A stretch of DNA of 64,000 bases from Streptomyces griseiscabiei. Its GTDB lineage: Bacteria > Actinomycetota > Actinomycetes > Streptomycetales > Streptomycetaceae. Under the pieces are notes generated by a model, which searched no databases, was not told the DNA's origin, and saw only the letters and a program-made list of their open reading frames with translations. Below, piece after piece: positions 1 through 64,000 of the stretch (within the stretch, counting starts at the first letter, position 1; each line of letters starts with the position of its first letter). The stretch covers positions 3,699,001 to 3,763,000 of the forward strand of contig NZ_JAGJBZ010000001.1 of the NCBI RefSeq assembly GCF_020010925.1, written 5' to 3'. The position numbers and the translations under genes were made by a program.

Positions 1-190
1 CTTGAAACCCGCCCCTCTACGCCAATTCGCCAACCGGAACCCGCCATGGCACCCCGACCCGCTGAGGTGTGAATTCCCCAGCGGACGGCCCGTCATGCCG
101 GAACGGTCTCCCTCGATCATACGGCTCCGAGCGCCCGATCGGGGGGCCTGTGGCGTACTCCATCCGCCGCCGAGCCCCTGATCAGCGGGT

Positions 191-213
191 CACCCCCTCC
201 GCATCGGGGGGTG
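191..213 (-). terminator. hairpin after the methyltransferase gene
   Basis: A 7-bp inverted repeat (CACCCCC at 191-197, GGGGGTG at 207-213) lies two bases beyond the methyltransferase stop codon on the minus strand. It fits a U-poor actinobacterial terminator. The rest of positions 1-190 shows no convincing gene. Confidence 0.5.
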
Positions 214-215
214 GC

Positions 216-986
216 TCAGGCCCCGGTGGTCCCTCGCGTCTCGCCCAGCACATGAAGTTGCGTGGCCACGGAGTGGAAGGCGGGCAGTTCGGCGACCGCC
301 GCCTCCAGCTGGAGCAGGGCCTCCAGGGCGCCGGGCTCGGTGTCGACGAGAACGCCCGGGACCAGGTCGGCGAAGACCCGGACGCCGTGCACGGCGGCGA
401 CCGCGAGGCCCGTGCCCTCGACGAGCGCGGTGAGCTGCCCGGCGGTGAAGCGGTGCGGAACCGGATCACCCTCGCCCCAGCGTCCGTTCGGGTCGTCGAG
501 CGCCTGCCGGGCCTCCTTGAAGTGCCCGGCGAGGGCCCGCGCGAGCACCGCTCCGCCCAGACCGGCGGCGAGCAGGCTGAGGACGCCCTCGGCGCGGAGC
601 GCGGCGACCGCGTTGCCGACGCCCTCGGCGGGGTCGTCCACGTACTCCAGGACGCCGTGGCAGAGCACCGCGTCGTACCCGCCGCGCTCGACGACGTCGA
701 AGAGGCCGTGCGCGTCGCCCTGGACACCTCGCACGCGGTCGGCGACACCGGCCTCGGCGGCCCGGCGCTCCAGCGCGAACAGCGCGTTCGGGCTGGGGTC
801 GACGACGGTGACGCGGTGGCCGAGACGGGCGGCGGGCACCGCGAACCTGCCGCTGCCACCCCCGGCGTCCAGCACGTCGAGCGACTCGCGCCCGGTGGCC
901 TTCACCCGGCGGTCGAGGGCGTCCTGGAGGACCTCCCAGACCACGGCGGTACGGAGGGCGGCGCGGGGTCGCATCGGGTCCGACAC
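216..986 (-). CDS. class I SAM-dependent methyltransferase
   Basis: A 256-residue protein with a Rossmann-type methyltransferase fold. Motif I (DVLDAGGGSG, about residues 37-46) and a following acidic residue in VVDPSP (about 61) should bind S-adenosylmethionine. The sequence LCHGVLEYVDDP matches the post-motif region of the Methyltransf_11/25 group. The GTG start at 986 is chosen because GAGGAG lies 8 bases upstream; an in-frame start 24 bases earlier has no such site. The substrate cannot be told from sequence. It stands as a single gene next to the HEPN gene on the same strand, about 130 bases apart. Confidence 0.88.
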   Translation of the reverse strand: MSDPMRPRAALRTAVVWEVLQDALDRRVKATGRESLDVLDAGGGSGRFAVPAARLGHRVTVVDPSPNALFALERRAAEAGVADRVRGVQGDAHGLFDVVERGGYDAVLCHGVLEYVDDPAEGVGNAVAALRAEGVLSLLAAGLGGAVLARALAGHFKEARQALDDPNGRWGEGDPVPHRFTAGQLTALVEGTGLAVAAVHGVRVFADLVPGVLVDTEPGALEALLQLEAAVAELPAFHSVATQLHVLGETRGTTGA

Positions 987-1117
987 GGCAGTAACTCCTC
1001 GGCGCGGCACCGCCTGGTGTGCGGCGGAGCGATGGGCTTGCGTCCCCGCCGGGCCCGGGGGCCGTGGCGGAGGGCGCTGATGACCCCAACCCTAATGGGC
1101 GGCGCCGAGGCGGTAGG

Positions 1118-1657
1118 TCAGCCCGCGTCCGGGACTCCCGGGCCGCCGTCCTGCCGGGGCTGGGGCAGCACCGGCTGGAGCACCAGCATCCGCTCGACCA
1201 GGCGCAGGAACATCGCCACGTCGCGTATGAGGTCGTCGGCGTCGCGCATGCTCGCCGCGCCCTGGATGCCGGCCTCGGCACGCGCGCGGCGGGCGGCGCC
1301 GGAGGCGAACAGCGCGCTCCACTCGGCGAGTTCGGGCGCTATCTCGGGGAGCACTTCCCAGGCGCTCCGGATCTTGGCGCGGCGCTTCGGGGTGAGTTCC
1401 GGGCGGCCCCGGGCGGCGAGCACCGCGGCGGCGGTGCGCAGGGCGGCGAGGTGGGCGGTGGCGTACCGCTCGTTGGGCGTCGGGAGGGCGACCGCCTCGT
1501 CGAGTCCGGAGCGGGCCTGGGCGAGCAGATCGAGGGCGGCGGGCGGGGCCGTGGCCCGGCGCAGCACGGGGTGCACGTCGCTCGCCGGGCCGCTCGGTGA
1601 GGGGGCAGGGCCGGGGGCGCGGCGCCGGCCTGCGGCTGCTGCGTGGTAGCTGGCCAT
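1118..1657 (-). CDS. SAV_6107-family HEPN domain protein
   Basis: A 179-residue, Ala/Arg-rich, all-helical protein that I recognise as the Streptomyces SAV_6107 family, classed as a HEPN domain. HEPN proteins are often RNases or partners of nucleotidyltransferases, but no clear RxxxxH catalytic motif is visible here, so activity is open. The first 45 residues (mostly Pro/Ala/Arg) look disordered. The ATG at 1657 is preceded by a near-perfect AGGAGG six bases upstream, so the longer frame to 1792 is not used. No nucleotidyltransferase partner lies beside it. Confidence 0.8.
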   Translation of the reverse strand: MASYHAAAAGRRRAPGPAPSPSGPASDVHPVLRRATAPPAALDLLAQARSGLDEAVALPTPNERYATAHLAALRTAAAVLAARGRPELTPKRRAKIRSAWEVLPEIAPELAEWSALFASGAARRARAEAGIQGAASMRDADDLIRDVAMFLRLVERMLVLQPVLPQPRQDGGPGVPDAG

Positions 1658-1790
1658 GACGAACCTCCTGTCGTCTGCGGACGGCATGCTCTGACACGAG
1701 GTGCCGTATGTGCCCATCGTGCGGTATGCCACTGACAATCCGTTCTGACCTGCGCTTTTGCTTCGAGCAGAAGTTCGGAGTAGTTTTTGC

Positions 1791-1804
1791 ACTGACCAGT
1801 CAGT
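1791..1804. promoter_or_regulatory. palindromic operator, probably for the TetR regulator
   Basis: ACTGAC-CA-GTCAGT is a perfect inverted repeat 40 bases upstream of the ABC ATPase start, in the only relatively AT-rich stretch of this gap. The size and symmetry fit a TetR-family operator, and a TetR gene ends the same operon (4802-5434). Autoregulation is inferred. Confidence 0.6.
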
Positions 1805-1843
1805 TCAAAAACAGTCGGGTGCGACGGCAGAGGGGTTGGGGGC

Positions 1844-2674
1844 ATGGCGGAGCCAGGGGAGGCCGAGGCGGCCGACGCGGGGCGGGACACGGCCCGCGGG
1901 GTCGCCGTCGGCGCCGAGGGGTTCGGGCTGAAGGGGCCGCGCGGCTGGGCGTTCCGGGGAGTCGGCTTCGAGGCGGAGGCAGGCTCGCTGATCGCGGTCG
2001 AGGGGCCGTCCGGATCAGGGCGGACCTGTCTGCTGCTCGCGCTCACCGGGCGCATGAGGCCGAGCGAGGGCAGCGCCACGGTCGGCTCGCTCCCGCTACC
2101 GAAGCGGATGGCCGCCGTCCGCCGGATCAGCGCCCTCGCCCATGTCCCCGGCGTGACCGATCTCGATCCGTCCCTGACCGTCGGGGAGCATCTGCGCGAA
2201 CGGGCGCTGCTGCAGCGGCGGTTCGACGGCACCCTGCGCGGGCTGCTGCGGCCCCGGGCCGAGCACGCCGCCGAGGCGAAGGACCGGATCGAGTCCGCCC
2301 TGACCGCCGCCGGGCTCGACCGCGAGGCCCTGCCGAAGGGCTCCCGGACCGCCGTACGCGACCTCGACCGGATGGAGGCGCTGCGGCTGTCCGTCGCCCT
2401 CGCCCTGGTCGGCCGGCCCCGTCTGCTCGGCGTGGACGACTCCGACCTGAAGCTCTCCGACGCCGAACGGGACGGGATGTGGGCGCTGTTGCGCTCCCTC
2501 GCCGAGTCCGGGACCACGGTCGTGGCGGTGTGCAGCGAGGCACCCGAGGGAGCGGTCGTGGTGTCGACGGCACCCGGGACACCCGAGAACGACGAGAAGA
2601 ACTCCGACCACGAGAAGAACTCCGACGACGACAAGGAGACGGCCGATGCGCTCGCCGGGACTCGCCGCGCTTGA
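1844..2674 (+). CDS. ABC transporter ATP-binding protein, degenerate
   Basis: A 276-residue ABC-type ATPase, the likely partner of the downstream Pip/YhgE membrane protein. It has a P-loop at 54-61 (GPSGSGRT) where the invariant lysine is replaced by arginine. The Walker B region (LLGVDDSD, about 194-201) has Asp-Asp instead of Asp-Glu, and no LSGGQ signature can be seen at about 170-180. The C-terminus is a charged tail with a short repeat (EKNSD twice). The stop codon overlaps the next gene by 29 bases, so the two are co-translated. It may bind nucleotide without fast hydrolysis, or act as a regulator; the family call is firm, activity is not. Confidence 0.85.
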   Translation: MAEPGEAEAADAGRDTARGVAVGAEGFGLKGPRGWAFRGVGFEAEAGSLIAVEGPSGSGRTCLLLALTGRMRPSEGSATVGSLPLPKRMAAVRRISALAHVPGVTDLDPSLTVGEHLRERALLQRRFDGTLRGLLRPRAEHAAEAKDRIESALTAAGLDREALPKGSRTAVRDLDRMEALRLSVALALVGRPRLLGVDDSDLKLSDAERDGMWALLRSLAESGTTVVAVCSEAPEGAVVVSTAPGTPENDEKNSDHEKNSDDDKETADALAGTRRA

Positions 2675-4730
2675 GCTGAGGCGGTTCGGCCGGGGGAAGC
2701 TGCCGCGCGCCGCGCTGGTCTCGCTCCTGCTGCTGCCGTTGCTGTACGGCGCCCTGTACCTGTGGTCCTTCTGGGACCCGTACGGCCGTCTGGACCGTAT
2801 CCCCGTGGCCTTGGTGAACGACGACAAGGGGGCGTCCGTCGGCAGGGAGAGGCTGACGGCGGGGGACGACATCGCGAAGGGGCTGCGGGACAGCGACACC
2901 TTCGAGTGGCACCCGGTGAGCGCCGCCGAGGCCCGCGCGGGCGTCGAGGACGGCACGTACTACCTGTCGCTGACGATGCCGGAGGACTTCAGCGAGCGGA
3001 TCGCGTCCAGTTCGGGGGACGTGCCGGAGACGGGCGCCCTCCAGGTGCGGACGAACGACGCGAACAACTACATCGTCGGGCAGATCTCCCGGACGGTGTT
3101 CTCGGAGGTGCGGACGGCGGCGTCCACGAAGGCCTCGCGGTCGTTCCTGGACCGGATCTTCATCTCCTTCTCGGACATCCACGGGAAGACCGAGGAGGCG
3201 GCGGACGGAGCCGACGACCTCAAGGGCGGTATCGACAAGGCGGAGCAGGGCTCCAAGGACCTCGCGGACGGGCTGAAGGAGGCCAAGAAGGGCAGCGGGA
3301 GCCTGTCCGGCGGGCTGAAGGACCTGGAGGAGGGCGCGGGCGATCTTGAGGACGGCGCCCAGCAGGTCGCGGACGGCACCGGCAAGCTCGCCGACAAGGT
3401 CGGCGCGGCGGCGGACCAGGTGCGGCCCTTCCTGAAGAAGGACGGCGGCACGATCGCGGACACCGCCACCCTGGTCGCCGACTCGGCGGCCACGATCCGG
3501 GACCACCTCGACGCGTTCGTGACGACGGCACCGGCCGCCGCGACCGGCACACGTGCCGCCTCCGACACCCTGGACGACGTCCACCGGCGGCGCTGCGAGG
3601 AGGCCGTGCTGCCCGACGCGGCCTGCGCCGACCTGAAGAAGGCGAAGGACGCGGCGGCGGAGGCGGCCGTGCTCGCCGAGGACGTCGACACCGTGGTGAA
3701 GGACTACGACGGTGACCTGAAGGCCTTCGACAAGGATCTGCAGACCCTGGAGAAGCAGGCCCGCGCCCTGGCGAAGGCGGCGCCCACCCTCTCCACGGAC
3801 CTCGACGACGCCGTCGCCAAGGTGAACGCCCTCGACCGGGGCGCCGCGAAGGTGGCCAAGGGTGCCAAGACCCTGCACACCGGCCTCGGCACCGCCAGGA
3901 CGGGCGCGGACGACCTGGACACCGGTGTCGGCGACCTGAAGACGGGCGCGGTCGACCTCAAGGGCGGCATGTTCCAGCTGGCCGACGGCTCCGGGAAGCT
4001 CGCGGGCGGGCTGCGCGACGGGGCCGAGCAGATCCCCGACTACGACGAGCGGGACCGCGACCGGCGCACCGAAGTGATGGCCGACCCGGTGGAGTTGGCC
4101 ACCAGGGACCTGCACAAGGCGCCCAACTACGGCACCGGGTTCGCCCCGTACTTCATCCCGCTGTCCCTGTGGGTGGGCGCGATGGTGGCGTACATGCTGA
4201 TCCAGCCGCTCAACCGGCGGGCCCTCGCGGCGGGCGCCTCGGCGTGGCGGATCGCGCTGGCGGGCTGGCTGCCGGTGGCCGCGCTGGGTGTGCTGCAGAC
4301 GGTCGCACTGATGGCGGTGCTGCACTGGGCGGTCGGCCTGGAGATGGCGCGGGCGGCCGGCACGGTGGGCTTCCTGTTCCTGGTGACGGCGTGCTTCGCG
4401 GCGATCGTGCAGTGGCTCAACGCGCGCTTCGGGGCGGCGGGCCGCATCCTCGTCCTGGCCTTCCTGATGCTGCAGTTGACGTCGGCGGGCGGTACGTACC
4501 CGGTGCAGACCAGTCCGGACTTCTTCAACGCGGTGCACCCCTTCCTGCCGATGAGCCATGTGGTCGACGCTCTCCGGAGGCTGATCACCGGCGGTGGTCT
4601 GGGCCCGGTGTGGCAGGCGTGCGCGGTGCTGGTGGCCTTCACCGCGGGCGCGCTCGCGCTGACCGCCCTGTCGGCCCGCCGCAAGCAGGTGTGGACCATG
4701 GACCGGCTGCACCCGGAGCTGAGCCTGTGA
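2646..4730 (+). CDS. YhgE/Pip family membrane protein
   Basis: A 694-residue membrane protein with the typical YhgE/Pip layout: one N-terminal membrane segment (about 22-42), a long extracytoplasmic part, and a C-terminal cluster of about five to six membrane segments from about residue 498. The outer part carries heptad-like repeats rich in D-G-x-x-x-L between about 180 and 450 (for example repeats of LADG, LxxG and DLxxG), as in phage-infection protein and ESX-associated YhgE proteins. The ATG at 2646 lies inside the end of the ATPase gene and has AAGGAG upstream. The family is thought to move or display surface components; the cargo here is unknown. Confidence 0.9.
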   Translation: MRSPGLAALELRRFGRGKLPRAALVSLLLLPLLYGALYLWSFWDPYGRLDRIPVALVNDDKGASVGRERLTAGDDIAKGLRDSDTFEWHPVSAAEARAGVEDGTYYLSLTMPEDFSERIASSSGDVPETGALQVRTNDANNYIVGQISRTVFSEVRTAASTKASRSFLDRIFISFSDIHGKTEEAADGADDLKGGIDKAEQGSKDLADGLKEAKKGSGSLSGGLKDLEEGAGDLEDGAQQVADGTGKLADKVGAAADQVRPFLKKDGGTIADTATLVADSAATIRDHLDAFVTTAPAAATGTRAASDTLDDVHRRRCEEAVLPDAACADLKKAKDAAAEAAVLAEDVDTVVKDYDGDLKAFDKDLQTLEKQARALAKAAPTLSTDLDDAVAKVNALDRGAAKVAKGAKTLHTGLGTARTGADDLDTGVGDLKTGAVDLKGGMFQLADGSGKLAGGLRDGAEQIPDYDERDRDRRTEVMADPVELATRDLHKAPNYGTGFAPYFIPLSLWVGAMVAYMLIQPLNRRALAAGASAWRIALAGWLPVAALGVLQTVALMAVLHWAVGLEMARAAGTVGFLFLVTACFAAIVQWLNARFGAAGRILVLAFLMLQLTSAGGTYPVQTSPDFFNAVHPFLPMSHVVDALRRLITGGGLGPVWQACAVLVAFTAGALALTALSARRKQVWTMDRLHPELSL

Positions 4731-4801
4731 CCGCGCGGCGCAGGGCTCCCGCGCACCGTCCGGTTCCCGCGCACGGCACGGTTCCTGTGACAATCAAGGC
4801 C

Positions 4802-5434
4802 ATGGAAAGCAGCAACGCCCCCGGCGGCGCAGGCGGGGGCCGCCGCGAGGCGACCCGGCAGAAACTCTACGAAGCGGCCGTCACCCTCATCGCGGAGCAG
4901 GGGTTCTCCGCCACCACGGTGGACGAGATCGCCGAGCGGGCCGGTGTCGCCAAGGGCACGGTCTACTACAACTTCGCGAGCAAGTCGGTCCTCTTCGAGG
5001 AACTGCTGCGGCACGGCGTGGGCCTGCTCACCGCCTCCCTCCGCGAGGCCGCCGAAGGCACGGCGCGGGAGGGCGGCAGCCGGGTCGACTCGCTGGACGC
5101 GATGATCCGGGCCGGACTCGTCTTCATCGACCGCTACCCGTCGTTCACCCAGCTCTACGTCGCCGAACTGTGGCGCACCAACCGGGCCTGGCAGTCCACG
5201 CTGATGGTCGTCCGGCAGGAGGCCGTCGCGGTCGTCGAGGGCGTGCTGCGCGAGGGCGTCGAAGGGGGCGAGCTGAGCGACGAGATCGATGTCGGTCTGA
5301 CCGCGTCGGCCCTGGTCGGCATGGTTCTGGTGGCCGCCCTGGACTGGAAGGCCTTCCAGCCGCAGCGCTCCCTGGACGACGTCCACGCGGCACTCTCCCG
5401 GCTGCTCCAGGGCCGGGTGAGCGGAAACCGCTGA
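4802..5434 (+). CDS. TetR family transcriptional regulator
   Basis: A 210-residue regulator with an N-terminal helix-turn-helix (about residues 15-62; TVDEIAERAGVAKGTVYYNF is the recognition part) and an all-helical ligand domain. It follows the YhgE gene by 71 bases on the same strand and probably represses this operon through the palindrome at 1791-1804. The ATG at 4802 is used; an in-frame GTG at 4787 is possible, and neither has a strong ribosome binding site. The ligand is not predictable. Confidence 0.93.
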   Translation: MESSNAPGGAGGGRREATRQKLYEAAVTLIAEQGFSATTVDEIAERAGVAKGTVYYNFASKSVLFEELLRHGVGLLTASLREAAEGTAREGGSRVDSLDAMIRAGLVFIDRYPSFTQLYVAELWRTNRAWQSTLMVVRQEAVAVVEGVLREGVEGGELSDEIDVGLTASALVGMVLVAALDWKAFQPQRSLDDVHAALSRLLQGRVSGNR

Positions 5435-5719
5435 CCGGGTCCGGCCCCACCGGCCGGGCGCGTACGAGCCGCACACACGAGAGCGCCGGTCCGAACTGGC
5501 CACGTCCCCCGCGGCCACCTCGAACCGGCGCTTCCTCGTTCCCCCGTGCTCCCCCGTGCCTCGCTCCCGCCGACTCCGGTCGACGGAAGGAGCGGTAAGA
5601 GCGCGGGAACCGTTCCGCCGCCCCGTGTCGGCGGTACCGGATCCGCGCCCCTTCCCGTGCCTCCACTCTCCCGTTCACGCAGGTGGGAGCCCATCCGTAC
5701 GGATACTCAACTCATCGCA

Positions 5720-5735
5720 TAGGTACGCGTACTCA
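5720..5735. promoter_or_regulatory. candidate MacR-like binding site
   Basis: TAGGTAC-GC-GTACTCA matches 12 of 14 defined positions of the palindrome that I recall for the S. coelicolor MacR regulator (TGAGTAC-N2-GTACTCA). MacRS is encoded at 26.5-28.5 kb. It lies about 210 bases before the oxidoreductase start. The match could be chance. Confidence 0.35.
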
Positions 5736-5826
5736 GCGCTGCGCACTCACCCCCACCCCGCCCTGTTGCCGACTGGTGACGATCGCGCCCGCGCCGGTAC
5801 TCCCCCGGTCGGCGGCGCAGCCGCCA

Positions 5827-5875
5827 CTGAGGGGCGCGAGGAACTGCGCCACCAGCCCCCGCTGACCCGCAGCCG
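5827..5875 (+). repeat. degenerate single arm of dispersed repeat
   Basis: The segment keeps the order GGGGCGCG-GGAACTGCGC-CCAGCCCCC-ACCCGC found in the right arms at 25202-25250 and 58813-58860, with several substitutions. No left arm is seen beside it. Confidence 0.7.
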
Positions 5876-5946
5876 CCGACATGACCGAACCCTCCGAGCT
5901 CGACCGCGGCAGTGGAAGGACAGCGGCGGCCGATAAGGTCGCTCAC

Positions 5947-7461
5947 ATGGCAGACATCGCGGTGATCGGCGCCGGAATCGGCTCCCTGGCGGCCGCCGCC
6001 CGGCTGGCCGTCGCGGGCCACCGCGTGGTGGTGCACGAGAGCGCGGCGACCTACGGCGGAGCCGTGGGCCGCTTCGAGCAGGGCGGCTTCGCGTTCGACA
6101 CGGGCCCGGGGCTGCTGCCCCTGCCGGCCGTCTACCGCGACCTGTTCCTCAAGACCGGCCGGGAACCGCTGGAGAAGTGCGTCGACCTGGTCCAGGTGGA
6201 CCCGGCCGCCCGGCACGTCTTCGCGGACGGCACCGACCTCCCGCTGCCGGGCGCCTCGCGCGCGGGCGTGGTCGCCGCCCTGGACTCCGCGCTCGGCCCG
6301 GGCGCCGGCGACCGCTGGGGCGACTTCCTGGTGCGGGCCCGCGAGGCCTGGGACCGCACCCGCCGGCCGCTCCTGGAGGAGCCGCTGTGGTCCGACTGGA
6401 AGGTCCTCGCCGAGCGGGAGCCGTACCCGGCGGTGCCCCACAAGCGCCTGCTGCGCACCCGCCGCGCCGGCACCCTCGCCGAGATCGGCGCCTGGGAACT
6501 GCGCGACCCCCGGCTCACCGCCCTGCTGGAGAGCCACGCCCTCGCGTACGGCCTGGACCCGCGAGCGGTCCCGGCGAGCGCGGCGGTCCTGCCGTACATG
6601 GAGCACGCCTTCGGCACCTGGTACGTCCGGGGCGGCGTACGGGAGTTGGCGCGGGCGCTGTACGAGCGGTGTCTGGCCCGCAAGGTCCGGTTCGTCTTCG
6701 GCGCCGAGGTCACGGGGATCGTCGAGAAGGACGGCCGGGCGGCCGGGGTGGAGCTGGCGGACGGCTCGGTGGCCGACGCCGACTTCGTCGTCGCCGGGGT
6801 CGCGCCCGAGGTGCTGGACCGCCTGGCGCGGCGTCCTGGCGTACGGGGTGAGGGCGACATCCCGGCCGTGCCGGGGGCCACGAGCCGGCTGACCGTGCTG
6901 CTGGCGCTGCGCGGTGGCCGTCCGGAGGGCACGGCGCACCGGACGGTGGTGCACGCGCAGGACCGGGACGCCGAGCTGGACTCGCTGTTCGGGTCGGCCT
7001 CCGGAGCGGTCGCGGCGCCCACGGTCACGGTGCTGCGCCCCGGCGATCCGGCGCTGGTGCCGGACTCCGAGCACGAGGCGGTCACGGTGAGCTGCGCGGT
7101 CCCCGCCCGGCCGGACGGGAGCGGGGCCGGGCCGGGGGCCGTCGACCAGCGGGTCGAGCTTCTGCTCACCGCCGCCGAGCGGGCCGTACCCGACCTGCGG
7201 GAGCGCCTGCTGTGGCGCGAGGTGCGCACCCCGGCCGACATCGCGCGGGCGACCGGTGCGGAGGGCGGCGCGGTCCCGGCCCCGGCGCTCGCCGCGGCCG
7301 GCGGACGATGGCTGCGCCCGTCCAACTCCACCGCGACACCGGGCCTGTTCACCGTCGGCGGCTGGTCCCACCCCGGCGGCGGCCTGCCGCACGCCGGGAT
7401 GTCGGGCGCCCTGGTGGCCGGACTGATCGTGGAGGGCCCGGACTTCCGCGGCTCGCAGTGA
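5947..7461 (+). CDS. phytoene-desaturase-like FAD oxidoreductase
   Basis: A 504-residue flavoprotein of the CrtI/phytoene desaturase superfamily. The N-terminal FAD motif is GAGIGS (8-13), and the C-terminus has the family pattern FTVGGWSHPGGGLPHAGMSG that closes over FAD. No carotenoid genes (crtB, crtE, crtY) are nearby, so the substrate need not be a carotenoid; a prenyl or polyketide lipid is equally possible. The ATG at 5947 is chosen because AAGG lies 8 bases upstream and the FAD motif starts directly after it; a start 66 bases earlier would add an untypical leader. Confidence 0.85.
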   Translation: MADIAVIGAGIGSLAAAARLAVAGHRVVVHESAATYGGAVGRFEQGGFAFDTGPGLLPLPAVYRDLFLKTGREPLEKCVDLVQVDPAARHVFADGTDLPLPGASRAGVVAALDSALGPGAGDRWGDFLVRAREAWDRTRRPLLEEPLWSDWKVLAEREPYPAVPHKRLLRTRRAGTLAEIGAWELRDPRLTALLESHALAYGLDPRAVPASAAVLPYMEHAFGTWYVRGGVRELARALYERCLARKVRFVFGAEVTGIVEKDGRAAGVELADGSVADADFVVAGVAPEVLDRLARRPGVRGEGDIPAVPGATSRLTVLLALRGGRPEGTAHRTVVHAQDRDAELDSLFGSASGAVAAPTVTVLRPGDPALVPDSEHEAVTVSCAVPARPDGSGAGPGAVDQRVELLLTAAERAVPDLRERLLWREVRTPADIARATGAEGGAVPAPALAAAGGRWLRPSNSTATPGLFTVGGWSHPGGGLPHAGMSGALVAGLIVEGPDFRGSQ

Positions 7462-7486
7462 GCCTCACCGAGGCCCGGGAGGGCCT

Positions 7487-8455
7487 TCAGAAACGGTACT
7501 GCTGCTCGTCGTAACCGTTCTGGCCGTTGCCGTTGCCGTTGGCATTGCCGTTGCCCTGGTACGGGTACTGCTGGTCCGCCGGCTGGTCGTTGCCGAACGG
7601 GTCGAACGCGTCGTCGGTGCTGCGCTGCTGCGGCACCCAGACACCGCCGGGCGGGGTCTCGGCGCCGTACCCGGCGTTGCCGTACTGGTCCTGGCCGTAG
7701 CCCTGCTGCCCGTACCCCTGCTGGCCGTACGACTGGTCGTAGGAGGCCGTGGCGTCGTACGTCTGGGTGCCGATGTACGGGTCGGAGTAGGCGGCGTACT
7801 GCTGCTGGTTCGGGTCGTAGCCGTAACCCTGCTGGTCGTAGCCGTAGTAGGCGAAGGCCTCGTCCTGCGCGGACTGGGACTGGTCGGCGGTCGCGTAGGG
7901 CTGGCCGGCCGTGCCCGCGTAGGCGTTGTCGTCGCCGTAGACGCCGTAGGTGCTGGTGTCGTCCGGCATGGGCTCCGGCGAGTAGACGGTGGCCGCGGCG
8001 GGCGTGGACTGCGGGCGGACGAACACGTCGTCCTCGCGGTCGTCGTCGAGCCGGTCGTCGCCCTGGCCGTACGCCCCGCCGGCGGTGGGCTCCAGGTCCA
8101 TGACCTCCAGGGTCGGGTCCTGGCGGTCCGGTTCGCCGCGCCGGCGCTTCTTGCCGGGCTTCGGGAAGCCGCCGCCGCCCTCGCCCTCGCCCTCACCGGA
8201 ACGCGGCCGGACGGCCCAGCCCGCCTCGAAGCCGCGGCGGAACGAGAGGGTCACATAGGTCTGTCCGGTGGCGAACCCGATCGCGCCCAGCGCGATCACG
8301 ATCACATTGGGGATGAGCACACCGAGGACCACGCACAGGAATCCGCCGAAGGCCAGCAGCCGCCAGCGCAGACGTGCCTTGTACTGCAGCAGCACCTCGC
8401 CCAGCAGCCACAACGCGACGACACCGAACGCGATGTAGAGGACCGTCCAGCCCAT
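7487..8455 (-). CDS. membrane protein with Q/G/Y-rich prion-like tail
   Basis: A 322-residue protein of unknown function. The N-terminus has two or three membrane segments (about 1-20, 32-50 and 53-70), followed by a basic linker (KPGKKRRRG) and a long acidic, then Tyr/Gln/Gly-rich, region (about 185-322). The tail has tandem GQQGYGQ and alternating Asn-Gly repeats (NGNANGNGNG). GGAGAGGGG precedes the ATG at 8455. Tails of this type are low-complexity and may drive self-association at the membrane; that is inference. It is monocistronic, convergent with the oxidoreductase and 56 bases beyond metF's stop. Confidence 0.75.
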   Translation of the reverse strand: MGWTVLYIAFGVVALWLLGEVLLQYKARLRWRLLAFGGFLCVVLGVLIPNVIVIALGAIGFATGQTYVTLSFRRGFEAGWAVRPRSGEGEGEGGGGFPKPGKKRRRGEPDRQDPTLEVMDLEPTAGGAYGQGDDRLDDDREDDVFVRPQSTPAAATVYSPEPMPDDTSTYGVYGDDNAYAGTAGQPYATADQSQSAQDEAFAYYGYDQQGYGYDPNQQQYAAYSDPYIGTQTYDATASYDQSYGQQGYGQQGYGQDQYGNAGYGAETPPGGVWVPQQRSTDDAFDPFGNDQPADQQYPYQGNGNANGNGNGQNGYDEQQYRF

Positions 8456-8511
8456 GTACGCCCCTCTCCCTGTGGCCGCTACGCAGTGTGTCGTACGCGA
8501 GTGCGACCGGT

Positions 8512-9435
8512 CTAGGCCCGAGGTGGATGGTGCGGGCCCAGGTTCTCGTAGATTTCCAGAGTCGCGGTGGAGTTGTTCAGGGTGATGAAGTGAAGTCCGG
8601 GGACTCCTTCGTCCAGCAACCTCGCGCAGAACTCCGTGGCGAACTCGATGCCAATGGAGCGTACAGCGGCCGGATCGTCTTTGGCTGTGACGATCCGCTC
8701 TTTCAGGGCGTCCGGGATGGCTGCGTTGCTGAGTTGCGGCAGCCTTTCCAGCATCTTCACGCTGGTGACGGGCATGACCTCGGGAATGACCGGGGTCTCG
8801 CAGCCGGCCTTGGCTACCGCGTCCCTCAGACGCAGGTACGACTCGGGGTGGAAGAACATCTGCGTGATCGCGTAGTCGGCGCCGGCCCGGCACTTGTCGA
8901 CGAAACGGGCCACGTCGCTGTCCCAGTCCGGGGAGCGCGGGTGCATCTCCGGGAAGGCCGCGACGCCCACGCAGAAGTCACCCGACTCCTTGATGAGCCG
9001 GACCAGTTCGGCGGCGTACGTCAGCCCCTCCGGATGCGCGATCCACTCGGCCATGGGGTCACCGGGCGGGTCGCCGCGGACCGCGAGCATGTTGCGGATC
9101 CCGGCGTCCGCGTACTGCCCGATGATGTTGCGCAGTTCGGCGACGGAGTGGCTGACCGCGGTGAGGTGGGCGACCGGGGTGAGGGTGGTGTCGGCGACGA
9201 TCTGCTCGGTCGCCTTGACCGTGCCGGCCCGGGTGGAGCCGCCCGCGCCGTACGTCACGGAGACGAAGCTCGGGGCGACCGCCTCGATCCTGCGGAGGGC
9301 GTTCCACAGGTTCCGCTCGCCCTTCTCCGTCTTGGGCGCCCAGAACTCGAAGGAGTACGTGGTCCTGCCCGTGGCGAGCATGTCGCGCACGGTACGCGCG
9401 CGATCCGTCCTGGTGGACGCGGTTCCTAGGGCCAT
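8512..9435 (-). CDS. metF: 5,10-methylenetetrahydrofolate reductase
   Basis: A 307-residue TIM-barrel flavoprotein of the usual MetF length. It reduces methylene-THF to methyl-THF for methionine synthesis. The N-terminal SFEFWAPKT (Glu about 30) carries the catalytic acid region. The stretches [28 protein letters not shown] and ITQMFF are the FAD- and folate-binding loops of the family. The ATG at 9435 has only a weak upstream purine run. A MetF-like gene (Rv2172c) holds the equivalent place next to Rv2175c in M. tuberculosis. Confidence 0.96.
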
Positions 9436-9555
9436 ACCGGCAGGTTAGTCAGGTCCCGGCCGTCCCCCAACCGAACCGGGGGTTTTTGTCGGTTTTGCCG
9501 ACCTGTTGTCCACGCCTTGGACGGCCATGGGCCGGGAGCCCGCCCGGGACGGGTC

Positions 9556-10200
9556 CTAGAGCGCGCGCAGACGCTTGGTGAACTCCGCCGCGGCGGCCCG
9601 GGGGTCGTCCGCCTCGGTGATCGCCCGGACGACGACGGCCCGGCGGGCGCCCGCCTCCACGACCTCGTCGAGGTTGCCGAGGTCGATGCCGCCGATGGCG
9701 AACCAGGGGCGGTCGGTGCCGAGGGCGGCGGTGTACCGCACCAGGTCCAGGCCGGGGGCGTGGCGGCCGGGCTTGGTGGGGGTGGGCCAGCAGGGGCCCG
9801 TGCAGAAGTAGTCCACGCCCTCCTGGACGGCCGCCGCGGCGGCCTCCTCCTCGGCGTGGGTGGAGCGGCCGACGAGGACGTCCGGGCCGAGGATGGCGCG
9901 GGCGGCGGGGACGGGGAGGTCGCCCTGGCCGAGGTGCAGGACGTCCGCGCCGACGGCGTGCGCGACGTCCGCGCGGTCGTTGACCGCGAGCAGCTTTCCG
10001 TGGCGGCGGCAGGCGTCCGCGAGGACCCGGAGGTGGTCCAGCTCCTCGGCGGCCTCCATGCCCTTGTCACGGAGCTGCACGATGTCCACGCCGCCGGCCA
10101 GGACCGCGTCCAGGAACTCCGGCAGGTCGCCCTGGCGCCGGCGGGCGTCCGTGCAGAGGTAGAGCCGGGCGTCGGCGAGCTGTGCGGCGGCGTCGGGCAT
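9556..10200 (-). CDS. thiE: thiamine phosphate synthase
   Basis: A 214-residue TIM-barrel enzyme that joins the pyrimidine (HMP-PP) and thiazole phosphates to give thiamine monophosphate. Family motifs seen are [44 protein letters not shown] and FAIGGI. The ATG at 10200 has GGGGGA eight bases upstream. It is separate from the thiOSG operon on the opposite strand and I see no TPP riboswitch before it. Confidence 0.96.
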
Positions 10201-10318
10201 GCGTGGGTCCCCCGTTGACGGTGCGTGGTCGGCGCGGCGCACGGCACCGCGCCCCTCGCCGGGGCCCGGCTCCGCACGCCACGCGGACGGCTGTTTCGGA
10301 TGTTTCCGGTGGTTCGGG

Positions 10319-10684
10319 TCAGACGGCGAGCGCCTGGGCGCGCCGCTTCACCTCCGTGCCGCGATTCTCGCTCAGGGCCTGGGCCGGGGTACCGGGCAGG
10401 CTGGGGTCCGGAGTGAAGAGCCACTCCAGCATCTCTTCGTCGTTGAAGCCGTCGTCCCTGAGCAGGGTCAGGGTGCCCGTCAGGCCCTTGACCACCTTGT
10501 CCTCGTCGATGAAGGCGGCGGGGACGTGCAGCGCGCGGTTCTCACCACGGCGTACGGCGATGAGCTGGCCTTCCTTCACCAGCTGCCGCACGCGGGTCAC
10601 CTCGACGTCCAGCATCTCTGCGATGTCGGGGAGGGTCAGCCACGCGGGGACGAGAGCATCGATCTTTGCGTCAATCTCGGTCAC
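10319..10684 (-). CDS. Rv2175c-family DNA-binding protein
   Basis: A 121-residue protein with an N-terminal winged helix-turn-helix (about residues 12-60, with [20 protein letters not shown]) and the C-terminal domain of the Rv2175c family. In M. tuberculosis, Rv2175c is a DNA-binding substrate of the neighbouring kinase PknL, which blocks DNA binding by phosphorylation. A PknL-like kinase gene lies about 4.2 kb away here (14930-16846), so the pair may be functional. The GTG at 10684 is the only start that keeps the domain whole; its upstream GGAG is very close (2 bases). Confidence 0.88.
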
Positions 10685-10736
10685 GTCTCCAAGACTGCCA
10701 TCTGGGACTGACAGTGGGTAGCCGAGCCGCCCCGGT

Positions 10737-11969
10737 CTACGCCGTCGCGGCCTTCAGGGGCCTCGCCGGATCCGCCAGCAGCGCGGGGTCCAGCGGCGTG
10801 CCCGCCTCGATCAGGCGGCGGCCCTGCGCCAGGTCGCGGGGGCGGCCCACCGCCAGCAGGGCGACCAGCCGGCGCTCCCGGAGCCAGCACACCGACCAGG
10901 CGGCGCCGGCGGGGTCACCGCGCCAGAGGGTGGTGTCGGCGGAGGCGTGGTCCCCGGCGTACTGGACGAAGCGGCCGAACTGCTCGGACCAGAAGTACGG
11001 GACGGGGTCGTACGGCTCGGGGGTCTCGCCGACGATGTTCGCGGCGACCGTGCGGGGGCCCTGGAGGGCGTTGTCCCAGTGGTGGACGAGGAGCCGCCGG
11101 CCGTACCTGCCGGAGGGGAAGGAGGCACAGTCGCCGACCGCGTAGACGTCCGGCGCGGAGGTGCGCAGATGGTCGTCGGCCAGTACCTCGCCGTGTGCGC
11201 CCAGGGCGATGCCCGAGCCCGTCAGCCAGGCCGTCGCCGGGCGGGCGCCGATCCCCACGACGACCGCGCCGGCCGGTACCCGGGTGCCGTCGTCCATGAC
11301 CACCGTCCCGGGCTCGACGCGCTCCACGCGCGCGTGGGTGCGCAGGGTGGTGCCGCTGTCGGCGTACCAGGCGGTCATCGGCGCGGCGACCTCGGCCGGG
11401 AGCGCGCCCGAGAGCGGGCGGTCGGCGGCCTCGACGACCGTCACCGCGCAGCCCGCCTCGCGCGCGGCGGTGGCGAACTCGGCGCCGATCCAGCCCGCGC
11501 CGACGACCACGATGTCGTGCTGACGGGCCAGGACGGGCCGCAGCCGCTCGGCGTCGTCCAGGGTCCGCAGCAGATGCACGCCGGGCACGCCCTCGGCGCC
11601 CGGCAGCCGGATCGGTTCCGCGCCGGTCGCGAGGACGAGGAGGTCGTACGGGACGGGCCCGGCGGCGGTGTCGAGCGCGTGGTCGGCGGGGCGCAGGCCC
11701 GTCACCTCGCGGCCGAGGCGCAGGTCGATGCCGAGCGCCTCGAAGTCGACGTCGAAGGCGGAGCCCTCGGCCTTGCCGAGCAGGACGGCCTTGGAGAGCG
11801 GCGGCCGGTCGTACGGCTGGTGCGGCTCGGCGCCGATCAGGGTCACCTCGCCGGCGAAACCCTGTTCGCGCAGGGCGACGGCGGTCTGCACCCCGGCCAT
11901 GCCCGCGCCCACGACGACGACCCGTCGTCCGGTCCGTCCCGGCGTCTGCGTCCGCGTCTGCTCGCTCAC
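10737..11969 (-). CDS. ferredoxin/NAD(P)H reductase-like FAD oxidoreductase
   Basis: A 410-residue two-dinucleotide-binding-domain flavoprotein. The FAD motif is VVVVGAGMAGVQTA (start about residue 17), the NADH motif is VVVGAGWIGAEFA in the middle, and the C-terminal YAVGDCA binds FAD. This is the architecture of ferredoxin reductases of dioxygenase and P450 systems, and of the NirB N-terminus. No ferredoxin or oxygenase gene is adjacent, so the partner is unknown. The GTG at 11969 is the first workable start; an ATG/GTG pair just upstream is out of frame. Confidence 0.85.
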   Translation of the reverse strand: MSEQTRTQTPGRTGRRVVVVGAGMAGVQTAVALREQGFAGEVTLIGAEPHQPYDRPPLSKAVLLGKAEGSAFDVDFEALGIDLRLGREVTGLRPADHALDTAAGPVPYDLLVLATGAEPIRLPGAEGVPGVHLLRTLDDAERLRPVLARQHDIVVVGAGWIGAEFATAAREAGCAVTVVEAADRPLSGALPAEVAAPMTAWYADSGTTLRTHARVERVEPGTVVMDDGTRVPAGAVVVGIGARPATAWLTGSGIALGAHGEVLADDHLRTSAPDVYAVGDCASFPSGRYGRRLLVHHWDNALQGPRTVAANIVGETPEPYDPVPYFWSEQFGRFVQYAGDHASADTTLWRGDPAGAAWSVCWLRERRLVALLAVGRPRDLAQGRRLIEAGTPLDPALLADPARPLKAATA

Positions 11970-12001
11970 CTGATCACCATAGACAGCTGACAAATGGTCA
12001 G

Positions 12002-12382
12002 TCAGTGGTCGTGCTCCGTGAGCTGTTCCACATCCCCGGCGCCCCCGGCCGGTTCCTCCACGACACTCGTCCCGCTGCCCGGCCCCGACTCCCACTCCCA
12101 GGTCTCCTCCAGACGGACCCGCCCGTCGGGCAGCTCGACCACCCGGGACACACAGTGCCCGCAGGCCGTGGTCCCGTCGGTCTTCAGCTGGACGTACCGG
12201 AAGTCCAGCCGGTCCCCCGCGCGCGTGCCCACGAGGTGACCGCGGACGACGTCGCCGCCCGCGTACTCGGCCCAGATCTCACCGCCCTGTTCGTGGTACG
12301 CGAAGCGGGTGTGCGTGCCGACCTGGCCCGGGGCCTGGTCGGCGACGGGGACGAGGACGAGACCGTCGAGCGAACGGGCCAT
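12002..12382 (-). CDS. small conserved protein, "N-acetylglutamate synthase-like" family
   Basis: A 126-residue soluble protein. It matches my memory of a family of about 110 residues with Gly-Gly-x-Ile/Val, GHLVG, RYVQ and RLEETWEW motifs, often labelled N-acetylglutamate synthase without acetyltransferase motifs; that label should not be trusted. It is probably a small beta-barrel. A CGHC pair (about residues 74-77) is unusual. The gene is divergent from thiO, with AAGGGAG 10 bases before the ATG. Confidence 0.6.
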   Translation of the reverse strand: MARSLDGLVLVPVADQAPGQVGTHTRFAYHEQGGEIWAEYAGGDVVRGHLVGTRAGDRLDFRYVQLKTDGTTACGHCVSRVVELPDGRVRLEETWEWESGPGSGTSVVEEPAGGAGDVEQLTEHDH

Positions 12383-12437
12383 GGGCGGAGGCTCCCTTAC
12401 CGAGGCGGACGACGAGGGCTAGGGTGGGCCACCGTAG

Positions 12438-12534
12438 AGCACTCGCGGGAGCCCGGACGCACCGGGCTGAGAGGGAGGCTGGCGGCCTCCGACCGTACGA
12501 ACCTGATCCGGGTCATGCCGGCGAAGGGAGGGGC
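12438..12534 (+). promoter_or_regulatory. TPP (THI-box) riboswitch
   Basis: All conserved parts of a thiamine pyrophosphate aptamer are present in order: the P1/P2 strand CGGGAGCCCG, the pyrimidine-sensing CTGAGAG (12467-12473), a GGCTGGCGGCC P3 stem, then ACCTGATCCGGGT and ATGCCGGCGAAGGGAG. It ends about ten bases before the thiO ATG, so the switch most likely hides the ribosome binding site when TPP is bound. Confidence 0.96.
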
Positions 12535-12543
12535 TGGACGCCC

Positions 12544-13715
12544 ATGTCGCGTACGCACACCTCGGACGTCCTCGTCGTGGGGGGCGGGATCATCGGCCTC
12601 GTCACGGCGTGGCGGGCCGCGCAGCACGGGTTCGCCACGGCCGTGGTCGATCCCGATCCCGGCGGCGGGGCCGCGCGCGTGGCGGCCGGGATGCTCGCCG
12701 CCGTCACGGAACTGCACTTCGGCGAGCAGACCCTGCTGGGGCTCAACCTGGAGTCCGCGCGCCGCTACCCGGACTTCGCGGCCGAGCTGACGGAGGCCAC
12801 CGGCCTCGACCTCGGCTACCGCCGCTCGGGCACGCTCGCCGTGGCCCTGGACGCGGACGACCGCGCCCACCTGCGCGACCTGCACGCCCTGCAGCGCCGG
12901 TCGGGCCTGGACTCGGAGTGGCTGAGCGGCCGCGACTGCCGCCGTCTGGAGCCGATGCTCGCGCCGGGCGTGCGCGGTGGGCTGCGGGTCGACGGGGACC
13001 ACCAGATCGACCCGAGGCGGCTCTCCAGGGCCCTCGTCGCGGCCTGCGAGCGCGCCGGGGTGGTCTTCCACCGGACCAGGGCCGAGGAGCTGTCGGTGGT
13101 CCGGGAGCGGGCCACCGGGGTCCGTACCGGCGACGGCGACGCGCTCTGCGCCGGGCGGACCGTCCTCGCCGCGGGCAGCCTCAGCGGGCGCCTCGCCGGG
13201 GTCCCGGACGAGGTGCTGCCGCCGGTGCGCCCGGTGAAGGGGCAGGTGCTGCGGCTGACCGTGCCGCGGCCGTACGCGCCCTTCCTGAGCCGTACCGTGC
13301 GGGCCGTGGTGCGCGGCAGCCATGTCTATCTCGTGCCGCGGGAGAACGGCGAACTCGTCGTCGGCGCGACCAGCGAGGAGCAGGGCTGGGACACCACGGT
13401 CACCGCGGGCGGGGTGTACGAACTGCTGCGGGACGCCCATGAGCTGGTCCCCGGGATCACCGAACTCCCGCTCACCGAGACCCGCGCGGGTCTGCGCCCG
13501 GCCTCCCCCGACAACGCGCCGCTGCTCGGCCCCACCGGCCTCGACGGCCTGCTCCTCGCCACCGGCCACCACCGCAACGGGGTCCTCCTCACCCCGGTCA
13601 CCGGCGATGTCATGGCCCATGTCCTGACCACCGGTGAACTGCCCGCCGAGGCACGCGACTTCACCCCCCTGCGGTTCCGCGCCGGCGCGGCCCGCGAACT
13701 CCTGGAGCAGCCCGT

Positions 13716-13719
<4 letters not shown>
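12544..13719 (+). CDS. thiO: glycine oxidase
   Basis: A 391-residue FAD amine oxidase of the DAO family that oxidises glycine to the imine needed for the thiazole ring of thiamine. The N-terminal motif is VVGGGIIGL, and the C-terminal RAGLRPASPDNAPLLGP and ATGHHRNGVLLTP match ThiO. The ATG at 12544 directly follows the TPP riboswitch. It overlaps thiS by four bases (ATGA), showing translational coupling. Confidence 0.95.
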
Positions 13720-14748
<1,029 letters not shown>

Positions 14749-14929
14749 CCCGCCGCCCCCGTCCCGAGTCGGATCTCACGCCCTCCGCCCCTCACTCGAA
14801 CAGCCGAACGACTTCCACCGCGCACCCGCCTGTCACAGCCCTCCGGCGTCGGTCACAGCTCTGCTGCAGTACGTCCCGGCCACCCCGGGACTTATGGGCC
14901 TGTCAGCCACGGCTCGTACACTCACCTGC

Positions 14930-16846
14930 GTGGACACGACCCTTCAGGACCCGCTTGTCGGCCAGGTGCTCGACGGCCGGTATCGAGTCGAGGCGCGGAT
15001 CGCGGTCGGCGGGATGGCCACGGTCTACAGGACCGTGGACACCCGCCTCGACCGGGTGCTCGCCCTCAAGGTGATGCATCCGACGCTGGCCGCGGACCGG
15101 ACGTTCGTCGAGCGGTTCATCCGCGAGGCCAAGTCGGTGGCCCGGCTCTCCCACCCGAACGTGGTGGGGGTCTACGACCAGGGCACCGACGGCTCGTACG
15201 TCTACCTCGCGATGGAGTACGTCGCCGGCTGCACCCTCCGTGACGTGCTGCGCGAGCGCGGGGCGCTGCAGCCCCGGGCGGCGCTGGACATCCTGGAGCC
15301 GGTGCTCGCCGCGCTGGGCGCCGCGCACCGGGCCGGGTTCGTGCACCGGGACATGAAGCCGGAGAACGTGCTGATAGGGGACGACGGCCGGGTCAAGGTC
15401 GCCGACTTCGGGCTCGTGCGGGCCGTGGACACGGTCACCAGCACCACCGGCTCCGTCCTCGGCACCGTCTCCTACCTCGCCCCCGAGCAGCTGGAGCACG
15501 GCACGACCGACACCCGGGTCGATGTGTACGCGTGCGGCGTGATGCTCTACGAGATGCTCACCGGCGGCAAGCCGCACGCCGGGGAGTCCCCCGCGCAGGT
15601 GCTGTACCACGCGCTCCACGACGACGTGCCGCCGCCGTCCGCCGCGGTGCCGGGGCTGTCGTACGAGCTGGACGCGCTGGTCTCCTCGGCGACCGCCCGC
15701 AATCCGGAGCTGCGGCCCTACGACGCCGTCGCGCTGCTCGCGCAGACACTGGAGGCACGGGCGGGGCTGAGCGCCGAGCAGCTGGACGCGGTGCCGCCGC
15801 AGGCGATAGCCGGCGGCCATGACAACGCCGAGGACCGGACGAGCGTGATCCCTCGCTCGCTGTCGGTGTCGCGGTCGGTGGGCACGGACCCCGACCAGCT
15901 GAACCGCACGAGCCGGTTCGCGTCCGCGCCACCGCCGCCCCGGCGCACCCGCACCTCCCCCGCGCCCCGGCGCGCGATGTGGGCGGTGATCGTCGCCGTG
16001 CTGCTCGTCCTGGGGGTGGGCGGGGGCGTCTGGTACATCAACTCGGGCCAGTTCACCCAGGTCCCGGCCGTGCTGCAGCAGAGTCAGGCGGACGCCACCC
16101 AGCGTCTTGAGGGCGCCGGGTTCGACGTCGACGTCGAGCAGGCGTTCAGCGACACCGTCAAGCGCGGCAGGGTGATCGGCACCGACCCGGCGCCCGGGGC
16201 GCGGATCCGGGACAACGAGACCGTGACGGTGACGATCTCCAAGGGCCCGGAGACCGTGAAGGTGCCCGACCTCAAGGGCTCCCGGCTGGACGACGCCAAG
16301 TCCGCGCTGAAGGGCGGCGGGCTCGAACCGGGCGTGGTGACACGGGAGTTCAGCGACGAGGTCGGCCGGGGGCAGGTGATCGGCACCGAGCCGGGCACCG
16401 GCACGAAGATCTCCTCGGGCTCGGCCGTGCGGATCGTGGTCAGCCGGGGCGCCCCGGTGGAGATGCCCGAGGTCGCGGGCGCGTCGGTCGCGGACGCCAC
16501 CGCCGAGCTGGAGGAGGCGGGCCTGACGGTGAAGACCGCCTCGAAGCGGGTCAACTCCGAGTACGACAAGGGGCTCGTGGCCGGGCAGTCGCCGGAAGCC
16601 GGCAAGCAGGTGGGCGAGGGTGACACCGTCACGCTGACGATCTCCAAGGGGCCCGTGATGGTCGAGGTCCCGGACGTCGTGGGCGACAGCGTCGACGACG
16701 CGACGCGGCAGCTGAAGGACGCCGGTTTCGAGGTCGAGGAGGACCGGGGGATCCTCGGGCTCTTCGGCGACGAGGTCAAGAGCCAGTCGGTGGACGGCGG
16801 TGACACGGCTCCCAAGGGGTCGACCATCACCATCGAGATCCGCTGA
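14930..16846 (+). CDS. PknL-like Ser/Thr kinase with four PASTA domains
   Basis: A 638-residue receptor kinase. The kinase domain (about 17-280) has the Gly-rich loop GGMATVYR, Lys47, HRDMKPEN with Asp141, DFG at 159-161 and APEQ, so it should be active. A linker rich in Ser/Arg/Pro leads to one membrane helix (about 349-370), then four extracellular PASTA repeats to the end. PASTA domains bind muropeptides or lipid II. The GTG at 14930 is chosen; a start 36 bases earlier is possible. Position near the Rv2175c-like gene and aroG matches M. tuberculosis pknL (Rv2176), although Mtb PknL itself differs in its outer domain. Confidence 0.94.
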   Translation: MDTTLQDPLVGQVLDGRYRVEARIAVGGMATVYRTVDTRLDRVLALKVMHPTLAADRTFVERFIREAKSVARLSHPNVVGVYDQGTDGSYVYLAMEYVAGCTLRDVLRERGALQPRAALDILEPVLAALGAAHRAGFVHRDMKPENVLIGDDGRVKVADFGLVRAVDTVTSTTGSVLGTVSYLAPEQLEHGTTDTRVDVYACGVMLYEMLTGGKPHAGESPAQVLYHALHDDVPPPSAAVPGLSYELDALVSSATARNPELRPYDAVALLAQTLEARAGLSAEQLDAVPPQAIAGGHDNAEDRTSVIPRSLSVSRSVGTDPDQLNRTSRFASAPPPPRRTRTSPAPRRAMWAVIVAVLLVLGVGGGVWYINSGQFTQVPAVLQQSQADATQRLEGAGFDVDVEQAFSDTVKRGRVIGTDPAPGARIRDNETVTVTISKGPETVKVPDLKGSRLDDAKSALKGGGLEPGVVTREFSDEVGRGQVIGTEPGTGTKISSGSAVRIVVSRGAPVEMPEVAGASVADATAELEEAGLTVKTASKRVNSEYDKGLVAGQSPEAGKQVGEGDTVTLTISKGPVMVEVPDVVGDSVDDATRQLKDAGFEVEEDRGILGLFGDEVKSQSVDGGDTAPKGSTITIEIR

Positions 16847-16854
16847 CGGGATCG

Positions 16855-16886
16855 GCCCGGCCGTCGCCTCGAACCGGCGGCCGGGC
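16855..16886 (+). terminator. hairpin after the kinase gene
   Basis: GCCCGGCCG (16855-16863) pairs perfectly with CGGCCGGGC (16878-16886) nine bases after the kinase stop. The nuclease gene starts only 28 bases later, so part of its promoter overlaps. Confidence 0.55.
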
Positions 16887-16914
16887 ACCACGGACCGCGT
16901 GACACCCTGGACCC

Positions 16915-17796
16915 GTGAGCACTCAGCAGTCCACCGGCCTCCCCCGCAACCCCGTCGGCGGGCATGTCCCCGTCGCCGGCGGCCTGAACTCCGTAGGGCT
17001 GTCGTACGCCCGTGATCTGAGGGCCGAGACGGTCCAGGTCTTCGTCGCCAATCCGCGCGGCTGGGCGACCCCGGCCGGGAACCCCCGGCAGGACGAGGAG
17101 TTCCGGGCGGCGTGCGCCGAGGAGTCGATCCCCGCGTACGTGCACGCGCCGTACCTGATCAACTTCGGGTCGCACACCGAGGCGACGGCGGAGCGGTCCG
17201 TGGAGTCGATGCGGCACTCGCTGCGCCGGGGCCGGGAGATCGGCGCGCTCGGGGTGGTCGTGCACACGGGGAGCGCGACCGGCGGACGGGACCGGTCGGT
17301 GGCGCTGAAGCAGGTGCGGGAGTATCTGCTGCCGGTGCTGGACGAGTTGACCCATGACGACGACCCGTATCTGCTCCTGGAGTCGACGGCGGGGCAGGGG
17401 TCCTCGCTGTGCTCACGCACCTGGGACTTCGGGCCGTACTTCGAGGCGCTGGACGCCCATCCGAAGCTGGGCGTCTGTCTGGACACCTGCCACATCTTCG
17501 CGGCCGGGCACGATCTGACCGGCCCGGACGGGATGCACCGGACCCTCGATCTGCTGGTGGACACCGTGGGCGAGGGCCGGCTGAAGCTGATCCACGCCAA
17601 CGACTCCAAGGACGTCGTCGGCGCCCACAAGGACCGTCACGAGAACATCGGCTCCGGCCACATCGGCGAGGATCCGTTCCGCGCGCTGATGACCCATCCG
17701 GCCACGGCGGGCGTCCCGCTGATCATCGAGACGCCCGGCGGGAAGGAGGGGCACGCGGCGGACGTGGAGAGGCTGAAGAGGCTGCGGGACGGCTGA
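16915..17796 (+). CDS. nfo: deoxyribonuclease IV (AP endonuclease)
   Basis: A 293-residue xylose-isomerase-like TIM barrel that cleaves DNA at abasic sites. The three-zinc ligands are in VHTGS, LLESTAG, CLDTCHIFAAGHD, HANDSK and RHENIG-GHIG, all intact. The GTG at 16915 has no ribosome binding site and may be read from a leaderless transcript. It is in the same direction as the kinase but separated by a hairpin. Confidence 0.93.
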   Translation: MSTQQSTGLPRNPVGGHVPVAGGLNSVGLSYARDLRAETVQVFVANPRGWATPAGNPRQDEEFRAACAEESIPAYVHAPYLINFGSHTEATAERSVESMRHSLRRGREIGALGVVVHTGSATGGRDRSVALKQVREYLLPVLDELTHDDDPYLLLESTAGQGSSLCSRTWDFGPYFEALDAHPKLGVCLDTCHIFAAGHDLTGPDGMHRTLDLLVDTVGEGRLKLIHANDSKDVVGAHKDRHENIGSGHIGEDPFRALMTHPATAGVPLIIETPGGKEGHAADVERLKRLRDG

Positions 17797-17807
17797 GACG
17801 AGCGCCG

Positions 17808-18083
17808 TCAGTCCTCGTTCTCGAACAGTACGTGGGTCGTGTCGACGATGTGCACCACGAGCACGAGCAGCAGTCCGTCGCTGACGACGTACTCGATGGC
17901 CATCGTGTGGGTCAGCGCGAGGGAGCGGGTGTTCTCGTCACCGGAGATGGCCGACGAGATCTTGTGGCGGGGGTCCGTGGCCAGTATGGCGAGGCCACGC
18001 TGGAGCAGTTCACGGCGGTCGTCCGGGAGGCTGTCGCGCACACGCGCCGCGGCCTCCGAGTAGATCACATTGAACAGTGCCAT
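17808..18083 (-). CDS. RelE/ParE-toxin-like small protein, orphan
   Basis: A 91-residue protein whose pattern resembles the RelE/ParE fold: a beta strand (LFNVIYS), helices with LPDDRRELLQRGLAILATDP, then strands (AIEYVVSDGLLLVLVVHIV) and a short tail. In RelE proteins the last strands carry the catalytic Arg, Tyr or His; here only one His is kept, so RNase activity is doubtful. No antitoxin gene is adjacent. The ATG at 18083 has GGGAG upstream; a TTG one codon earlier is less likely. The call is by pattern only. Confidence 0.5.
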   Translation of the reverse strand: MALFNVIYSEAAARVRDSLPDDRRELLQRGLAILATDPRHKISSAISGDENTRSLALTHTMAIEYVVSDGLLLVLVVHIVDTTHVLFENED

Positions 18084-18135
18084 CAAGGGCTCCCTGCACG
18101 TTCGGTGGAGTAACCACCACGAGCCTACCGGCCGG

Positions 18136-18783
18136 TCACAGCTCCGGCCCCTCCCCCGGCTCCTCCTGGTACGAGTACCGCTGTTCCTGCCACGGGTCGC
18201 CGATGTTGTGGTAGCCGCGCTCCTCCCAGAAGCCTCGGCGGTCGGCCGTCATGTACTCGATGCCGCGGACCCATTTGGGGCCCTTCCAGGCGTAGAGGTG
18301 GGGGACGACGAGGCGGAGCGGGAAGCCGTGTTCGGCGGTGAGGAGTTCGCCGTCCTTGTGGGTGGCGAAGATCGTACGGTCGCCCGCGAAGTCGGCGAGC
18401 CGGAGGTTGGAGCTGAAGCCGTACTCCGCCCACACCATCACATGGGTGACCTCGGGGGCGGGCGGGGCGATGTCCAGGATCGTGCGGGCCGGGATGCCGC
18501 CCCACTCGGCGCCGACCATGCTGAACTTCGTCACGCAGTGCAGATCGGCCACCACCGAGTCGTACGGCAGGGCGGTGAACTCGTCGTGGTTCCAGGCGTG
18601 CTTCTCGCCGTCGGCGGTGGCGCCGAAGACCCGGAAGTCCCAGCGCTCGGGACGGAACTTGGGGACCGGCCCGTAGTGGGTGACCGGCCAGCCGCGCTGG
18701 AGCCGCTGTCCCGGCGGAAGCTGCGACGATGCCGCGTTCTCAGATGCGCGATCTCCTGATTCGCGTTCCACCGGCTGACCCAT
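18136..18783 (-). CDS. sulfite-oxidase-like molybdopterin oxidoreductase
   Basis: A 215-residue protein of the sulfite oxidase/MsrP (YedY) catalytic-domain family. The molybdenum-ligating cysteine is in LHCVTKFS, and RLVVPHLYAWKGPKW is the following conserved block. There is no Tat signal or dimerisation domain, so it is a cytoplasmic form typical of actinobacteria whose substrate is not known. The ATG at 18783 with AGGATGGAG upstream is used. It is divergent from bacterioferritin, and the tandem repeat between them may serve both. Confidence 0.88.
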   Translation of the reverse strand: MGQPVERESGDRASENAASSQLPPGQRLQRGWPVTHYGPVPKFRPERWDFRVFGATADGEKHAWNHDEFTALPYDSVVADLHCVTKFSMVGAEWGGIPARTILDIAPPAPEVTHVMVWAEYGFSSNLRLADFAGDRTIFATHKDGELLTAEHGFPLRLVVPHLYAWKGPKWVRGIEYMTADRRGFWEERGYHNIGDPWQEQRYSYQEEPGEGPEL

Positions 18784-18848
18784 GACTCCATCCTGACAGA
18801 CCCCGAGTGGTGCACATGACCAGGGTCCACCCGACCCGGACATTTAGA

Positions 18849-18886
18849 ACTAAGGCTGCACTTACTTACTAAGCTTGCACTTACTG
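18849..18886. promoter_or_regulatory. 19-bp tandem repeat between divergent genes
   Basis: Two back-to-back 19-base units (ACTAAGGCTGCACTTACTT and ACTAAGCTTGCACTTACTG) differ at three positions and sit in an AT-rich island 66 bases after the divergent gene's start and 72 bases before bfr. They include TTACT/AGTAA half-sites. This looks like a double operator or promoter element; the regulator is unknown. Confidence 0.6.
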
Positions 18887-18957
18887 GACGATCTTCGACA
18901 GCGGTGCAATCATCGCGGCGCAACCTCCCAGTTCCCCGCTTGGAAGGAGCCTCTGCG

Positions 18958-19437
18958 ATGCAGGGCGACCCCGAGGTCATCGAATTCCTCAACGAGCAGC
19001 TGACGGCCGAGCTGACCGCGATCAACCAGTACTTCCTGCACGCGAAGATGCAGGAGAACTTCGGCTGGACGAAGCTCGCGAAGTACACGCGTCACGAGTC
19101 GTTCGACGAGATGAAGCACGCGGAGATCCTCACCGACCGGATCCTGTTCCTGGACGGGCTGCCGAACTACCAGCGGCTGTTCCACGTCCGGGTGGGCCAG
19201 ACGGTCAAGGAGATGTTCGAGGCCGACCGGATGGTCGAGGTCGAGGCGATCGACCGCCTCAAGCGCGGCATCGAGGTGATGCGCAACAAGGGCGACGTCA
19301 CCTCGGCGAACATCTTCGAGTCGATCCTCGCGGACGAGGAGCACCACATCGACTACCTCGACACCCAGCTGGAACTGCTGGAGAAGCTCGGCGAGGCCCT
19401 CTACATCGCGCAGCTGATCGAGCAGCCCGAGAGCTGA
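18958..19437 (+). CDS. bfr: bacterioferritin
   Basis: A 159-residue four-helix ferritin that stores iron as a 24-mer. The diiron ferroxidase ligands are in the ELTAINQYF, HESFDEMKHA and ADEEHHIDYL blocks. The methionine in DEMKHA is the bis-Met heme ligand, so this is a heme-binding Bfr. GGAAGGAG lies about nine bases before the ATG at 18958. The Bfd gene that should release its iron is convergent just downstream. Confidence 0.96.
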   Translation: MQGDPEVIEFLNEQLTAELTAINQYFLHAKMQENFGWTKLAKYTRHESFDEMKHAEILTDRILFLDGLPNYQRLFHVRVGQTVKEMFEADRMVEVEAIDRLKRGIEVMRNKGDVTSANIFESILADEEHHIDYLDTQLELLEKLGEALYIAQLIEQPES

Positions 19438-19448
19438 GCCCGTACCAC

Positions 19449-19464
19449 GGCCCCTCGCGGGGCC
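19449..19464. terminator. hairpin between convergent bfr and bfd
   Basis: GGCCCC-TCGC-GGGGCC is a perfect 6-bp stem with a stable tetraloop between the two stop codons and can serve both directions. A short direct repeat (AGGCGGCTTCG, twice) follows. Confidence 0.65.
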
Positions 19465-19476
19465 AGGCGGCTTCGG

Positions 19477-19710
19477 CTAGGCGGCTTCGTCCAGCTCGTC
19501 GAAGTCGGAGAAGACCGGCCGGCCCTGATCGGCCGGCTCACGCCGCGGGCACGCGCCCCTGCCCAGGATCGCCTGGATCCGGCGTACGCATGAGCCGCAG
19601 TCCGTGCCCGCCTTGCAGGCCGACGCGATCTGGCGGGGGGTGCAGGCGCCGTCCGCCGCGTGCTTCTTGACCTGCTGCTCGGTGACACCGAAGCAACTGC
19701 AGACGTACAC
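19477..19710 (-). CDS. bfd: bacterioferritin-associated ferredoxin
   Basis: A 77-residue BFD-like [2Fe-2S] protein. The cluster ligands are two Cys in VCSCFGV and two in CKAGTDCGSC. It should deliver electrons to bacterioferritin heme and release stored iron. The GTG at 19710 is chosen because GGGAGG lies eight bases upstream; a GTG three codons earlier abuts that site. A C-terminal acidic tail (SDFDELDE) is not part of the core domain. An iron box lies about 50 bases upstream, so expression should rise when iron is short. Confidence 0.92.
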   Translation of the reverse strand: MYVCSCFGVTEQQVKKHAADGACTPRQIASACKAGTDCGSCVRRIQAILGRGACPRREPADQGRPVFSDFDELDEAA

Positions 19711-19760
19711 GCGGTTCACCTCCCGCCGGGATCGATGGGTGACGCCGTCCCGATGATCGG

Positions 19761-19779
19761 TGAGGCTAACCTAACCTTA
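19761..19779 (-). promoter_or_regulatory. iron box (DmdR/IdeR operator)
   Basis: TGAGGCTAACCTAACCTTA matches 15 of 19 positions of the iron-box palindrome TTAGGTTAGSCTAACCTAA. It lies 51 bases upstream of the bfd start. DmdR1-Fe(II) would repress bfd in iron-rich cells. Confidence 0.85.
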
Positions 19780-19809
19780 CCCGGCCCATAAGGACCGCAA
19801 AAGTGGAGC

Positions 19810-19839
19810 GGGGCGCGGATCGTATGTGATCCGCGCCCC
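19810..19839 (-). terminator. terminator of DAHP synthase gene
   Basis: GGGGCGCGGATC (19810-19821) and GATCCGCGCCCC (19828-19839) form a perfect 12-bp stem with a six-base loop. Read on the minus strand it is followed by a short T run (ACTTTT), 44 bases after the aroG stop. Confidence 0.9.
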
Positions 19840-19882
19840 ACCTCATGCCCCTGTAACAGGCGCACCCACTGCTGATCTTTTA

Positions 19883-21226
19883 CTAGTCCCGGTACAGCTC
19901 CGCGACGAGGAACGCCAGGTCCAGCGACTGGCTGCGGTTGAGCCGGGGGTCGCAGGCGGTCTCGTAGCGCTGGTGCAGGTCGTCGACGAAGATCTCGTCG
20001 CCGCCGCCCACGCACTCGGTGACATCGTCGCCGGTCAGCTCCACGTGGATGCCGCCCGGGTGGGTGCCGAGGCCCTTGTGGACCTCGAAGAAGCCCTTGA
20101 CCTCGTCGAGCACGTCGTCGAAGCGCCGGGTCTTGTGGCCGGAGGCCGCCTCGAAGGTGTTGCCGTGCATCGGGTCGGTCACCCAGGCCACGGTCGCGCC
20201 GGAGGCGGTGACCTTCTCGACCAGCTCGGGCAGCTTGTCGCGGACCTTGTCCGCGCCCATCCGCACGATGAAGGTGAGGCGGCCCGGCTCGCGGTGCGGG
20301 TCGAGGCGCTCGATGTACTGCAGGGCGTCCTCGGCCGTGGTCGTCGGGCCGAGCTTGATCCCGATCGGGTTGCTGATCCGCGACGCGAACTCGATGTGCG
20401 CGTGGTCCAGCTGCCGGGTGCGCTCACCGATCCACACCATGTGCGCGGAGACGTCGTACAGATGGCCCGTGCGCGAGTCCACGCGGGTCAGCGCCGACTC
20501 GTAGTCGAGCAGCAGCGCCTCGTGCGAGGAGAAGAACTCGACGGTCTTGAACTCCTCCGGGTCGGTCCCGCAGGCGTGCATGAAGTTCAGCGCGTTGTCG
20601 ATCTCGCGGGCGAGCTGCTCGTAGCGCTGGCCGGACGGGGACGACTTCACGAAGTCCTGGTTCCAGGCGTGCACCTGGCGCAGGTCGGCGTAACCACCGG
20701 TGGTGAAGGCGCGGACCAGGTTCAGCGTGGAGGCGGAGGCGTGGTACATCCGCTTCAGGCGCTCGGGGTCCGGGATACGGGCGGCCTCGTTGAAGTCGAA
20801 GCCGTTGACCGAGTCGCCGCGGTACGTCGGCAGGGTCACGCCGTCGCGGGTCTCGGTGCCCTTGGAGCGGGGCTTGGAGTACTGCCCGGCGATCCGGCCG
20901 ACCTTCACGACCGGCACGGAGGCCGCGTACGTGAGGACGGCGCCCATCTGGAGCAGCGTCTTCAGCTTGTTGCGGATGTGGTCGGCCGACACGGCGTCGA
21001 AGGCCTCGGCGCAGTCGCCGCCCTGGAGGAGGAACGCCTCTCCCTTGGCGACGGACGCCATCCGGGCGCGCAGCTGGTCGCACTCGCCCGCGAAGACGAG
21101 CGGCGGATACGACTCGAGCTCCGCAACGACTGCGCGCAGAGCCTCGGTGTCGGGGTACTCGGGCTGCTGCGCCGCGGGCAGGTCTCGCCAGGTGTTGCCA
21201 GCGCTCGCGCTGGACTTAGCGTTCAC
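19883..21226 (-). CDS. aroG: class II DAHP synthase
   Basis: A 447-residue 3-deoxy-7-phosphoheptulonate synthase of the plant/actinobacterial type II family, the first step of the shikimate pathway. Typical blocks are LPAAQQPEYPD, LVFAGECD, LLQGGDCAE, VGRIAGQYSKPRS, GHLYDVSAHMVWIGERTR, DPMHGNT and GGIHVELTGDDVTECVGG, with the metal-binding Cys, His, Glu and Asp all kept. The GTG at 21226 is chosen: GGAGG lies exactly eight bases upstream, whereas two earlier in-frame GTGs overlap it. It equals Rv2178c in the conserved block and feeds the trp genes. Confidence 0.97.
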   Translation of the reverse strand: MNAKSSASAGNTWRDLPAAQQPEYPDTEALRAVVAELESYPPLVFAGECDQLRARMASVAKGEAFLLQGGDCAEAFDAVSADHIRNKLKTLLQMGAVLTYAASVPVVKVGRIAGQYSKPRSKGTETRDGVTLPTYRGDSVNGFDFNEAARIPDPERLKRMYHASASTLNLVRAFTTGGYADLRQVHAWNQDFVKSSPSGQRYEQLAREIDNALNFMHACGTDPEEFKTVEFFSSHEALLLDYESALTRVDSRTGHLYDVSAHMVWIGERTRQLDHAHIEFASRISNPIGIKLGPTTTAEDALQYIERLDPHREPGRLTFIVRMGADKVRDKLPELVEKVTASGATVAWVTDPMHGNTFEAASGHKTRRFDDVLDEVKGFFEVHKGLGTHPGGIHVELTGDDVTECVGGGDEIFVDDLHQRYETACDPRLNRSQSLDLAFLVAELYRD

Positions 21227-21286
21227 GGTCACGACCTCCACATTACGGGGTCGTGTCGGGCGTCCATCCCACTGCTCATCAAGTGA

Positions 21287-21320
21287 GACGAACCCCGCTC
21301 GATCGGGAGCGGGGTTCGTC
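21287..21320 (-). terminator. terminator of the secreted-protein gene
   Basis: GACGAACCCCGCTC (21287-21300) and GAGCGGGGTTCGTC (21307-21320) form a perfect 14-bp stem with a six-base loop, 28 bases after the stop at 21348. Confidence 0.85.
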
Positions 21321-21347
21321 GGACCGGTGACGTCGGGGCCGCCGGGG

Positions 21348-22886
21348 TCAGTGCAGGTTCATGACCGCGCTGTCGTCGAAGCCGACGGCGAAGACCGTGC
21401 GCAGCGAGAGGTTCGCGGCGGCGTTGTAGCCGTCACAGGCGTTCTTCTTCTCGTCCGGCTCCTCCACGGCCTGGAACTCGTGGGGGAAGCTGCCGCGCAG
21501 CGTCGTACCGGCGCAGATGTGCTCGGTGAGCCCCCACAGCTCCTCCACCTGGTCCGCGCCCAGCTTCGGCCAGTAGCTCAGGGCCTGGGGTGTGCCGACC
21601 GCCCAGTTCCCGTTCGCGTGCACCGTCGACCCGACCGTGCGGTTGCAGGCGGTGGTGGCCCGGGTGTCGCCCACCCAGGTGCGCGAGAACACGGCGGGCT
21701 GGAGGGCGCAGCCCTTGTGGAAGGCGAAGTTCAGCAGTCCCGCGCCGTCGGTCCAGGTCATGCCGCCCTGCAGGCCCACATAGCGGTCGGCGGTGTACAC
21801 GTCCTGGATCACGGTCTTGCCGCCGGACATGTTCAGCAGCCCGGGATAGGTCGAGGCGCTCGTCGGATTGAGCTGGTAGCGCACCACCCGGCCGCCCGCG
21901 GCGCTGCCGAACCACTCACCGGTGACCAGCTTGTACGGGCTGCCGCCGGACTTGTCGAGGGAGAGCCAGGAGTAGCAGAGGGAGTCGGCGTCGGGCGTGC
22001 CGTTGACGGCGTCCGCGTCGCACGCGCCGGAGGGCGGCGGGGAGGCCTGCTTGTAGGAGTGGACCTGCGGCAGCACGTACGGGTAGCCGCAGGCGCTGGA
22101 CCTGCCGGAGGAGTTGATCCCGTAGGAGTTGAGGCCCGAGCCGTAGGTGTCGACCTTGCCGAGCTTGTTGATGTCGAAGACACGGATGCCGTTGGAGGTG
22201 TCCGTGACGTAGAGGTAGTTGCCGTACCAGACGATGCCGCCGCCGTGGCCGGTGACGAACTTGAAGTCCGCTCCGCTCTCCGTCGGCTCGACGAGCAGGA
22301 CGTGGCGGTACTTCTTGGTGTCACGGTCGATGAGGGTGAGCTTGAGCAGGTTGTTGGTCTTGCACTTGTCGTTGGCCTCGTAGTCGCCGGCCGCGTTCGT
22401 CTTGAACGTCTCGTAGTGCCAGGCGACCGCCGTGACGCGCTTGTCCTGGATGGCGCCGTCGGCCCCGTCGGCGGTGCCGGTGCTGCTCATGCCCTGCGGC
22501 CACCAGCGCGGGGTGGTGTCGTCGCCGTGCGCGGAGGACCAGCACCAGGCGACCTTCCGGTTCACCGGCGGCAGGGCCTTGGTCTCGTCGCCGGCGCAGG
22601 TGCGCATGGTGCGCAGGTTCATCCAGGGGTCGCTCGCCCCCGCGGAGTCCGTCGTGTAGTTGGTGGTGACGACGTCGGCGAGGTCGGCGTCCGCCAGCTT
22701 GCCGTCGAGGGTGGTGGCCGCCGCCACGGTGCTCGTGTCGGTCATCTTGAACCTGTCGCCGGGCGGCGTCAGCTTCGTCATCACCGGCTCGTCCGCGGCT
22801 GCCGCGGGCTGTCCGGTGAGGCCGGCGAACAGGGCTGCCGCCGCCACGACGAAGACCAGGGGCCTCATTCTCCGCTTGAGTGACAC
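21348..22886 (-). CDS. secreted protein of unknown function
   Basis: A 512-residue protein with a clear signal peptide (basic start, then VFVVAAAALFAGLTG, cut after AAA-D at about residue 31). The mature part has several repeated Gly/Tyr/Asp blocks such as GGGIVWYGNYLYVTDTSNGI that look like beta-propeller blades, and at least ten cysteines that may form disulfides. A GTG with GGAAGG six bases upstream is the start. I know it only as a Streptomyces-type conserved secreted protein. It is divergent from the trp leader and shares a 125-base promoter region with it. Confidence 0.75.
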   Translation of the reverse strand: MSLKRRMRPLVFVVAAAALFAGLTGQPAAAADEPVMTKLTPPGDRFKMTDTSTVAAATTLDGKLADADLADVVTTNYTTDSAGASDPWMNLRTMRTCAGDETKALPPVNRKVAWCWSSAHGDDTTPRWWPQGMSSTGTADGADGAIQDKRVTAVAWHYETFKTNAAGDYEANDKCKTNNLLKLTLIDRDTKKYRHVLLVEPTESGADFKFVTGHGGGIVWYGNYLYVTDTSNGIRVFDINKLGKVDTYGSGLNSYGINSSGRSSACGYPYVLPQVHSYKQASPPPSGACDADAVNGTPDADSLCYSWLSLDKSGGSPYKLVTGEWFGSAAGGRVVRYQLNPTSASTYPGLLNMSGGKTVIQDVYTADRYVGLQGGMTWTDGAGLLNFAFHKGCALQPAVFSRTWVGDTRATTACNRTVGSTVHANGNWAVGTPQALSYWPKLGADQVEELWGLTEHICAGTTLRGSFPHEFQAVEEPDEKKNACDGYNAAANLSLRTVFAVGFDDSAVMNLH

Positions 22887-23011
22887 ACTCGCCCTTCCGT
22901 GATCATAAATCGACTAGAACATGTCAAAGAACAGAACCGACGGTGATCATAAAGGCGACGACGAGCGGGATCACGCGAGATTCCCGCGAGACGTCCGGTA
23001 GGGTGCGGCGC

Positions 23012-23068
23012 ATGTTCGCGCACTCGATCCAGAACTGGTGGTGGACCGCTCATCCGGCGGCCCACTGA
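23012..23068 (+). CDS. trpL: trp leader peptide
   Basis: An 18-residue ORF, MFAHSIQNWWWTAHPAAH, with three consecutive tryptophan codons, 137 bases before the anthranilate synthase gene. This is the sensor of a classical attenuator: the ribosome stalls at the TGG codons when Trp-tRNA is scarce. TAGGGT at 22999-23004 may be a -10 element, which would make the mRNA nearly leaderless, or part of the ribosome binding site. Confidence 0.88.
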   Translation: MFAHSIQNWWWTAHPAAH

Positions 23069-23090
23069 CTGCGCGTACGCACGTCTTCGC

Positions 23091-23115
23091 GAAGGCCGCC
23101 CGAGGGGCGGCCTTC
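23091..23115 (+). terminator. trp attenuator terminator hairpin
   Basis: GAAGGCCGCC (23091-23100) pairs perfectly with GGCGGCCTTC (23106-23115), then GGTGTTTCCC. It lies 22 bases after the leader stop codon. Its 5' arm can alternatively pair with upstream leader RNA, as needed for an antiterminator. Confidence 0.8.
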
Positions 23116-23204
23116 GGTGTTTCCCGGGCCCGGCCGCTCCTCCCTGATCACGATCACGACCACGGTCACCGCGACGACGGTGATCCCTCAGGGAAGAGGA
23201 ACCC

Positions 23205-25082
23205 ATGGACCTGACCCGGCTCCTGTCCGACGACCGCCCGTTCGCCCTGCTGCGCCGCCGCACACCCGGCCGCGACGACCACGACACGGTGGAACTGCTG
23301 ATCGGCCCGGTGACCACCTACGAGCGGCTCGCCGACCTCCCCGACGAGGGGCTCGCGCTCATCCCCTTCCGGCAGATCCGCGAACGCGGCTTCGACGTCC
23401 GCGACGACGGCACGCCCCTGGCGATGCTGATCCCGGAGGAGTCGTACGAACTGCCGCTCGACCGGGCCCTCGCGGAGCTGCCGGCGCATGACGTCCGGGT
23501 CGGGGACGGTGGCTTCGACGTGGACGACGAGGCGTACGCGGAGATCGTCGGCCGGGTGCTGCGCGAGGAGATCGGGCGGGGCGAGGGCGCCAACTTCGTG
23601 ATCCGGCGGACGTACGAGGGCACGGTCCCGGGCTTCGGCCGCGCCGACGCGCTCGCGCTGTTCCGGCGGCTGCTGGAGGGCGAGCGGGGCGCGTACTGGA
23701 CGTTCGTGGTGCACACGGGCGAGCGGACCCTCGTCGGGGCCAGCCCCGAGGTGCATGTCCGGATGGCCGGCGGGACGGTCGTGATGAACCCGATCAGCGG
23801 GACCTACCGCTACCCGGCCGACGGGCCGACACCGGAGGACCTGCTGGCCTTCCTCGACGACGGCAAGGAGATCGAGGAGCTCTCGATGGTCGTCGACGAG
23901 GAGCTCAAGATGATGTGCACGGTCGGGGACATGGGCGGGGTCGTGGTCGGCCCCCGGCTCAAGGAGATGGCGCACCTCGCGCACACCGAGTACGAGCTGC
24001 GCGGGCGGTCCTCCCTGGATGTGCGGGAGGTGCTGCGGGAGACGATGTTCGCCGCCACCGTCACCGGGTCGCCGGTGCAGAACGCGTGCCGGGTGATCGA
24101 GCGGTACGAGCCCGTCGGGCCGGACGGTTCCGGGCGCGGCTACTACGCGGGGGCCCTGGCGCTGCTGGGCCGGGACCCGGGCGGTGCGCAGACCCTGGAC
24201 TCGCCGATCCTGATCCGTACGGCCGACATCGCGGCGGACGGGCGGCTGAAGGTGCCGGTGGGGGCCACGCTCGTCCGGGGCTCGGATCCGGCGGGCGAGG
24301 TCGCCGAGACCCACGCGAAGGCGGCGGGGGTGCTGGCGGCGCTGGGCGTACGGCCCGGCCGTCCCGGACGGGAGCGGGTGCGGCCGGCGCTGGCGGAGGA
24401 CCCCCGGGTGCGGGCGGCGCTCGACGGGCGGCGGGCCTCGCTGGCGCCGTTCTGGCTGCGGATGCAGGAGCGGACGGACCTGCTGACCGGGCACGCGCTC
24501 GTCGTGGACGCCGAGGACACGTTCACCGCGATGCTCGCGCATCTGCTGCGGTCGTCGGGGCTGGAGGTGACGGTACGGCGCCACGACGAGCCGGGGCTGC
24601 GGGAGGGTGTGCTCGCGCACGAGGGGGTGGTGGTGCTGGGGCCCGGTCCCGGTGACCCCGGGGACACGGCCGACCCCAGGATGCGGGCCCTGCGGGCGCT
24701 GACCGGCGAGGTGCTGCGGGGGCATCGGCACGGGGTGCTCGGGGTGTGTCTCGGGCACGAACTGATCGCGCTGGAGCTGGGGTTGGAGATCGTCCGCAAG
24801 GAGGTGCCCTATCAGGGGGCGCAGACCGGGATCGATCTGTTCGGGCGGGCCGAGACCGTCGGGTTCTACAACAGCTTCGTGGCCCGGTGCGAGGACGGGG
24901 CCGCCGCGGAGTTGGCGGCGCGGGGGGTCGAGGTAAGCCGTAGCCGGGGTGGCGAGGTGCACGCGCTGCGCGGGCCCGGGTTCGCGGGGGTGCAGTTCCA
25001 TCCGGAGTCGGTGCTGACGCTGGACGGGGTGAGTGTGGTGCGGGAGCTGGTGACGGGGGTGCGGGCGCTGCGGGCGGGCTAG
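23205..25082 (+). CDS. trpE: anthranilate synthase, fused TrpE-TrpG
   Basis: A 625-residue fusion. The chorismate-binding domain (about 1-400) has NPISGTYRYP, LSMVVDEELKMMC, SSLDVREVLRETMFAATVTGSPV and GYYAGALALLG. The glutaminase domain (about 430-620) has the nucleophile in GVCLGHE (Cys about 515) and the His-Glu pair in QFHPES. It makes anthranilate from chorismate and glutamine. The fused PhzE-like form is known in Streptomyces as the attenuated trp gene. The attenuator with leader trpL precedes it, and GGAAGAGG sits before the ATG. It stands alone; trpD is 34 kb away. Confidence 0.95.
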   Translation: MDLTRLLSDDRPFALLRRRTPGRDDHDTVELLIGPVTTYERLADLPDEGLALIPFRQIRERGFDVRDDGTPLAMLIPEESYELPLDRALAELPAHDVRVGDGGFDVDDEAYAEIVGRVLREEIGRGEGANFVIRRTYEGTVPGFGRADALALFRRLLEGERGAYWTFVVHTGERTLVGASPEVHVRMAGGTVVMNPISGTYRYPADGPTPEDLLAFLDDGKEIEELSMVVDEELKMMCTVGDMGGVVVGPRLKEMAHLAHTEYELRGRSSLDVREVLRETMFAATVTGSPVQNACRVIERYEPVGPDGSGRGYYAGALALLGRDPGGAQTLDSPILIRTADIAADGRLKVPVGATLVRGSDPAGEVAETHAKAAGVLAALGVRPGRPGRERVRPALAEDPRVRAALDGRRASLAPFWLRMQERTDLLTGHALVVDAEDTFTAMLAHLLRSSGLEVTVRRHDEPGLREGVLAHEGVVVLGPGPGDPGDTADPRMRALRALTGEVLRGHRHGVLGVCLGHELIALELGLEIVRKEVPYQGAQTGIDLFGRAETVGFYNSFVARCEDGAAAELAARGVEVSRSRGGEVHALRGPGFAGVQFHPESVLTLDGVSVVRELVTGVRALRAG

Positions 25083-25103
25083 TTCCTCTCGGGGCGCGGG
25101 TCG

Positions 25104-25250
25104 GGTGCGGGTCCGGTGGGGGCTGGTCGCGCAGTTCCCCGCGCCCTGAAAGAGGCCTGCGGCCCTTTCGGGTGCGAAAAGCACGGGGCGCAGCCCCTGC
25201 TTTTCAGGGGCGCGGGGAACTGCGCGAGAAGCCCCACCGGACCCGCACCC
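25104..25250. repeat. paired dispersed palindromic element with inner hairpin
   Basis: Two arms of about 48 bases in inverted order (25104-25151 and 25202-25250) share GGTGCGGGTCCGGTGGGG and CGCAGTTCCCCGCGCCC. Between them is an inner hairpin (AAAAGCACGGGG and GCCCCTGCTTTT, near 25177-25204). It lies between convergent trpE and pfkA and may act as a two-way terminator. Confidence 0.9.
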
Positions 25251-25287
25251 GCCGAAGAACCCCGCACCCCCGAGCCACTGGGCGTCC

Positions 25288-26316
25288 TCAGCCGAAGAAG
25301 ACGCCGACCTCCTCGTACAGCTTCGGATCGACCGTCTTGAGGCGGGCCGTCGCGTCGGCGATCGGGACGCGGACGATGTCGGTGCCGCGCAGGGCGACCA
25401 TCTTGCCGAAGTCCCGGTCACGGACCGCGTCGATCGCGTGGAGACCGAACCGCGTGGCGAGCCACCGGTCGAACGCGGAGGGCGTCCCACCGCGCTGCAC
25501 GTGGCCGAGGACGGTCGTACGGGCCTCCTTGCCCGTCCGTCGCTCGATCTCCTTGGCCAGCCATTCGCCCACACCGGAGAGGCGGACATGGCCGAAGGAG
25601 TCGAGGGAGCCGTCCTTGAGGACCATCTCGCCGTCCTTCGGCATGGCCCCCTCCGCGACGACCACGATCGGCGCGTACGAGGCCTTGAAGCGGGACGTCA
25701 CCCAGGCGCACACCTTGTCGACGTCGAAGCGCTGCTCGGGGATGAGGATGGCGTTGGCGCCGCCGGCGAGGCCGGAGTGGATGGCGATCCAGCCGGCGTG
25801 CCGGCCCATCACCTCCACGACCAGGACGCGCATGTGCGACTCGGCGGTCGTGTGGAGGCGGTCGATGGCCTCCGTCGCGATGCCCACCGCCGTGTCGAAG
25901 CCGAAGGTGTAGTCCGTGGCGGAGAGGTCGTTGTCGATGGTCTTCGGGACGCCTACACAGGGCACGCCGTACTCGTCCGACAGCCGCGCGGCCACCCCGA
26001 GCGTGTCCTCGCCGCCGATGGCGATGAGCGCCTCGACCTCCTGCTTGGCGAGGTTGTCCTTGATCCGGCGGATGCCGTTCTCCTGCTGGAGCGGGTTGGT
26101 GCGCGAGGAGCCGAGGATCGTGCCGCCGCGGGGCAGGATGCCGCGCACGGCGGGGATGTCGAGGCGGACGGTGTCGTTCTCCAGCGGCCCCCGCCAGCCG
26201 TCCCGGAAGCCGACGAAGTCATAGCCGTACTCCTGGACGCCCTTGCGGACGACGCCCCGGATGACGGCGTTGAGCCCGGGGCAGTCGCCGCCTCCGGTGA
26301 GTACTCCGACGCGCAT
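25288..26316 (-). CDS. pfkA: 6-phosphofructokinase
   Basis: A 342-residue group III phosphofructokinase of glycolysis. Motifs are GVLTGGGDCPGLN (nucleotide/phosphate loop), GGEDTLG (101-107), PKTIDND with catalytic Asp128, MGRHAGWIA and HVQRGGTPS. Residue 104 is Asp and the residue before TIDND is Lys, the pair linked in this family with pyrophosphate use, whereas Gly at 104 marks ATP enzymes. The ATG at 26316 has GAAGGG eight bases upstream; an in-frame earlier start is unlikely. It probably corresponds to S. coelicolor pfkA1, one of three paralogues there. Confidence 0.93.
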   Translation of the reverse strand: MRVGVLTGGGDCPGLNAVIRGVVRKGVQEYGYDFVGFRDGWRGPLENDTVRLDIPAVRGILPRGGTILGSSRTNPLQQENGIRRIKDNLAKQEVEALIAIGGEDTLGVAARLSDEYGVPCVGVPKTIDNDLSATDYTFGFDTAVGIATEAIDRLHTTAESHMRVLVVEVMGRHAGWIAIHSGLAGGANAILIPEQRFDVDKVCAWVTSRFKASYAPIVVVAEGAMPKDGEMVLKDGSLDSFGHVRLSGVGEWLAKEIERRTGKEARTTVLGHVQRGGTPSAFDRWLATRFGLHAIDAVRDRDFGKMVALRGTDIVRVPIADATARLKTVDPKLYEEVGVFFG

Positions 26317-26430
26317 GGAAATGTCCCTTCGCCGCGGTTGCCTGACGAGGGCCACGCTAATAGTGATCCAGGTCACTTCGGCATGAACGGGGAGTCAATT
26401 CCGGCGCGTTCCGGCGAATTGGGGCCGATT

Positions 26431-26466
26431 GAGGGTGAGTTGATCAGAGATGATCAACTCACCCTC
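26431..26466. terminator. terminator of macR
   Basis: GAGGGTGAGTTGATC (26431-26445) and GATCAACTCACCCTC (26452-26466) form a perfect 15-bp stem with a six-base loop, 25 bases beyond the macR stop on the minus strand. Its symmetry and the nearby pfkA promoter mean an operator role cannot be excluded. Confidence 0.75.
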
Positions 26467-26490
26467 ACTCTATGGGGTGATTCGTCGCGT

Positions 26491-27231
26491 TTACTCGTCG
26501 TCGAGACCGCGCTCTATGGCATAGCGGACCAGCTCCACCCGGTTGTGGAGCTGGAGCTTGCCCAGGGTGTTCTGGACGTGGTTCTGGACCGTGCGGTGCG
26601 AGATGACGAGGCGTTCGGCGATCTGCTTGTAGCTCAGCCCCTTGGCGACCAGCCGGAGCACCTCGGTCTCGCGGTCGGTGAGCTGCGGGGCCTTGGGCTC
26701 GTCGGCGCCCGGCGCGGGGGCGGGCTCGGAGGCGAGGCGGCGGTACTCGCCGAGGACCAGGCCCGCGAGTCCGGGGGTGAAGACCGGGTCGCCCACGGCC
26801 GTGCGGCGGACCGCGTCGATGAGTTCCTCGGTCGAGGCCGACTTCAGCAGATAGCCCGTCGCGCCGGACTTCACCGCCTCCAGGACGTCCGCGTGCTCCC
26901 CGCTCGCCGAGAGGACCAGCACCCGCAACGCCGGGTTGGCGCCGACCAGTTCCTTGCAGACCTGGACGCCCGGCTTCGCGGGCAGGTTGAGGTCCAGGAC
27001 GAGGACGTCCGGCGCGGCGGCGTGGGCGCGCCGGACCGCCTGCTCGCCGTCGCCCGCCGTGGCGACCACGTCGAACCCGGACTCGGCCAGGTCGCGGGCG
27101 ACGGCGTCGCGCCACATGGGGTGGTCGTCGACCACCATGACCCTGATCGGCCCGCCTCCGCCGGACCGTCCCCCCGCGTCCGCCGGTCCGCCGCCGCGCA
27201 CGCTCTCCTGCCGCTCCACGCGTTCCGTCAT
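26491..27231 (-). CDS. macR: NarL-family response regulator (MacR-like)
   Basis: A 246-residue regulator. After a 28-residue Gly-rich leader comes the receiver domain (about 29-150) with Asp35/Asp36 and phospho-acceptor Asp80 (VLVLDLNLP) and a conserved Lys in YLLKSAS. The C-terminal LuxR-type HTH (about 178-243) has LTDRETEVLRLVAKGLSYKQ. Start and stop overlap with the kinase by four bases (ATGA). By order and kinship it equals MacR of S. coelicolor, which is known to control membrane/lipoprotein genes needed for aerial morphogenesis. Confidence 0.9.
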   Translation of the reverse strand: MTERVERQESVRGGGPADAGGRSGGGGPIRVMVVDDHPMWRDAVARDLAESGFDVVATAGDGEQAVRRAHAAAPDVLVLDLNLPAKPGVQVCKELVGANPALRVLVLSASGEHADVLEAVKSGATGYLLKSASTEELIDAVRRTAVGDPVFTPGLAGLVLGEYRRLASEPAPAPGADEPKAPQLTDRETEVLRLVAKGLSYKQIAERLVISHRTVQNHVQNTLGKLQLHNRVELVRYAIERGLDDE

Positions 27232-28472
27232 CGCTTCTCCGCCTTCCCCCGTACGCCCTTCGGCCCTTGCGCGGCCTTGGGCACCTTCAGTTCCACTTCC
27301 GTGCCCTGCCCGGGCACCGAGATCAGTTCGGCCGTGCCGCCGATGTCGCGCAGCCGTCCCCGGATGGAGAGGGCCACCCCGAGCCGGCCCTCGCCCTCGG
27401 CCTGAGCGAGCCGGCCGTCGGGGATGCCGGGGCCGTCGTCCCGTACGGTCACGATGATCTCGTCGGGCCAGTCCTCGACCAGGATCCAGGCCCGGGCCCC
27501 GTCGCCCGCGTGCTCGCGCACATTGTCCAGGGCCGCGCCGACGGCCGCCGCCAGCTCCCGCGCGGGCCCCGGGGCGAGCGGCACCGGGCCGCCGGGCTCG
27601 GAGAAAGTGACCGTGGCACCGGCGTACGGGGCGAGGAGGGCACGCAGGTCCACGGGGTCCGAGGCGTCTTCGGGCCCGTCCGGTTCGTCCACCGCCCGGA
27701 CCAGCGCTCCGCGCGCCGCGTCCTCGGAGACCCGGGAGACGGGGACCAGGCCGCCGGAGACCAGGGTGCGCAGGGCGACCTCCTGCTCGCCGGCCATCCG
27801 GCCCAGCTCCGCCGACTCGCCGCCGAGGGCGGTGCCGCGCCGCTGGACCATGGCGAGGACCTGGAGAACGCCGTCGTGGATGTCCCGGGCGAGGCGTTCC
27901 CGTTCGCGGGTGGCGGCCTCGATCTCCAGGGCACGGGCGAGGGTGCGCTCGGAGGCGCGGGCGACCTCGACGACGTATCCGATGGCGATGGAGGCGACCC
28001 AGACCAGCAGCACGTTGTGGACGGTGTCGCGGGTGGGGGCGCCCCGGTGGATCAGGTTGGCGACGGCCACCAGCGTGGAGGCGAAGGCGGCCCAGCGCCA
28101 GCCGCCCTTGATGGCGAACGCCAGCACGGCCCCGGCGGTCCATATCGACGGCAGCGTGGGGCCTCCGGCCTCCACCCGCGCGGTCGAGTCGGCGAGCCGG
28201 GTGAGCAGGATGCCGACGATCGCGACGGTGAGGTCGGCCGCCAGGAACCGCTTGGTGCAGCTCGCGGCGTTCGCGACCTTGGGCAGGGTCACCAGGGTCC
28301 AGCCGGCCAGCACCGCGAAGTAGGCGACGGCCAGCCAGGGGCGCTCGAACTTGTCGTAGGCGCTGACGAAGAGGCCGACGGCGTAGATCGTCGTCAGGAC
28401 CCGGTAGCCGGTGAGCGCACGCCACAGCGGCTGCTCGACCGACATCGTCATGACCCGCTCGCGCTTCGGCAT
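27228..28472 (-). CDS. macS: MacS-family sensor histidine kinase
   Basis: A 414-residue kinase with about five or six N-terminal membrane segments (20-170), no extracytoplasmic sensor domain, a HisKA_3 dimerisation domain with His199 in RLARDIHDGVLQ, and a HATPase domain with DNVREHA and DDGPGIP. It is the cognate kinase of the overlapping regulator. The start at 28472 (GGTGGGGG upstream) is used; internal ATGs at codons 8 and 10 are alternatives. The signal is likely membrane-derived. Confidence 0.9.
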   Translation of the reverse strand: MPKRERVMTMSVEQPLWRALTGYRVLTTIYAVGLFVSAYDKFERPWLAVAYFAVLAGWTLVTLPKVANAASCTKRFLAADLTVAIVGILLTRLADSTARVEAGGPTLPSIWTAGAVLAFAIKGGWRWAAFASTLVAVANLIHRGAPTRDTVHNVLLVWVASIAIGYVVEVARASERTLARALEIEAATRERERLARDIHDGVLQVLAMVQRRGTALGGESAELGRMAGEQEVALRTLVSGGLVPVSRVSEDAARGALVRAVDEPDGPEDASDPVDLRALLAPYAGATVTFSEPGGPVPLAPGPARELAAAVGAALDNVREHAGDGARAWILVEDWPDEIIVTVRDDGPGIPDGRLAQAEGEGRLGVALSIRGRLRDIGGTAELISVPGQGTEVELKVPKAAQGPKGVRGKAEKR

Positions 28473-28538
28473 GCCCCCACCCCACCCCGCCCACGACGGT
28501 CGTGTCCGGGAACGCGACCGTACCCGGGAACGCGGCCG

Positions 28539-29354
28539 TTACGAAGCCGGCCGGTCCTTGTCGCCCCGGGTCCGGTCCGCCTGTTCCCGCTGCTCCCTGG
28601 CCGCGTGTTCCTTCTCCGCCTTGGCGAGGGCGGCCCGGGCGGCCTTGTCGGCCTCCCTCTCCGCCTTGGCCGCGTCCGCGATCTGCCGCTTGGCGGCGGT
28701 CGCGTAGATGTCGACGTACTCCTGGCCGGAGAGCTTCATGATCTCGTACATGACCTCGTCGGTCAGCGCCCGCAGGACGAAGCGGTCGTGCTCCATGCCC
28801 TGGTAGCGGCTGAAGTCGAGGGGCTTGCCGATCCGGATGCCGGGGCGCATCACCTTCGGCAGGACCTTGCCGGGGGGCTGGATCTTCTCCGTGTCGATCA
28901 TGGCGACGGGGATCACGGGCGCGCCGGTGGCGAGTGCCACCCGGGCCAGGCCGCCGGGCTTGCCCCGGTAGAGGCGGCCGTCGGGCGAGCGGGTGCCCTC
29001 GGGGTAGATCCCGAACAGCTCACCGCTCTCGATGACGTCTATCCCGCTCTTGATCGCGGCCTCGCCCGCGCCGCGGGCACCCGAGCGGTCCACCGGGAGC
29101 TGGCCGACGCCCTTGAAGAAGGCGGCCGTCAGCTTTCCCTTGATCCCGGGGGTGGTGAAGTACTCGGCCTTCGCGATGAAGGTGACCTTGCGGTCGAGGA
29201 CCGCGGGGAGGAAGAACGAGTCCGAGAAGGAGAGGTGGTTGCTCGCGAGGATCGCGGCGCCCTCGGCCGGAATGTTCTCCAGGCCCTCCACCCAGGGCCT
29301 GAAGGTGACCTTGAGCGGTCCCCCGATAGCGACCTTCATCGCGCCGTACAACAA
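28539..29354 (-). CDS. 1-acyl-glycerol-3-phosphate acyltransferase (PlsC type)
   Basis: A 271-residue acyltransferase with motif I SNHLSFSD (His about 40, Asp about 45), motif III GIYPEGTRSPDG and a later motif VIPVAMI. It should form phosphatidic acid or acylate a related lipid at the membrane. The C-terminal 60 residues are a charged Ala/Lys/Glu helix not needed for catalysis. A TTG start at 29354 has GAGAGG eight bases upstream; an ATG five codons later is an alternative. It equals the acyltransferase Rv2182c in the conserved block. Confidence 0.9.
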   Translation of the reverse strand: MLYGAMKVAIGGPLKVTFRPWVEGLENIPAEGAAILASNHLSFSDSFFLPAVLDRKVTFIAKAEYFTTPGIKGKLTAAFFKGVGQLPVDRSGARGAGEAAIKSGIDVIESGELFGIYPEGTRSPDGRLYRGKPGGLARVALATGAPVIPVAMIDTEKIQPPGKVLPKVMRPGIRIGKPLDFSRYQGMEHDRFVLRALTDEVMYEIMKLSGQEYVDIYATAAKRQIADAAKAEREADKAARAALAKAEKEHAAREQREQADRTRGDKDRPAS

Positions 29355-29417
29355 CCGAGTGCCTCTCTGTGATCCGTGGATCAGACCTTAACCCGGACGC
29401 CGGAGGATGCGTCCTGC

Positions 29418-29467
29418 GCCCCTGGTCGGTGTCGGCCCCCCGCCGCGCGAAGCCCCTGGTCGGTGTC
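29418..29467. repeat. 16-bp direct repeat in divergent promoter region
   Basis: GCCCCTGGTCGGTGTC occurs exactly twice, at 29418-29433 and 29452-29467, starts 34 bases apart, between the acyltransferase and esterase genes. It could be a pair of binding sites or a duplication remnant. Confidence 0.6.
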
Positions 29468-29536
29468 AGTGCGGTCGCGTACGGTGAACCACATCCGGAC
29501 TCATTCACACCCTTCTCATGAACAGGAGACCGAACC

Positions 29537-30424
29537 GTGCCGGTCCTTCCTGGAGCCGAGCCGTACCACCACGAGGGCGGGGAGGTCGGAGTCCTCCTCT
29601 GCCACGGATTCACCGGGTCACCGCAGTCGCTGCGCCCCTGGGCGGAGTATCTCGCCGCGCGGGACCTGACCGTCGCGCTGCCCCTGCTGCCGGGACACGG
29701 CACCCGCTGGGAGGACATGCGCCCCACCGGCTGGCAGGACTGGTACGCGGAGGTGGACCGCGAGCTGCGGGTCCTGCGCGAGCGCTGTGCGCACGTCTTC
29801 GTCGCGGGGCTGTCCATGGGCGGCGCGCTGGCGCTGCGGCTGGCCGCGAAGCACGGGGACGCGGTCACCGGCGTGATGGTCGTCAACCCGGCCAACAAGG
29901 TGCACGGCCCGGCCGCGCACGCCCTCCCCCTGCTCCGGCACTTCGTCCCCACCACCAGGGGGATCACCAGCGACATAGCCAAGGAGGGCGTCGAGGAGGT
30001 CGGGTACAGCCATGTGCCGCTGCACGCGGCGCACTCGCTGCGCGGTTTCCTGCGCCTGGTCGACGGCGAACTGCCCCAGGTGACCCAGCCGTTGCTGCTG
30101 CTGCACAGCCCGCGGGACCATGTGGTGCCGCCCGTCGACTCCGAGCGGGTCCTCGGCCGGGTGTCGTCGACGGACGTCACGGAGATCCTGCTGGAACAGA
30201 GCCACCATGTCGCGACGTTGGACCACGACGCGGACCGGATCTTCGAGGAGAGCCACGCGTTCGTCACCCGGCTCGTGGCGGAGTCCGGGGCGGCTCGGAT
30301 GAAGGAGTCCGGCGCGGAATCCGTACAGCAGGCTGAATCCGTACAGCAGTCTGATCCGGGGTCCGTGGAGCGGAGCGGTCCGGGATCCTTGGAGCAGAGG
30401 GAAGGGACGGCCACTGGTGGCTGA
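29537..30424 (+). CDS. alpha/beta-hydrolase, carboxylesterase type
   Basis: A 295-residue hydrolase close to bacterial Est30/monoacylglycerol-lipase-like esterases. The oxyanion HGFTGSPQ block lies at about 23-30, the nucleophile is in GLSMGG (Ser about 94), with Asp in HSPRDHVVP and His in SHHVATLD. The start is GTG at 29537 with AGGAG upstream. The last 35 residues are a repeated polar tail (two AESVQQ/ESVQQ units and Gly-Ser-rich parts) absent from relatives. Its stop overlaps the following membrane protein gene by 8 bases. Confidence 0.9.
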   Translation: MPVLPGAEPYHHEGGEVGVLLCHGFTGSPQSLRPWAEYLAARDLTVALPLLPGHGTRWEDMRPTGWQDWYAEVDRELRVLRERCAHVFVAGLSMGGALALRLAAKHGDAVTGVMVVNPANKVHGPAAHALPLLRHFVPTTRGITSDIAKEGVEEVGYSHVPLHAAHSLRGFLRLVDGELPQVTQPLLLLHSPRDHVVPPVDSERVLGRVSSTDVTEILLEQSHHVATLDHDADRIFEESHAFVTRLVAESGAARMKESGAESVQQAESVQQSDPGSVERSGPGSLEQREGTATGG

Positions 30425-31145
30425 GCACGACTCCGAGCGTGAGCCGGAGGAGAAGGGAGCGCCCCTCGGCGCCTCGCCCGGCGACTCCCCGGGCGGTTCC
30501 ACGGGCGGTTCTGCCGGCGGTTCCGCGGGCGCCTCGTCCGGTGAGACGCCGGGCGGGCCGCCGTCCGAGGAGCAGCACGCGGGCGAGGAGCAGCACGTGC
30601 CGTTCGACGAGGACGCGGCGTGGCAGGCCATCGTCGCCGGGTTCGGGGACGAACCGCCGGACCCTCCGGGCGCCAAGCCGTTCAGGTCGGTGGAGGACCT
30701 GGCCCTGATCGAGGCCGAGCCGGAGGACACCCCGGACAAGTCCCCCGATGCCGCCGCCGGCCCCGCGGCCCCCAAGCCGCTGGGCAGCTCGGTCGCGTTC
30801 GCCCCCGGTGTCGGCGCGGGTCCACGGGACTACAGCGTGCCCGACCCGGTCGGCGAGGACCCGGACAAGGGCGACGAGGACGACGGCGAGGACGACGAGG
30901 GCCACTTCGTGCCGCCCGAGCCGCCCCCGCTCCCCGAGGCCGATGCGACCTCCAAGTTCGCCTGGCTGGGGGTGATCGGCGGCCCGGTCCTGCTGCTGCT
31001 CGCCGTGCTGCTCGGCTGGGAGATGACCTGGTGGCTCACGACTGTGGGCATCGGCGGCTTCCTCGGCGGCTTCGCCACGCTGGTGATGCGGATGAAGGGC
31101 GACGACGAGGACGACGGCGACCCGGGGCGGGGCGCGGTCGTCTGA
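30417..31145 (+). CDS. conserved membrane protein with acidic disordered N-region
   Basis: A 242-residue protein of unknown function. The first 180 residues are Gly/Ser/Pro/Asp/Glu-rich and likely disordered, with a poly-acidic run near 150. Two membrane helices follow (about 186-205 and 209-228), ending in an acidic tail. It starts at GTG 30417 inside the end of the esterase gene, so it is translationally coupled to it. This tail arrangement is common in Streptomyces and gives no hint of mechanism. Confidence 0.7.
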   Translation: MAEHDSEREPEEKGAPLGASPGDSPGGSTGGSAGGSAGASSGETPGGPPSEEQHAGEEQHVPFDEDAAWQAIVAGFGDEPPDPPGAKPFRSVEDLALIEAEPEDTPDKSPDAAAGPAAPKPLGSSVAFAPGVGAGPRDYSVPDPVGEDPDKGDEDDGEDDEGHFVPPEPPPLPEADATSKFAWLGVIGGPVLLLLAVLLGWEMTWWLTTVGIGGFLGGFATLVMRMKGDDEDDGDPGRGAVV

Positions 31146-31174
31146 CCCACCGTCACCGCCGTCTCGTAGGAGGA

Positions 31175-31211
31175 CGAGGGCCCGCCCGGGAACGTTCCGG
31201 GCGGGCCCTCG
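31175..31211 (+). terminator. terminator after the esterase operon
   Basis: CGAGGGCCCGCCCGG (31175-31189) pairs with CCGGGCGGGCCCTCG at 31197-31211 through an imperfect stem continuing to the loop (one extra G). It lies 30 bases after the stop. The rest of 31212-31379 holds only a micro-repeat (ACGCTG, AGGAAGGC) and the sigma-factor promoter. Confidence 0.85.
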
Positions 31212-31379
31212 CCGCTGTCGCACGACGGTGAGGGCGAGGGCGACCCTGACGCTGACGCTGACGAGGAAGGCGAGGAAGGCAGGGCAAGGGAACTCGATTC
31301 CGGTGAACGGCGAAGTACGGGTGCACGACCCGAACGAGCCCAGGCCTTCGAGGTGTTCGGACGAACGAGAGGAGCTCCG

Positions 31380-32003
31380 ATGACCGTCGGCCCGCCGGGC
31401 GTCGGCACCCGCGACCGGGATCGCGAGGAGAGTGACGCCCTCGTGATCGAGCGGTCCCGGGACGAACCCGAGCTGTTCGCCGTCCTCTACGACCGCCACG
31501 CCGACGCCGTGCACCGTTACGCGGCCCGGCGGCTGGGTCCCGAGGCGGCCGAGGACCTGATGGCGGAGACCTTCGTCATCGCCTTCCAGCGGCGGCACAC
31601 GTACGACCTGTCCCGGGCCGAGGCCCGCCCGTGGCTGTTCGGTATCGCCACCAACCTCATAGGCCGGCACCGCAGGGCCGAGGCGCGCCGCTTCCGGGCG
31701 CTGGCCCGGCTGCCGGAGCCGGTGGAGCACGAGGAGCCGGTCGCGGACCGGGCGGTCGCCAGGGCCGGTGCCACGGGGGTGCGCCGGGAGCTGGCCGCAG
31801 CGCTGGCCGGGCTGTCCGCCCGGCACCGGGACGTGGTGCTGCTGGTGGCCTGGGCCGGTCTCGACTACGAGGAGGCGGCCCAGGCCCTCGACGTGCCCGT
31901 CGGCACGATCAGATCCCGGCTGAACCGGGCTCGCGGCAGACTGCGCGAAGCACTGGGCGGATCCGATCCGACCGCTTTCCGAGAGGCAGACGCCCATGCG
32001 TGA
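31380..32003 (+). CDS. ECF-type RNA polymerase sigma factor
   Basis: A 207-residue sigma-70 family ECF protein. Region 2 is about residues 28-95 (FAVLYDRHADAVHRYAARR to the -10 binding block with RPWLFGIATN), and region 4 about 133-190 with the HTH YEEAAQALDVPVGTIRSRLNRAR. GGAG precedes the ATG at 31380. The next gene overlaps it by eight bases and probably encodes a membrane partner that controls it. Its promoter and target genes are not evident from the sequence. Confidence 0.9.
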   Translation: MTVGPPGVGTRDRDREESDALVIERSRDEPELFAVLYDRHADAVHRYAARRLGPEAAEDLMAETFVIAFQRRHTYDLSRAEARPWLFGIATNLIGRHRRAEARRFRALARLPEPVEHEEPVADRAVARAGATGVRRELAAALAGLSARHRDVVLLVAWAGLDYEEAAQALDVPVGTIRSRLNRARGRLREALGGSDPTAFREADAHA

Positions 32004-33072
32004 CATCGACGATCCGAGGGTCTCTCGGGAGCTGCGGGACCTCGCCGACTACGACGCGGGGGCGCCCCCGCTGGACGAGGAGACCCGGCGGCGTGGGCGG
32101 GCCCGGCTGCTCGCCACGATCACCGCGCCGGACACGGACCGGCCGCGCGGGCCGGGCCTCCGGCTCACCGCACCGGTACACCGCCGTCCGGTGCTGCGGA
32201 TCGCGCTGAGCGGGGTGGTCGCCGCCGCCGTCACCGCCGGTGTCCTGGTCGCCGTGCGGCACGACCGCGACGACGGCCCGGGCGGGACCGCGAAGCCGCC
32301 GGTCACCGATCTGCCGCCGATGCGGAACGTGAGCGCGAGGACGGTGCTCAACGGGGCGGCGGCGTACGCGCGGCAGCACGAGAAGCAGGTCAGCCCGCGG
32401 GACGACCAGTTCATGTACACCAAGGAGATCATCAAGGAGACCGAGCGGAAGAGCGGGAGGACGAAGACGTACGTCGCCGAGAACTGGCACTCGGTGGACG
32501 GCTCCAAGCGCTCCTGGGTCATGGAGCTCGGCAAGGGGTGGTGGGCACCGCCGCTGGCGGCCAACGAGAGCGTGTGGCCGCCGCAGGAGTGGAGCGAGCT
32601 GCGCAAACTGCCGACCGACCCGGAGCGGCTGATCCTGGCGATCGAGCGGAAGTCCTCCGGGCGCCAGGGGGAGAACACCTCCTTGGCGGACATCAGCGAC
32701 GAGGAGTGGACGCGCATCCACTTCAGCCTCGCCGGACTGCTCAAGCTGGTCCCGGTGATGCCGGAAGGACTGCGGCCGGCGGCGTACGAGGCACTCGGGA
32801 TGGTGCCGGGCGTCAAGGCGGTGCCGAACCAGAAGGACGCCAAGGGACGGGTGGGCGTGGCCATCACCTACCAGGCCCCGAACCTGCCCGGAGGAACCTT
32901 CTCCTACGGCGGCTTCTTCATCTTCGACCCGGTGACGTGCGCCTTCCTCGGTTTCCGTGACGTGCGTTCCTCGGGCGACGGGAAGGACATGAAGACGTAC
33001 ACCCAGCTCTCGTACCTGGACAGTTGGGCGATCGTCGACCGGGCCAAGCAGTACCCGTCGGCCGCGGGCTAG
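31996..33072 (+). CDS. CU044_5270-family membrane protein, sigma-factor partner
   Basis: A 358-residue protein of the CU044_5270 family. An N-terminal cytoplasmic part (about 1-65) is followed by one membrane helix (about 70-87) and a large outer domain with FMYTKEIIKET and FIFDPVT. Proteins of this type regularly follow ECF sigma factors in actinobacteria and are candidate anti-sigma factors. No ZAS zinc motif is present, so the inhibition mechanism would differ. It is co-translated with the sigma gene. Confidence 0.82.
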   Translation: MRDIDDPRVSRELRDLADYDAGAPPLDEETRRRGRARLLATITAPDTDRPRGPGLRLTAPVHRRPVLRIALSGVVAAAVTAGVLVAVRHDRDDGPGGTAKPPVTDLPPMRNVSARTVLNGAAAYARQHEKQVSPRDDQFMYTKEIIKETERKSGRTKTYVAENWHSVDGSKRSWVMELGKGWWAPPLAANESVWPPQEWSELRKLPTDPERLILAIERKSSGRQGENTSLADISDEEWTRIHFSLAGLLKLVPVMPEGLRPAAYEALGMVPGVKAVPNQKDAKGRVGVAITYQAPNLPGGTFSYGGFFIFDPVTCAFLGFRDVRSSGDGKDMKTYTQLSYLDSWAIVDRAKQYPSAAG

Positions 33073-33085
33073 CGGGCGGGACCCC

Positions 33086-33841
33086 TCAGGCCTCGGCGGG
33101 GACCCTGAGGGCGGCCAGGACCGGGAGGTGGTCCGTGGCCGCCCTCAGGTCGTCGTCGGTGACGCCGGGGTGGTCGAGGGGGACGCCGCAGCCGAGGACC
33201 TCGATGCCGCCGGTGGCCAGGATCGCGTCGATGCGCTGGTGGGGGTCGGTGGGGGTGGAGCTGTACTCGCCGCCCCAGGGGGTGGTGGCCCAGCAGTCCT
33301 GCAGTTCGCCGGCGAGGCGGCGGAACGTACGGCCGCCGGGGCGCTCGTTGAGGTCGCCGCCCGCGACCGCGTGGGTCACGCCCAGGCCGGCCAGGTGGTC
33401 GAGGAGGAGGCCGCCCTGTTCGTACCGCTCGTCCTGCTGCAGGGAGAGGTGGCAGGACAGGACGCCGAGGCGGGCGCGGCCGAAGCGGACCACCGCCGTG
33501 GCGAAGCCGCGTCGGTGCAGACCGGGGGTGAGCGGCAGCAGGACGTCCTCGGTGTGTTCGACCGTGGCGCGCAGGCCGCACAGCAGCGCGGGGCCGGAGG
33601 CGGTGGCGCCGCCGGAGAGGGTGACCAGGCCGGAGGCCGCGGCGAGCCGGGCGAGTTTCTTGCGCCAGCGGAAGAAGCGGGGGGCCTCCTGGACGAGGAC
33701 CAGGTCGGGGGCGCAGGCGGTGATCACTCGGGCGAGGGCGTCCGTGTCGTCGCGCATGGAGCGGATGTTGTAGCTGAGGACGCGGATGGTCGCCGAACCG
33801 TCGGAATCGGTACGGGAGTTGGGCAGCGGGGTGGTCGCCAT
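33086..33841 (-). CDS. endonuclease/exonuclease/phosphatase family protein
   Basis: A 251-residue EEP-fold phosphodiesterase. It contains YNIRS near the start, VQEA (catalytic Glu), GGDLNE (Asp/Asn pair) and TDHLPV (Asp-His) in the family order, so it should be active. There is no signal peptide, thus a cytoplasmic nuclease or sugar/lipid phosphatase. The ATG at 33841 is used but lacks a clear ribosome binding site; a start at 33874 is possible. It converges on the CU044_5270 gene with only 13 bases between stops. Confidence 0.85.
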   Translation of the reverse strand: MATTPLPNSRTDSDGSATIRVLSYNIRSMRDDTDALARVITACAPDLVLVQEAPRFFRWRKKLARLAAASGLVTLSGGATASGPALLCGLRATVEHTEDVLLPLTPGLHRRGFATAVVRFGRARLGVLSCHLSLQQDERYEQGGLLLDHLAGLGVTHAVAGGDLNERPGGRTFRRLAGELQDCWATTPWGGEYSSTPTDPHQRIDAILATGGIEVLGCGVPLDHPGVTDDDLRAATDHLPVLAALRVPAEA

Positions 33842-33889
33842 ATGGATCAAGATACGCCCAAGAGCTCGGGGCATTTGTCCGTTCGCGAC

Positions 33890-33950
33890 TGCGGGTGCGT
33901 CGTGGCTGTTCGCGCAGTTCCCCGCGCCCCTGAAGGGCGCGGGGTTGCCG
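33890..33950. repeat. single dispersed-element arm with own hairpin
   Basis: Contains GCGGGTGCG, CGCGCAGTTCCCCGCGCCCC and then a perfect hairpin (CCCCGCGCCC at 33920-33929, GGGCGCGGGG at 33935-33944). It lies directly after glkA on the minus strand and likely terminates it. Confidence 0.85.
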
Positions 33951-33961
33951 CCAGCCGGTGG

Positions 33962-34915
33962 CTACATGATCGGGTCGGGTTCTCTCGCCAGGTCGGCCGC
34001 GCCCACCAGGCCCGCCTCGTTGCCCAGTTGGGCGGCGATGACCTCGGCGACCGGGCGCCAGTTGCCGCCCACGAGCCAGCGCTTGTAGGACTTGCGGATG
34101 GGGTCGAGGACCAGTTCGCCCTCGTCGGAGAGACCGCCGCCGACGATGAACGCGGAGGGGTCGAAGAGCGAGGCGAGGTCGGCGAGACCGGCGCCGGCCC
34201 AGCGGGCGAGTTCGCGGTAGGAGTCGACGGCGACCGGGTCGCCCTGGCGGGCGGCCATGGAGATGTGCTTGCCCTCGATGCCGTCGGGGCTGCCGTCGCC
34301 GAGGCCGAGGAGCAGTTCCGCGTTCTCCGGGGCGGCGCCCGCGCGCTGCTTGGCGTAGCGGACGAGGGCGCGGCCGGAGGCGTACTGCTCCCAGCAGCCC
34401 TGCGAACCGCAGCCGCAGAGCAGCCCGTCGGGGACCATGCGGATGTGGCCGAACTCGGCGGCGACGCCGAAGTGTCCGCGGCGCAGCTCGTTGCCGATGA
34501 TGATGCCGCCGCCGAGGCCGGTGCCGAGGGTGATGCAGATGACGTTGCGGTGGCCCTTGCCCGCGCCGAACTTGTACTCGCCCCACGCGGCGGCGTTGGC
34601 GTCGTTCTCCACGACGACCGGCAGGCCCACACGGGCCTCGACCTTCTCCTTGAGCGGCTCGTTGCGCCAGTCGATGTTGGGGGCGAAGTAGACCGTCGAC
34701 CGCTGCCGGTTGACGTAACCGGCCGCGCCGATGCCGACACCGACGATCTCGTGTCCGGCTCGCGCGCCCTCGACGGCGGCGGCGATGGCGTCCACGATCC
34801 CGTCGGGCGTGCCCGGGGTCGGCACCTTGTGGGTCGAGAGGATGTTGCCTTCCTCGTCGACCACACCGGCCGCGATCTTGGTACCGCCGATGTCGACGCC
34901 GATGGTGAGTCCCAT
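33962..34915 (-). CDS. glkA: glucokinase, ROK family
   Basis: A 317-residue ROK-family kinase, exactly the length known for Streptomyces GlkA. The ATP motif is DIGGTKIAAGVVD. The zinc-binding block CGCGSQGCWEQYASG carries the three cysteines, and ENDANAAAWGEY holds the catalytic Asp. It phosphorylates glucose and in S. coelicolor (SCO2126) is also essential for carbon catabolite repression. The ATG at 34915 has GAGGG upstream. It follows the SCO2127-like gene, 93 bases apart. Confidence 0.96.
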   Translation of the reverse strand: MGLTIGVDIGGTKIAAGVVDEEGNILSTHKVPTPGTPDGIVDAIAAAVEGARAGHEIVGVGIGAAGYVNRQRSTVYFAPNIDWRNEPLKEKVEARVGLPVVVENDANAAAWGEYKFGAGKGHRNVICITLGTGLGGGIIIGNELRRGHFGVAAEFGHIRMVPDGLLCGCGSQGCWEQYASGRALVRYAKQRAGAAPENAELLLGLGDGSPDGIEGKHISMAARQGDPVAVDSYRELARWAGAGLADLASLFDPSAFIVGGGLSDEGELVLDPIRKSYKRWLVGGNWRPVAEVIAAQLGNEAGLVGAADLAREPDPIM

Positions 34916-35008
34916 GAATCCCTCAGTTCGGTCGAGCCCCGCTACGGCCAACCGTACCCGAGGCCCTGCCCCGGGACTCCAGGCGTCCGGCGTGCGGACG
35001 GCCCGCCG

Positions 35009-35545
35009 TCAGTCCAGGTCGATGCGTTCTCCGGGGCCCGGATCGTCGCCCTGGTCGCGATCTCCCCGGTGGGAGGTGTCCCGGTTCGTCCAGCGGCGCT
35101 CCTGGGCCTCGACGGCGGAGCGGTACGCGGCGAGCAGTTCGCCGCCGGCGGCGGCGAGATGGTCGAAGACGTCCGGGTTGCGTTCGATGACGGGTTCGAC
35201 GGCGTCCTTGGCCTGCCGGACCACCTGGCGGACCATCTGCTGGGCCGCGCCTCCGGCGACCGCGCCGAGCAACGGCGACTGCAGCCCGGACAGCTTGTCC
35301 GCGACGGTGTCGACCAGCTTGCGCAGTTCCTCGGCGGCCGAGCCCGGCGGCGGCCCGTACTGCGCCCGGCGGCGGGCCTTCTCCGCGGCGAGGTCCTCCT
35401 CGCACGCCGTCGCCCAGGCGTCGGAATCGGTGGCGCGCACCCGGTCGCTCTCGCGTACCGACTCGGCCGTCCGCGCCTCGGCCGCGTCCTTGTGAGCGGA
35501 CGCGTCCTCGTGAGCGGCGTCGGACGGGGGGCGCTCTTCGCTCAT
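35009..35545 (-). CDS. SCO2127-like protein (DUF5304)
   Basis: A 178-residue acidic protein directly upstream of glkA on the same strand. Size (about 19-20 kDa) and place match S. coelicolor SCO2127, reported to restore glucose uptake and catabolite repression in glkA-region mutants and to contact the BldKB lipoprotein. The N-terminal half is highly charged and likely disordered; the helical middle (about 70-140, AEELRKLVDTVADKLSG onwards) is the conserved domain. There is no signal peptide. GGAG sits seven bases before the ATG. Confidence 0.78.
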   Translation of the reverse strand: MSEERPPSDAAHEDASAHKDAAEARTAESVRESDRVRATDSDAWATACEEDLAAEKARRRAQYGPPPGSAAEELRKLVDTVADKLSGLQSPLLGAVAGGAAQQMVRQVVRQAKDAVEPVIERNPDVFDHLAAAGGELLAAYRSAVEAQERRWTNRDTSHRGDRDQGDDPGPGERIDLD

Positions 35546-35602
35546 GGCGGGCTCCTGCCTACGGTTCGTACCTTCGACGTTACCCGAACGGGCGTATGCG
35601 GT

Positions 35603-36790
35603 TCACCGTGTCCGGGGCCACAACCGGGGGTCCGGCGCGAAACGGACCCTCAGCTCGCCGTCGCGCAGGGCCGCGCCGTCGACCGTGCAGCGGCGCAGTG
35701 CGGACGGCAGCGGCACGATACGGCGGAACTGCCCTGCCGTGACGACCAGCTCGTCGCCGCGCCGGACGAGATCCAGCTCGTCCCGTATCGCCCCGGGCAG
35801 CGGGATGTGCCAGACGAGCACGCCCTCGTCCCCGAGCCTGTCGGTGACGGCCCAGTCGACGCGGGCTGGGACGTCACCCGCACCGGGGACGTGCAGAGCG
35901 GTGAGGTCGTCGACGCCCCGGGGGTCGTGGCCGAGGTGGGCGACGCCCCGGACGGGTCGGGTCCGTCCCGTCGCGGGGGCCTCCGTCCACTCCTCCAGCG
36001 TCTTGCGCTGCTGGGCGACGAGACCGGCGAGCCAGGTGTCGTGGGTGCGCTCGGGCAGCACGCGGTTGGCGATCAGCAGATCCACGGGGAGGGCCCGCAG
36101 GGCGAGTCCGACGCTCGCGAGGCGTACGTGGTCGGCGCCGGCCGGGCCCGGTTCGGCGACCAGCCGCACGCTGGTGCCCGGGTCCTCGACGACGGCCGCG
36201 ACGGCGGCCAGTTCGACGTCCCAGCGGGCGGCCGTCTCGTACAGCCACTCGGCGGGCATCGGCACCCCGGCGAGCCGTCCGAGGACCGGCCGCAGGGCGC
36301 GGGCCGCCTGCCGCTCGGGCGGGAGGAGACGGCGCAGATAGCGGCGCAGCTCCTCCGGGAGGCCGAGCAGGGCGAGGGCCTCGGGCGAGGGCGGCAGGTC
36401 GACGACGAGCAGGTCGTACGCCTCCGAGAGGGCGGCGTCGCGCAGGGCCCGGAGCAGGGCGAGTTCCTCGGCGCCGGGGAGGGGGGTGAGCTCCTCGGCG
36501 TCCAGCCGTCCCGCGCCCAGCAGGTCGAGGACGGAGGTGGCGCGCCGCTGGAAGGCGACGAGGTCCTCGCGGAAGCCGGCCGCGGCGTCGGGGCGCCAGG
36601 CGGTGAGGTTCGGCACGGCCCGGACGGGTTCCGCCCCGGTCGCCACCCCGAGCACCGCGCCCAGGCCGTCGGTCCGGTCCGCGCTCAGCACGAGCGTCCG
36701 CGTGCCCTCGCGGGCCGCGTCCAGCGCCGTGGCCGCGGCGACCGTCGTACGGCCGCTGCCGCCTTGCCCGGTGATCAGGATGGTGCGCAT
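35603..36790 (-). CDS. ArsA-like ATPase with altered P-loop
   Basis: A 395-residue protein of the ArsA/Get3 family, equivalent to M. tuberculosis Rv2184c. The deviant Walker A should read KGGxGKT but here is GQGGSGRTT (7-15), so both lysines are replaced (Gln and Arg). Switch I/II blocks such as LVVDLPPSPEALALLGLP resemble the family pattern DTAPTGHTLRLL but lack its usual residues. It therefore may not hydrolyse ATP. The C-terminal quarter has an HSP20-like beta domain. It is tightly linked to the SRPBCC gene (68 bases), as in the mycobacterial block. Confidence 0.82.
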   Translation of the reverse strand: MRTILITGQGGSGRTTVAAATALDAAREGTRTLVLSADRTDGLGAVLGVATGAEPVRAVPNLTAWRPDAAAGFREDLVAFQRRATSVLDLLGAGRLDAEELTPLPGAEELALLRALRDAALSEAYDLLVVDLPPSPEALALLGLPEELRRYLRRLLPPERQAARALRPVLGRLAGVPMPAEWLYETAARWDVELAAVAAVVEDPGTSVRLVAEPGPAGADHVRLASVGLALRALPVDLLIANRVLPERTHDTWLAGLVAQQRKTLEEWTEAPATGRTRPVRGVAHLGHDPRGVDDLTALHVPGAGDVPARVDWAVTDRLGDEGVLVWHIPLPGAIRDELDLVRRGDELVVTAGQFRRIVPLPSALRRCTVDGAALRDGELRVRFAPDPRLWPRTR

Positions 36791-36858
36791 GGGGGTGAAC
36801 GGTAACCCAGCGGAGCCGACCCCGGCGCCGCCCGCGTCCACCCGTGCCGCGCCGGAGA

Positions 36859-37299
36859 CTACGCCCCCGACTCCACCCGCTTCTTCAGACCCGCCAGGGC
36901 GCGGTCGATGATGACCTTCTCCGCCTTGCGCTTGATCATGCCGAGCATGGGGATCTTGACGTCGACGGTGAGCTGGTAGGTCACCTCGGTCACCGAGTCG
37001 CTCACCGGCTTGAGGATGTAGGAGCCGTCGAGAGACCGAAGCATCTGGGACTTGACCAGCGTCCAGGACACCTCGTTCGCCCCGGTCCAGGTGTATCCCA
37101 GCGTCTGGTCGTCCTTGATCGCGCCCGCGTCCATGACCAGCCGGACCTGCTCGGCGCGGCCCTGGCCGTCGGTCTTCAGGACCTCCGCCTCCTTCACCTC
37201 GCCCGTCCAGTCCGGGTAGCGGGCGAAGTCGGCGATCACTCCCATGACGTCGGCCGCCGCAGCCTCGATCGTGATGCTCGAACTGGTGAATTCCGCCAT
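36859..37299 (-). CDS. SRPBCC (START-like) family protein
   Basis: A 146-residue START-like domain protein with a hydrophobic cavity for a lipid or polyketide. It has SSITIEAAAADVMGVIADFARYP, DWTGEVKEAEV, WTLVKSQMLRSLDGSYIL and PMLGMIKRKAEKVI, matching mycobacterial TB16.3 (Rv2185c). GGAGGAG lies nine bases before the ATG at 37299. It precedes the ArsA-like gene on the same strand. The ligand is unknown; proximity to acyl-CoA and mannolipid genes suggests lipid handling. Confidence 0.88.
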   Translation of the reverse strand: MAEFTSSSITIEAAAADVMGVIADFARYPDWTGEVKEAEVLKTDGQGRAEQVRLVMDAGAIKDDQTLGYTWTGANEVSWTLVKSQMLRSLDGSYILKPVSDSVTEVTYQLTVDVKIPMLGMIKRKAEKVIIDRALAGLKKRVESGA

Positions 37300-37382
37300 C
37301 GCCGTGGCTCCTCCAGAGACGTTCCGGTGAGGGAGGTGGGTGCGCACGTATGTGCAGCGTGAAGGCTACCGCTTGCGGGGAC

Positions 37383-38180
37383 TCACCATTCCAGCGCCCA
37401 TGGCTTCCCGCTCCCCGCGAAGTGCCCCACGTTCACACACTCGGTCGCCCCGATCCGCATCCGCCGCGCCAGCGGCTGGTGGACATGGCCGAACAGCGAG
37501 TACCGGGGGCGCGTACGACGGATCGCGTCCAGCAGCGCCCGGCTCCCCCGCTCGAAGCGGCGCGCCACCGTGTCGTACACCAGCTCGGGAACCTCCGGCG
37601 GGATGTGGGTGCACAGCACGTCCACCTCCCCGACCGCCTCGATCTTGGCCGCGTACTCCTCGTCGCTGATCTCGTACGGCGTCCGCATGGGTGTGCGCAG
37701 ACCGCCTCCCACGAAGCCGAAGACCCATCCGCCGATCTCCACCCGCTCGCCGTCCAGCACGGTCGTCCCCGGCCCCGCGAACTCCGGCCACAGCCCCGGC
37801 ATATCGACATTGCCGTAGGTCGCGTACGTCGGTGTCGGGAAGGCCGCGAACATCTCGGCGTACTGCTTGCGGACGGCCTTCTCGATCACGGTGGAGCGCT
37901 CCTCGCCGACGCCCGCCCAGAGCCGGGCGCCCAGCTCACGCGCCTCCTCGAAGCGGCGGGCGGTGCGCAGCTCGACGAGCCGGGTGGCGTTCTCCGCGCC
38001 GAAGAGGTCGGGGAAGATGCCGCGGGAGTGGTCGGCGTAGTCGAGGAAGAGGACCAGGTCGCCCAGACACACCAGGGCGTCGGCGCCCTCACCCGCCCGG
38101 GCCAGGTCGCGCGCGTTGCCGTGCACGTCGCTGACCACATGGATGCGCGTTCTGCCGTTACCGCCCGGTGTGCGTGCCAT
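37383..38180 (-). CDS. metallophosphoesterase
   Basis: A 265-residue calcineurin-like phosphoesterase. The dinuclear metal motifs are DVHGN (17-21), CLGDLVLF, YGNVD, THIPP and FGHVHQP in order. It is a cytoplasmic enzyme for phosphodiester or nucleotide cleavage. The start at 38180 (ATG) has no strong ribosome binding site. It is divergent from fadD15, with a 312-base gap. Confidence 0.9.
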   Translation of the reverse strand: MARTPGGNGRTRIHVVSDVHGNARDLARAGEGADALVCLGDLVLFLDYADHSRGIFPDLFGAENATRLVELRTARRFEEARELGARLWAGVGEERSTVIEKAVRKQYAEMFAAFPTPTYATYGNVDMPGLWPEFAGPGTTVLDGERVEIGGWVFGFVGGGLRTPMRTPYEISDEEYAAKIEAVGEVDVLCTHIPPEVPELVYDTVARRFERGSRALLDAIRRTRPRYSLFGHVHQPLARRMRIGATECVNVGHFAGSGKPWALEW

Positions 38181-38492
38181 GGCGATCAAGCGTAGGCGTG
38201 TGCCGCATACGTGAACAGTGCCGTCCGGACGTGCGGTTACTGGCCAGTCAGCAAGTGGGGGGATTATTCTTCCCGGGAGAACCCACATGTGTGACGCGGA
38301 GAACATCTCACCGGACCCCCCTCGCGGAGATGCCATACCGACGGGTAACGTCCGGGCAGTCCAGTTGTGCTCAGGTTTTCAACCAGTAAGGCCCAAGGAA
38401 CGACATGGGACCTGAGCGCTCGCCCAGCCTTGGACCGCACCGTCGCAGCAACACAGAGTCGTGGCGCCGGCGCCCTATGAGGAGCAGCAGTC
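38181..38492. other. 312-base divergent intergenic region
   Basis: No gene is seen. It holds the ACTGGCCAGTCAG motif at 38239-38251 and a CACATGTG palindrome near 38285. The final 60 bases carry the fadD ribosome binding site (GAGGAG). Confidence 0.6.
38239..38251. promoter_or_regulatory. TetR-operator-like palindrome
   Basis: ACTGGCCAGTCAG contains the perfect 10-bp palindrome ACTGGCCAGT and is identical in 12 of 13 bases to the palindrome before the Pip/YhgE operon (1791-1803). It lies about 240 bases before the fadD start. It may be a second site of the same or a related TetR protein. Confidence 0.45.
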
Positions 38493-40289
38493 TTGCGCGA
38501 GTTCAGCCTTCCGGCTTTGTACGAGGTCCCGACGGACGGCAATCTGACCGACATCGTCCGCAGAAACGCCGCGCAGCATCCCGATGTCGCCGTCATCGCC
38601 CGCAAGGTCGGCGGCGCCTGGCAGGACGTGAACGCCGTCCAGTTCCTGGCCGAGGTGCGCACCGCCGCGAAGGGGCTGATCGCCGCCGGGATCCAGCCGG
38701 GCGACCGGGTCGCCCTGATGTCCCGTACCCGGTACGAGTGGACCCTGCTGGACTTCGCGATCTGGTCGGCGGGCGCGGTCACCGTGCCGGTGTACGAGAC
38801 CAGCTCCGCGGAGCAGGTGCAGTGGATCCTCGCCGACTCGGGCGCGACCGCCATGATCGTGGAGCTGGACGGGCACACGGCCGCCGTCGAGTCGGTACGT
38901 GACCGGCTGCCGGAGCTGAAGCACGTGTGGCAGATCGAGGGCGGCGGGGTGGAGGAACTGGGCCGCCTCGGCCAGGGCGTCACGGACCGGGCCGTGGAGG
39001 AGCGCAGCTCCATGGCGAAGGCCGACGACCCGGCGACCATCGTCTACACCTCGGGCACCACCGGCCGTCCCAAGGGATGCGTCCTCACCCACCGCAGCTT
39101 CTTCGCCGAGTGCGGGAACGTGGTGGAGCGGCTGCGGCCCCTGTTCCGTACGGGCGAGTGCTCGGTGCTGCTGTTCCTCCCGCTCGCGCATGTCTTCGGA
39201 CGGCTCGTGCAGGTCGCGCCGATGATGGCGCCGATCAAGCTGGGCACCGTGCCGGACATCAAGAACCTCACCGACGAGCTGGCCTCCTTCCGGCCGACGC
39301 TGATCCTCGGTGTGCCGCGGGTGTTCGAGAAGGTCTACAACTCGGCGCGGGCCAAGGCGCAGGCGGACGGCAAGGGCAAGATCTTCGACAAGGCCGCGGA
39401 CACGGCGATCGCGTACAGCAGGGCGCTGGACTCCGCGTCGGGCCCGGCCCTCGGTCTGAAGATCAAGCACAAGGTGTTCGACAAGCTGGTCTACAGCAAG
39501 CTGCGCGCGGTGCTCGGCGGCAAGGGCGAGTACGCGATCTCGGGCGGCGCCCCGCTGGGCGAGCGCCTCGGCCACTTCTTCCGCGGCATCGGCTTCACGG
39601 TCCTGGAGGGCTACGGCCTGACCGAGTCCTGTGCGGCGACCGCGTTCAACCCCTGGGACCGGCAGAAGATCGGTACGGTCGGGCAGCCGCTGCCGGGTTC
39701 CGTGATCCGGATCGCGGACGACGGGGAGGTGCTGCTGCACGGCGAGCACCTGTTCAAGGAGTACTGGAACAACCCGGGCGCGACCGAGGAGGCACTGGCC
39801 GACGGCTGGTTCCACACCGGTGACATCGGCACCCTCGACGAGGACGGTTATCTCAGCATCACCGGCCGCAAGAAGGAGATCATCGTCACCGCGGGCGGCA
39901 AGAACGTCGCCCCGGCCGTGATCGAGGACCGTATCCGGGCGCACGCCCTGGTCGCGGAGTGCATGGTGGTGGGTGACGGGCGCCCGTTCGTGGGCGCGCT
40001 GGTCACCGTCGACGAGGAGTTCCTGGGCCGTTGGGCCGCCGAGCACGGCAAGCCGGCGGGCTCCACCGCGGCGTCGCTGAGCGCGGACGCCGATCTGAAC
40101 GCGGCCGTGCAGGCCGCGATCGACGACGGCAACGCCGCGGTGTCGAAGGCGGAATCGGTGCGGAAGTTCCGCATTCTGTCCTCCCAGTTCACGGAGGAGT
40201 CGGGCCACCTGACGCCGTCCCTGAAGCTCAAGCGCAACGTGGTGGCGAAGGACTACGCGGACGAGATCGAGGCGATCTACCAGAAGTAG
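38493..40289 (+). CDS. long-chain acyl-CoA synthetase, FadD15-like
   Basis: A 598-residue AMP-forming ligase that activates fatty acids with CoA. Core motifs are TIVYTSGTTGRPKGC (P-loop), GYGLTESCAA, the TGD in WFHTGDIG, and ITGRKKEIIVTAGGKNVAP. The long insertion (about 290-330) is typical of FadD15/long-chain types. The TTG at 38493 is used with GAGGAG eight bases upstream. It corresponds to Rv2187 (fadD15) in the mycobacterial block and is convergent with the oxidase gene, 16 bases between stops. Confidence 0.94.
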   Translation: MREFSLPALYEVPTDGNLTDIVRRNAAQHPDVAVIARKVGGAWQDVNAVQFLAEVRTAAKGLIAAGIQPGDRVALMSRTRYEWTLLDFAIWSAGAVTVPVYETSSAEQVQWILADSGATAMIVELDGHTAAVESVRDRLPELKHVWQIEGGGVEELGRLGQGVTDRAVEERSSMAKADDPATIVYTSGTTGRPKGCVLTHRSFFAECGNVVERLRPLFRTGECSVLLFLPLAHVFGRLVQVAPMMAPIKLGTVPDIKNLTDELASFRPTLILGVPRVFEKVYNSARAKAQADGKGKIFDKAADTAIAYSRALDSASGPALGLKIKHKVFDKLVYSKLRAVLGGKGEYAISGGAPLGERLGHFFRGIGFTVLEGYGLTESCAATAFNPWDRQKIGTVGQPLPGSVIRIADDGEVLLHGEHLFKEYWNNPGATEEALADGWFHTGDIGTLDEDGYLSITGRKKEIIVTAGGKNVAPAVIEDRIRAHALVAECMVVGDGRPFVGALVTVDEEFLGRWAAEHGKPAGSTAASLSADADLNAAVQAAIDDGNAAVSKAESVRKFRILSSQFTEESGHLTPSLKLKRNVVAKDYADEIEAIYQK

Positions 40290-40305
40290 TCAGACACGTA
40301 CGAGG

Positions 40306-41961
<1,656 letters not shown>

Positions 41962-42049
41962 TTATTCGGATCCGGCTAGGGGCTCCGCCGTGCCGGGTGG
42001 CGCCTACCGGGGTGCCGGGTGCTCCTGGAAGGCGAGTTCCGGTCGTCTT

Positions 42050-42086
42050 GTGGCTGGTCGCGCAGCTCCCCGAGCCCCCTACCGGG
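42050..42086. repeat. single degenerate arm of dispersed element
   Basis: TGGCTGGTCGCGCAGCTCCCC followed by GAGCCCC is a variant of the arm core seen at 25124-25146. It abuts the stop codon of the mannosyltransferase gene. Confidence 0.65.
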
Positions 42087-43229
42087 CTACAGCAGCGTTT
42101 TCAAAGTTTCTGCCAACAGATCCCAGCGCCACTTCTCCTCCACCCACTCCCGTCCCCGCTGTCCCATACGGGCCCGCAGCTCCGGGTCGCCGAGGAGGGT
42201 GACGACGCGTTCGGCGGCGTCGGTCGGGGAGCCGCCCCGGACGACCCAGCCGGTCTCGCCGTCGAGGACGGCGTCGGGGGCGCCCCCGGAGTCGCCCGCG
42301 ACGACGGGCAGGCCGGTGGCGGAGGCCTCCAGGTAGACGATCCCCAGCCCCTCGACGTCCAGACCGCCCCGGCGGGTGCGGCACGGCATGGCGAAGACGT
42401 CACCGGCGCCGTAGTGGGCGGGCAGCTCGGACCAGGGGACGGCGCCGGTGAAGCGGACGGACCCGGCGACGCCCTTCTCCCGGGCGAGCCGGCGCAGCTC
42501 CTTCTCGTACGGGCCGCCGCCGACGATCAGCAGCACCGCCTCCGGCTCCCCGGCGAGGATGCCGGGCATCGCCTCGATCAGCGTGTCCTGCCCCTTGCGC
42601 GGCACGAGGCGGGAGACGCAGACGACGACCGGGCGGTCGGTGAGCCCGAGCCGGGCGCGGACCTCGTCGCCGCCGGAGGCCGGGTGGAAGGTCTTCTCGT
42701 CGACGCCGGGCGGCAGTTGGACCATCCGGCCGGCCGCCTCGGGGGTGAGGGCCGTGGCGATCCGGGAGCGGGTGTACTCGCCGAGATAGGTGATCGTGTC
42801 CGTGCCCTCGCCGATCCGCCGCAGCAGCTGCCGGGCGGCGGGCAGCTGCGCCCAGCCCGCCTCGTGGCCGTGCGTGGTGGCCACCAGCCGTTCCGCGCCC
42901 GCCCGGCGCAGCGCGGGGGCCATCAGACCGAGCGGGGCCGCCGCGCCGAACCACACCGACGTACAGCCGTGCTCGCGCAGCAGCGAGACCGCGCGGCGGG
43001 TGACCGCGGGCGTCGGCAGCAGCATGGTCGTCCGGTCGCGGACGACGGTGAAGGGCTGCTCGGCGTCGAAGGCGGCCGTGGCCTCGGCACCCTCCCGGCC
43101 GCGCTTCCACGTCGACGCGTAGACGACGAGCCGCTCGGGGTCCAGCCGCAGCGCCATGTTGTGCAGAAACGCCTGGATGCCGCCGGGCCGGGGCGGGAAG
43201 TCGTTGGTCACGATCAGGGTCTTGTGCAT
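42087..43229 (-). CDS. GT4 mannosyltransferase, PimB-like
   Basis: A 380-residue GT-B glycosyltransferase. The start TNDFPPRPGGIQAFLHNMA is the acceptor-side motif of PimB' (Rv2188c). VSRLVPRKGQDTLIEA and the EGLGIVYLEASATGLPVVAGDSGG block (EX7E) bind GDP-mannose. It should add a mannose to phosphatidylinositol mannosides. The ATG at 43229 is chosen since earlier codons lack the motif start. It follows FadD15 and the sterol oxidase as in the mycobacterial order. Confidence 0.9.
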   Translation of the reverse strand: MHKTLIVTNDFPPRPGGIQAFLHNMALRLDPERLVVYASTWKRGREGAEATAAFDAEQPFTVVRDRTTMLLPTPAVTRRAVSLLREHGCTSVWFGAAAPLGLMAPALRRAGAERLVATTHGHEAGWAQLPAARQLLRRIGEGTDTITYLGEYTRSRIATALTPEAAGRMVQLPPGVDEKTFHPASGGDEVRARLGLTDRPVVVCVSRLVPRKGQDTLIEAMPGILAGEPEAVLLIVGGGPYEKELRRLAREKGVAGSVRFTGAVPWSELPAHYGAGDVFAMPCRTRRGGLDVEGLGIVYLEASATGLPVVAGDSGGAPDAVLDGETGWVVRGGSPTDAAERVVTLLGDPELRARMGQRGREWVEEKWRWDLLAETLKTLL

Positions 43230-43398
43230 CGCCGCCGACCCTACCGAACCGGCACGGGCCCACCGCCCCCAGGCGCCCGCACACCTCCGCGAGCACCTCC
43301 GCACCCGCCCCGGCCGTGCTGCACGGCCGCTTCACAGGCCGGCGGGGGATCATGTCCCCCACACCCGCGCACCAGAACGCAGACGGACAGGGACTCAC

Positions 43399-44655
43399 GT
43401 GGCTCAGACGGACATGACGGGCGCCCGGCGGCTCCCGTTCGGGCTGCTCACGCTCTGGGGCGTCACCCGGCTGCTCCTGCTGCTGTTCGTCTTCAAGGTG
43501 TACGTGTTCCCGGGCCCGGACGTCACCACCGACGTCTCGGCGATCTACCACGGCTGGTACGGGACCCTGCGCGGCGGAACGTATCCGCTGGACGACGTCA
43601 CCTGGCAGTACCCACCCGCCGCCGCGCTCGCGATCCTCTCCCCCGCGCTGCTGCCCTTCCTGGACTACGCGTCGGCGTTCTTCGTCCTCGCCCTCCTCGC
43701 CGACCTCGTGGTCCTCACGCTGCTGCTGTACGCGGGCGGGCGTCCCGGGAAGACCTGGCGCGGCGCGTGGGTGTGGGCGGTGGGCCTGCCGCTGCTGGGC
43801 CCGACCGCCTACGCCCGCTACGACGTGATGGTGACGGCGGTGGCGGTCGCCGCCCTGCTCGCGGGCAGTCGCCGTCCGCGCCTGATGGGGGCGCTGACGG
43901 CCTTCGCGGCCCTGCTGAAGGTGTGGCCGGCGCTGCTGCTCCTGGGCGCCCGCGGGCGTACGGCCTGGGCGTGGGCGGTGGGCACGGGGCTGGTGGTGGC
44001 CGGGCTGTTCGCGGCCTCCCTGCCGGGCGCCTTCGCCTTCCTGACGTTCCAGCGGGACCGGGGCACCGAGGTGGAGTCGCTGGGCGCCCTCGTCTTCCAT
44101 GTGGCCCGGCAGTTCGGCTGGGACGGCGAGGTGCTGCTCAACTACGGCTCGGTGGAATTCCTCGGCGCGTATGTGGGCGCCGTGAGCGACGCGGCGCTGC
44201 TGCTCAGCGGGGCGGCCTTCGCCTGGCTGCTGCTGTGGCGGGTGCGGGCGCGGCGGTTCGCTCCGCACACGCTCGCGGACGCGGCGTTCGTGGCGGTGCT
44301 GATGTTCACGGCCACGAGCCGGGTGATCAGCCCCCAGTACATGGTCTGGCTGGTCGGGCTCGCGGCCGTCTGTCTCTGCTTCCGGGCGAGCCGGATGGGG
44401 GTCCCGGCGGGCATGGTCCTGGCCGCGTCCTTCGTGACCGTCCTGGAGTTCCCGGTCTGGTTCGCCCATGTCGTCGCCAGCGACTGGCTGGGCGTCACCC
44501 TCCTCTTCGTCCGCAACGGGCTGCTGGTCCTGGCGGCGGTGCGCTCCGCGGTCGTGCTGTGGCAGGACACGGTGGTGCTGCCGCACGGGCCGGGCCGGGG
44601 TGCGCTGTCGGGTGCGGGCCCGCGGGACTTCTCGCGCAGTTCCCCGCGCCCCTGA
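43399..44655 (+). CDS. polytopic membrane protein, GT87/DUF2029-like
   Basis: A 418-residue protein with about nine to ten membrane segments. It resembles integral-membrane mannosyltransferases (GT87 family): the early loop YHGWYGTLRGGTYPLDDVTWQYPPAAA is the region where the catalytic acidic residues of this superfamily lie. It may extend a mannolipid made by the divergent PimB-like enzyme. The GTG start at 43399 follows ACAGGG. The last 20 residues (GALSGAGPRDFSRSSPRP) are read from the left arm of the dispersed repeat, so the tail was captured from non-coding DNA. Confidence 0.78.
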   Translation: MAQTDMTGARRLPFGLLTLWGVTRLLLLLFVFKVYVFPGPDVTTDVSAIYHGWYGTLRGGTYPLDDVTWQYPPAAALAILSPALLPFLDYASAFFVLALLADLVVLTLLLYAGGRPGKTWRGAWVWAVGLPLLGPTAYARYDVMVTAVAVAALLAGSRRPRLMGALTAFAALLKVWPALLLLGARGRTAWAWAVGTGLVVAGLFAASLPGAFAFLTFQRDRGTEVESLGALVFHVARQFGWDGEVLLNYGSVEFLGAYVGAVSDAALLLSGAAFAWLLLWRVRARRFAPHTLADAAFVAVLMFTATSRVISPQYMVWLVGLAAVCLCFRASRMGVPAGMVLAASFVTVLEFPVWFAHVVASDWLGVTLLFVRNGLLVLAAVRSAVVLWQDTVVLPHGPGRGALSGAGPRDFSRSSPRP

Positions 44656-44969
44656 AAAGCAGGGGCTACGCCCCGTGCTTTTCCCCGCCTGACCGCCGCC
44701 TTTCCAGCCCGCCTGACCAGCGCCTTTCCCGGCCGCCCACCCGGCGCCTTTCCCGGCCGCCTGACCGGCGTCTTCCGGCCCGCCTGATCGCCGCTTTCAC
44801 GCCCGCGCACCCGCCATCTGCGGATCCGCCCGCCCCCGCCTTCGAGACCGCCCACGCCCGCCTTCAGCAAGCCCGCCCTCCTCCCCCCGCCGCCTTCCAG
44901 GCCCGCAAGGGCCTGGGCTTTAGGGGCGCGGGGAACTGCGCGAGAAGCCCCACCGGGCCGGCACCCGAC
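44611..44969. repeat. large dispersed element with minisatellite loop
   Basis: The left arm (44611-44657, CGCGCAGTTCCCCGCGCCCC) runs into an inner hairpin (AAAAGCAGGGGC-TACG-CCCCGTGCTTTT, 44655-44682). The inverted right arm (44918-44969) ends the element. About 235 bases of tandem repeat lie between them. The left arm includes the stop codon of the membrane protein gene. Confidence 0.9.
44685..44875 (+). repeat. 24-bp minisatellite
   Basis: About eight units with decay toward the right. The first three are CCGCCTGACCGCCGCCTTTC.., CCGCCTGACCAGCGCCTTTC.. and CCGCCCACCCGGCGCCTTTC.., each exactly 24 bases; later units are 22-24 bases. It lies in the loop of the dispersed element and contains no supported gene. 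Confidence 0.85.
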
Positions 44970-45012
44970 AACGCACCCCGCCGCTCAACCCAACCCGCTC
45001 AACCCAACCCGC

Positions 45013-46284
45013 TCACCCCAACTGCGCCCGCACATACTCCCGCCACCGCGCCGTGAAGTCCCCCACCGTCGTCCCCAGGACCTCCTCCAGCGCCCCCTCC
45101 ACGGCCCCCTCCCGCCGCTCGTGCGCCCCCACCGCCCGGTAGAACTCGTCGAGCCTCACCTCACCCCACCGGTCGGCGATGAGACGGCAGGCCAGCCAGC
45201 CCCCCTCGTACGCCTGGGCGAGCTTCCCGGCGTCGTCGGAGAAGCCGAACGCGGAGTCGGCGGGGAGGGCGGCCGGGACGCGGCCCTCGGCCACCGCTCG
45301 CCGCAGCTCGGGGGCGACCTCCGCGGCCGTGCGGCCGGTGCCGCGGTAGCCGACCCAGTCCGCGTAGCCCTCGGAGAGCCAGAGCGGGGTCGCGGCGTCG
45401 GTGTGGGCGCGGGTGGCGACATGGGTCGTCTCGTGGGTGAGGACGACCTGCCGGCCGAAGTCGCCGAGGACGGCGTACGCGTCGGGGTTGACGACAATCC
45501 GGTCGGCGGGCGTCTTCGCCGAACCCCCCGCCTCCCCCGTGGTGACCGCCGCGATCCCCCGGTACCCGGACGCGGGCGCCCCCAGCAGCCCCGCCATCTC
45601 GTCCAGCGACTCCGGTACGACGACCACGACCCGCCGCGCCCAGTCCTCGCCCCACGCCTCCGTCACGGCGGGCACGGCCCGGTCCGCCAGCGCCGTGTAC
45701 CCGCGCAGGGCCTCGGCCGGCCGCCCGACGCCGAGCACAAGGCTCCGCTCCCCCCGGACGGCGACGATCCGGCCCTGCTCCCACAGCTGTTCGGTGCCCT
45801 TGTCCGAGGGCTCGTCGGCGGCGACCCGCCAGGCCCCGTCGCCGCCCCGGACGAGGGTCAGGGTCCGTACGGCGGTGACGGGCGCCCGGTCGTAGCCACG
45901 GATCCGGTAGCGCAGAGCCGCCTCGGCCGTGGCCCGGTCGCCGGAGCGGTGGAAGGAGTCGAGGGCGTACGACCAGGAGGCCAGCGGCAGCGCGCGGAGG
46001 TTGACGAACTCGGCGGTCCCGGTGGCCAGTTGGCCGGGGACGGAGGTGCTGGTCGCCTCGGTGGCCCGATAGGCGGACCCGTCCCGGTCCAGGACGGCCG
46101 CGGCCCGCCGGTCGAGCATCCGCTGCACCTCGGCGCGGGCGGTGTCGGGGGTCGCGTCGCCGCCGCAGCCGACGAGGAGGGCGAGGCAGAGCGCGACCAC
46201 CGCGGGAACGCCTCCGGGCCCCGGGAGCCCGCGCCGGACCCCCGCCCCGGGCCGGGGACCCGCCGTACGCCTTCGACCAGCCAC
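45013..46284 (-). CDS. lipoprotein with HExxH metallopeptidase motif
   Basis: A 423-residue exported protein. A signal sequence ends in the lipobox LLVGC (Cys40), so it is anchored to the outer face of the membrane. The C-terminal half has LTHETTHVATRAH, a zinc HExxH motif, and, 20 residues on, LSEGYADWVGY supplying the third ligand Glu, as in gluzincin-type basic secretory peptidases. The N-terminal part looks like a NTF2-like or tetratricopeptide-free alpha/beta domain. The start is a GTG with little upstream spacing. Its targets are unknown. Confidence 0.85.
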   Translation of the reverse strand: MAGRRRTAGPRPGAGVRRGLPGPGGVPAVVALCLALLVGCGGDATPDTARAEVQRMLDRRAAAVLDRDGSAYRATEATSTSVPGQLATGTAEFVNLRALPLASWSYALDSFHRSGDRATAEAALRYRIRGYDRAPVTAVRTLTLVRGGDGAWRVAADEPSDKGTEQLWEQGRIVAVRGERSLVLGVGRPAEALRGYTALADRAVPAVTEAWGEDWARRVVVVVPESLDEMAGLLGAPASGYRGIAAVTTGEAGGSAKTPADRIVVNPDAYAVLGDFGRQVVLTHETTHVATRAHTDAATPLWLSEGYADWVGYRGTGRTAAEVAPELRRAVAEGRVPAALPADSAFGFSDDAGKLAQAYEGGWLACRLIADRWGEVRLDEFYRAVGAHERREGAVEGALEEVLGTTVGDFTARWREYVRAQLG

Positions 46285-46293
46285 GTTCCCGAT

Positions 46294-46318
46294 CGTACGG
46301 GGCCCCGGTCGCCGTACG
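46294..46318 (-). terminator. hairpin after NlpC/P60 gene 1
   Basis: CGTACGG (46294-46300) and CCGTACG (46312-46318) form a 7-bp stem 28 bases after the stop at 46346, right before the lipoprotein start. It may also belong to that gene's promoter. Confidence 0.4.
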
Positions 46319-46345
46319 GCAGGACGGCCGGGACCCGGGGTGCGG

Positions 46346-47377
46346 TCAGGGGCGGGTGACCGAGGCGACCGGCATCATGCCGACGGGGTCGTAGCGGACC
46401 GGGGCGCCCGGGTAGGGGGCGTGGATGACCTGGCCGTTGCCGACGTACATGCCGACATGGCTGGCGTCGGGCCGGTAGGTGACGAGGTCGCCGGGCTGGG
46501 CCTGGGAGAGCGGGACCTGGGTGCCGGCGTACCGCTGGGCCTGCGAGGTGCGCGGCAGACCGACGCCGGCCTGGCCGTACGACCAGACCATGAGGCCGGA
46601 GCAGTCGAAGCCGTGGGGTCCGGTGGAGCCCCACACGTACGGCTTGCCGAGGGCGGAGCGGGCGGCGGCGACGGCGGCGGCGGCCCGGCCGTTGGGGGCG
46701 ACGGCGCCGGCGGGGTCCGGCATGTCGGTGCGGCCGGTGGCGCTGGAGCGCGAGGCGCGGTCGTACTCCTCGCGCTCCTCGTCCGGGAGGGCGTTGAGCA
46801 GCCGCCGGGCCGCCGCGAGCTTCCCCTCGACGGCCCGCTTGTGCTGGGCGACGGCCTTGCGGCTCTTCTCCAGCTCGGTGAGCTTCTCCCCGGCCTCCGC
46901 GCGGTCCTGGGAGAGGCCGCGCATGGCCTGCTGGAGGTCGTGGAGTTCGCCGGCCTGGTGGGCGCTGATGCGGTCCAGCGCGGCGGCCGTGTCGAGGTAG
47001 TCGTCCGGGTCGTCGGAGAACAGCAGGGCGATCGACGGGTCGACGGCGCCGGAGCGGTACTGGGCGCCGGCGAGCGAACCCAGCGACTCCCGCATGGCGT
47101 TGACGCGGTCCTGTTGCCGGGCGATCGAGTCCTGCGCGGTGCCGACCTGCTCGCGCAGCTCGTCGGCGCGCTCGTCGGCCTTGTTGTAGGCCTCGGTGGC
47201 TCGCTCGGCCTCCTCGTACAACCGGTCCACCTCGGCCCGGGTGTTGTCGTGCGGCGCGGCGGCGGCCTGCTGGACGGGGATGGCGCCGAAGGCGGCGGCA
47301 GCGGCGGACAGCACACCGAGGGCGGCGGCCGCGCCCCGGTCGAACCCGGACGGTACAAGGCGACTGTGGGACACCAC
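46346..47377 (-). CDS. NlpC/P60 peptidoglycan hydrolase 1
   Basis: A 343-residue secreted hydrolase. A short signal (cleaved near residue 40, after AAA) is followed by a long coiled coil (about 45-205) and a C-terminal NlpC/P60 domain (about 225-343) with Cys in GFDCSGL, His in ASHVGMYVG and a third polar residue in HAPYPG. This RipA/CwlT-like layout cuts peptide cross-links in the wall; the coiled coil can cover the active site. A GTG at 47377 is used (GGGAG 11 bases upstream; a second GTG is one codon on). It pairs with the paralogue at 47691-48728. Confidence 0.92.
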   Translation of the reverse strand: MVSHSRLVPSGFDRGAAAALGVLSAAAAAFGAIPVQQAAAAPHDNTRAEVDRLYEEAERATEAYNKADERADELREQVGTAQDSIARQQDRVNAMRESLGSLAGAQYRSGAVDPSIALLFSDDPDDYLDTAAALDRISAHQAGELHDLQQAMRGLSQDRAEAGEKLTELEKSRKAVAQHKRAVEGKLAAARRLLNALPDEEREEYDRASRSSATGRTDMPDPAGAVAPNGRAAAAVAAARSALGKPYVWGSTGPHGFDCSGLMVWSYGQAGVGLPRTSQAQRYAGTQVPLSQAQPGDLVTYRPDASHVGMYVGNGQVIHAPYPGAPVRYDPVGMMPVASVTRP

Positions 47378-47627
47378 GGGAAGCCGCACTCCCTTCGACG
47401 GTGGACAGGGCCCTCCCCGGCCCGGAGGACGTCCCCGGCAGGGGGCGCACTCACGGCGGGTGAGGGAAGCGCGGCCGACAGTAGCCGCGCGACCGGGTCC
47501 CAGCCAAAGACCTCCGCGGGCACAGAGCGTGACGTCCGGTCCGGGGCCCAGGTCACCAGCGGGTGAAGGGGTCAGCACGAGGTGCGGGAATTCGCCCGTT
47601 CGGGCGGCGCTGTGTCCTGATCTTGAA

Positions 47628-47675
47628 GAAAAACAGGGCCGATCGTCACACTGTGTGACGGTCGGCCCTGTTTTC
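47628..47675 (-). terminator. terminator of NlpC/P60 gene 2
   Basis: Arms AAAACAGGGCCGA..CGTCACAC and GTGTGACGG.TCGGCCCTGTTTT are inverted around 47652, a stem of about 20 bp with one bulge, and end in a T run on the minus strand, 17 bases after the stop. The remaining 250 bases of this gap hold no gene and should carry the leader of NlpC/P60 gene 1. Confidence 0.9.
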
Positions 47676-47690
47676 GAGGCGGAGCGGGTG

Positions 47691-48728
47691 TCAGCCGACG
47701 ACGCGGACACCGAACTGGAAGCTGCCGATGGTGCTCATCGACTCGTAGCGGACGACCTTGCCCGGGTACGGGGCGTGCAGGACCATGCCGTTGCCCGCGT
47801 AGAGGCCGACGTGCCCCAGGTCGTTGAAGAAGACCAGGTCGCCGGGCTTGAGCGCGTCGCGGCCGATCTTCGTGCCGTCGTTCTGCTGGGTGTACGTGGT
47901 CCGGGTGATCGAGACACCGGCCTGGGCGTAGGCCCACTGGGTCAGCCCGGAGCAGTCGTAGGAGTTGGGGCCGCTGCCGCCGGAGACATAGGGCTTGCCG
48001 ACCTGGGTGTCGGCGGCGGCGAGGGCGGCGGCGCCATAGCTGGAGGCGGGCGCCTCGTCGCCGAGCTCGACGCGCTCTCCGGCGTCGCGGCTGGCGCGGG
48101 TCTCCTGCTCGTCCAGGGCGGCCTTCTCCTCGGCCGTCAGGCTGTTGAGGAGCTTCTGCGCGGCGGCCAGCTTGCCCTGGACTTCCTTCTTCTTGTCGGC
48201 CAGGGTCTCGCGGGTCTCGGCGAGGTCCTCCAGCTTCTCCGTGGCCTCCTGGCGCTGCTGCGCGAGCGTGCGCTGCTTGTCCTGGATCTTCTTCAGCGCC
48301 TCGACCTGCTGGCTGGTCAGCTGGTCGAGCGTGGCGGCCTTGTCCAGGTAGTCGTCCGGGTCCGCGGAGAGGAAGAGCTGGATCGAGGAGTCGATGCCGC
48401 CCGAGCGGTACTGGGCGCTGGCCGCCAGGCCTATGCCCTCCCGCAGCTCGTTGAGTTCTTCCTGACCCTTGGCGACGTTGTCCTGGATCGTGGAGATCTC
48501 CTTCTCGAGCTTCTCCTGCTTCTCCTCGGCCCCGTTGAGCTTGTCGGTGGCCCGCCCGGCGTCCTCGTAGAGCTTGTGGACCTTGGCCTGGACGTCGTCC
48601 TTGCTCGGCTTCTCGGCGGGCGCGGCGTTGGCGGCCTGCGAGGTGAGGGCCACAGCAGCGGCGGCGGCGGTGGTGAGCACGGTCACACGCGTACGGCTCG
48701 GCTGCTTGGGACGACGGTGGGACGCCAC
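47691..48728 (-). CDS. NlpC/P60 peptidoglycan hydrolase 2
   Basis: A 345-residue paralogue of the previous hydrolase with the same layout: signal peptide (cut after ANA-A near 35), coiled coil (about 45-200) and NlpC/P60 domain (about 225-345) with SYDCSGL, LGHVGLYAG and HAPYPG. The GTG at 48728 is chosen because AAGGAG lies about nine bases upstream; the ATG at 48746 has none. The divergent-looking upstream region contains stacked palindromes. Tandem copies suggest division of labour at septa and tips, which is inference. Confidence 0.93.
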   Translation of the reverse strand: MASHRRPKQPSRTRVTVLTTAAAAAVALTSQAANAAPAEKPSKDDVQAKVHKLYEDAGRATDKLNGAEEKQEKLEKEISTIQDNVAKGQEELNELREGIGLAASAQYRSGGIDSSIQLFLSADPDDYLDKAATLDQLTSQQVEALKKIQDKQRTLAQQRQEATEKLEDLAETRETLADKKKEVQGKLAAAQKLLNSLTAEEKAALDEQETRASRDAGERVELGDEAPASSYGAAALAAADTQVGKPYVSGGSGPNSYDCSGLTQWAYAQAGVSITRTTYTQQNDGTKIGRDALKPGDLVFFNDLGHVGLYAGNGMVLHAPYPGKVVRYESMSTIGSFQFGVRVVG

Positions 48729-48894
48729 GGTAGGGAACTCCTTCATATGAGCGACCGGCCGGCCAGGACTCCGGCGACGATCACCCGTTCAGAGGTTTGA
48801 GCCCAGACCCTAGTGACCCAATGGTGATCACTTCAAATCCCCCACAGGAAAAATCCCGTCCCACGGCGCACAATTTACACTCAACACACATGCG

Positions 48895-48937
48895 GTAGCG
48901 CTCGATTGACGCTACGTTGCGCAACATTTCGATCAAT
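48895..48937. promoter_or_regulatory. stacked palindromes upstream of NlpC/P60 gene 2
   Basis: GTAGCG-N9-CGCTAC (48895-48915) is followed directly by the perfect palindrome GTTGCGCAAC (48916-48925), and ATTGA/TCAAT (48905-48909, 48933-48937) flank the latter. The stretch is AT-rich. It can be a terminator for the NYN gene, an operator, or both. Confidence 0.5.
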
Positions 48938-48986
48938 TCGGGCATAGCGCCCGTTCGTTGCTGTTGGGGCGGACGCGACCGAAGGG

Positions 48987-50330
48987 TCAGGAAAGCCGCT
49001 TGAGGAGCACGGCGGAGGCCACCGGGCGCGCACCGGCCTTCGCGATCCCGTCGGCCACCTCACGGTCGGTGGAGGCGACGATGACCGGCCGGCCGGGCGG
49101 TTCGGCGCGCACCAGCCGGCGGATCAACTCGTCGGCGGTGACACCGGGCTTGGAGAACAGCACCCGCACCCCGCGCGGCGGCGCGAGCAGCACCGGCGCG
49201 GCCAGCTCGGCCCCGTCGAAGACACAGGTGACCTCGGCGCCGGTCTGCGCGGCGAGCTGGGAGAGCTGACCCAGCAGCCGGAGCCGCTGCTTCTCCAGCG
49301 GCATCTGCGGATAGCCGGTCTTGGTGACGTTGTAGCCGTCGACGACGAGATGCGCCTGCGGCAGCGCCAGCAACTGGTCCAGGATCGCCGGGTCGTTCTC
49401 CGACAGCGCGCGGGCGGCGATGTCCTTCGGGGTCATCCGACCGGGCTCCACCGCGTCGACGGTCTCGGCGGGCCGTACGGAGACCGGCGGCAGCGCCAGC
49501 TCCCGCCGGAGCCCCTGGGCCGCGTCCAGCACGGTGTCGAGGAGCAGCCGTACCCGCATGTCCTCGACGCTGCGGCCCTCGCGGGCGGCCCGCCGGGTGG
49601 CCTCCAGCGCGGCCTCCGCCTCACCGAGCCGGGCCTTGAGCCGCCGGCTCTCGCTCTCGGCGGCGGACACCTGGGCGTGGCTCTCGCCGCGCACGGTCTC
49701 CATCTCGGCGTGCAGCTTGCGCAGGGCGGCCTCGCCGCGCTTGACGTCACTGAGGGCGGCCCGGAGCTTGCGGTGCATCGAGTCGGCCTCCTTCTTCGCC
49801 GACTCCAGCTCCGCGCGCAGCCGTTCCGTCTCGGCCTTGGTGTGGCCGCGGGCCTCGGCGAGCTGCTCGCGCAGCCGCTCCAGCTCGGCCCGGCTCTCCT
49901 CGCCGGCCCGCTCGGCGTCCGCCCGCAGGGCCTCCTCACCGGCCGCCGCGACCAGCTTCACCCAGCCCGTGGGACGCAGCACATAGGCCGCGGCCGCCAC
50001 GTCCAGCGGGTCCGCGGCCGGGGGCGGCGCGCCCGTGTCGAGGGCGTCGGCCAGCTCCGGGTGGGCCTCCCGGAACCGCTCCCCGATCCGCTGTCTGAAC
50101 AGCGTGTCGCCCTCCACGGCGGCGGCCATCGCGTTGCCCGCGAACTTCACCCGGCGAGTCGGGGTGAAACGGGCGTACTGCCGCAGCTGCGCGGGCAGTT
50201 CGCCGACGGTGAGCCCGCCGAAGCCGTCGGAGACGATCTGCACGACGCGCTTACGGACGCCTTCGGGCAGCGGACGGTCGAGCACCTCGGCGGGGCCGTC
50301 GCCCGGCCCCCCGCTCGCGCTCTCCACCAT
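48987..50330 (-). CDS. NYN (PIN-like) domain protein with coiled coil
   Basis: A 447-residue protein. The N-terminal 110 residues are a conserved helical region; a long coiled coil (about 140-270, with Glu/Arg heptads) follows; the C-terminal NYN/YacP domain has VVDGYNVTKTGYP, VFDG and VIVASTDREVADG, the acidic residues that bind metal in this RNase fold. In Bacillus, YacP-like NYN proteins trim rRNA. The ATG at 50330 is selected among several near starts. The zinc-ribbon gene is 33 bases upstream on the same strand and probably co-transcribed. Confidence 0.88.
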   Translation of the reverse strand: MVESASGGPGDGPAEVLDRPLPEGVRKRVVQIVSDGFGGLTVGELPAQLRQYARFTPTRRVKFAGNAMAAAVEGDTLFRQRIGERFREAHPELADALDTGAPPPAADPLDVAAAAYVLRPTGWVKLVAAAGEEALRADAERAGEESRAELERLREQLAEARGHTKAETERLRAELESAKKEADSMHRKLRAALSDVKRGEAALRKLHAEMETVRGESHAQVSAAESESRRLKARLGEAEAALEATRRAAREGRSVEDMRVRLLLDTVLDAAQGLRRELALPPVSVRPAETVDAVEPGRMTPKDIAARALSENDPAILDQLLALPQAHLVVDGYNVTKTGYPQMPLEKQRLRLLGQLSQLAAQTGAEVTCVFDGAELAAPVLLAPPRGVRVLFSKPGVTADELIRRLVRAEPPGRPVIVASTDREVADGIAKAGARPVASAVLLKRLS

Positions 50331-50363
50331 CCTCACCCCACTGTCTGTGCGGTGCCCGCTCCC

Positions 50364-50603
50364 TCAGGAGCCGGCGCCCGGCCTGTCCACGAGTTCCACC
50401 TGGTCCACCGCGTTGCACCAGCGGCAGCGCACCGACTCGATGTTCTCACTGACCACGTCGCGCTCCTCGACCTTGGGCTCCCCGGCGAGGTCGAGGTGAA
50501 CGTACTCGACGACCTTCGACGAGCGGGTCACGTCGAACCGCGTGAGGTTGCCACAGAGCGTGCAGCGCCAGCGGGTCGTGTCCGTCGGCAGGGGAACCGT
50601 CAT
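50364..50603 (-). CDS. small zinc-ribbon protein
   Basis: A 79-residue protein with two CxxC knuckles (CTLCG at about 14-18 and CRWCN at about 60-64) around a short beta region. It probably binds one zinc and acts with RNA or protein. It directly precedes the NYN nuclease, suggesting a partner role. The ATG at 50603 has GGAAGAG about ten bases upstream. No enzymatic motif is seen. Confidence 0.75.
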   Translation of the reverse strand: MTVPLPTDTTRWRCTLCGNLTRFDVTRSSKVVEYVHLDLAGEPKVEERDVVSENIESVRCRWCNAVDQVELVDRPGAGS

Positions 50604-50801
50604 CGTGGCTGCTCTTCCTTCTTCCAGTCTCCGTGAAGCGCCGGCGTCCCGGTGCGTGTGGCTCGTAACCCTACGGCCTGACCGGTACTCGACGCCCGTT
50701 CACCTGTGGCGGCGGCGCGGATTGCCTCCGGCGGCGGGGCCGATCCCCGCGGGCGGCGAGGCGGTCTGTGCGGGTAGGCCCCGTTACGTCATGCTCTGCT
50801 C

Positions 50802-51557
50802 ATGATCGGCAAGTGGAGCACCTCGGCCGGGCGGGCCGTACGAAACGAGTCGGCGCCGGTGACGTACGGGCTGATCGCCGTCTGCTGTGCGCTCTTCCTG
50901 ATCGGGCCGGCGGCCGGACTCAACCCCGGGTACGGCACCGGGGAGGAGCTGATCGCCGCGCAGCGGGCGTACTTCCGGCGCTGGGGCGTCGTCCCCGACG
51001 AACTGTTCGACGGCTCCCCGGGCGCGGCGCTCACCCCGCTCACCGCGCTCTTCGTGCACGGCAGCTGGCTGCACCTGCTCGGCAACATGCTCTTCCTCTT
51101 CGTCTTCGGGGCGATGGCCGAGGAACGCATGGGCCATGTGGAGTTCGCCCTCTTCTACGTCGGCTGCGGCGCTCTCGCGCTGGTGGCGTACGCGGCGGCG
51201 CACGCCGGGTCGCCGCAGTCGCTGGTCGGCGCGTCCGGGGCGATCTCCGCGGTCCTCGGCGCGTTCCTCTTCCTGTTCCCCCGGGCGCGGGTGACGAGCC
51301 TGCTGCCGTTCCTCTTCTTCCTCCCGCTGCGGTTCCCGGCGTGGGTGACCCTGCCGTTCTGGGTGACCCTGCAGTGGCTGGCGGCGGGGCGGCAGACGGC
51401 CGGGCCGGGGGTGGCCTATCTGGCGCATCTGGTGGGGTTCGGACTGGGGTTCTGTTACGCGTGGGGGCGTTATGGGCGGAGGGCTAGAGTGAAGGCGCCC
51501 GTGGATGTCCCGTCGAACGTCCCAGCTCCGGCCCCCGAGGGAGAGAAACAGCCGTGA
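50802..51557 (+). CDS. rhomboid family intramembrane serine protease
   Basis: A 251-residue membrane protease with six or so segments. The N-terminal block HLLGNMLFLFVFG, the catalytic GASGAIS (Ser) and HLVGFGLG (His) are in order, so the protease should be active. A 35-residue Pro-rich C-tail is cytoplasmic. Substrates are not known. The start at 50802 has no ribosome binding site (likely leaderless). It overlaps the next gene by four bases (GTGA). Confidence 0.92.
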   Translation: MIGKWSTSAGRAVRNESAPVTYGLIAVCCALFLIGPAAGLNPGYGTGEELIAAQRAYFRRWGVVPDELFDGSPGAALTPLTALFVHGSWLHLLGNMLFLFVFGAMAEERMGHVEFALFYVGCGALALVAYAAAHAGSPQSLVGASGAISAVLGAFLFLFPRARVTSLLPFLFFLPLRFPAWVTLPFWVTLQWLAAGRQTAGPGVAYLAHLVGFGLGFCYAWGRYGRRARVKAPVDVPSNVPAPAPEGEKQP

Positions 51558-51835
51558 TCACCGCGATCGTGCTCATCAAGACCAGCGTGGACCGGATTCC
51601 GGAGATCGCGGAATCGATCGCCGCGCTCGAATCCGTGAGCGAGGTGTTTTCGGTGACCGGTACCTACGATCTGGTCGCCATGGTCCGGGTGAAGGCCCAT
51701 GACGACCTGGCCGATGTGATCCCCGGGTCCATCAGCAAGATCCCCGGAGTGCTGGGCACCGACACCCATGTGGCGTTCCGGACGTACTCGCAGCACGACC
51801 TGGAGGCCGCGTTCGCCATCGGCCTGGACGGCTGA
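51554..51835 (+). CDS. stand-alone AsnC/Lrp RAM-domain protein
   Basis: A 93-residue protein consisting only of the Lrp ligand-sensing (RAM) beta-alpha fold, without the HTH. ITAIVLIKTSVDRIPEIAESIAALESV and VFSVTGTYDLVAMVRV match. Such proteins form octamers and bind amino acids, perhaps tuning other Lrp proteins or acting as sensors. It is translationally coupled to the rhomboid gene and starts with GTG at 51554 after GAGGGAG. No target is visible. Confidence 0.92.
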   Translation: MITAIVLIKTSVDRIPEIAESIAALESVSEVFSVTGTYDLVAMVRVKAHDDLADVIPGSISKIPGVLGTDTHVAFRTYSQHDLEAAFAIGLDG

Positions 51836-51900
51836 CCGCGTCTCCGCCGCCCCTGCCGGCCGCCGACGGCCGTCGCCTGCCGTCGCCGGATGAAGAAATC

Positions 51901-51917
51901 CTCATCCCGGCCTCATC
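51901..51917. promoter_or_regulatory. 11-bp-phased CTCATC repeats upstream of a two-component operon
   Basis: CTCATC at 51901-51906 and 51912-51917 have an 11-base period, about 35 bases before the small exported protein gene. GGATGA..TCATCC also forms an inverted pair at 51888-51908. An OmpR-type regulator bound as a dimer on one DNA face fits this layout. Confidence 0.55.
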
Positions 51918-51951
51918 CGCGCCGACCGGTCCGCTCCGCAGGATCGTCCCC

Positions 51952-52269
51952 ATGGTCTTCTCCCGCCGGATCGCGGCTCTCGCCGCCGTCGTGGCGATTC
52001 CGCTCGGGATCGCCGCGACCAGTTTCGCCCTGACCGACAGCCCGCAGGCGCCGAAGGTGCCGCCGAAGGTGGAGTTGGAGAGCGGTTCGCCGAGTCCCAC
52101 GCCCACCCGGCCCACGGCGACACCCAGCGACGAGGCCGTGTCGCGGCCTCCGGTGACCGACGGCTCCGCGAGTGATGACGATGACGACGACGCAGGACGG
52201 AACGGGCAGGGCGGCCAGGACGACGCCGACGACGGCCCCGGTGACGACGGACCCGGTGACGACGGCTGA
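51952..52269 (+). CDS. small acidic exported protein
   Basis: A 105-residue protein with a signal peptide or anchor (residues 5-27) followed by a Pro/Thr/Ser stretch and an Asp/Gly-rich tail with six consecutive Asp and two GPGDDG repeats. It has no defined fold. As first gene of a sensor kinase operon it may work as an outer-face accessory, possibly binding calcium or another cation. It ends 13 bases past the kinase start, so translation is coupled. AGGATC before the ATG is a weak ribosome site. Confidence 0.75.
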   Translation: MVFSRRIAALAAVVAIPLGIAATSFALTDSPQAPKVPPKVELESGSPSPTPTRPTATPSDEAVSRPPVTDGSASDDDDDDAGRNGQGGQDDADDGPGDDGPGDDG

Positions 52270-53698
52270 CAGGCCGCTCGGGCGGGTCTCGGCCCGGGTC
52301 CGGATCCTGCTGTGGCTGCTGCTCGTGATGACCGTGGCGCTGGCCTCGGTCGCGACGACGACGCGGTCGATCCTGCTGCGGGACGTGGAGCAGCGCATCG
52401 ACGAGCTGCTCGCGCAGGAGGCCGGGGAGTTCACCAACCTCCAGGCGCACGGCGTCGATCCGCAGACCGGCGCCCCCTTCACCGAGCCGTCACGGCTGCT
52501 CAAGGTCTTCCTGGAGCGGCAGAACGCCGACCTCGACGAGGAGCTGATCGGCCTCGTCGGCCGGAGCGGGCGCGCCCCCTCACAGCTCTTCCAGCAGCGC
52601 GAGATCCCCGTCCCGCTGCCCCTGCACGAGGACGGCGACGCCCGGCGGCGCATCTTCGAGTCGCCCGCCTCCATGGGCACGCTGGAGCGGGCGGCCGGGG
52701 AGATCCGCTGGGCGAAGGTGGAGGTGGCCCGGCACGGCTCCGAGGCGGACGCGGCGTTCGTGGTCGCCTTCCACCCGGCGAGCGAGCAGGCCCGCGCCGA
52801 CGAGGTGTTCCAAGTGCTGCTCGCCATCTCCGGGGTCGCCCTGCTGATGACCACCGGGATCGCCTGGGTGGTCGCGGGCCGCATCCTCAAGCCCGTCCGG
52901 CTGGTGCGCTCCGCCGCCGCCCAGCTCACCGAGCAGGACCTCACCCGGCGCATCCCGGTGCACGGCCGGGACGACGTGGCCGCGCTCGCCGAGACGTTCA
53001 ACGCGATGCTCGACCGGCTGGAGCGGGCGTTCGCCGCGCAGCGGGAGTTCGCCGACGACGCGGGCCACGAGCTGCGCACCCCCATCACCATCGTGCGCGG
53101 CCATCTGGAGCTGATGGGCGACGATCCCGCCGAGCGCGAGGAGACGGTCCGGCTGGTCACCGACGAACTGGACCGGATGAGCCGCATCGTCGAGGACCTG
53201 CTGCTGCTCGCCAAGGCCGAGCGGCCCGACTTCGTCCGCCCCGAGCCGGTCCAGCTCGCCGAACTCACCGCCGATGTCTACGTCAAGGCCCGCACCCTGG
53301 GCGACCGCGACTGGCAGCTCGCCGAAGTCGCCGACCTGGAGGCCGAGTTGGACCCCCAGCGGATCACCCAGGCGATGGTCCAGCTCGCCCAGAACGCCGT
53401 GCAGCACACCACCACCGGCCAGACCATCCGCGTCGGCTCCCGCGCCGAGGGCCGGGCGGTCGAGCTGTACGTCGTCGACTCGGGGCCCGGGGTGCAGCCG
53501 CAGGACGCCGAGGTGGTCTTCGAACGGTTCCGGCGCGGCACGGCCCGGCGCGGCGCCCGCGGCTCCGGTGCCGGGCTCGGCCTCGCCATCGTCCGCGCGA
53601 TCGCCGAGGCCCACGGCGGCCGCGTGCGGCTGCACGACACCGAGGGCGGCGGCGCGACCTTCGTCCTGACCCTGACCCTGGAAGGGGCCCTCCCGTGA
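52256..53698 (+). CDS. OmpR-coupled sensor histidine kinase
   Basis: A 480-residue kinase. The first membrane segment is about 14-34, then an outer sensor domain (about 40-190), a second segment (about 195-215), HAMP (about 218-270), HisKA with the phospho-acceptor His in DDAGHELRTPI, and a HATPase domain with NAVQH, DSGPG and GSGAGLGLAI. The GTG at 52256 is taken; starts up to 84 bases earlier lie inside the upstream gene and are also possible. It overlaps the response regulator by four bases (GTGA). Confidence 0.88.
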   Translation: MTTADRPLGRVSARVRILLWLLLVMTVALASVATTTRSILLRDVEQRIDELLAQEAGEFTNLQAHGVDPQTGAPFTEPSRLLKVFLERQNADLDEELIGLVGRSGRAPSQLFQQREIPVPLPLHEDGDARRRIFESPASMGTLERAAGEIRWAKVEVARHGSEADAAFVVAFHPASEQARADEVFQVLLAISGVALLMTTGIAWVVAGRILKPVRLVRSAAAQLTEQDLTRRIPVHGRDDVAALAETFNAMLDRLERAFAAQREFADDAGHELRTPITIVRGHLELMGDDPAEREETVRLVTDELDRMSRIVEDLLLLAKAERPDFVRPEPVQLAELTADVYVKARTLGDRDWQLAEVADLEAELDPQRITQAMVQLAQNAVQHTTTGQTIRVGSRAEGRAVELYVVDSGPGVQPQDAEVVFERFRRGTARRGARGSGAGLGLAIVRAIAEAHGGRVRLHDTEGGGATFVLTLTLEGALP

Positions 53699-54357
53699 AC
53701 CGCATTCTCATCGTCGAGGACGAGGAACGCATCGCCTCCTTCGTCGAGAAGGGCCTGCGCGCGGGCGGCTTCACCACGACCGTGGTCGGCGACGGCGACT
53801 CGGCCTACGAGTACGCCCTGACCGGCGGCTTCGACCTGGTCGTCCTCGACATCGGCCTGCCCGGCCGCGACGGTTTCACCGTCCTGCGCGAGCTGCGCGA
53901 GGCCCGTGTCACCGTGCCGGTCATCGTGCTGACCGCCCGCGACTCGGTACGCGACACCGTGGCCGGCCTGGAGGGCGGCGCCGACGACTGGATGACCAAG
54001 CCGTTCCGCTTCGAGGAGCTCCTGGCGAGGGTCCGTCTCCGGCTGCGTACGGCGGCCAGGGCCCCCGAGGTGACGATGCTGCGCAGCGGCGACCTGACGC
54101 TGGACCTGCGCACCCGACGCGCGCGGTCCGGGGAGCGCCTGGTGGACCTGACCGCCAGGGAGTTCGTCCTCATGGAACTCTTCCTGCGCCACCCCGGCCA
54201 GGTCCTGTCGCGGGAGCAGATCCTGTCGCACGTCTGGGGCTACGACTTCGACCCGGGCTCGAACATCGTGGACGTGTACGTACGGGCGCTGCGCAAGAAG
54301 CTGGGAGCGGCCCAGCTGGAGACGGTGAGGGGCATGGGCTACCGCCTGCCGACGTGA
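53695..54357 (+). CDS. OmpR-family response regulator
   Basis: A 220-residue regulator with a receiver domain (1-118; EDE at 8-10, phospho-acceptor Asp52 in VVLDIGLPG, Lys in MTKPF) and a winged-helix DNA-binding domain (about 125-218; LTAREFVLMELFLRHPGQ, SREQILSHVWGYDFDPGSN). It starts at GTG 53695 within the kinase stop. It is the likely reader of the phased TCAT repeats on both sides of the operon. Confidence 0.95.
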   Translation: MNRILIVEDEERIASFVEKGLRAGGFTTTVVGDGDSAYEYALTGGFDLVVLDIGLPGRDGFTVLRELREARVTVPVIVLTARDSVRDTVAGLEGGADDWMTKPFRFEELLARVRLRLRTAARAPEVTMLRSGDLTLDLRTRRARSGERLVDLTAREFVLMELFLRHPGQVLSREQILSHVWGYDFDPGSNIVDVYVRALRKKLGAAQLETVRGMGYRLPT

Positions 54358-54363
54358 AGCTTC

Positions 54364-54412
54364 CTTCATAGACGGCTCATCAAGGACTCACCCCCCGCTT
54401 GAACCCTTGATG
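54364..54412. promoter_or_regulatory. 11-bp-phased TCAT repeats and hairpin before transporter
   Basis: TCAT at 54366, TCAT at 54377 and TCAC at 54388 are spaced by 11 bases between the response regulator stop and the transporter start. The same stretch has an inverted repeat (CATCAAGG 54378-54385, CCTTGATG 54405-54412). Either a regulator site for the adjacent OmpR protein or a terminator is possible. Confidence 0.45.
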
Positions 54413-54414
54413 AC

Positions 54415-55830
54415 GTGACCCTGAACCTCCGCCTGGCCACCACCCTCTGCATAGCACTCTCCCTCTGCGCCCTGCTGGCCGTCCCCGGCAACTTCCCCGG
54501 CCTCGGCGGAGAGGCCCGCCTCACCCTCATCGTCTTCACGCTGGCGACCGCCGCGTGGATCGGCACCCCCATCGACGACACGTACATCGCCCTCGGCGCG
54601 GGCCTCGCCCTCACCGTCACCGGGGTCATCAGCGACGACACCCTCTTCGGCACCCTCGGCGACGACACCGTATGGCTGCTGATCTGCGCGTTCGTGCTGG
54701 CGGCGGCGGTGACCCGGACGGGTCTGGCCGGTCGCGCCGCCGCGTTCCTGGTGAGCGGCGCCCGAACCGTACGGCAGCTGACACACCTCACGACCGCCGC
54801 ACTCGTGGTGACCGCCTTCGCCGTGCCGGCCACCTCGGGCCGCGCGGCCCTCGCGCTCCCCGTGTTCCTGGCCCTCGCCAAGGCGCTGGCCGACCGGAGA
54901 CGACTGGTCGTGATGCTGGCGCTGCTGTTCCCGACCGTGATCCTTCTGTCGGCGGTGGCGACCCTGATCGGCGCGGGAGCGCATCTGATCACCGTGTCGG
55001 TGCTGTGGGAGGCGACCGGCGACCGGATCGGCTTCACCGAGTGGCTGCTGCTCGGCCTGCCGCTGGCGATCGTGTCGTCCCATCTGGCGGCCGAGGCCGT
55101 CCTGCTGACGACGACCCGGCGCGAGGACCGCCGGGGCCCGGTGCGGATCACGGTGGAGGAGATCCAGCTGCACAGCGAGCGGCCGGTGACCGGCCCCTGG
55201 TCCCCCGCCGAGTCTCGCTGTGCCCTGCTGCTGGCCACGGTCGTGGTCCTGTGGTGCAGTGAGCCGCTGCACCGGGTCTCTCCGGCGGTGGTCGCACTGA
55301 TCGGCGCGGTCGTCGCCGCCTCACCGGCCCTCGGCACCGTACGGCTGAAGGACGCACTGCGGACCGTGCCCTGGTCGATGCTGCTCTTCATGGCCGCGAC
55401 GATGGCGATGGGCGTCGCGCTCAGCGACTCGGGAGCGGCGAAGTGGCTGGTCTCCGGGCTGCCCCCGGGGGTCACCCCGCTGGTGTTCCTGGTGGTGGTC
55501 GTGGTGGTCAGCACGGCCGCGCATCTGGTCCTGCAGTCCCGGTCGGCCCGCTCGTCGGTGCTGGTCCCGCTGGTCGTCGCGGCGGCCGTGGGCGCCGGTG
55601 TCAGCCCGGTCGCCGCAGCGCTCGCCTCCACCGCCGCGGCGGGCTTCTGCCACACCCTCCCGGCCTCCGCGAAGCCGGTCGCCCTCTTCGCCGACCTGCC
55701 CGGCACCCCCACCTACACCCCCCGCGACCTGCTGCGCCTCTCCGCCGTCCTGGCCCCGCTGACCGCCGCCCTGGTCGTGCTCTTCGCGGTGGTGGTGTGG
55801 CCGCTGCTGGGTGTCCCGCTCGTCCCGTAA
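54415..55830 (+). CDS. SLC13-like anion transporter
   Basis: A 471-residue polytopic membrane protein with about eleven to twelve segments. It resembles the DASS/SLC13 and ArsB permeases, with the inverted-repeat fold shown by two halves having similar TG and PATSGRAAL/AALASTAAAGF motifs. Substrates of the family are di- and tri-carboxylates, sulfate or phosphate; the Ser-Asn-Thr signature is not clear. A GTG at 54415 is the start. It lies just after the response regulator and before glycerate kinase, so control by the regulator and carboxylate uptake are plausible. Confidence 0.8.
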   Translation: MTLNLRLATTLCIALSLCALLAVPGNFPGLGGEARLTLIVFTLATAAWIGTPIDDTYIALGAGLALTVTGVISDDTLFGTLGDDTVWLLICAFVLAAAVTRTGLAGRAAAFLVSGARTVRQLTHLTTAALVVTAFAVPATSGRAALALPVFLALAKALADRRRLVVMLALLFPTVILLSAVATLIGAGAHLITVSVLWEATGDRIGFTEWLLLGLPLAIVSSHLAAEAVLLTTTRREDRRGPVRITVEEIQLHSERPVTGPWSPAESRCALLLATVVVLWCSEPLHRVSPAVVALIGAVVAASPALGTVRLKDALRTVPWSMLLFMAATMAMGVALSDSGAAKWLVSGLPPGVTPLVFLVVVVVVSTAAHLVLQSRSARSSVLVPLVVAAAVGAGVSPVAAALASTAAAGFCHTLPASAKPVALFADLPGTPTYTPRDLLRLSAVLAPLTAALVVLFAVVVWPLLGVPLVP

Positions 55831-55854
55831 CCACTCTTCAGGAGCCCTGAGAAC

Positions 55855-57087
55855 ATGCTGAACCGAGTCGCCGTAGCCCCCAGTGGCTTCAAGGAGTCCC
55901 TGTCCGCCGAGGCCGCCGCCGACGCCATCGCGGAGGGCGTCCGCCGCGTCCTGCCCCACGCGGAGGTGGATCTGATCCCGCTGGTGGACGGCGGCGAGGG
56001 CACCGCCGCCGCGCTGGCCACCGCCACCGGCGGCCGGCTGGTCCCCCGGCTCGCCACGGGCCCGGTCGGCGATCCGGTCGACACCCACTTCGCCCTGCTC
56101 GGCACGCACGACCCGGCGGCGACGGGGATCGCCGTGGTCGAGATGGCCGCCGTCGCGGGCCTCACCCTCGTCCCCCGGGCCCTCCGCGATCCCGGCGCCA
56201 CCACCACGTACGGCGTCGGCGAACTGATCCGCGCCGCGCTCGACACCGGCGTACGGCGGATCCTGGTCGGCTGCGGCGACTCCGGCACCTCGGACGGCGG
56301 GGCCGGTGCCCTCCAGGCGCTGGGCGCCCGGCTCCTGGACGCGCGGGGCGCCGAACTCCCTGCGGGAGGGCGGGAGTTGGGCCGTCTGGACCGGATCGAC
56401 CCGTCCGGTCTGGATCCCCGCCTCAGGGAGGTGGAGCTGCTGGTGGCCTGCAACCCGTTCAACGTGCTCTGCGGCGACCGGGGGGTCGCCCGGGTCTTCG
56501 GCCCGCAGAAGGGGGCGACACCGGAGCAGGTCGAGGAGCTGTCGGCGGGCCTGGAGAACTGGGCGCGCGTCCTCACCCGTGACCTCGCCCCGCCGAGCAC
56601 GGACCTCCGCGCCGGCCCGGGGACCGGTGCCTCCGGCGGGCTGGGCGCCGGGCTGGCGGCCCTGGGCGCCCGGCTGCTCCCCCGCTTCGAGGTGCTCCTG
56701 GGCCATCTGGACCTCGACGCCCGGCTGGCCCGCGCCGACCTGGTCGTCACGGCCGAGGGCGCCCTCGACCACCAGACGCCCCGCGGCAAGGTCCCCGCCG
56801 AGGTGGCCCGCCGCGCCAAGCTGTACGGCCGCCCGGTGCTGGCCCTCGCGGGCACCCTCGGCGAAGGCGCGCACGAGGTGCCGGGTGTCGACGCCTGCAC
56901 CGGCATCCTGCCCGCCCCGATGGCCCTCGCCGAGGCCCTGGTCCGCGCGAGCGAACTGCTCACCGACGCCACCGAGCGGGCCCTGCGGATGATCGTGCTG
57001 GGCGCCCGGGTGACGGCGGGTTCAGCCGCCGCGGATCACCCGCCGGGTCAGACGGCGGGGACGCAACGCCCGTCCTCCGTACGGTAG
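55855..57087 (+). CDS. glycerate kinase, GlxK family
   Basis: A 410-residue glycerate 2-kinase. Signature blocks are VAPSGFKESLSAEAAADAI, PLVDGGEGTA, GCGDSGTSDGGAGALQALGA, FGPQKGAT and VTAEGALDHQTPRGK. It phosphorylates D-glycerate in glyoxylate/serine degradation. The ATG at 55855 has CAGGAG about ten bases upstream. The final 30 residues beyond the family end are Ala/Gly-rich. Its stop lies inside the convergent aminotransferase gene, an overlap of 40 bases. Confidence 0.93.
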   Translation: MLNRVAVAPSGFKESLSAEAAADAIAEGVRRVLPHAEVDLIPLVDGGEGTAAALATATGGRLVPRLATGPVGDPVDTHFALLGTHDPAATGIAVVEMAAVAGLTLVPRALRDPGATTTYGVGELIRAALDTGVRRILVGCGDSGTSDGGAGALQALGARLLDARGAELPAGGRELGRLDRIDPSGLDPRLREVELLVACNPFNVLCGDRGVARVFGPQKGATPEQVEELSAGLENWARVLTRDLAPPSTDLRAGPGTGASGGLGAGLAALGARLLPRFEVLLGHLDLDARLARADLVVTAEGALDHQTPRGKVPAEVARRAKLYGRPVLALAGTLGEGAHEVPGVDACTGILPAPMALAEALVRASELLTDATERALRMIVLGARVTAGSAAADHPPGQTAGTQRPSSVR

Positions 57088-58409
57088 TTCCACTGGGCGC
57101 CGTTGCTCACCAGCTCCTTCACCGCGCCCACGAACCGTTCCACGTGCTCGTCGGGGGTGCCCGCGCCGAAGCTCACCCGGATCGCGTTGAGGGACCGCTC
57201 GCCGGGCGCGGCCTCGGGGGCGCCGCACTCGCCCTGCGTCCCCGGGTCGCTGCCGAGCAGGGTGCGCACGAGGGGGTGGGCGCAGAAGAGGCCGTCGCGG
57301 ACGCCGATGCCGTACTCGGCGGAGAGCGCGGCGGCGAAGTGGGAGCTGTTCCAGCCCTCGACGACGAAGGAGATCACGCCGACACGCGGGGCGTCGTCCC
57401 CGAAGAGGGAGAGGATCCGCACCTCGGGCACCTCGGCGAGCCCGGCCCGTACAGCGTCGATCAGATACCGCTCGCGGGCGACCAGCGTGTCGAACCCGGC
57501 CTCGGTGAGGGCCTTGCAGGCGGAGGCGATGGAGTAGGCGCCGATGACGTTGGGCGAGCCGGCCTCGTGGCGGGCGGCACTCTCGTGCCACTCGACGTCC
57601 ACACCGCCGTCCGTGCGCCGGGTCACCTTGCGGGAGGCGCCGCCGCCGGCGAGGTACGGCTCGGCCGCGGTGAGCCAGTCGGCGCGGCCGGCGAGCACGC
57701 CCGAGCCGAAGGGCGCGTACAGCTTGTGGCCGGAGAAGGCGACCCAGTCGACGTCCAACTCCTGTACGGAGACGGCGTGGTGGGGCGCCAGCTGGGCCGC
57801 GTCGAGCACGATCCGCGCACCGTGCGCGTGCGCGGCGGCGGCCAGCTCACGCACCGGCCAGATCTCCCCGGTGACATTGGAGGCCCCGGTGACGCACACC
57901 AGCGCCGGCCCGTACGGGTCGCGCCCCGCGAGCGCCGACTCCAGCGTGGCGACGGCCTGTTCCGGCGTCCGGGGCGCGTCCAGATAGGTCACCCGCGCGT
58001 CCCGCCAGGGCAGCAGCGAGGCGTGGTGCTCGGTCTCGAAGACGAAGACCTGGCAGTCGGCGGGGAGGGCGGCGGCGAGGAGGTTCAGCGAGTCGGTGGT
58101 CGACCGGGTGAACACCACCTGGTCGCCGTCCCGGCAGTCGAGGAACTCGGCGACGGTCCTCCGGGCGTTCTCGAAGAGGTCCGTCGACAGCTGGGAGAGG
58201 TACCCGGCGCCCCGGTGCACGCTCCCGTAGTACGGCGCGTACGCCGCCACGTCGTCCCATACGCGCTGCAGGGCCGGGGCGCTGGCCGCGTAGTCGAGGG
58301 CGGCGTAGGTGACCTCGCCACCGGTGACGAGCGGGACGGTGACATCCCGTCCCAGAACGGGCAGCGGGGCACAAACGGACTGGGTGGCGGCAAGGGTGGA
58401 GACAGACAT
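57048..58409 (-). CDS. class V aminotransferase, cysteine desulfurase-like
   Basis: A 453-residue PLP enzyme. The fold type I blocks include VFTRSTTDSLNLL, ETEHHASLLPW, GASNVTGEIWPV, DAAQLAPHH and the PLP lysine in FSGHKLYAPFGSG. The cysteine that desulfurases use for persulfide is not evident, so it could instead be a selenocysteine-lyase-like or isopenicillin-epimerase-like enzyme. GGGAG lies seven bases before the ATG. A SAM-IV riboswitch about 150 bases upstream ties it to sulfur or methionine metabolism. Confidence 0.87.
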   Translation of the reverse strand: MSVSTLAATQSVCAPLPVLGRDVTVPLVTGGEVTYAALDYAASAPALQRVWDDVAAYAPYYGSVHRGAGYLSQLSTDLFENARRTVAEFLDCRDGDQVVFTRSTTDSLNLLAAALPADCQVFVFETEHHASLLPWRDARVTYLDAPRTPEQAVATLESALAGRDPYGPALVCVTGASNVTGEIWPVRELAAAAHAHGARIVLDAAQLAPHHAVSVQELDVDWVAFSGHKLYAPFGSGVLAGRADWLTAAEPYLAGGGASRKVTRRTDGGVDVEWHESAARHEAGSPNVIGAYSIASACKALTEAGFDTLVARERYLIDAVRAGLAEVPEVRILSLFGDDAPRVGVISFVVEGWNSSHFAAALSAEYGIGVRDGLFCAHPLVRTLLGSDPGTQGECGAPEAAPGERSLNAIRVSFGAGTPDEHVERFVGAVKELVSNGAQWNYRTEDGRCVPAV

Positions 58410-58557
58410 GGCGAACTCCCGTGAGGGGCATGCGAAAGCAAGGCATGCGGAGGAAAGAGAGAAAGAGAAAAGGGGTGCGCGGAGGCGGGGCTCGGCGGCC
58501 CTATCGCATTCGCTTGCTCACGGAAGACTCCCTCGAAGCCGCGCTTGCCGTAGACCT
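58410..58557 (-). other. leader between SAM-IV aptamer and aminotransferase
   Basis: This 148-base leader carries a 27-base homopurine/homopyrimidine tract (58449-58475) just before the ribosome binding region and a weak GGGC/GCCC hairpin around 58484-58500. It probably is the expression platform. No gene is seen. Confidence 0.5.
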
Positions 58558-58653
58558 CGCTGCCTACGGCCCGGTCTTCACCCGGGGCACCCCGCCACGG
58601 AAGGAGGGTTGCCGGACAGCCAGCCGGGGCTATGGGCTGTCACTCATGACCTG
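58558..58653 (-). promoter_or_regulatory. SAM-IV riboswitch
   Basis: Read on the minus strand, the segment has GGTCATGAGTG, CCCCGGCTGGCTG, CCGGCAACCCTCC and GGGGTGCCCCGGGTGAAGACC in order and spacing. This is the SAM-IV aptamer of actinobacteria, which shares its core with SAM-I and adds a pseudoknot. It should lower expression of the aminotransferase when S-adenosylmethionine is plentiful. Confidence 0.9.
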
Positions 58654-58747
58654 AACCAGAACGTACGTGAAGTGATCGCCGCGCCGCAACCTGTGTCCGG
58701 ATCGCGGGATGGGGCGCCTTCCGGAGTGGGGGTGCGGTTCGTGGGCG

Positions 58748-58860
58748 GGTGCGGGTCCGGTGGGGCTTCTCGCGCAGTTCCCCGCGCCCCTGAAAAGCAG
58801 GGGCCTGGTCCTTCAGGGGCGCGGGGAACTGCGCGACCAGCCCCCACCGGACCCGCACCC
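58748..58860. repeat. paired dispersed palindromic element
   Basis: Arms of about 47 bases (58748-58794 and 58813-58860) are inverted and share GGTGCGGGTCCGGTGGGG and CGCGCAGTTCCCCGCGCCCC with the copy at 25104-25250. The inner hairpin is truncated to GAAAAGCAGGGG. It lies 7 bases after the trpD stop. Confidence 0.92.
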
Positions 58861-58866
58861 GACGAA

Positions 58867-59931
58867 CTACCGGTTCGTCGCCGTGACCCACCGCTCAAGA
58901 GCCCGCCGCGCCGCCCCGGAGTCGATCGACTCCGCAGCCTTCGCCATGCCATCACGCACCTGCTCCGCCAGCGACGCGGACGTCGGGTCCAACGCCACCA
59001 GCGCCGCCGCCGAGTTCAAGAGCACCGCGTCCCGCACGGGCCCCGTCTCCCCGCCCAGCAACCGCCGCGCGACATCCGCGTTGTAGGACGCGTCGGCCCC
59101 CCGCAGCGCCTCCACCGGCACCAGCTCCAGCCCGACGTCACGCGGGTCGAAGGCCTCCTCGGTCACCTGGCCGTCCCGGACGACCCAGACCCGCGACGTC
59201 GCCGTGGTGGTCAGCTCGTCGAGGCCGTCGTCGCCGCGGAAGACCAGCGAGGAGTTGCCGCGCCCGGCGAAGACACCGGCCATGATGGGCGCCATCCGGG
59301 GGTCGGCGACCCCGACCGCCTGGGCCCGCACCTTCGCCGGGTTCGCCAGCGGCCCGAGCGCGTTGAAGACCGTACGGATGCCCAACTGCCCGCGCGCGGC
59401 GGCCACATGACGCAGCGCCGGGTGGAACTTCACCGCGAAGCAGAAGGTGATCCCGGCCTCCTCGGCGACCTCGGCGACCCGCTTCGGTGTCAGCTCCAGA
59501 TTGACGCCCAGCTTCTCCAGCACATCGGAGGCGCCGGACGCCGACGAGGCGGCGCGGTTGCCGTGCTTGACGACCTTCGCGCCCGTACCGGCGACGACGA
59601 TCGACGACATGGTGGAGATGTTGACCGTCTTGGCGCCGTCCCCGCCCGTACCGACGATGTCGACGGTCCGCCCGGCCACCTCGATCAGATTGGCGTGCTC
59701 GTACAGCGCGTCGACGAGACCGGTGATCTCGGCGACCGTCTCCCCCTTGGCCCGCAGCGCCACCACGAACCCGGCGATCTGCGCGTCCGTCGCCTCCCCG
59801 CGCATGATCTGGTCCATCGCCCAGAACGTGGCGCCGGCGTCCTGGTCGTGCCCGGACAGCAGCGCGTTCAGCACGGCGGGCCAGGAACGGCCCGCCGCGG
59901 TGTCGCCTCCAGCGGGGGTCACAGCGCTCAT
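58867..59931 (-). CDS. trpD: anthranilate phosphoribosyltransferase
   Basis: A 354-residue enzyme that joins anthranilate and PRPP in tryptophan synthesis. Motifs are [16 protein letters not shown] (PRPP loop), [27 protein letters not shown] and [14 protein letters not shown]. The ATG at 59931 has CAGGAG eight bases upstream. It does not cluster with the attenuated trpE. It neighbours the qcr block as Rv2192c does in M. tuberculosis. Confidence 0.97.
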
Positions 59932-60003
59932 ACGGCCGCTCCTGGGTGTCGTAGACGTGACGTGGAAGAAGGTGAACCCCACCCTATCCAGCCACGAGCA
60001 CGG

Positions 60004-60042
60004 CGAAGGGCCCCCGTCCGAAGATCGGACGGGGGCCCTTCG
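60004..60042 (-). terminator. terminator of the qcrCAB operon
   Basis: CGAAGGGCCCCCGTCCGA (60004-60021) and TCGGACGGGGGCCCTTCG (60025-60042) form a perfect 18-bp stem with a three-base loop, 26 bases after the qcrB stop. It also separates qcrB from trpD. Confidence 0.92.
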
Positions 60043-60067
60043 ACCGTGGTGTGGCGAAGCGAAGCGA

Positions 60068-61708
60068 TCAGTGGTGGCCGTGGCCGCTCGTGATCTCCTT
60101 GTACTCCTCGACGGTCGGCTTGACGATCTGGCTGTCCTCGCCGTAGTAGCCCTTGCTCAGCTTGGCGCGGACCTTCTCCAGGCGGCCGACCTTGCGGGCG
60201 ACACCGTTCTCGTCGACCGCGGCACCGATCTGGGCCGGCGCGTACTGCTCGTGCGCCGTGAGGGTGTGCAGCTGCTCCTGGCTGAGCGGCTCGTGGACCT
60301 CGATGAACTCACCGTGCGGCAGGCGCTTGATGATGCCGGTCTCGCGACCGTGCAGGATCTTGTCCTTGTCCCGGCGCTGCAGGCCGAGGCAGATGCGCTT
60401 GGTGACGATGAACGCGAGGACCGGGGCCACGAAGAACGCGATCCGGACGAACCAGGTGATCGAGTTGATCGACAGGTGGAAGTGGGTCGCCCAGAGGTCG
60501 TTTCCACCACCGATCAGCAGGACCATGTACCAGGTGATCCACGCGACACCGAAGGCCGTACGGGTCGGCGCGTTGCGCGGGCGGTCCAGGATGTGGTGCT
60601 CGCGCTTGTCGCCGGTGACCCAGGACTCGATGAACGGGTAGACCGCGATCGCGACCAGGACCAGCGGGAAGATCACCAGCGGGATGAACACGCCCAGGAC
60701 GAGCGTGTGGCCCCAGAAGTTGATCTCCCAGCCCGGCATGACACGGATCAGACCCTCGGAGAAGCCCATGTACCAGTCGGGCTGGGCGCCGGTGGAGACC
60801 TGGTCCGGGCGGTAGGGGCCCATGGTCCAGATCGGGTTGATCGTGGCGATCGCCGAGATGACCGCGATGACACCGAAGACCAGGAAGAAGAAGCCGCCCG
60901 CCTTCGCCATGTACACGGGGAGCAGCGGCATGCCGACGACGTTGTTGTTCGTCTTTCCGGGGCCCGCGAACTGCGTGTGCTTGTGGTAGAAGACCAGGAT
61001 CAGGTGCGCCACCAGCAGGCCGAGCATGATGCCCGGCAGCAGCAGGATGTGGACCGAGTAGAAGCGGGCCACGAAGTCGCCGCCCGGGAACTCGCCGCCG
61101 AAGAGGAAGAACGACAGGTACGTGCCGACGATCGGCACGGACAGGACCGCGCCCTCCATGAAGCGGACACCGGTGCCGGAGAGCAGGTCGTCCGGGAGCG
61201 AGTAACCGGTGAAGCCGGTGAACATGCCGAGGACGAACAACAGGAAGCCGAACAGCCAGTTGACCTCACGCGGCTTGCGGAACGCGCCCGTGAAGAACAC
61301 CCGCATCATGTGCACGAACATGCCGGCGAGGAAGATCAGCGCCGCCCAGTGGTGGATCTGCCGGATCAGCAGACCACCGCGCACCTCGAAGGAGATGTGC
61401 ATGGTCGAGTTGAACGCCTCGGACATCAGCTGTCCCTGCAGCGGGACGTAGCTGCCGTGGTACTCCACCTCGTTCATCGACGGGTGGAAGAACAGCGTCA
61501 GATACACACCCGTGAGGATGATGATGATGAAGCTGTACAGGCAGATCTCACCCAGCATGAACGACCAGTGGTCGGGGAAGATCTTGCGCATGTTGGCCTT
61601 GGCCAGGGAGTAGATCCCGAGCCGGCCGTCGGCCCAGTCGGCGACGCGCTCGCCGGCCGGTGCCTTCTCGCGCTTGTCGCGCGCGTCGGTGGTGGTTGCA
61701 GTACTCAT
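60068..61708 (-). CDS. qcrB: cytochrome bc complex cytochrome b subunit
   Basis: A 546-residue cytochrome b of the actinobacterial bcc-aa3 supercomplex, with about eight membrane helices and bis-His heme ligands in the helix II/IV blocks ([20 protein letters not shown] and [20 protein letters not shown]). The Q-site PEWY-type loop appears as [12 protein letters not shown] 130-residue C-terminal extension is typical of actinobacteria. It overlaps qcrA by four bases. Together these genes move electrons from menaquinol to the CtaE-containing oxidase. Confidence 0.97.
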
Positions 61709-62760
61709 CCGCGCTCCCAGAAGGCAGGACCGACGGGCTCTTCGAAGTCGCTGACCGCTTCGAGGTAGCCGTCTTCACCGACGGCGATCCTCAGCTGCGG
61801 AAGGGCGTGACCCGCGGGGCCGAAGATGACCCGGCCGCCGTCGGCGAGGTCGAAGGTGGACTGGTGGCAGGGGCAGAGCACGTGGTGCGTCTGCTGCTCG
61901 TACAGGGAGATCGGGCAGCCCACGTGGGTGCAGATCTTCGAGAACGCCACGATGCCCTCGTGGGACCACTCCAGCTCGCGCTTGTCCTTGATGTCGGCCG
62001 GCTGGATCCGGACGATCATCAGGGCGTCCTTGGCGATGTTCTTCTGGAAGTCGTGGTCGTGCTCGCTCAGGCCGTCCGGCATGGCGAAGGTCAGCGACCC
62101 GACCGCGACGTCCGAGGGACGCAGCGGCTCGTTGGTGTTCATGTTGACGAGCTTCTTGCCCTTGGCCCAGGTGGTGTGCCGCAGCTTGGTGCCGGGCGCG
62201 GGGCCGAGGCCGCCGAGCAGGAAGACACCGGAGAGCGGGAACAGGGCCAGCGCGCCGAACATCGTGGTGCGGATCAGCTTGCGACGGCCGATCACCGACT
62301 CCTCGGCGCCGGCCTTGAAGTCGGCCATGACCTTGGCCTTGACCTCGGGCGCGGCCTCGATCGGGTGACGCTCGTCGGCGACCTCGACGTCCGACATCAG
62401 CGTGCGGGCCCAGTGGACCGCGCCGGCGCCGATGCAGAACAGCGACAGGCCCAGGGTCATGCCCAGCGCGAAGTTCAGCGCGCTGATGTGACCGATCGGC
62501 CAGACGTAGATCGACTTGTCGACGTCGATCACCAGGTACGAGGCGATGAAGGCGACGGTGGCCAGCATCGACACCGTGAACAGCAGGGCGACCGTGCGCT
62601 CGGACCGCTTGGCGGCCCGCTCGTCGATGTCCTGGATCCGGTGCTCGTGGGGCGGGAGGCCGGGGTCCGCGAAGGGGTTCTTCTCGTCCGCGACCTTCAC
62701 CGCGCCGTGCGCGTCCTGCTCGGAGGGCAGGTTCTCTTCTGGAATCTCTTGGCTACTCAT
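61705..62760 (-). CDS. qcrA: Rieske iron-sulfur subunit of bcc complex
   Basis: A 351-residue Rieske protein of the three-membrane-segment actinobacterial type. Helices are about 56-78, 92-115 and 165-185. The [2Fe-2S] ligands are in CTHVGC and CPCHQS, with the disulfide cysteines present in the same loops. The ATG at 62760 is used, overlapping qcrC by four bases (ATGA). Membrane-anchored, it takes electrons from menaquinol. Confidence 0.97.
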   Translation of the reverse strand: MSSQEIPEENLPSEQDAHGAVKVADEKNPFADPGLPPHEHRIQDIDERAAKRSERTVALLFTVSMLATVAFIASYLVIDVDKSIYVWPIGHISALNFALGMTLGLSLFCIGAGAVHWARTLMSDVEVADERHPIEAAPEVKAKVMADFKAGAEESVIGRRKLIRTTMFGALALFPLSGVFLLGGLGPAPGTKLRHTTWAKGKKLVNMNTNEPLRPSDVAVGSLTFAMPDGLSEHDHDFQKNIAKDALMIVRIQPADIKDKRELEWSHEGIVAFSKICTHVGCPISLYEQQTHHVLCPCHQSTFDLADGGRVIFGPAGHALPQLRIAVGEDGYLEAVSDFEEPVGPAFWERG

Positions 62761-63566
62761 GACTTCTTGGCCTTTGCGGTCCGGGCGGCGACCCACACGG
62801 CGACGGCGATCAGCGAACCGAGTCCGAAGACCCAGCCGAAGAGGCCCTCGCTGACGGGACCGAGTCCGCCGAGGCTGAGGCCACCGGGCTCCACGGTCTC
62901 GCCGCTGTTGACCGCTTCGAGGTACGCGATGATGTCCTTCTTGTTCTCTTCCGTCAGCGTGGTGTCGGGGAAGGACGGCATGTTCTGCGGGCCGGTCTGC
63001 ATGGCCTCGTAGATGTGCTTCGGGTCGACACCCTCAAGGCTCGGCGCGTACTTGCCCTCGGACAGCGCACCGCCCTTGCCGGTGAAGTTGTGGCACTGAG
63101 CGCAGTTGGTCCGGAACAGCTCGCCGCCCTCGGCGATGTCCGCGCCCTCGGGGTCGTACTCGTTCTCGGTCGGGATCTCCGGGCCTGCGCCCAGCGACGA
63201 GATGTAGGCCGCGAGCTGGTCGATCTCGGCCTGCGAGTAGATGACCTTCTTCTTCGGGACCTGCGCGCCAGGCTGCTGGGCCGGCATCCGGCCGGTGCCG
63301 ACCTGGAAGTCGACGGCCGCCGCGCCCACACCCACCAGGGACGGACCGTCGGTGGTGCCCTGACCGCCGGTGCCGTGGCAGCTGGCGCAGCCTACGGCGT
63401 AGAGCTTCTTGCCCTCCTCGATGGTGAGGGTCTGGGCGGTTTCATCGGCCTGCGCCTTTTCCGCGGGGGCGAAGGCGGTGTAGAGCCCCGCGCAGGCCGC
63501 CAGCGCGATGAATAGGACGACGACCGCCGCCAGCGGATGGCGTCGTCGTGCGGAGAGCTTTTTCAC
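62757..63566 (-). CDS. qcrC: diheme cytochrome c subunit of bcc complex
   Basis: A 269-residue membrane-bound cytochrome with a short N-terminal signal-anchor (12-30), two c-type heme sites (CASCH about 60, CAQCH about 160), and a C-terminal membrane helix (about 240-260). It replaces soluble cytochrome c, passing electrons directly to the oxidase. The start is a GTG at 63566. It heads the qcrC-qcrA-qcrB overlapping set. Confidence 0.97.
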   Translation of the reverse strand: MKKLSARRRHPLAAVVVLFIALAACAGLYTAFAPAEKAQADETAQTLTIEEGKKLYAVGCASCHGTGGQGTTDGPSLVGVGAAAVDFQVGTGRMPAQQPGAQVPKKKVIYSQAEIDQLAAYISSLGAGPEIPTENEYDPEGADIAEGGELFRTNCAQCHNFTGKGGALSEGKYAPSLEGVDPKHIYEAMQTGPQNMPSFPDTTLTEENKKDIIAYLEAVNSGETVEPGGLSLGGLGPVSEGLFGWVFGLGSLIAVAVWVAARTAKAKKS

Positions 63567-63666
63567 GGATTACCCCGGTGTCAGGATCTTCTGCGTCGGT
63601 GCTTCTGGAAGGGTCGTTCTCGGTGCGTGGCAGGCGTACGGTCGGTCCGCCCGCCCGTCCGCCGAT

Positions 63667-64000
63667 CTACTTGATCATGTAGATCGTGGCGAAGAGGCCG
63701 ATCCAGACGACATCGACGAAGTGCCAGTAGTAGGACACGACGATGGCCGCGGTCGCCTGCTCGTGGGTGAACCTCTTGGCCGCGTAGGTGCGTCCGAGGA
63801 CCAGCAGGAAGGCGATGAGACCGCCCGTCACGTGCAGGCCGTGGAAGCCGGTGGTCAGATAGAACACCGAGCCGTACGGGTCGGACGAGAGCGACAGGCC
63901 CTCGTGCTTGACCAGCTCGGTGTACTCGAAGACCTGGCCGCCGATGAAGATCGCACCCATCACGAACGTGACGATGAACCACATCCGGAGTTTCTTCACG
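63667..64000 (-). CDS. ctaE: cytochrome c oxidase subunit III, 5' end outside window
   Basis: The last 110 residues of an aa3 oxidase subunit III are visible, with [40 protein letters not shown] and the ending [21 protein letters not shown]. The full protein should be about 205 residues, so the coding sequence continues past position 64000. It lies about 100 bases upstream of qcrC, the arrangement of Rv2193-Rv2196 in M. tuberculosis. The apparent start near 63999 is not the true one. Confidence 0.95.

Follow-up and report, generated by a model that had tools for sequence, protein, structure and literature searches.

The window, meaning the whole 64-kb stretch of Streptomyces griseiscabiei DNA analysed here, carries related palindromic sequences near several gene ends, which raises the question of what kind of repeat they represent, why they lie where they do and how they came to be dispersed. 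With up to three mismatches allowed, a 20-base core has nine matches in the window versus 0.10 expected, the largest count among 100 shuffles being 1. The matches (5831-, 25128+/25207-, 33911+, 42059+, 44633+/44923- and 58771+/58816-) account for all six copies or part-copies reported by the first-pass annotation:

5827..5875, minus strand: single diverged short-loop arm in the gap between TetR and CrtI-like genes; core with two mismatches at 5831-5850
25104..25250, no strand assigned: inverted arm pair containing two inner hairpins, in the gap where anthranilate-synthase-like and PFK genes converge; core and outer 18-mer
33890..33950, plus strand: single arm past the 3' end of the minus-strand ROK glucokinase gene; exact core at 33911-33930
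42050..42086, plus strand: single diverged arm immediately past the 3' end of the minus-strand GT4 gene; core with two mismatches
44611..44969, no strand assigned: inverted pair with inner hairpin and degenerate repeats; core matches at 44633+/44923-
58748..58860, no strand assigned: inverted pair with short spacer, flanked by the 3' end of trpD and the next gene's SAM-IV riboswitch; core and outer 18-mer

The three complete inverted pairs of the earlier description (25104-25250, 44611-44969 and 58748-58860) are likewise recovered. Both arms at 25104-25249 and at 58748-58859 match the outer 18-mer perfectly, while 44948-44965 departs from it at two positions. The inner AAAAGCA.GGGG hairpin, claimed for two pairs, is present in 25104-25250 and 44611-44969, with only a stub in 58748-58860. 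The cores of the 44611..44969 pair are 310 nt apart; the called GT87 reading frame enters the left arm at 44.6 kb and stops at a TGA (44653-44655) immediately behind the core. The core of 42050..42086 is found 9 nt from the GT4 stop. Placement beside stop codons, described as general, does not extend to the 5831 copy, which lies 397 nt beyond the stop of TetR and 97 nt ahead of the CrtI-like gene. HMM searches identify the neighbours as TetR (4787-5434, plus strand, PF00440), an anthranilate-synthase-like fused protein and PFK at about 25.1 kb, ROK glucokinase, a GT4 glycosyltransferase (PF00534), GT87 (PF09594) and TrpD (TIGR01245); the GT4 gene is the putative pimB. The Rfam matches in the window are SAM-IV and TPP riboswitches only.

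The evidence supports a REP-like repeat family of Streptomyces whose unit is a directional arm of about 60 nt. Each arm consists, in order, of a GC-rich hairpin half (GGGGCGCGGGG), a loop, GCGCG and a tail of about 40 nt. The loop exists in two versions, either AACT or a 28-29-nt cassette such as CTGTRTCGATNTGCGGCTCCGCCGCGTGG, and the length classes are discrete, with 97 loops of 4 nt, four of 28-29 nt and four of other lengths in 864 kb of the host. Arms occur singly, as inward-facing pairs or in tandem, mostly 3' of stop codons. In 464 kb mostly picked for copies, 58 clusters comprise 30 singles, 24 inward pairs and four other multi-arm arrangements; inward pairs outnumber outward ones by 24 to 1, and nine of 29 singles are opposed in orientation to the nearest upstream gene end. 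A division into two defined ends (arm types A and B) was also considered and rejected: the excess of A/B pairing in the host (Fisher P=0.033) was not reproduced elsewhere, being absent both in 90 pairs from named loci (P=0.38) and in 14 pairs from G264 and G312 (P=0.46).

The exact core occurs 385 times in the host genome versus 0 for the reversed control, a high copy number. In 464 kb not picked for copies, the 23 clusters occupy 9 convergent, 13 tandem and 1 divergent gaps, corresponding to a depletion of divergent gaps (P=0.0017) and an excess of convergent ones (P=0.0097). The 464 kb mostly picked for copies give 27 convergent, 29 tandem and 2 divergent gaps (P 2e-8 for convergent, 3e-8 for divergent). 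None of the 23 and none of the 58 clusters lies inside a called gene; genes were called by an in-house script, and gene-end overlaps of 45 nt or less were tolerated, as at 44.6 kb. Within the tandem gaps, the core is 1-397 nt from the upstream stop (median 57), 11 of 13 cores lie within 72 nt, and the stop is closer than the next start in 9 of 13. The distribution across the genus is patchy. With the host counted, the exact core is present at 1 to 731 copies in 52 of 101 Streptomyces genomes and absent from the other 49. Eight plasmid records match, all from Streptomyces and covering 23-32% of the query. Carriage by phages is rejected, since 50,697 phage records gave no match and IMG/VR did not contain the exact core.

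Comparison with related genomes indicates that sites are largely shared and that their content varies. At least one of three relatives has arms at 25 of the 27 host sites compared; in the four-genome comparison, 34 gaps contain arms, 28 of them in at least two genomes and 6 in one genome only. The short loop of one species is replaced by the long loop in another at 11 of the 28 shared sites. Within the window, the 33890..33950 site carries the long-loop version in G312 and G124. The 25104..25250 gap contains arm-derived sequence of differing form in all six close relatives fetched, none being seen in G319, and the 58748..58860 gap has a related element in all five relatives compared. Inspection by eye in a six-genome comparison places the 5827..5875 arm in G264 and G244, and it was not seen in G312, G124 and G366; at 44611..44969 the gene end, also judged by eye, reads differently in G244, G124 and G366. 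The first-pass annotation had regarded the same copies at the same sites with ordinary divergence as evidence against mobility. That outcome is half realised: the sites are mostly the same, but the divergence is of no ordinary kind, since loops, tails and inner modules differ in place.

The surroundings of the exchanged loops are informative. Flank identity averages 0.71/0.76 for the 26 same-site short/long pairs, which are drawn from few sites and are not independent, versus 0.60/0.66 for different-site pairs. The clearest case is site 74 in the host and G264, where the two 40-nt flanks are 0.95 and 0.97 identical. As judged by eye on the tree, the loop changes in both directions: G264 has turned a long loop into a short one at sites 74 and 307, and the opposite change is seen in the host at site 41 and in G312 at sites 378 and 254. 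Core identity, conditioned on at most four mismatches, is similar for orthologous and non-orthologous arms (0.98 versus 0.96 for host/G264). In host/G264, host/G312 and G264/G312 the initial 15 nt of the tail are site-specific (0.84 versus 0.69-0.73), which is not so for host/G244 (0.64 versus 0.67, n=5). This loop pattern is better explained by ectopic gene conversion over short patches, or by template switching, than by new insertion; the sequence comparison is compatible with either process. The import of whole, already different gaps from another species may also be a source of loop differences.

Independent insertions into a hotspot could likewise place short- and long-loop copies at one site. 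Such a history would suit the change of arm orientation between genomes at sites 134, 254 and 324 and the weak right flanks (0.68) of switch sites 75 and 208 and left flank (0.68) of site 258; with slightly different anchoring, left flanks are 0.65 at site 35 and 0.57-0.70 at site 254. It is nevertheless unlikely, considering that junctions and site-specific tails agree outside the loop at sites 74 and 41, and that 8 of 11 switch sites have one or more pairs with both flanks at 0.72 or higher, compared with 10 of 1189 different-site pairs.

Folding covered five window elements or parts of them, 44611..44969 being represented by its right-arm portion only. The pair at 25104..25250 reaches -128.8 kcal/mol on the minus strand (z -13.2), the pair at 58748..58860 has z -13.8 and the single arm at 33890..33950 z -4.2; the 42050..42086 arm (z +0.55) and the 86 nt surrounding the right arm at 44.9 kb, folded in isolation (z +0.63), are not more stable than their shuffles. 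No T run after the hairpin was seen by eye at the 33.9-kb single arm or the other arms listed. Position and folding are consistent with the putative role as terminator or mRNA stabiliser; the two poor folds, the lack of a canonical U-tract, the nine opposed singles and the tandem gaps whose stop is not closer than the next start weigh the other way. A rival view holds that the arms are plain GC-rich terminators, their likeness being due solely to selection and owing nothing to copying from site to site. Their location at gene 3' ends agrees with it, as do the 42-kb copies across species, where by eye the stem letters are kept and the hairpin loop varies, and site 324, where a plain GC hairpin occupies this position in G264. 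Selection on stems would not be expected to yield an identical 20-nt core at hundreds of sites, two discrete loop versions or the lack of the exact core in 49 of 101 Streptomyces genomes, and this explanation is very unlikely.

RAYT transposases are the usual explanation for REP families. The elements could be of REPIN type, that is, inverted pairs moved by a REP-associated tyrosine transposase (RAYT), with singles as decayed halves. The large excess of inward over outward pairs (24 versus 1), the two pairs giving the best folds of the five pieces and the patchy copy number among Streptomyces genomes are in line with this origin. However, PF01797 (Y1_Tnp) has no match in the 99.94% complete host with its 385 cores, whereas five of 14 control genomes match. 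Of eight relatives examined, six carry between one and six Y1 matches; the two lacking any are G014 (107 cores) and G001 (79% complete, 130 cores). Relatives with five or six Y1 matches (G244, G124 and G366) show 12, 4 and 7 core matches in 80 kb, compared with 12 and 6 for G264 and G312, which have one each. The two arms of a pair resemble each other no more closely than arms drawn from different pairs (0.707 versus 0.731 permuted). PMC6006769 restricts Actinobacteridae to Y1 subclass 1.1, which also counts against a RAYT. Mobilisation by RAYT is rejected because the host lacks PF01797 and copy number does not follow it among the relatives examined; the REPIN-type reading as a whole is quite improbable. 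The suggestion of a non-autonomous mobile element survives in part: patchy copy number and the 6 of 34 single-genome sites speak for it, and against it stand the absence of a Y1/RAYT in the host, the sharing of 25 of 27 host sites, the unmatched arms of pairs and the gaps inspected by eye, where no target-site duplication or clean filled-empty pair was seen and flanks diverge.

Finally, a MITE, i.e., a deletion derivative of an insertion sequence with the arms as terminal repeats, is highly improbable: at locus L062 an IS5-family transposase gene does lie between two inverted arms 1.1 kb apart, but this 901-bp IS is bounded by imperfect terminal repeats of its own (GGGGTGCTTTCAGAA...) which, together with a TTA duplication, fall within the inter-arm space; it therefore landed in the element. 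Arms as ends of the IS5-family element are rejected on these grounds; a second full copy of the IS lies just outside the tail of an arm, and terminal repeats shared with an autonomous element, a feature of MITEs, are not seen for the one IS found between arms.

Taken together, the elements probably form a REP-like family with a hairpin role at gene ends, spread by conversion or template switching and not by RAYT. Copies would be kept at 3' ends because the transcribed hairpin ends or protects mRNAs. Dispersed copies would spread and be homogenised mainly via short-patch ectopic gene conversion or hairpin-provoked template switching, with new sites arising occasionally and RAYT transposition not acting as the driver. 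A more specific picture is proposed tentatively: a transposase-free REP-like family with exchangeable loop cassettes, in which conversion over tens of bases between dispersed copies would spread them and change their state (short or long loop; tail on the left, on the right or on both sides), letting gene ends across the chromosome evolve in concert.

A host with 385 exact cores and no RAYT runs against the usual RAYT-based account of REPs. Higgins reportedly proposed gene conversion for REPs in 1988. The two-state loop is a natural marker of in-place exchange between very short repeats, and therefore this old proposal becomes countable. On the practical side, the copies lie at gene ends in an antibiotic-producing genus. 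No description of the family was found in the titles and abstract beginnings among the literature matches listed, nor any paper printing the core; subscription journals were mostly outside the search, so this is weak evidence of absence. Streptomyces is not mentioned in the main text of PMC12306157, PMC3733652, PMC3116915, PMC2267715 and PMC6006769, and appears in PMC1590033 in a reference entry only.

Among known systems, Streptomyces transcript ends are described in PMC8269248 and PMC12207403 as stable GC hairpins tens of nucleotides after stops with few uridines. The present elements share the stable GC hairpin past the stop and the near lack of a U-tract; those hairpins are classes derived from RNA 3'-end maps, whereas ours is a repeat family. 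With the REP/BIME elements of enterobacteria and Pseudomonas the family has in common short imperfect palindromes, hundreds of extragenic copies, frequent location near gene 3' ends and occurrence as singles, inverted pairs and clusters, so that the label REP-like, resting on high copy number, extragenic position, palindromic structure and 3'-end placement, is upheld. It differs in having no RAYT in the genome, two interchangeable loop versions and long tails. Most REPs carry a GTAG or CGTC tag at one end, according to PMC3733652. REPINs, as described in PMC3116915, are also two inverted repeats forming a hairpin, the window pairs here spanning 113-359 nt. REPINs are tied to RAYTs, whereas the present host has none, singles outnumber pairs (30 versus 24 clusters), and the two arms of a pair are independent of each other.

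Within the window, nine sites match the 20-base core when as many as 3 mismatches are allowed, where 0.10 are expected. The six copies reported by the first-pass annotation lie at the positions it gave; its placement of the 5.8-kb copy requires a small correction. The genome-wide search that it proposed bears out a high-copy family: across the 8 contigs (10.6 Mb) of the host genome, exact matches to the core number 205 and 180 on the two strands, and the reversed control has 0.

The alignment of host copies makes a directional arm evident, GGGGCGCGGGG-AACT-GCGCG, with a variable hairpin half ahead of it and a tail of roughly 40 nt after it (consensus from 96 exact-core arms). The loop is either short, AACT, or long, a cassette of 28-29 nt. 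Arms are arranged singly, as inward-facing pairs or as direct arrays; two host loci carry arrays that differ from the usual inward-facing pairs:
L072:12388-12574, direct array of seven cores, 27-28-nt spacing
L074:6169-6360, direct array of three cores, 86-nt spacing

By eye, tandem repeats or extra palindromic modules (AAAAGCAGGGGC..., GGCCTGCGGCC...) occupy the space between paired arms, and their order varies. The spacer of the paired element at host locus L069:7525-7901 contains about a dozen copies of a unit of about 21 bp, gacggcggacgtcggcggact. Across 30 host pairs, partner arms resemble each other no more than arms of different pairs do (0.707 vs 0.731 permuted), with 95% of permutations equalling or exceeding the observed likeness; the outer palindrome therefore behaves as two independent copies.

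Of 101 evenly drawn Streptomyces genomes, one of them the host, 52 contain the exact core (1 to 731 copies) and 36 the long-loop 24-mer (23 matches in the host); 34 of the latter also carry the exact core. The maximum, nearly twice the host count, belongs to the 9.0-Mb genome G075, with only 5 long-loop matches. The core is absent from all 16 genomes examined outside Streptomyces; a 29-base extension of it appears, among the matches listed, on contigs of Actinacidiphila epipremni (at least 2) and Streptacidiphilus jeojiense (at least 1).

Placement was assessed with approximate, scripted gene calls based on codon usage. A 464-kb stretch picked without regard to copies (the window plus the preceding 400 kb) contains 23 clusters, none of them inside a called gene; 13 occupy tandem gaps, 9 convergent gaps and 1 a divergent gap, the last class making up 32% of intergenic bases. 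The upstream stop is closer than the downstream start in 9 of the 13 tandem gaps. A second 464 kb, mostly chosen for copies and sharing the window with the first set, gives 58 clusters (27 convergent, 29 tandem, 2 divergent). For single arms in tandem or convergent gaps, the mRNA of the closest gene end carries the GGGGCGCGGGGAACTGCGCG strand in 20 of 29 cases and the opposite strand in 9. Two riboswitches are present in the window:
12435-12546, + strand, TPP riboswitch
58536-58651, - strand, SAM-IV riboswitch
The 58.7-kb element is flanked by the trpD stop on one side and the SAM-IV aptamer on the other.

At the 25.1-kb gap, all six close relatives fetched have arm-derived sequence in differing forms, and none was seen in the more distant G319. 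A comparison of the host with three other Streptomyces genomes (G264, G312, G244) over 464 kb resolved 253 of 301 orthologous gaps in at least three of the four. Arms occupy 34 gaps, of which 28 hold them in two or more genomes and 6 in a single one, and 25 of 27 host sites are common to at least one relative. At 11 of the 28 shared sites, one genome has the AACT loop and another the 28-29-nt loop. This is clearest at site 74, where host and G264 match at 95% and 97% in their 40-nt flanks and, within the arm, differ in the loop. These two genomes are sisters (support 0.967) in a tree built from 10,746 columns of five coding segments, on which, by eye, the loop appears to have changed in both directions, short to long and long to short. 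Since AACT is missing from the long form, a simple insertion or deletion does not interconvert the two, and the simplest source of the switched loop is a donor copy. Against this, flank similarity is weak at sites 75, 208 and 258, the near tail of host and G244 does not track the site, and arm orientation also differs at sites 134, 254 and 324, G244 being opposite to the host.

No Y1 transposase was found in the host, and among eight relatives Y1 matches do not track copy number where both are known. The sole transposase found between arms is of the IS5 family, in a 901-bp insertion with TTA duplicated:
L062:1263-2169 (host C1 ~567,262-568,168), IS5-family insertion (NF033580) in the inter-arm space of a paired element
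Its second full copy (host locus L310) lies immediately outside the tail of an arm. Ectopic conversion or template switching, by which existing sites would be altered, is therefore the best account of their change. Site 324 has an arm in the host and a plain GC hairpin in G264, which suggests that ordinary terminator hairpins may become family members by conversion.

In predicted folds, two inverted pairs reach z of about -13 and one single arm -4.2; two other folded pieces are no better than shuffles. Taken with Streptomyces 3'-end maps (PMC8269248, PMC12207403), in which many of the ends have a stable hairpin and are poor in uridines, the modelled folding of pairs and single makes a 3'-end role likely for the family.

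With regard to known repeats, the family, judged on the single IS examined, lacks the terminal repeats that characterise MITEs, and it differs from REPINs, inverted REP pairs tied to a REP-associated tyrosine transposase (RAYT, Y1 type), in that no such enzyme accompanies it in the host. In copy number, location and palindromic structure it agrees with REPs; the family is classed as REP-like.
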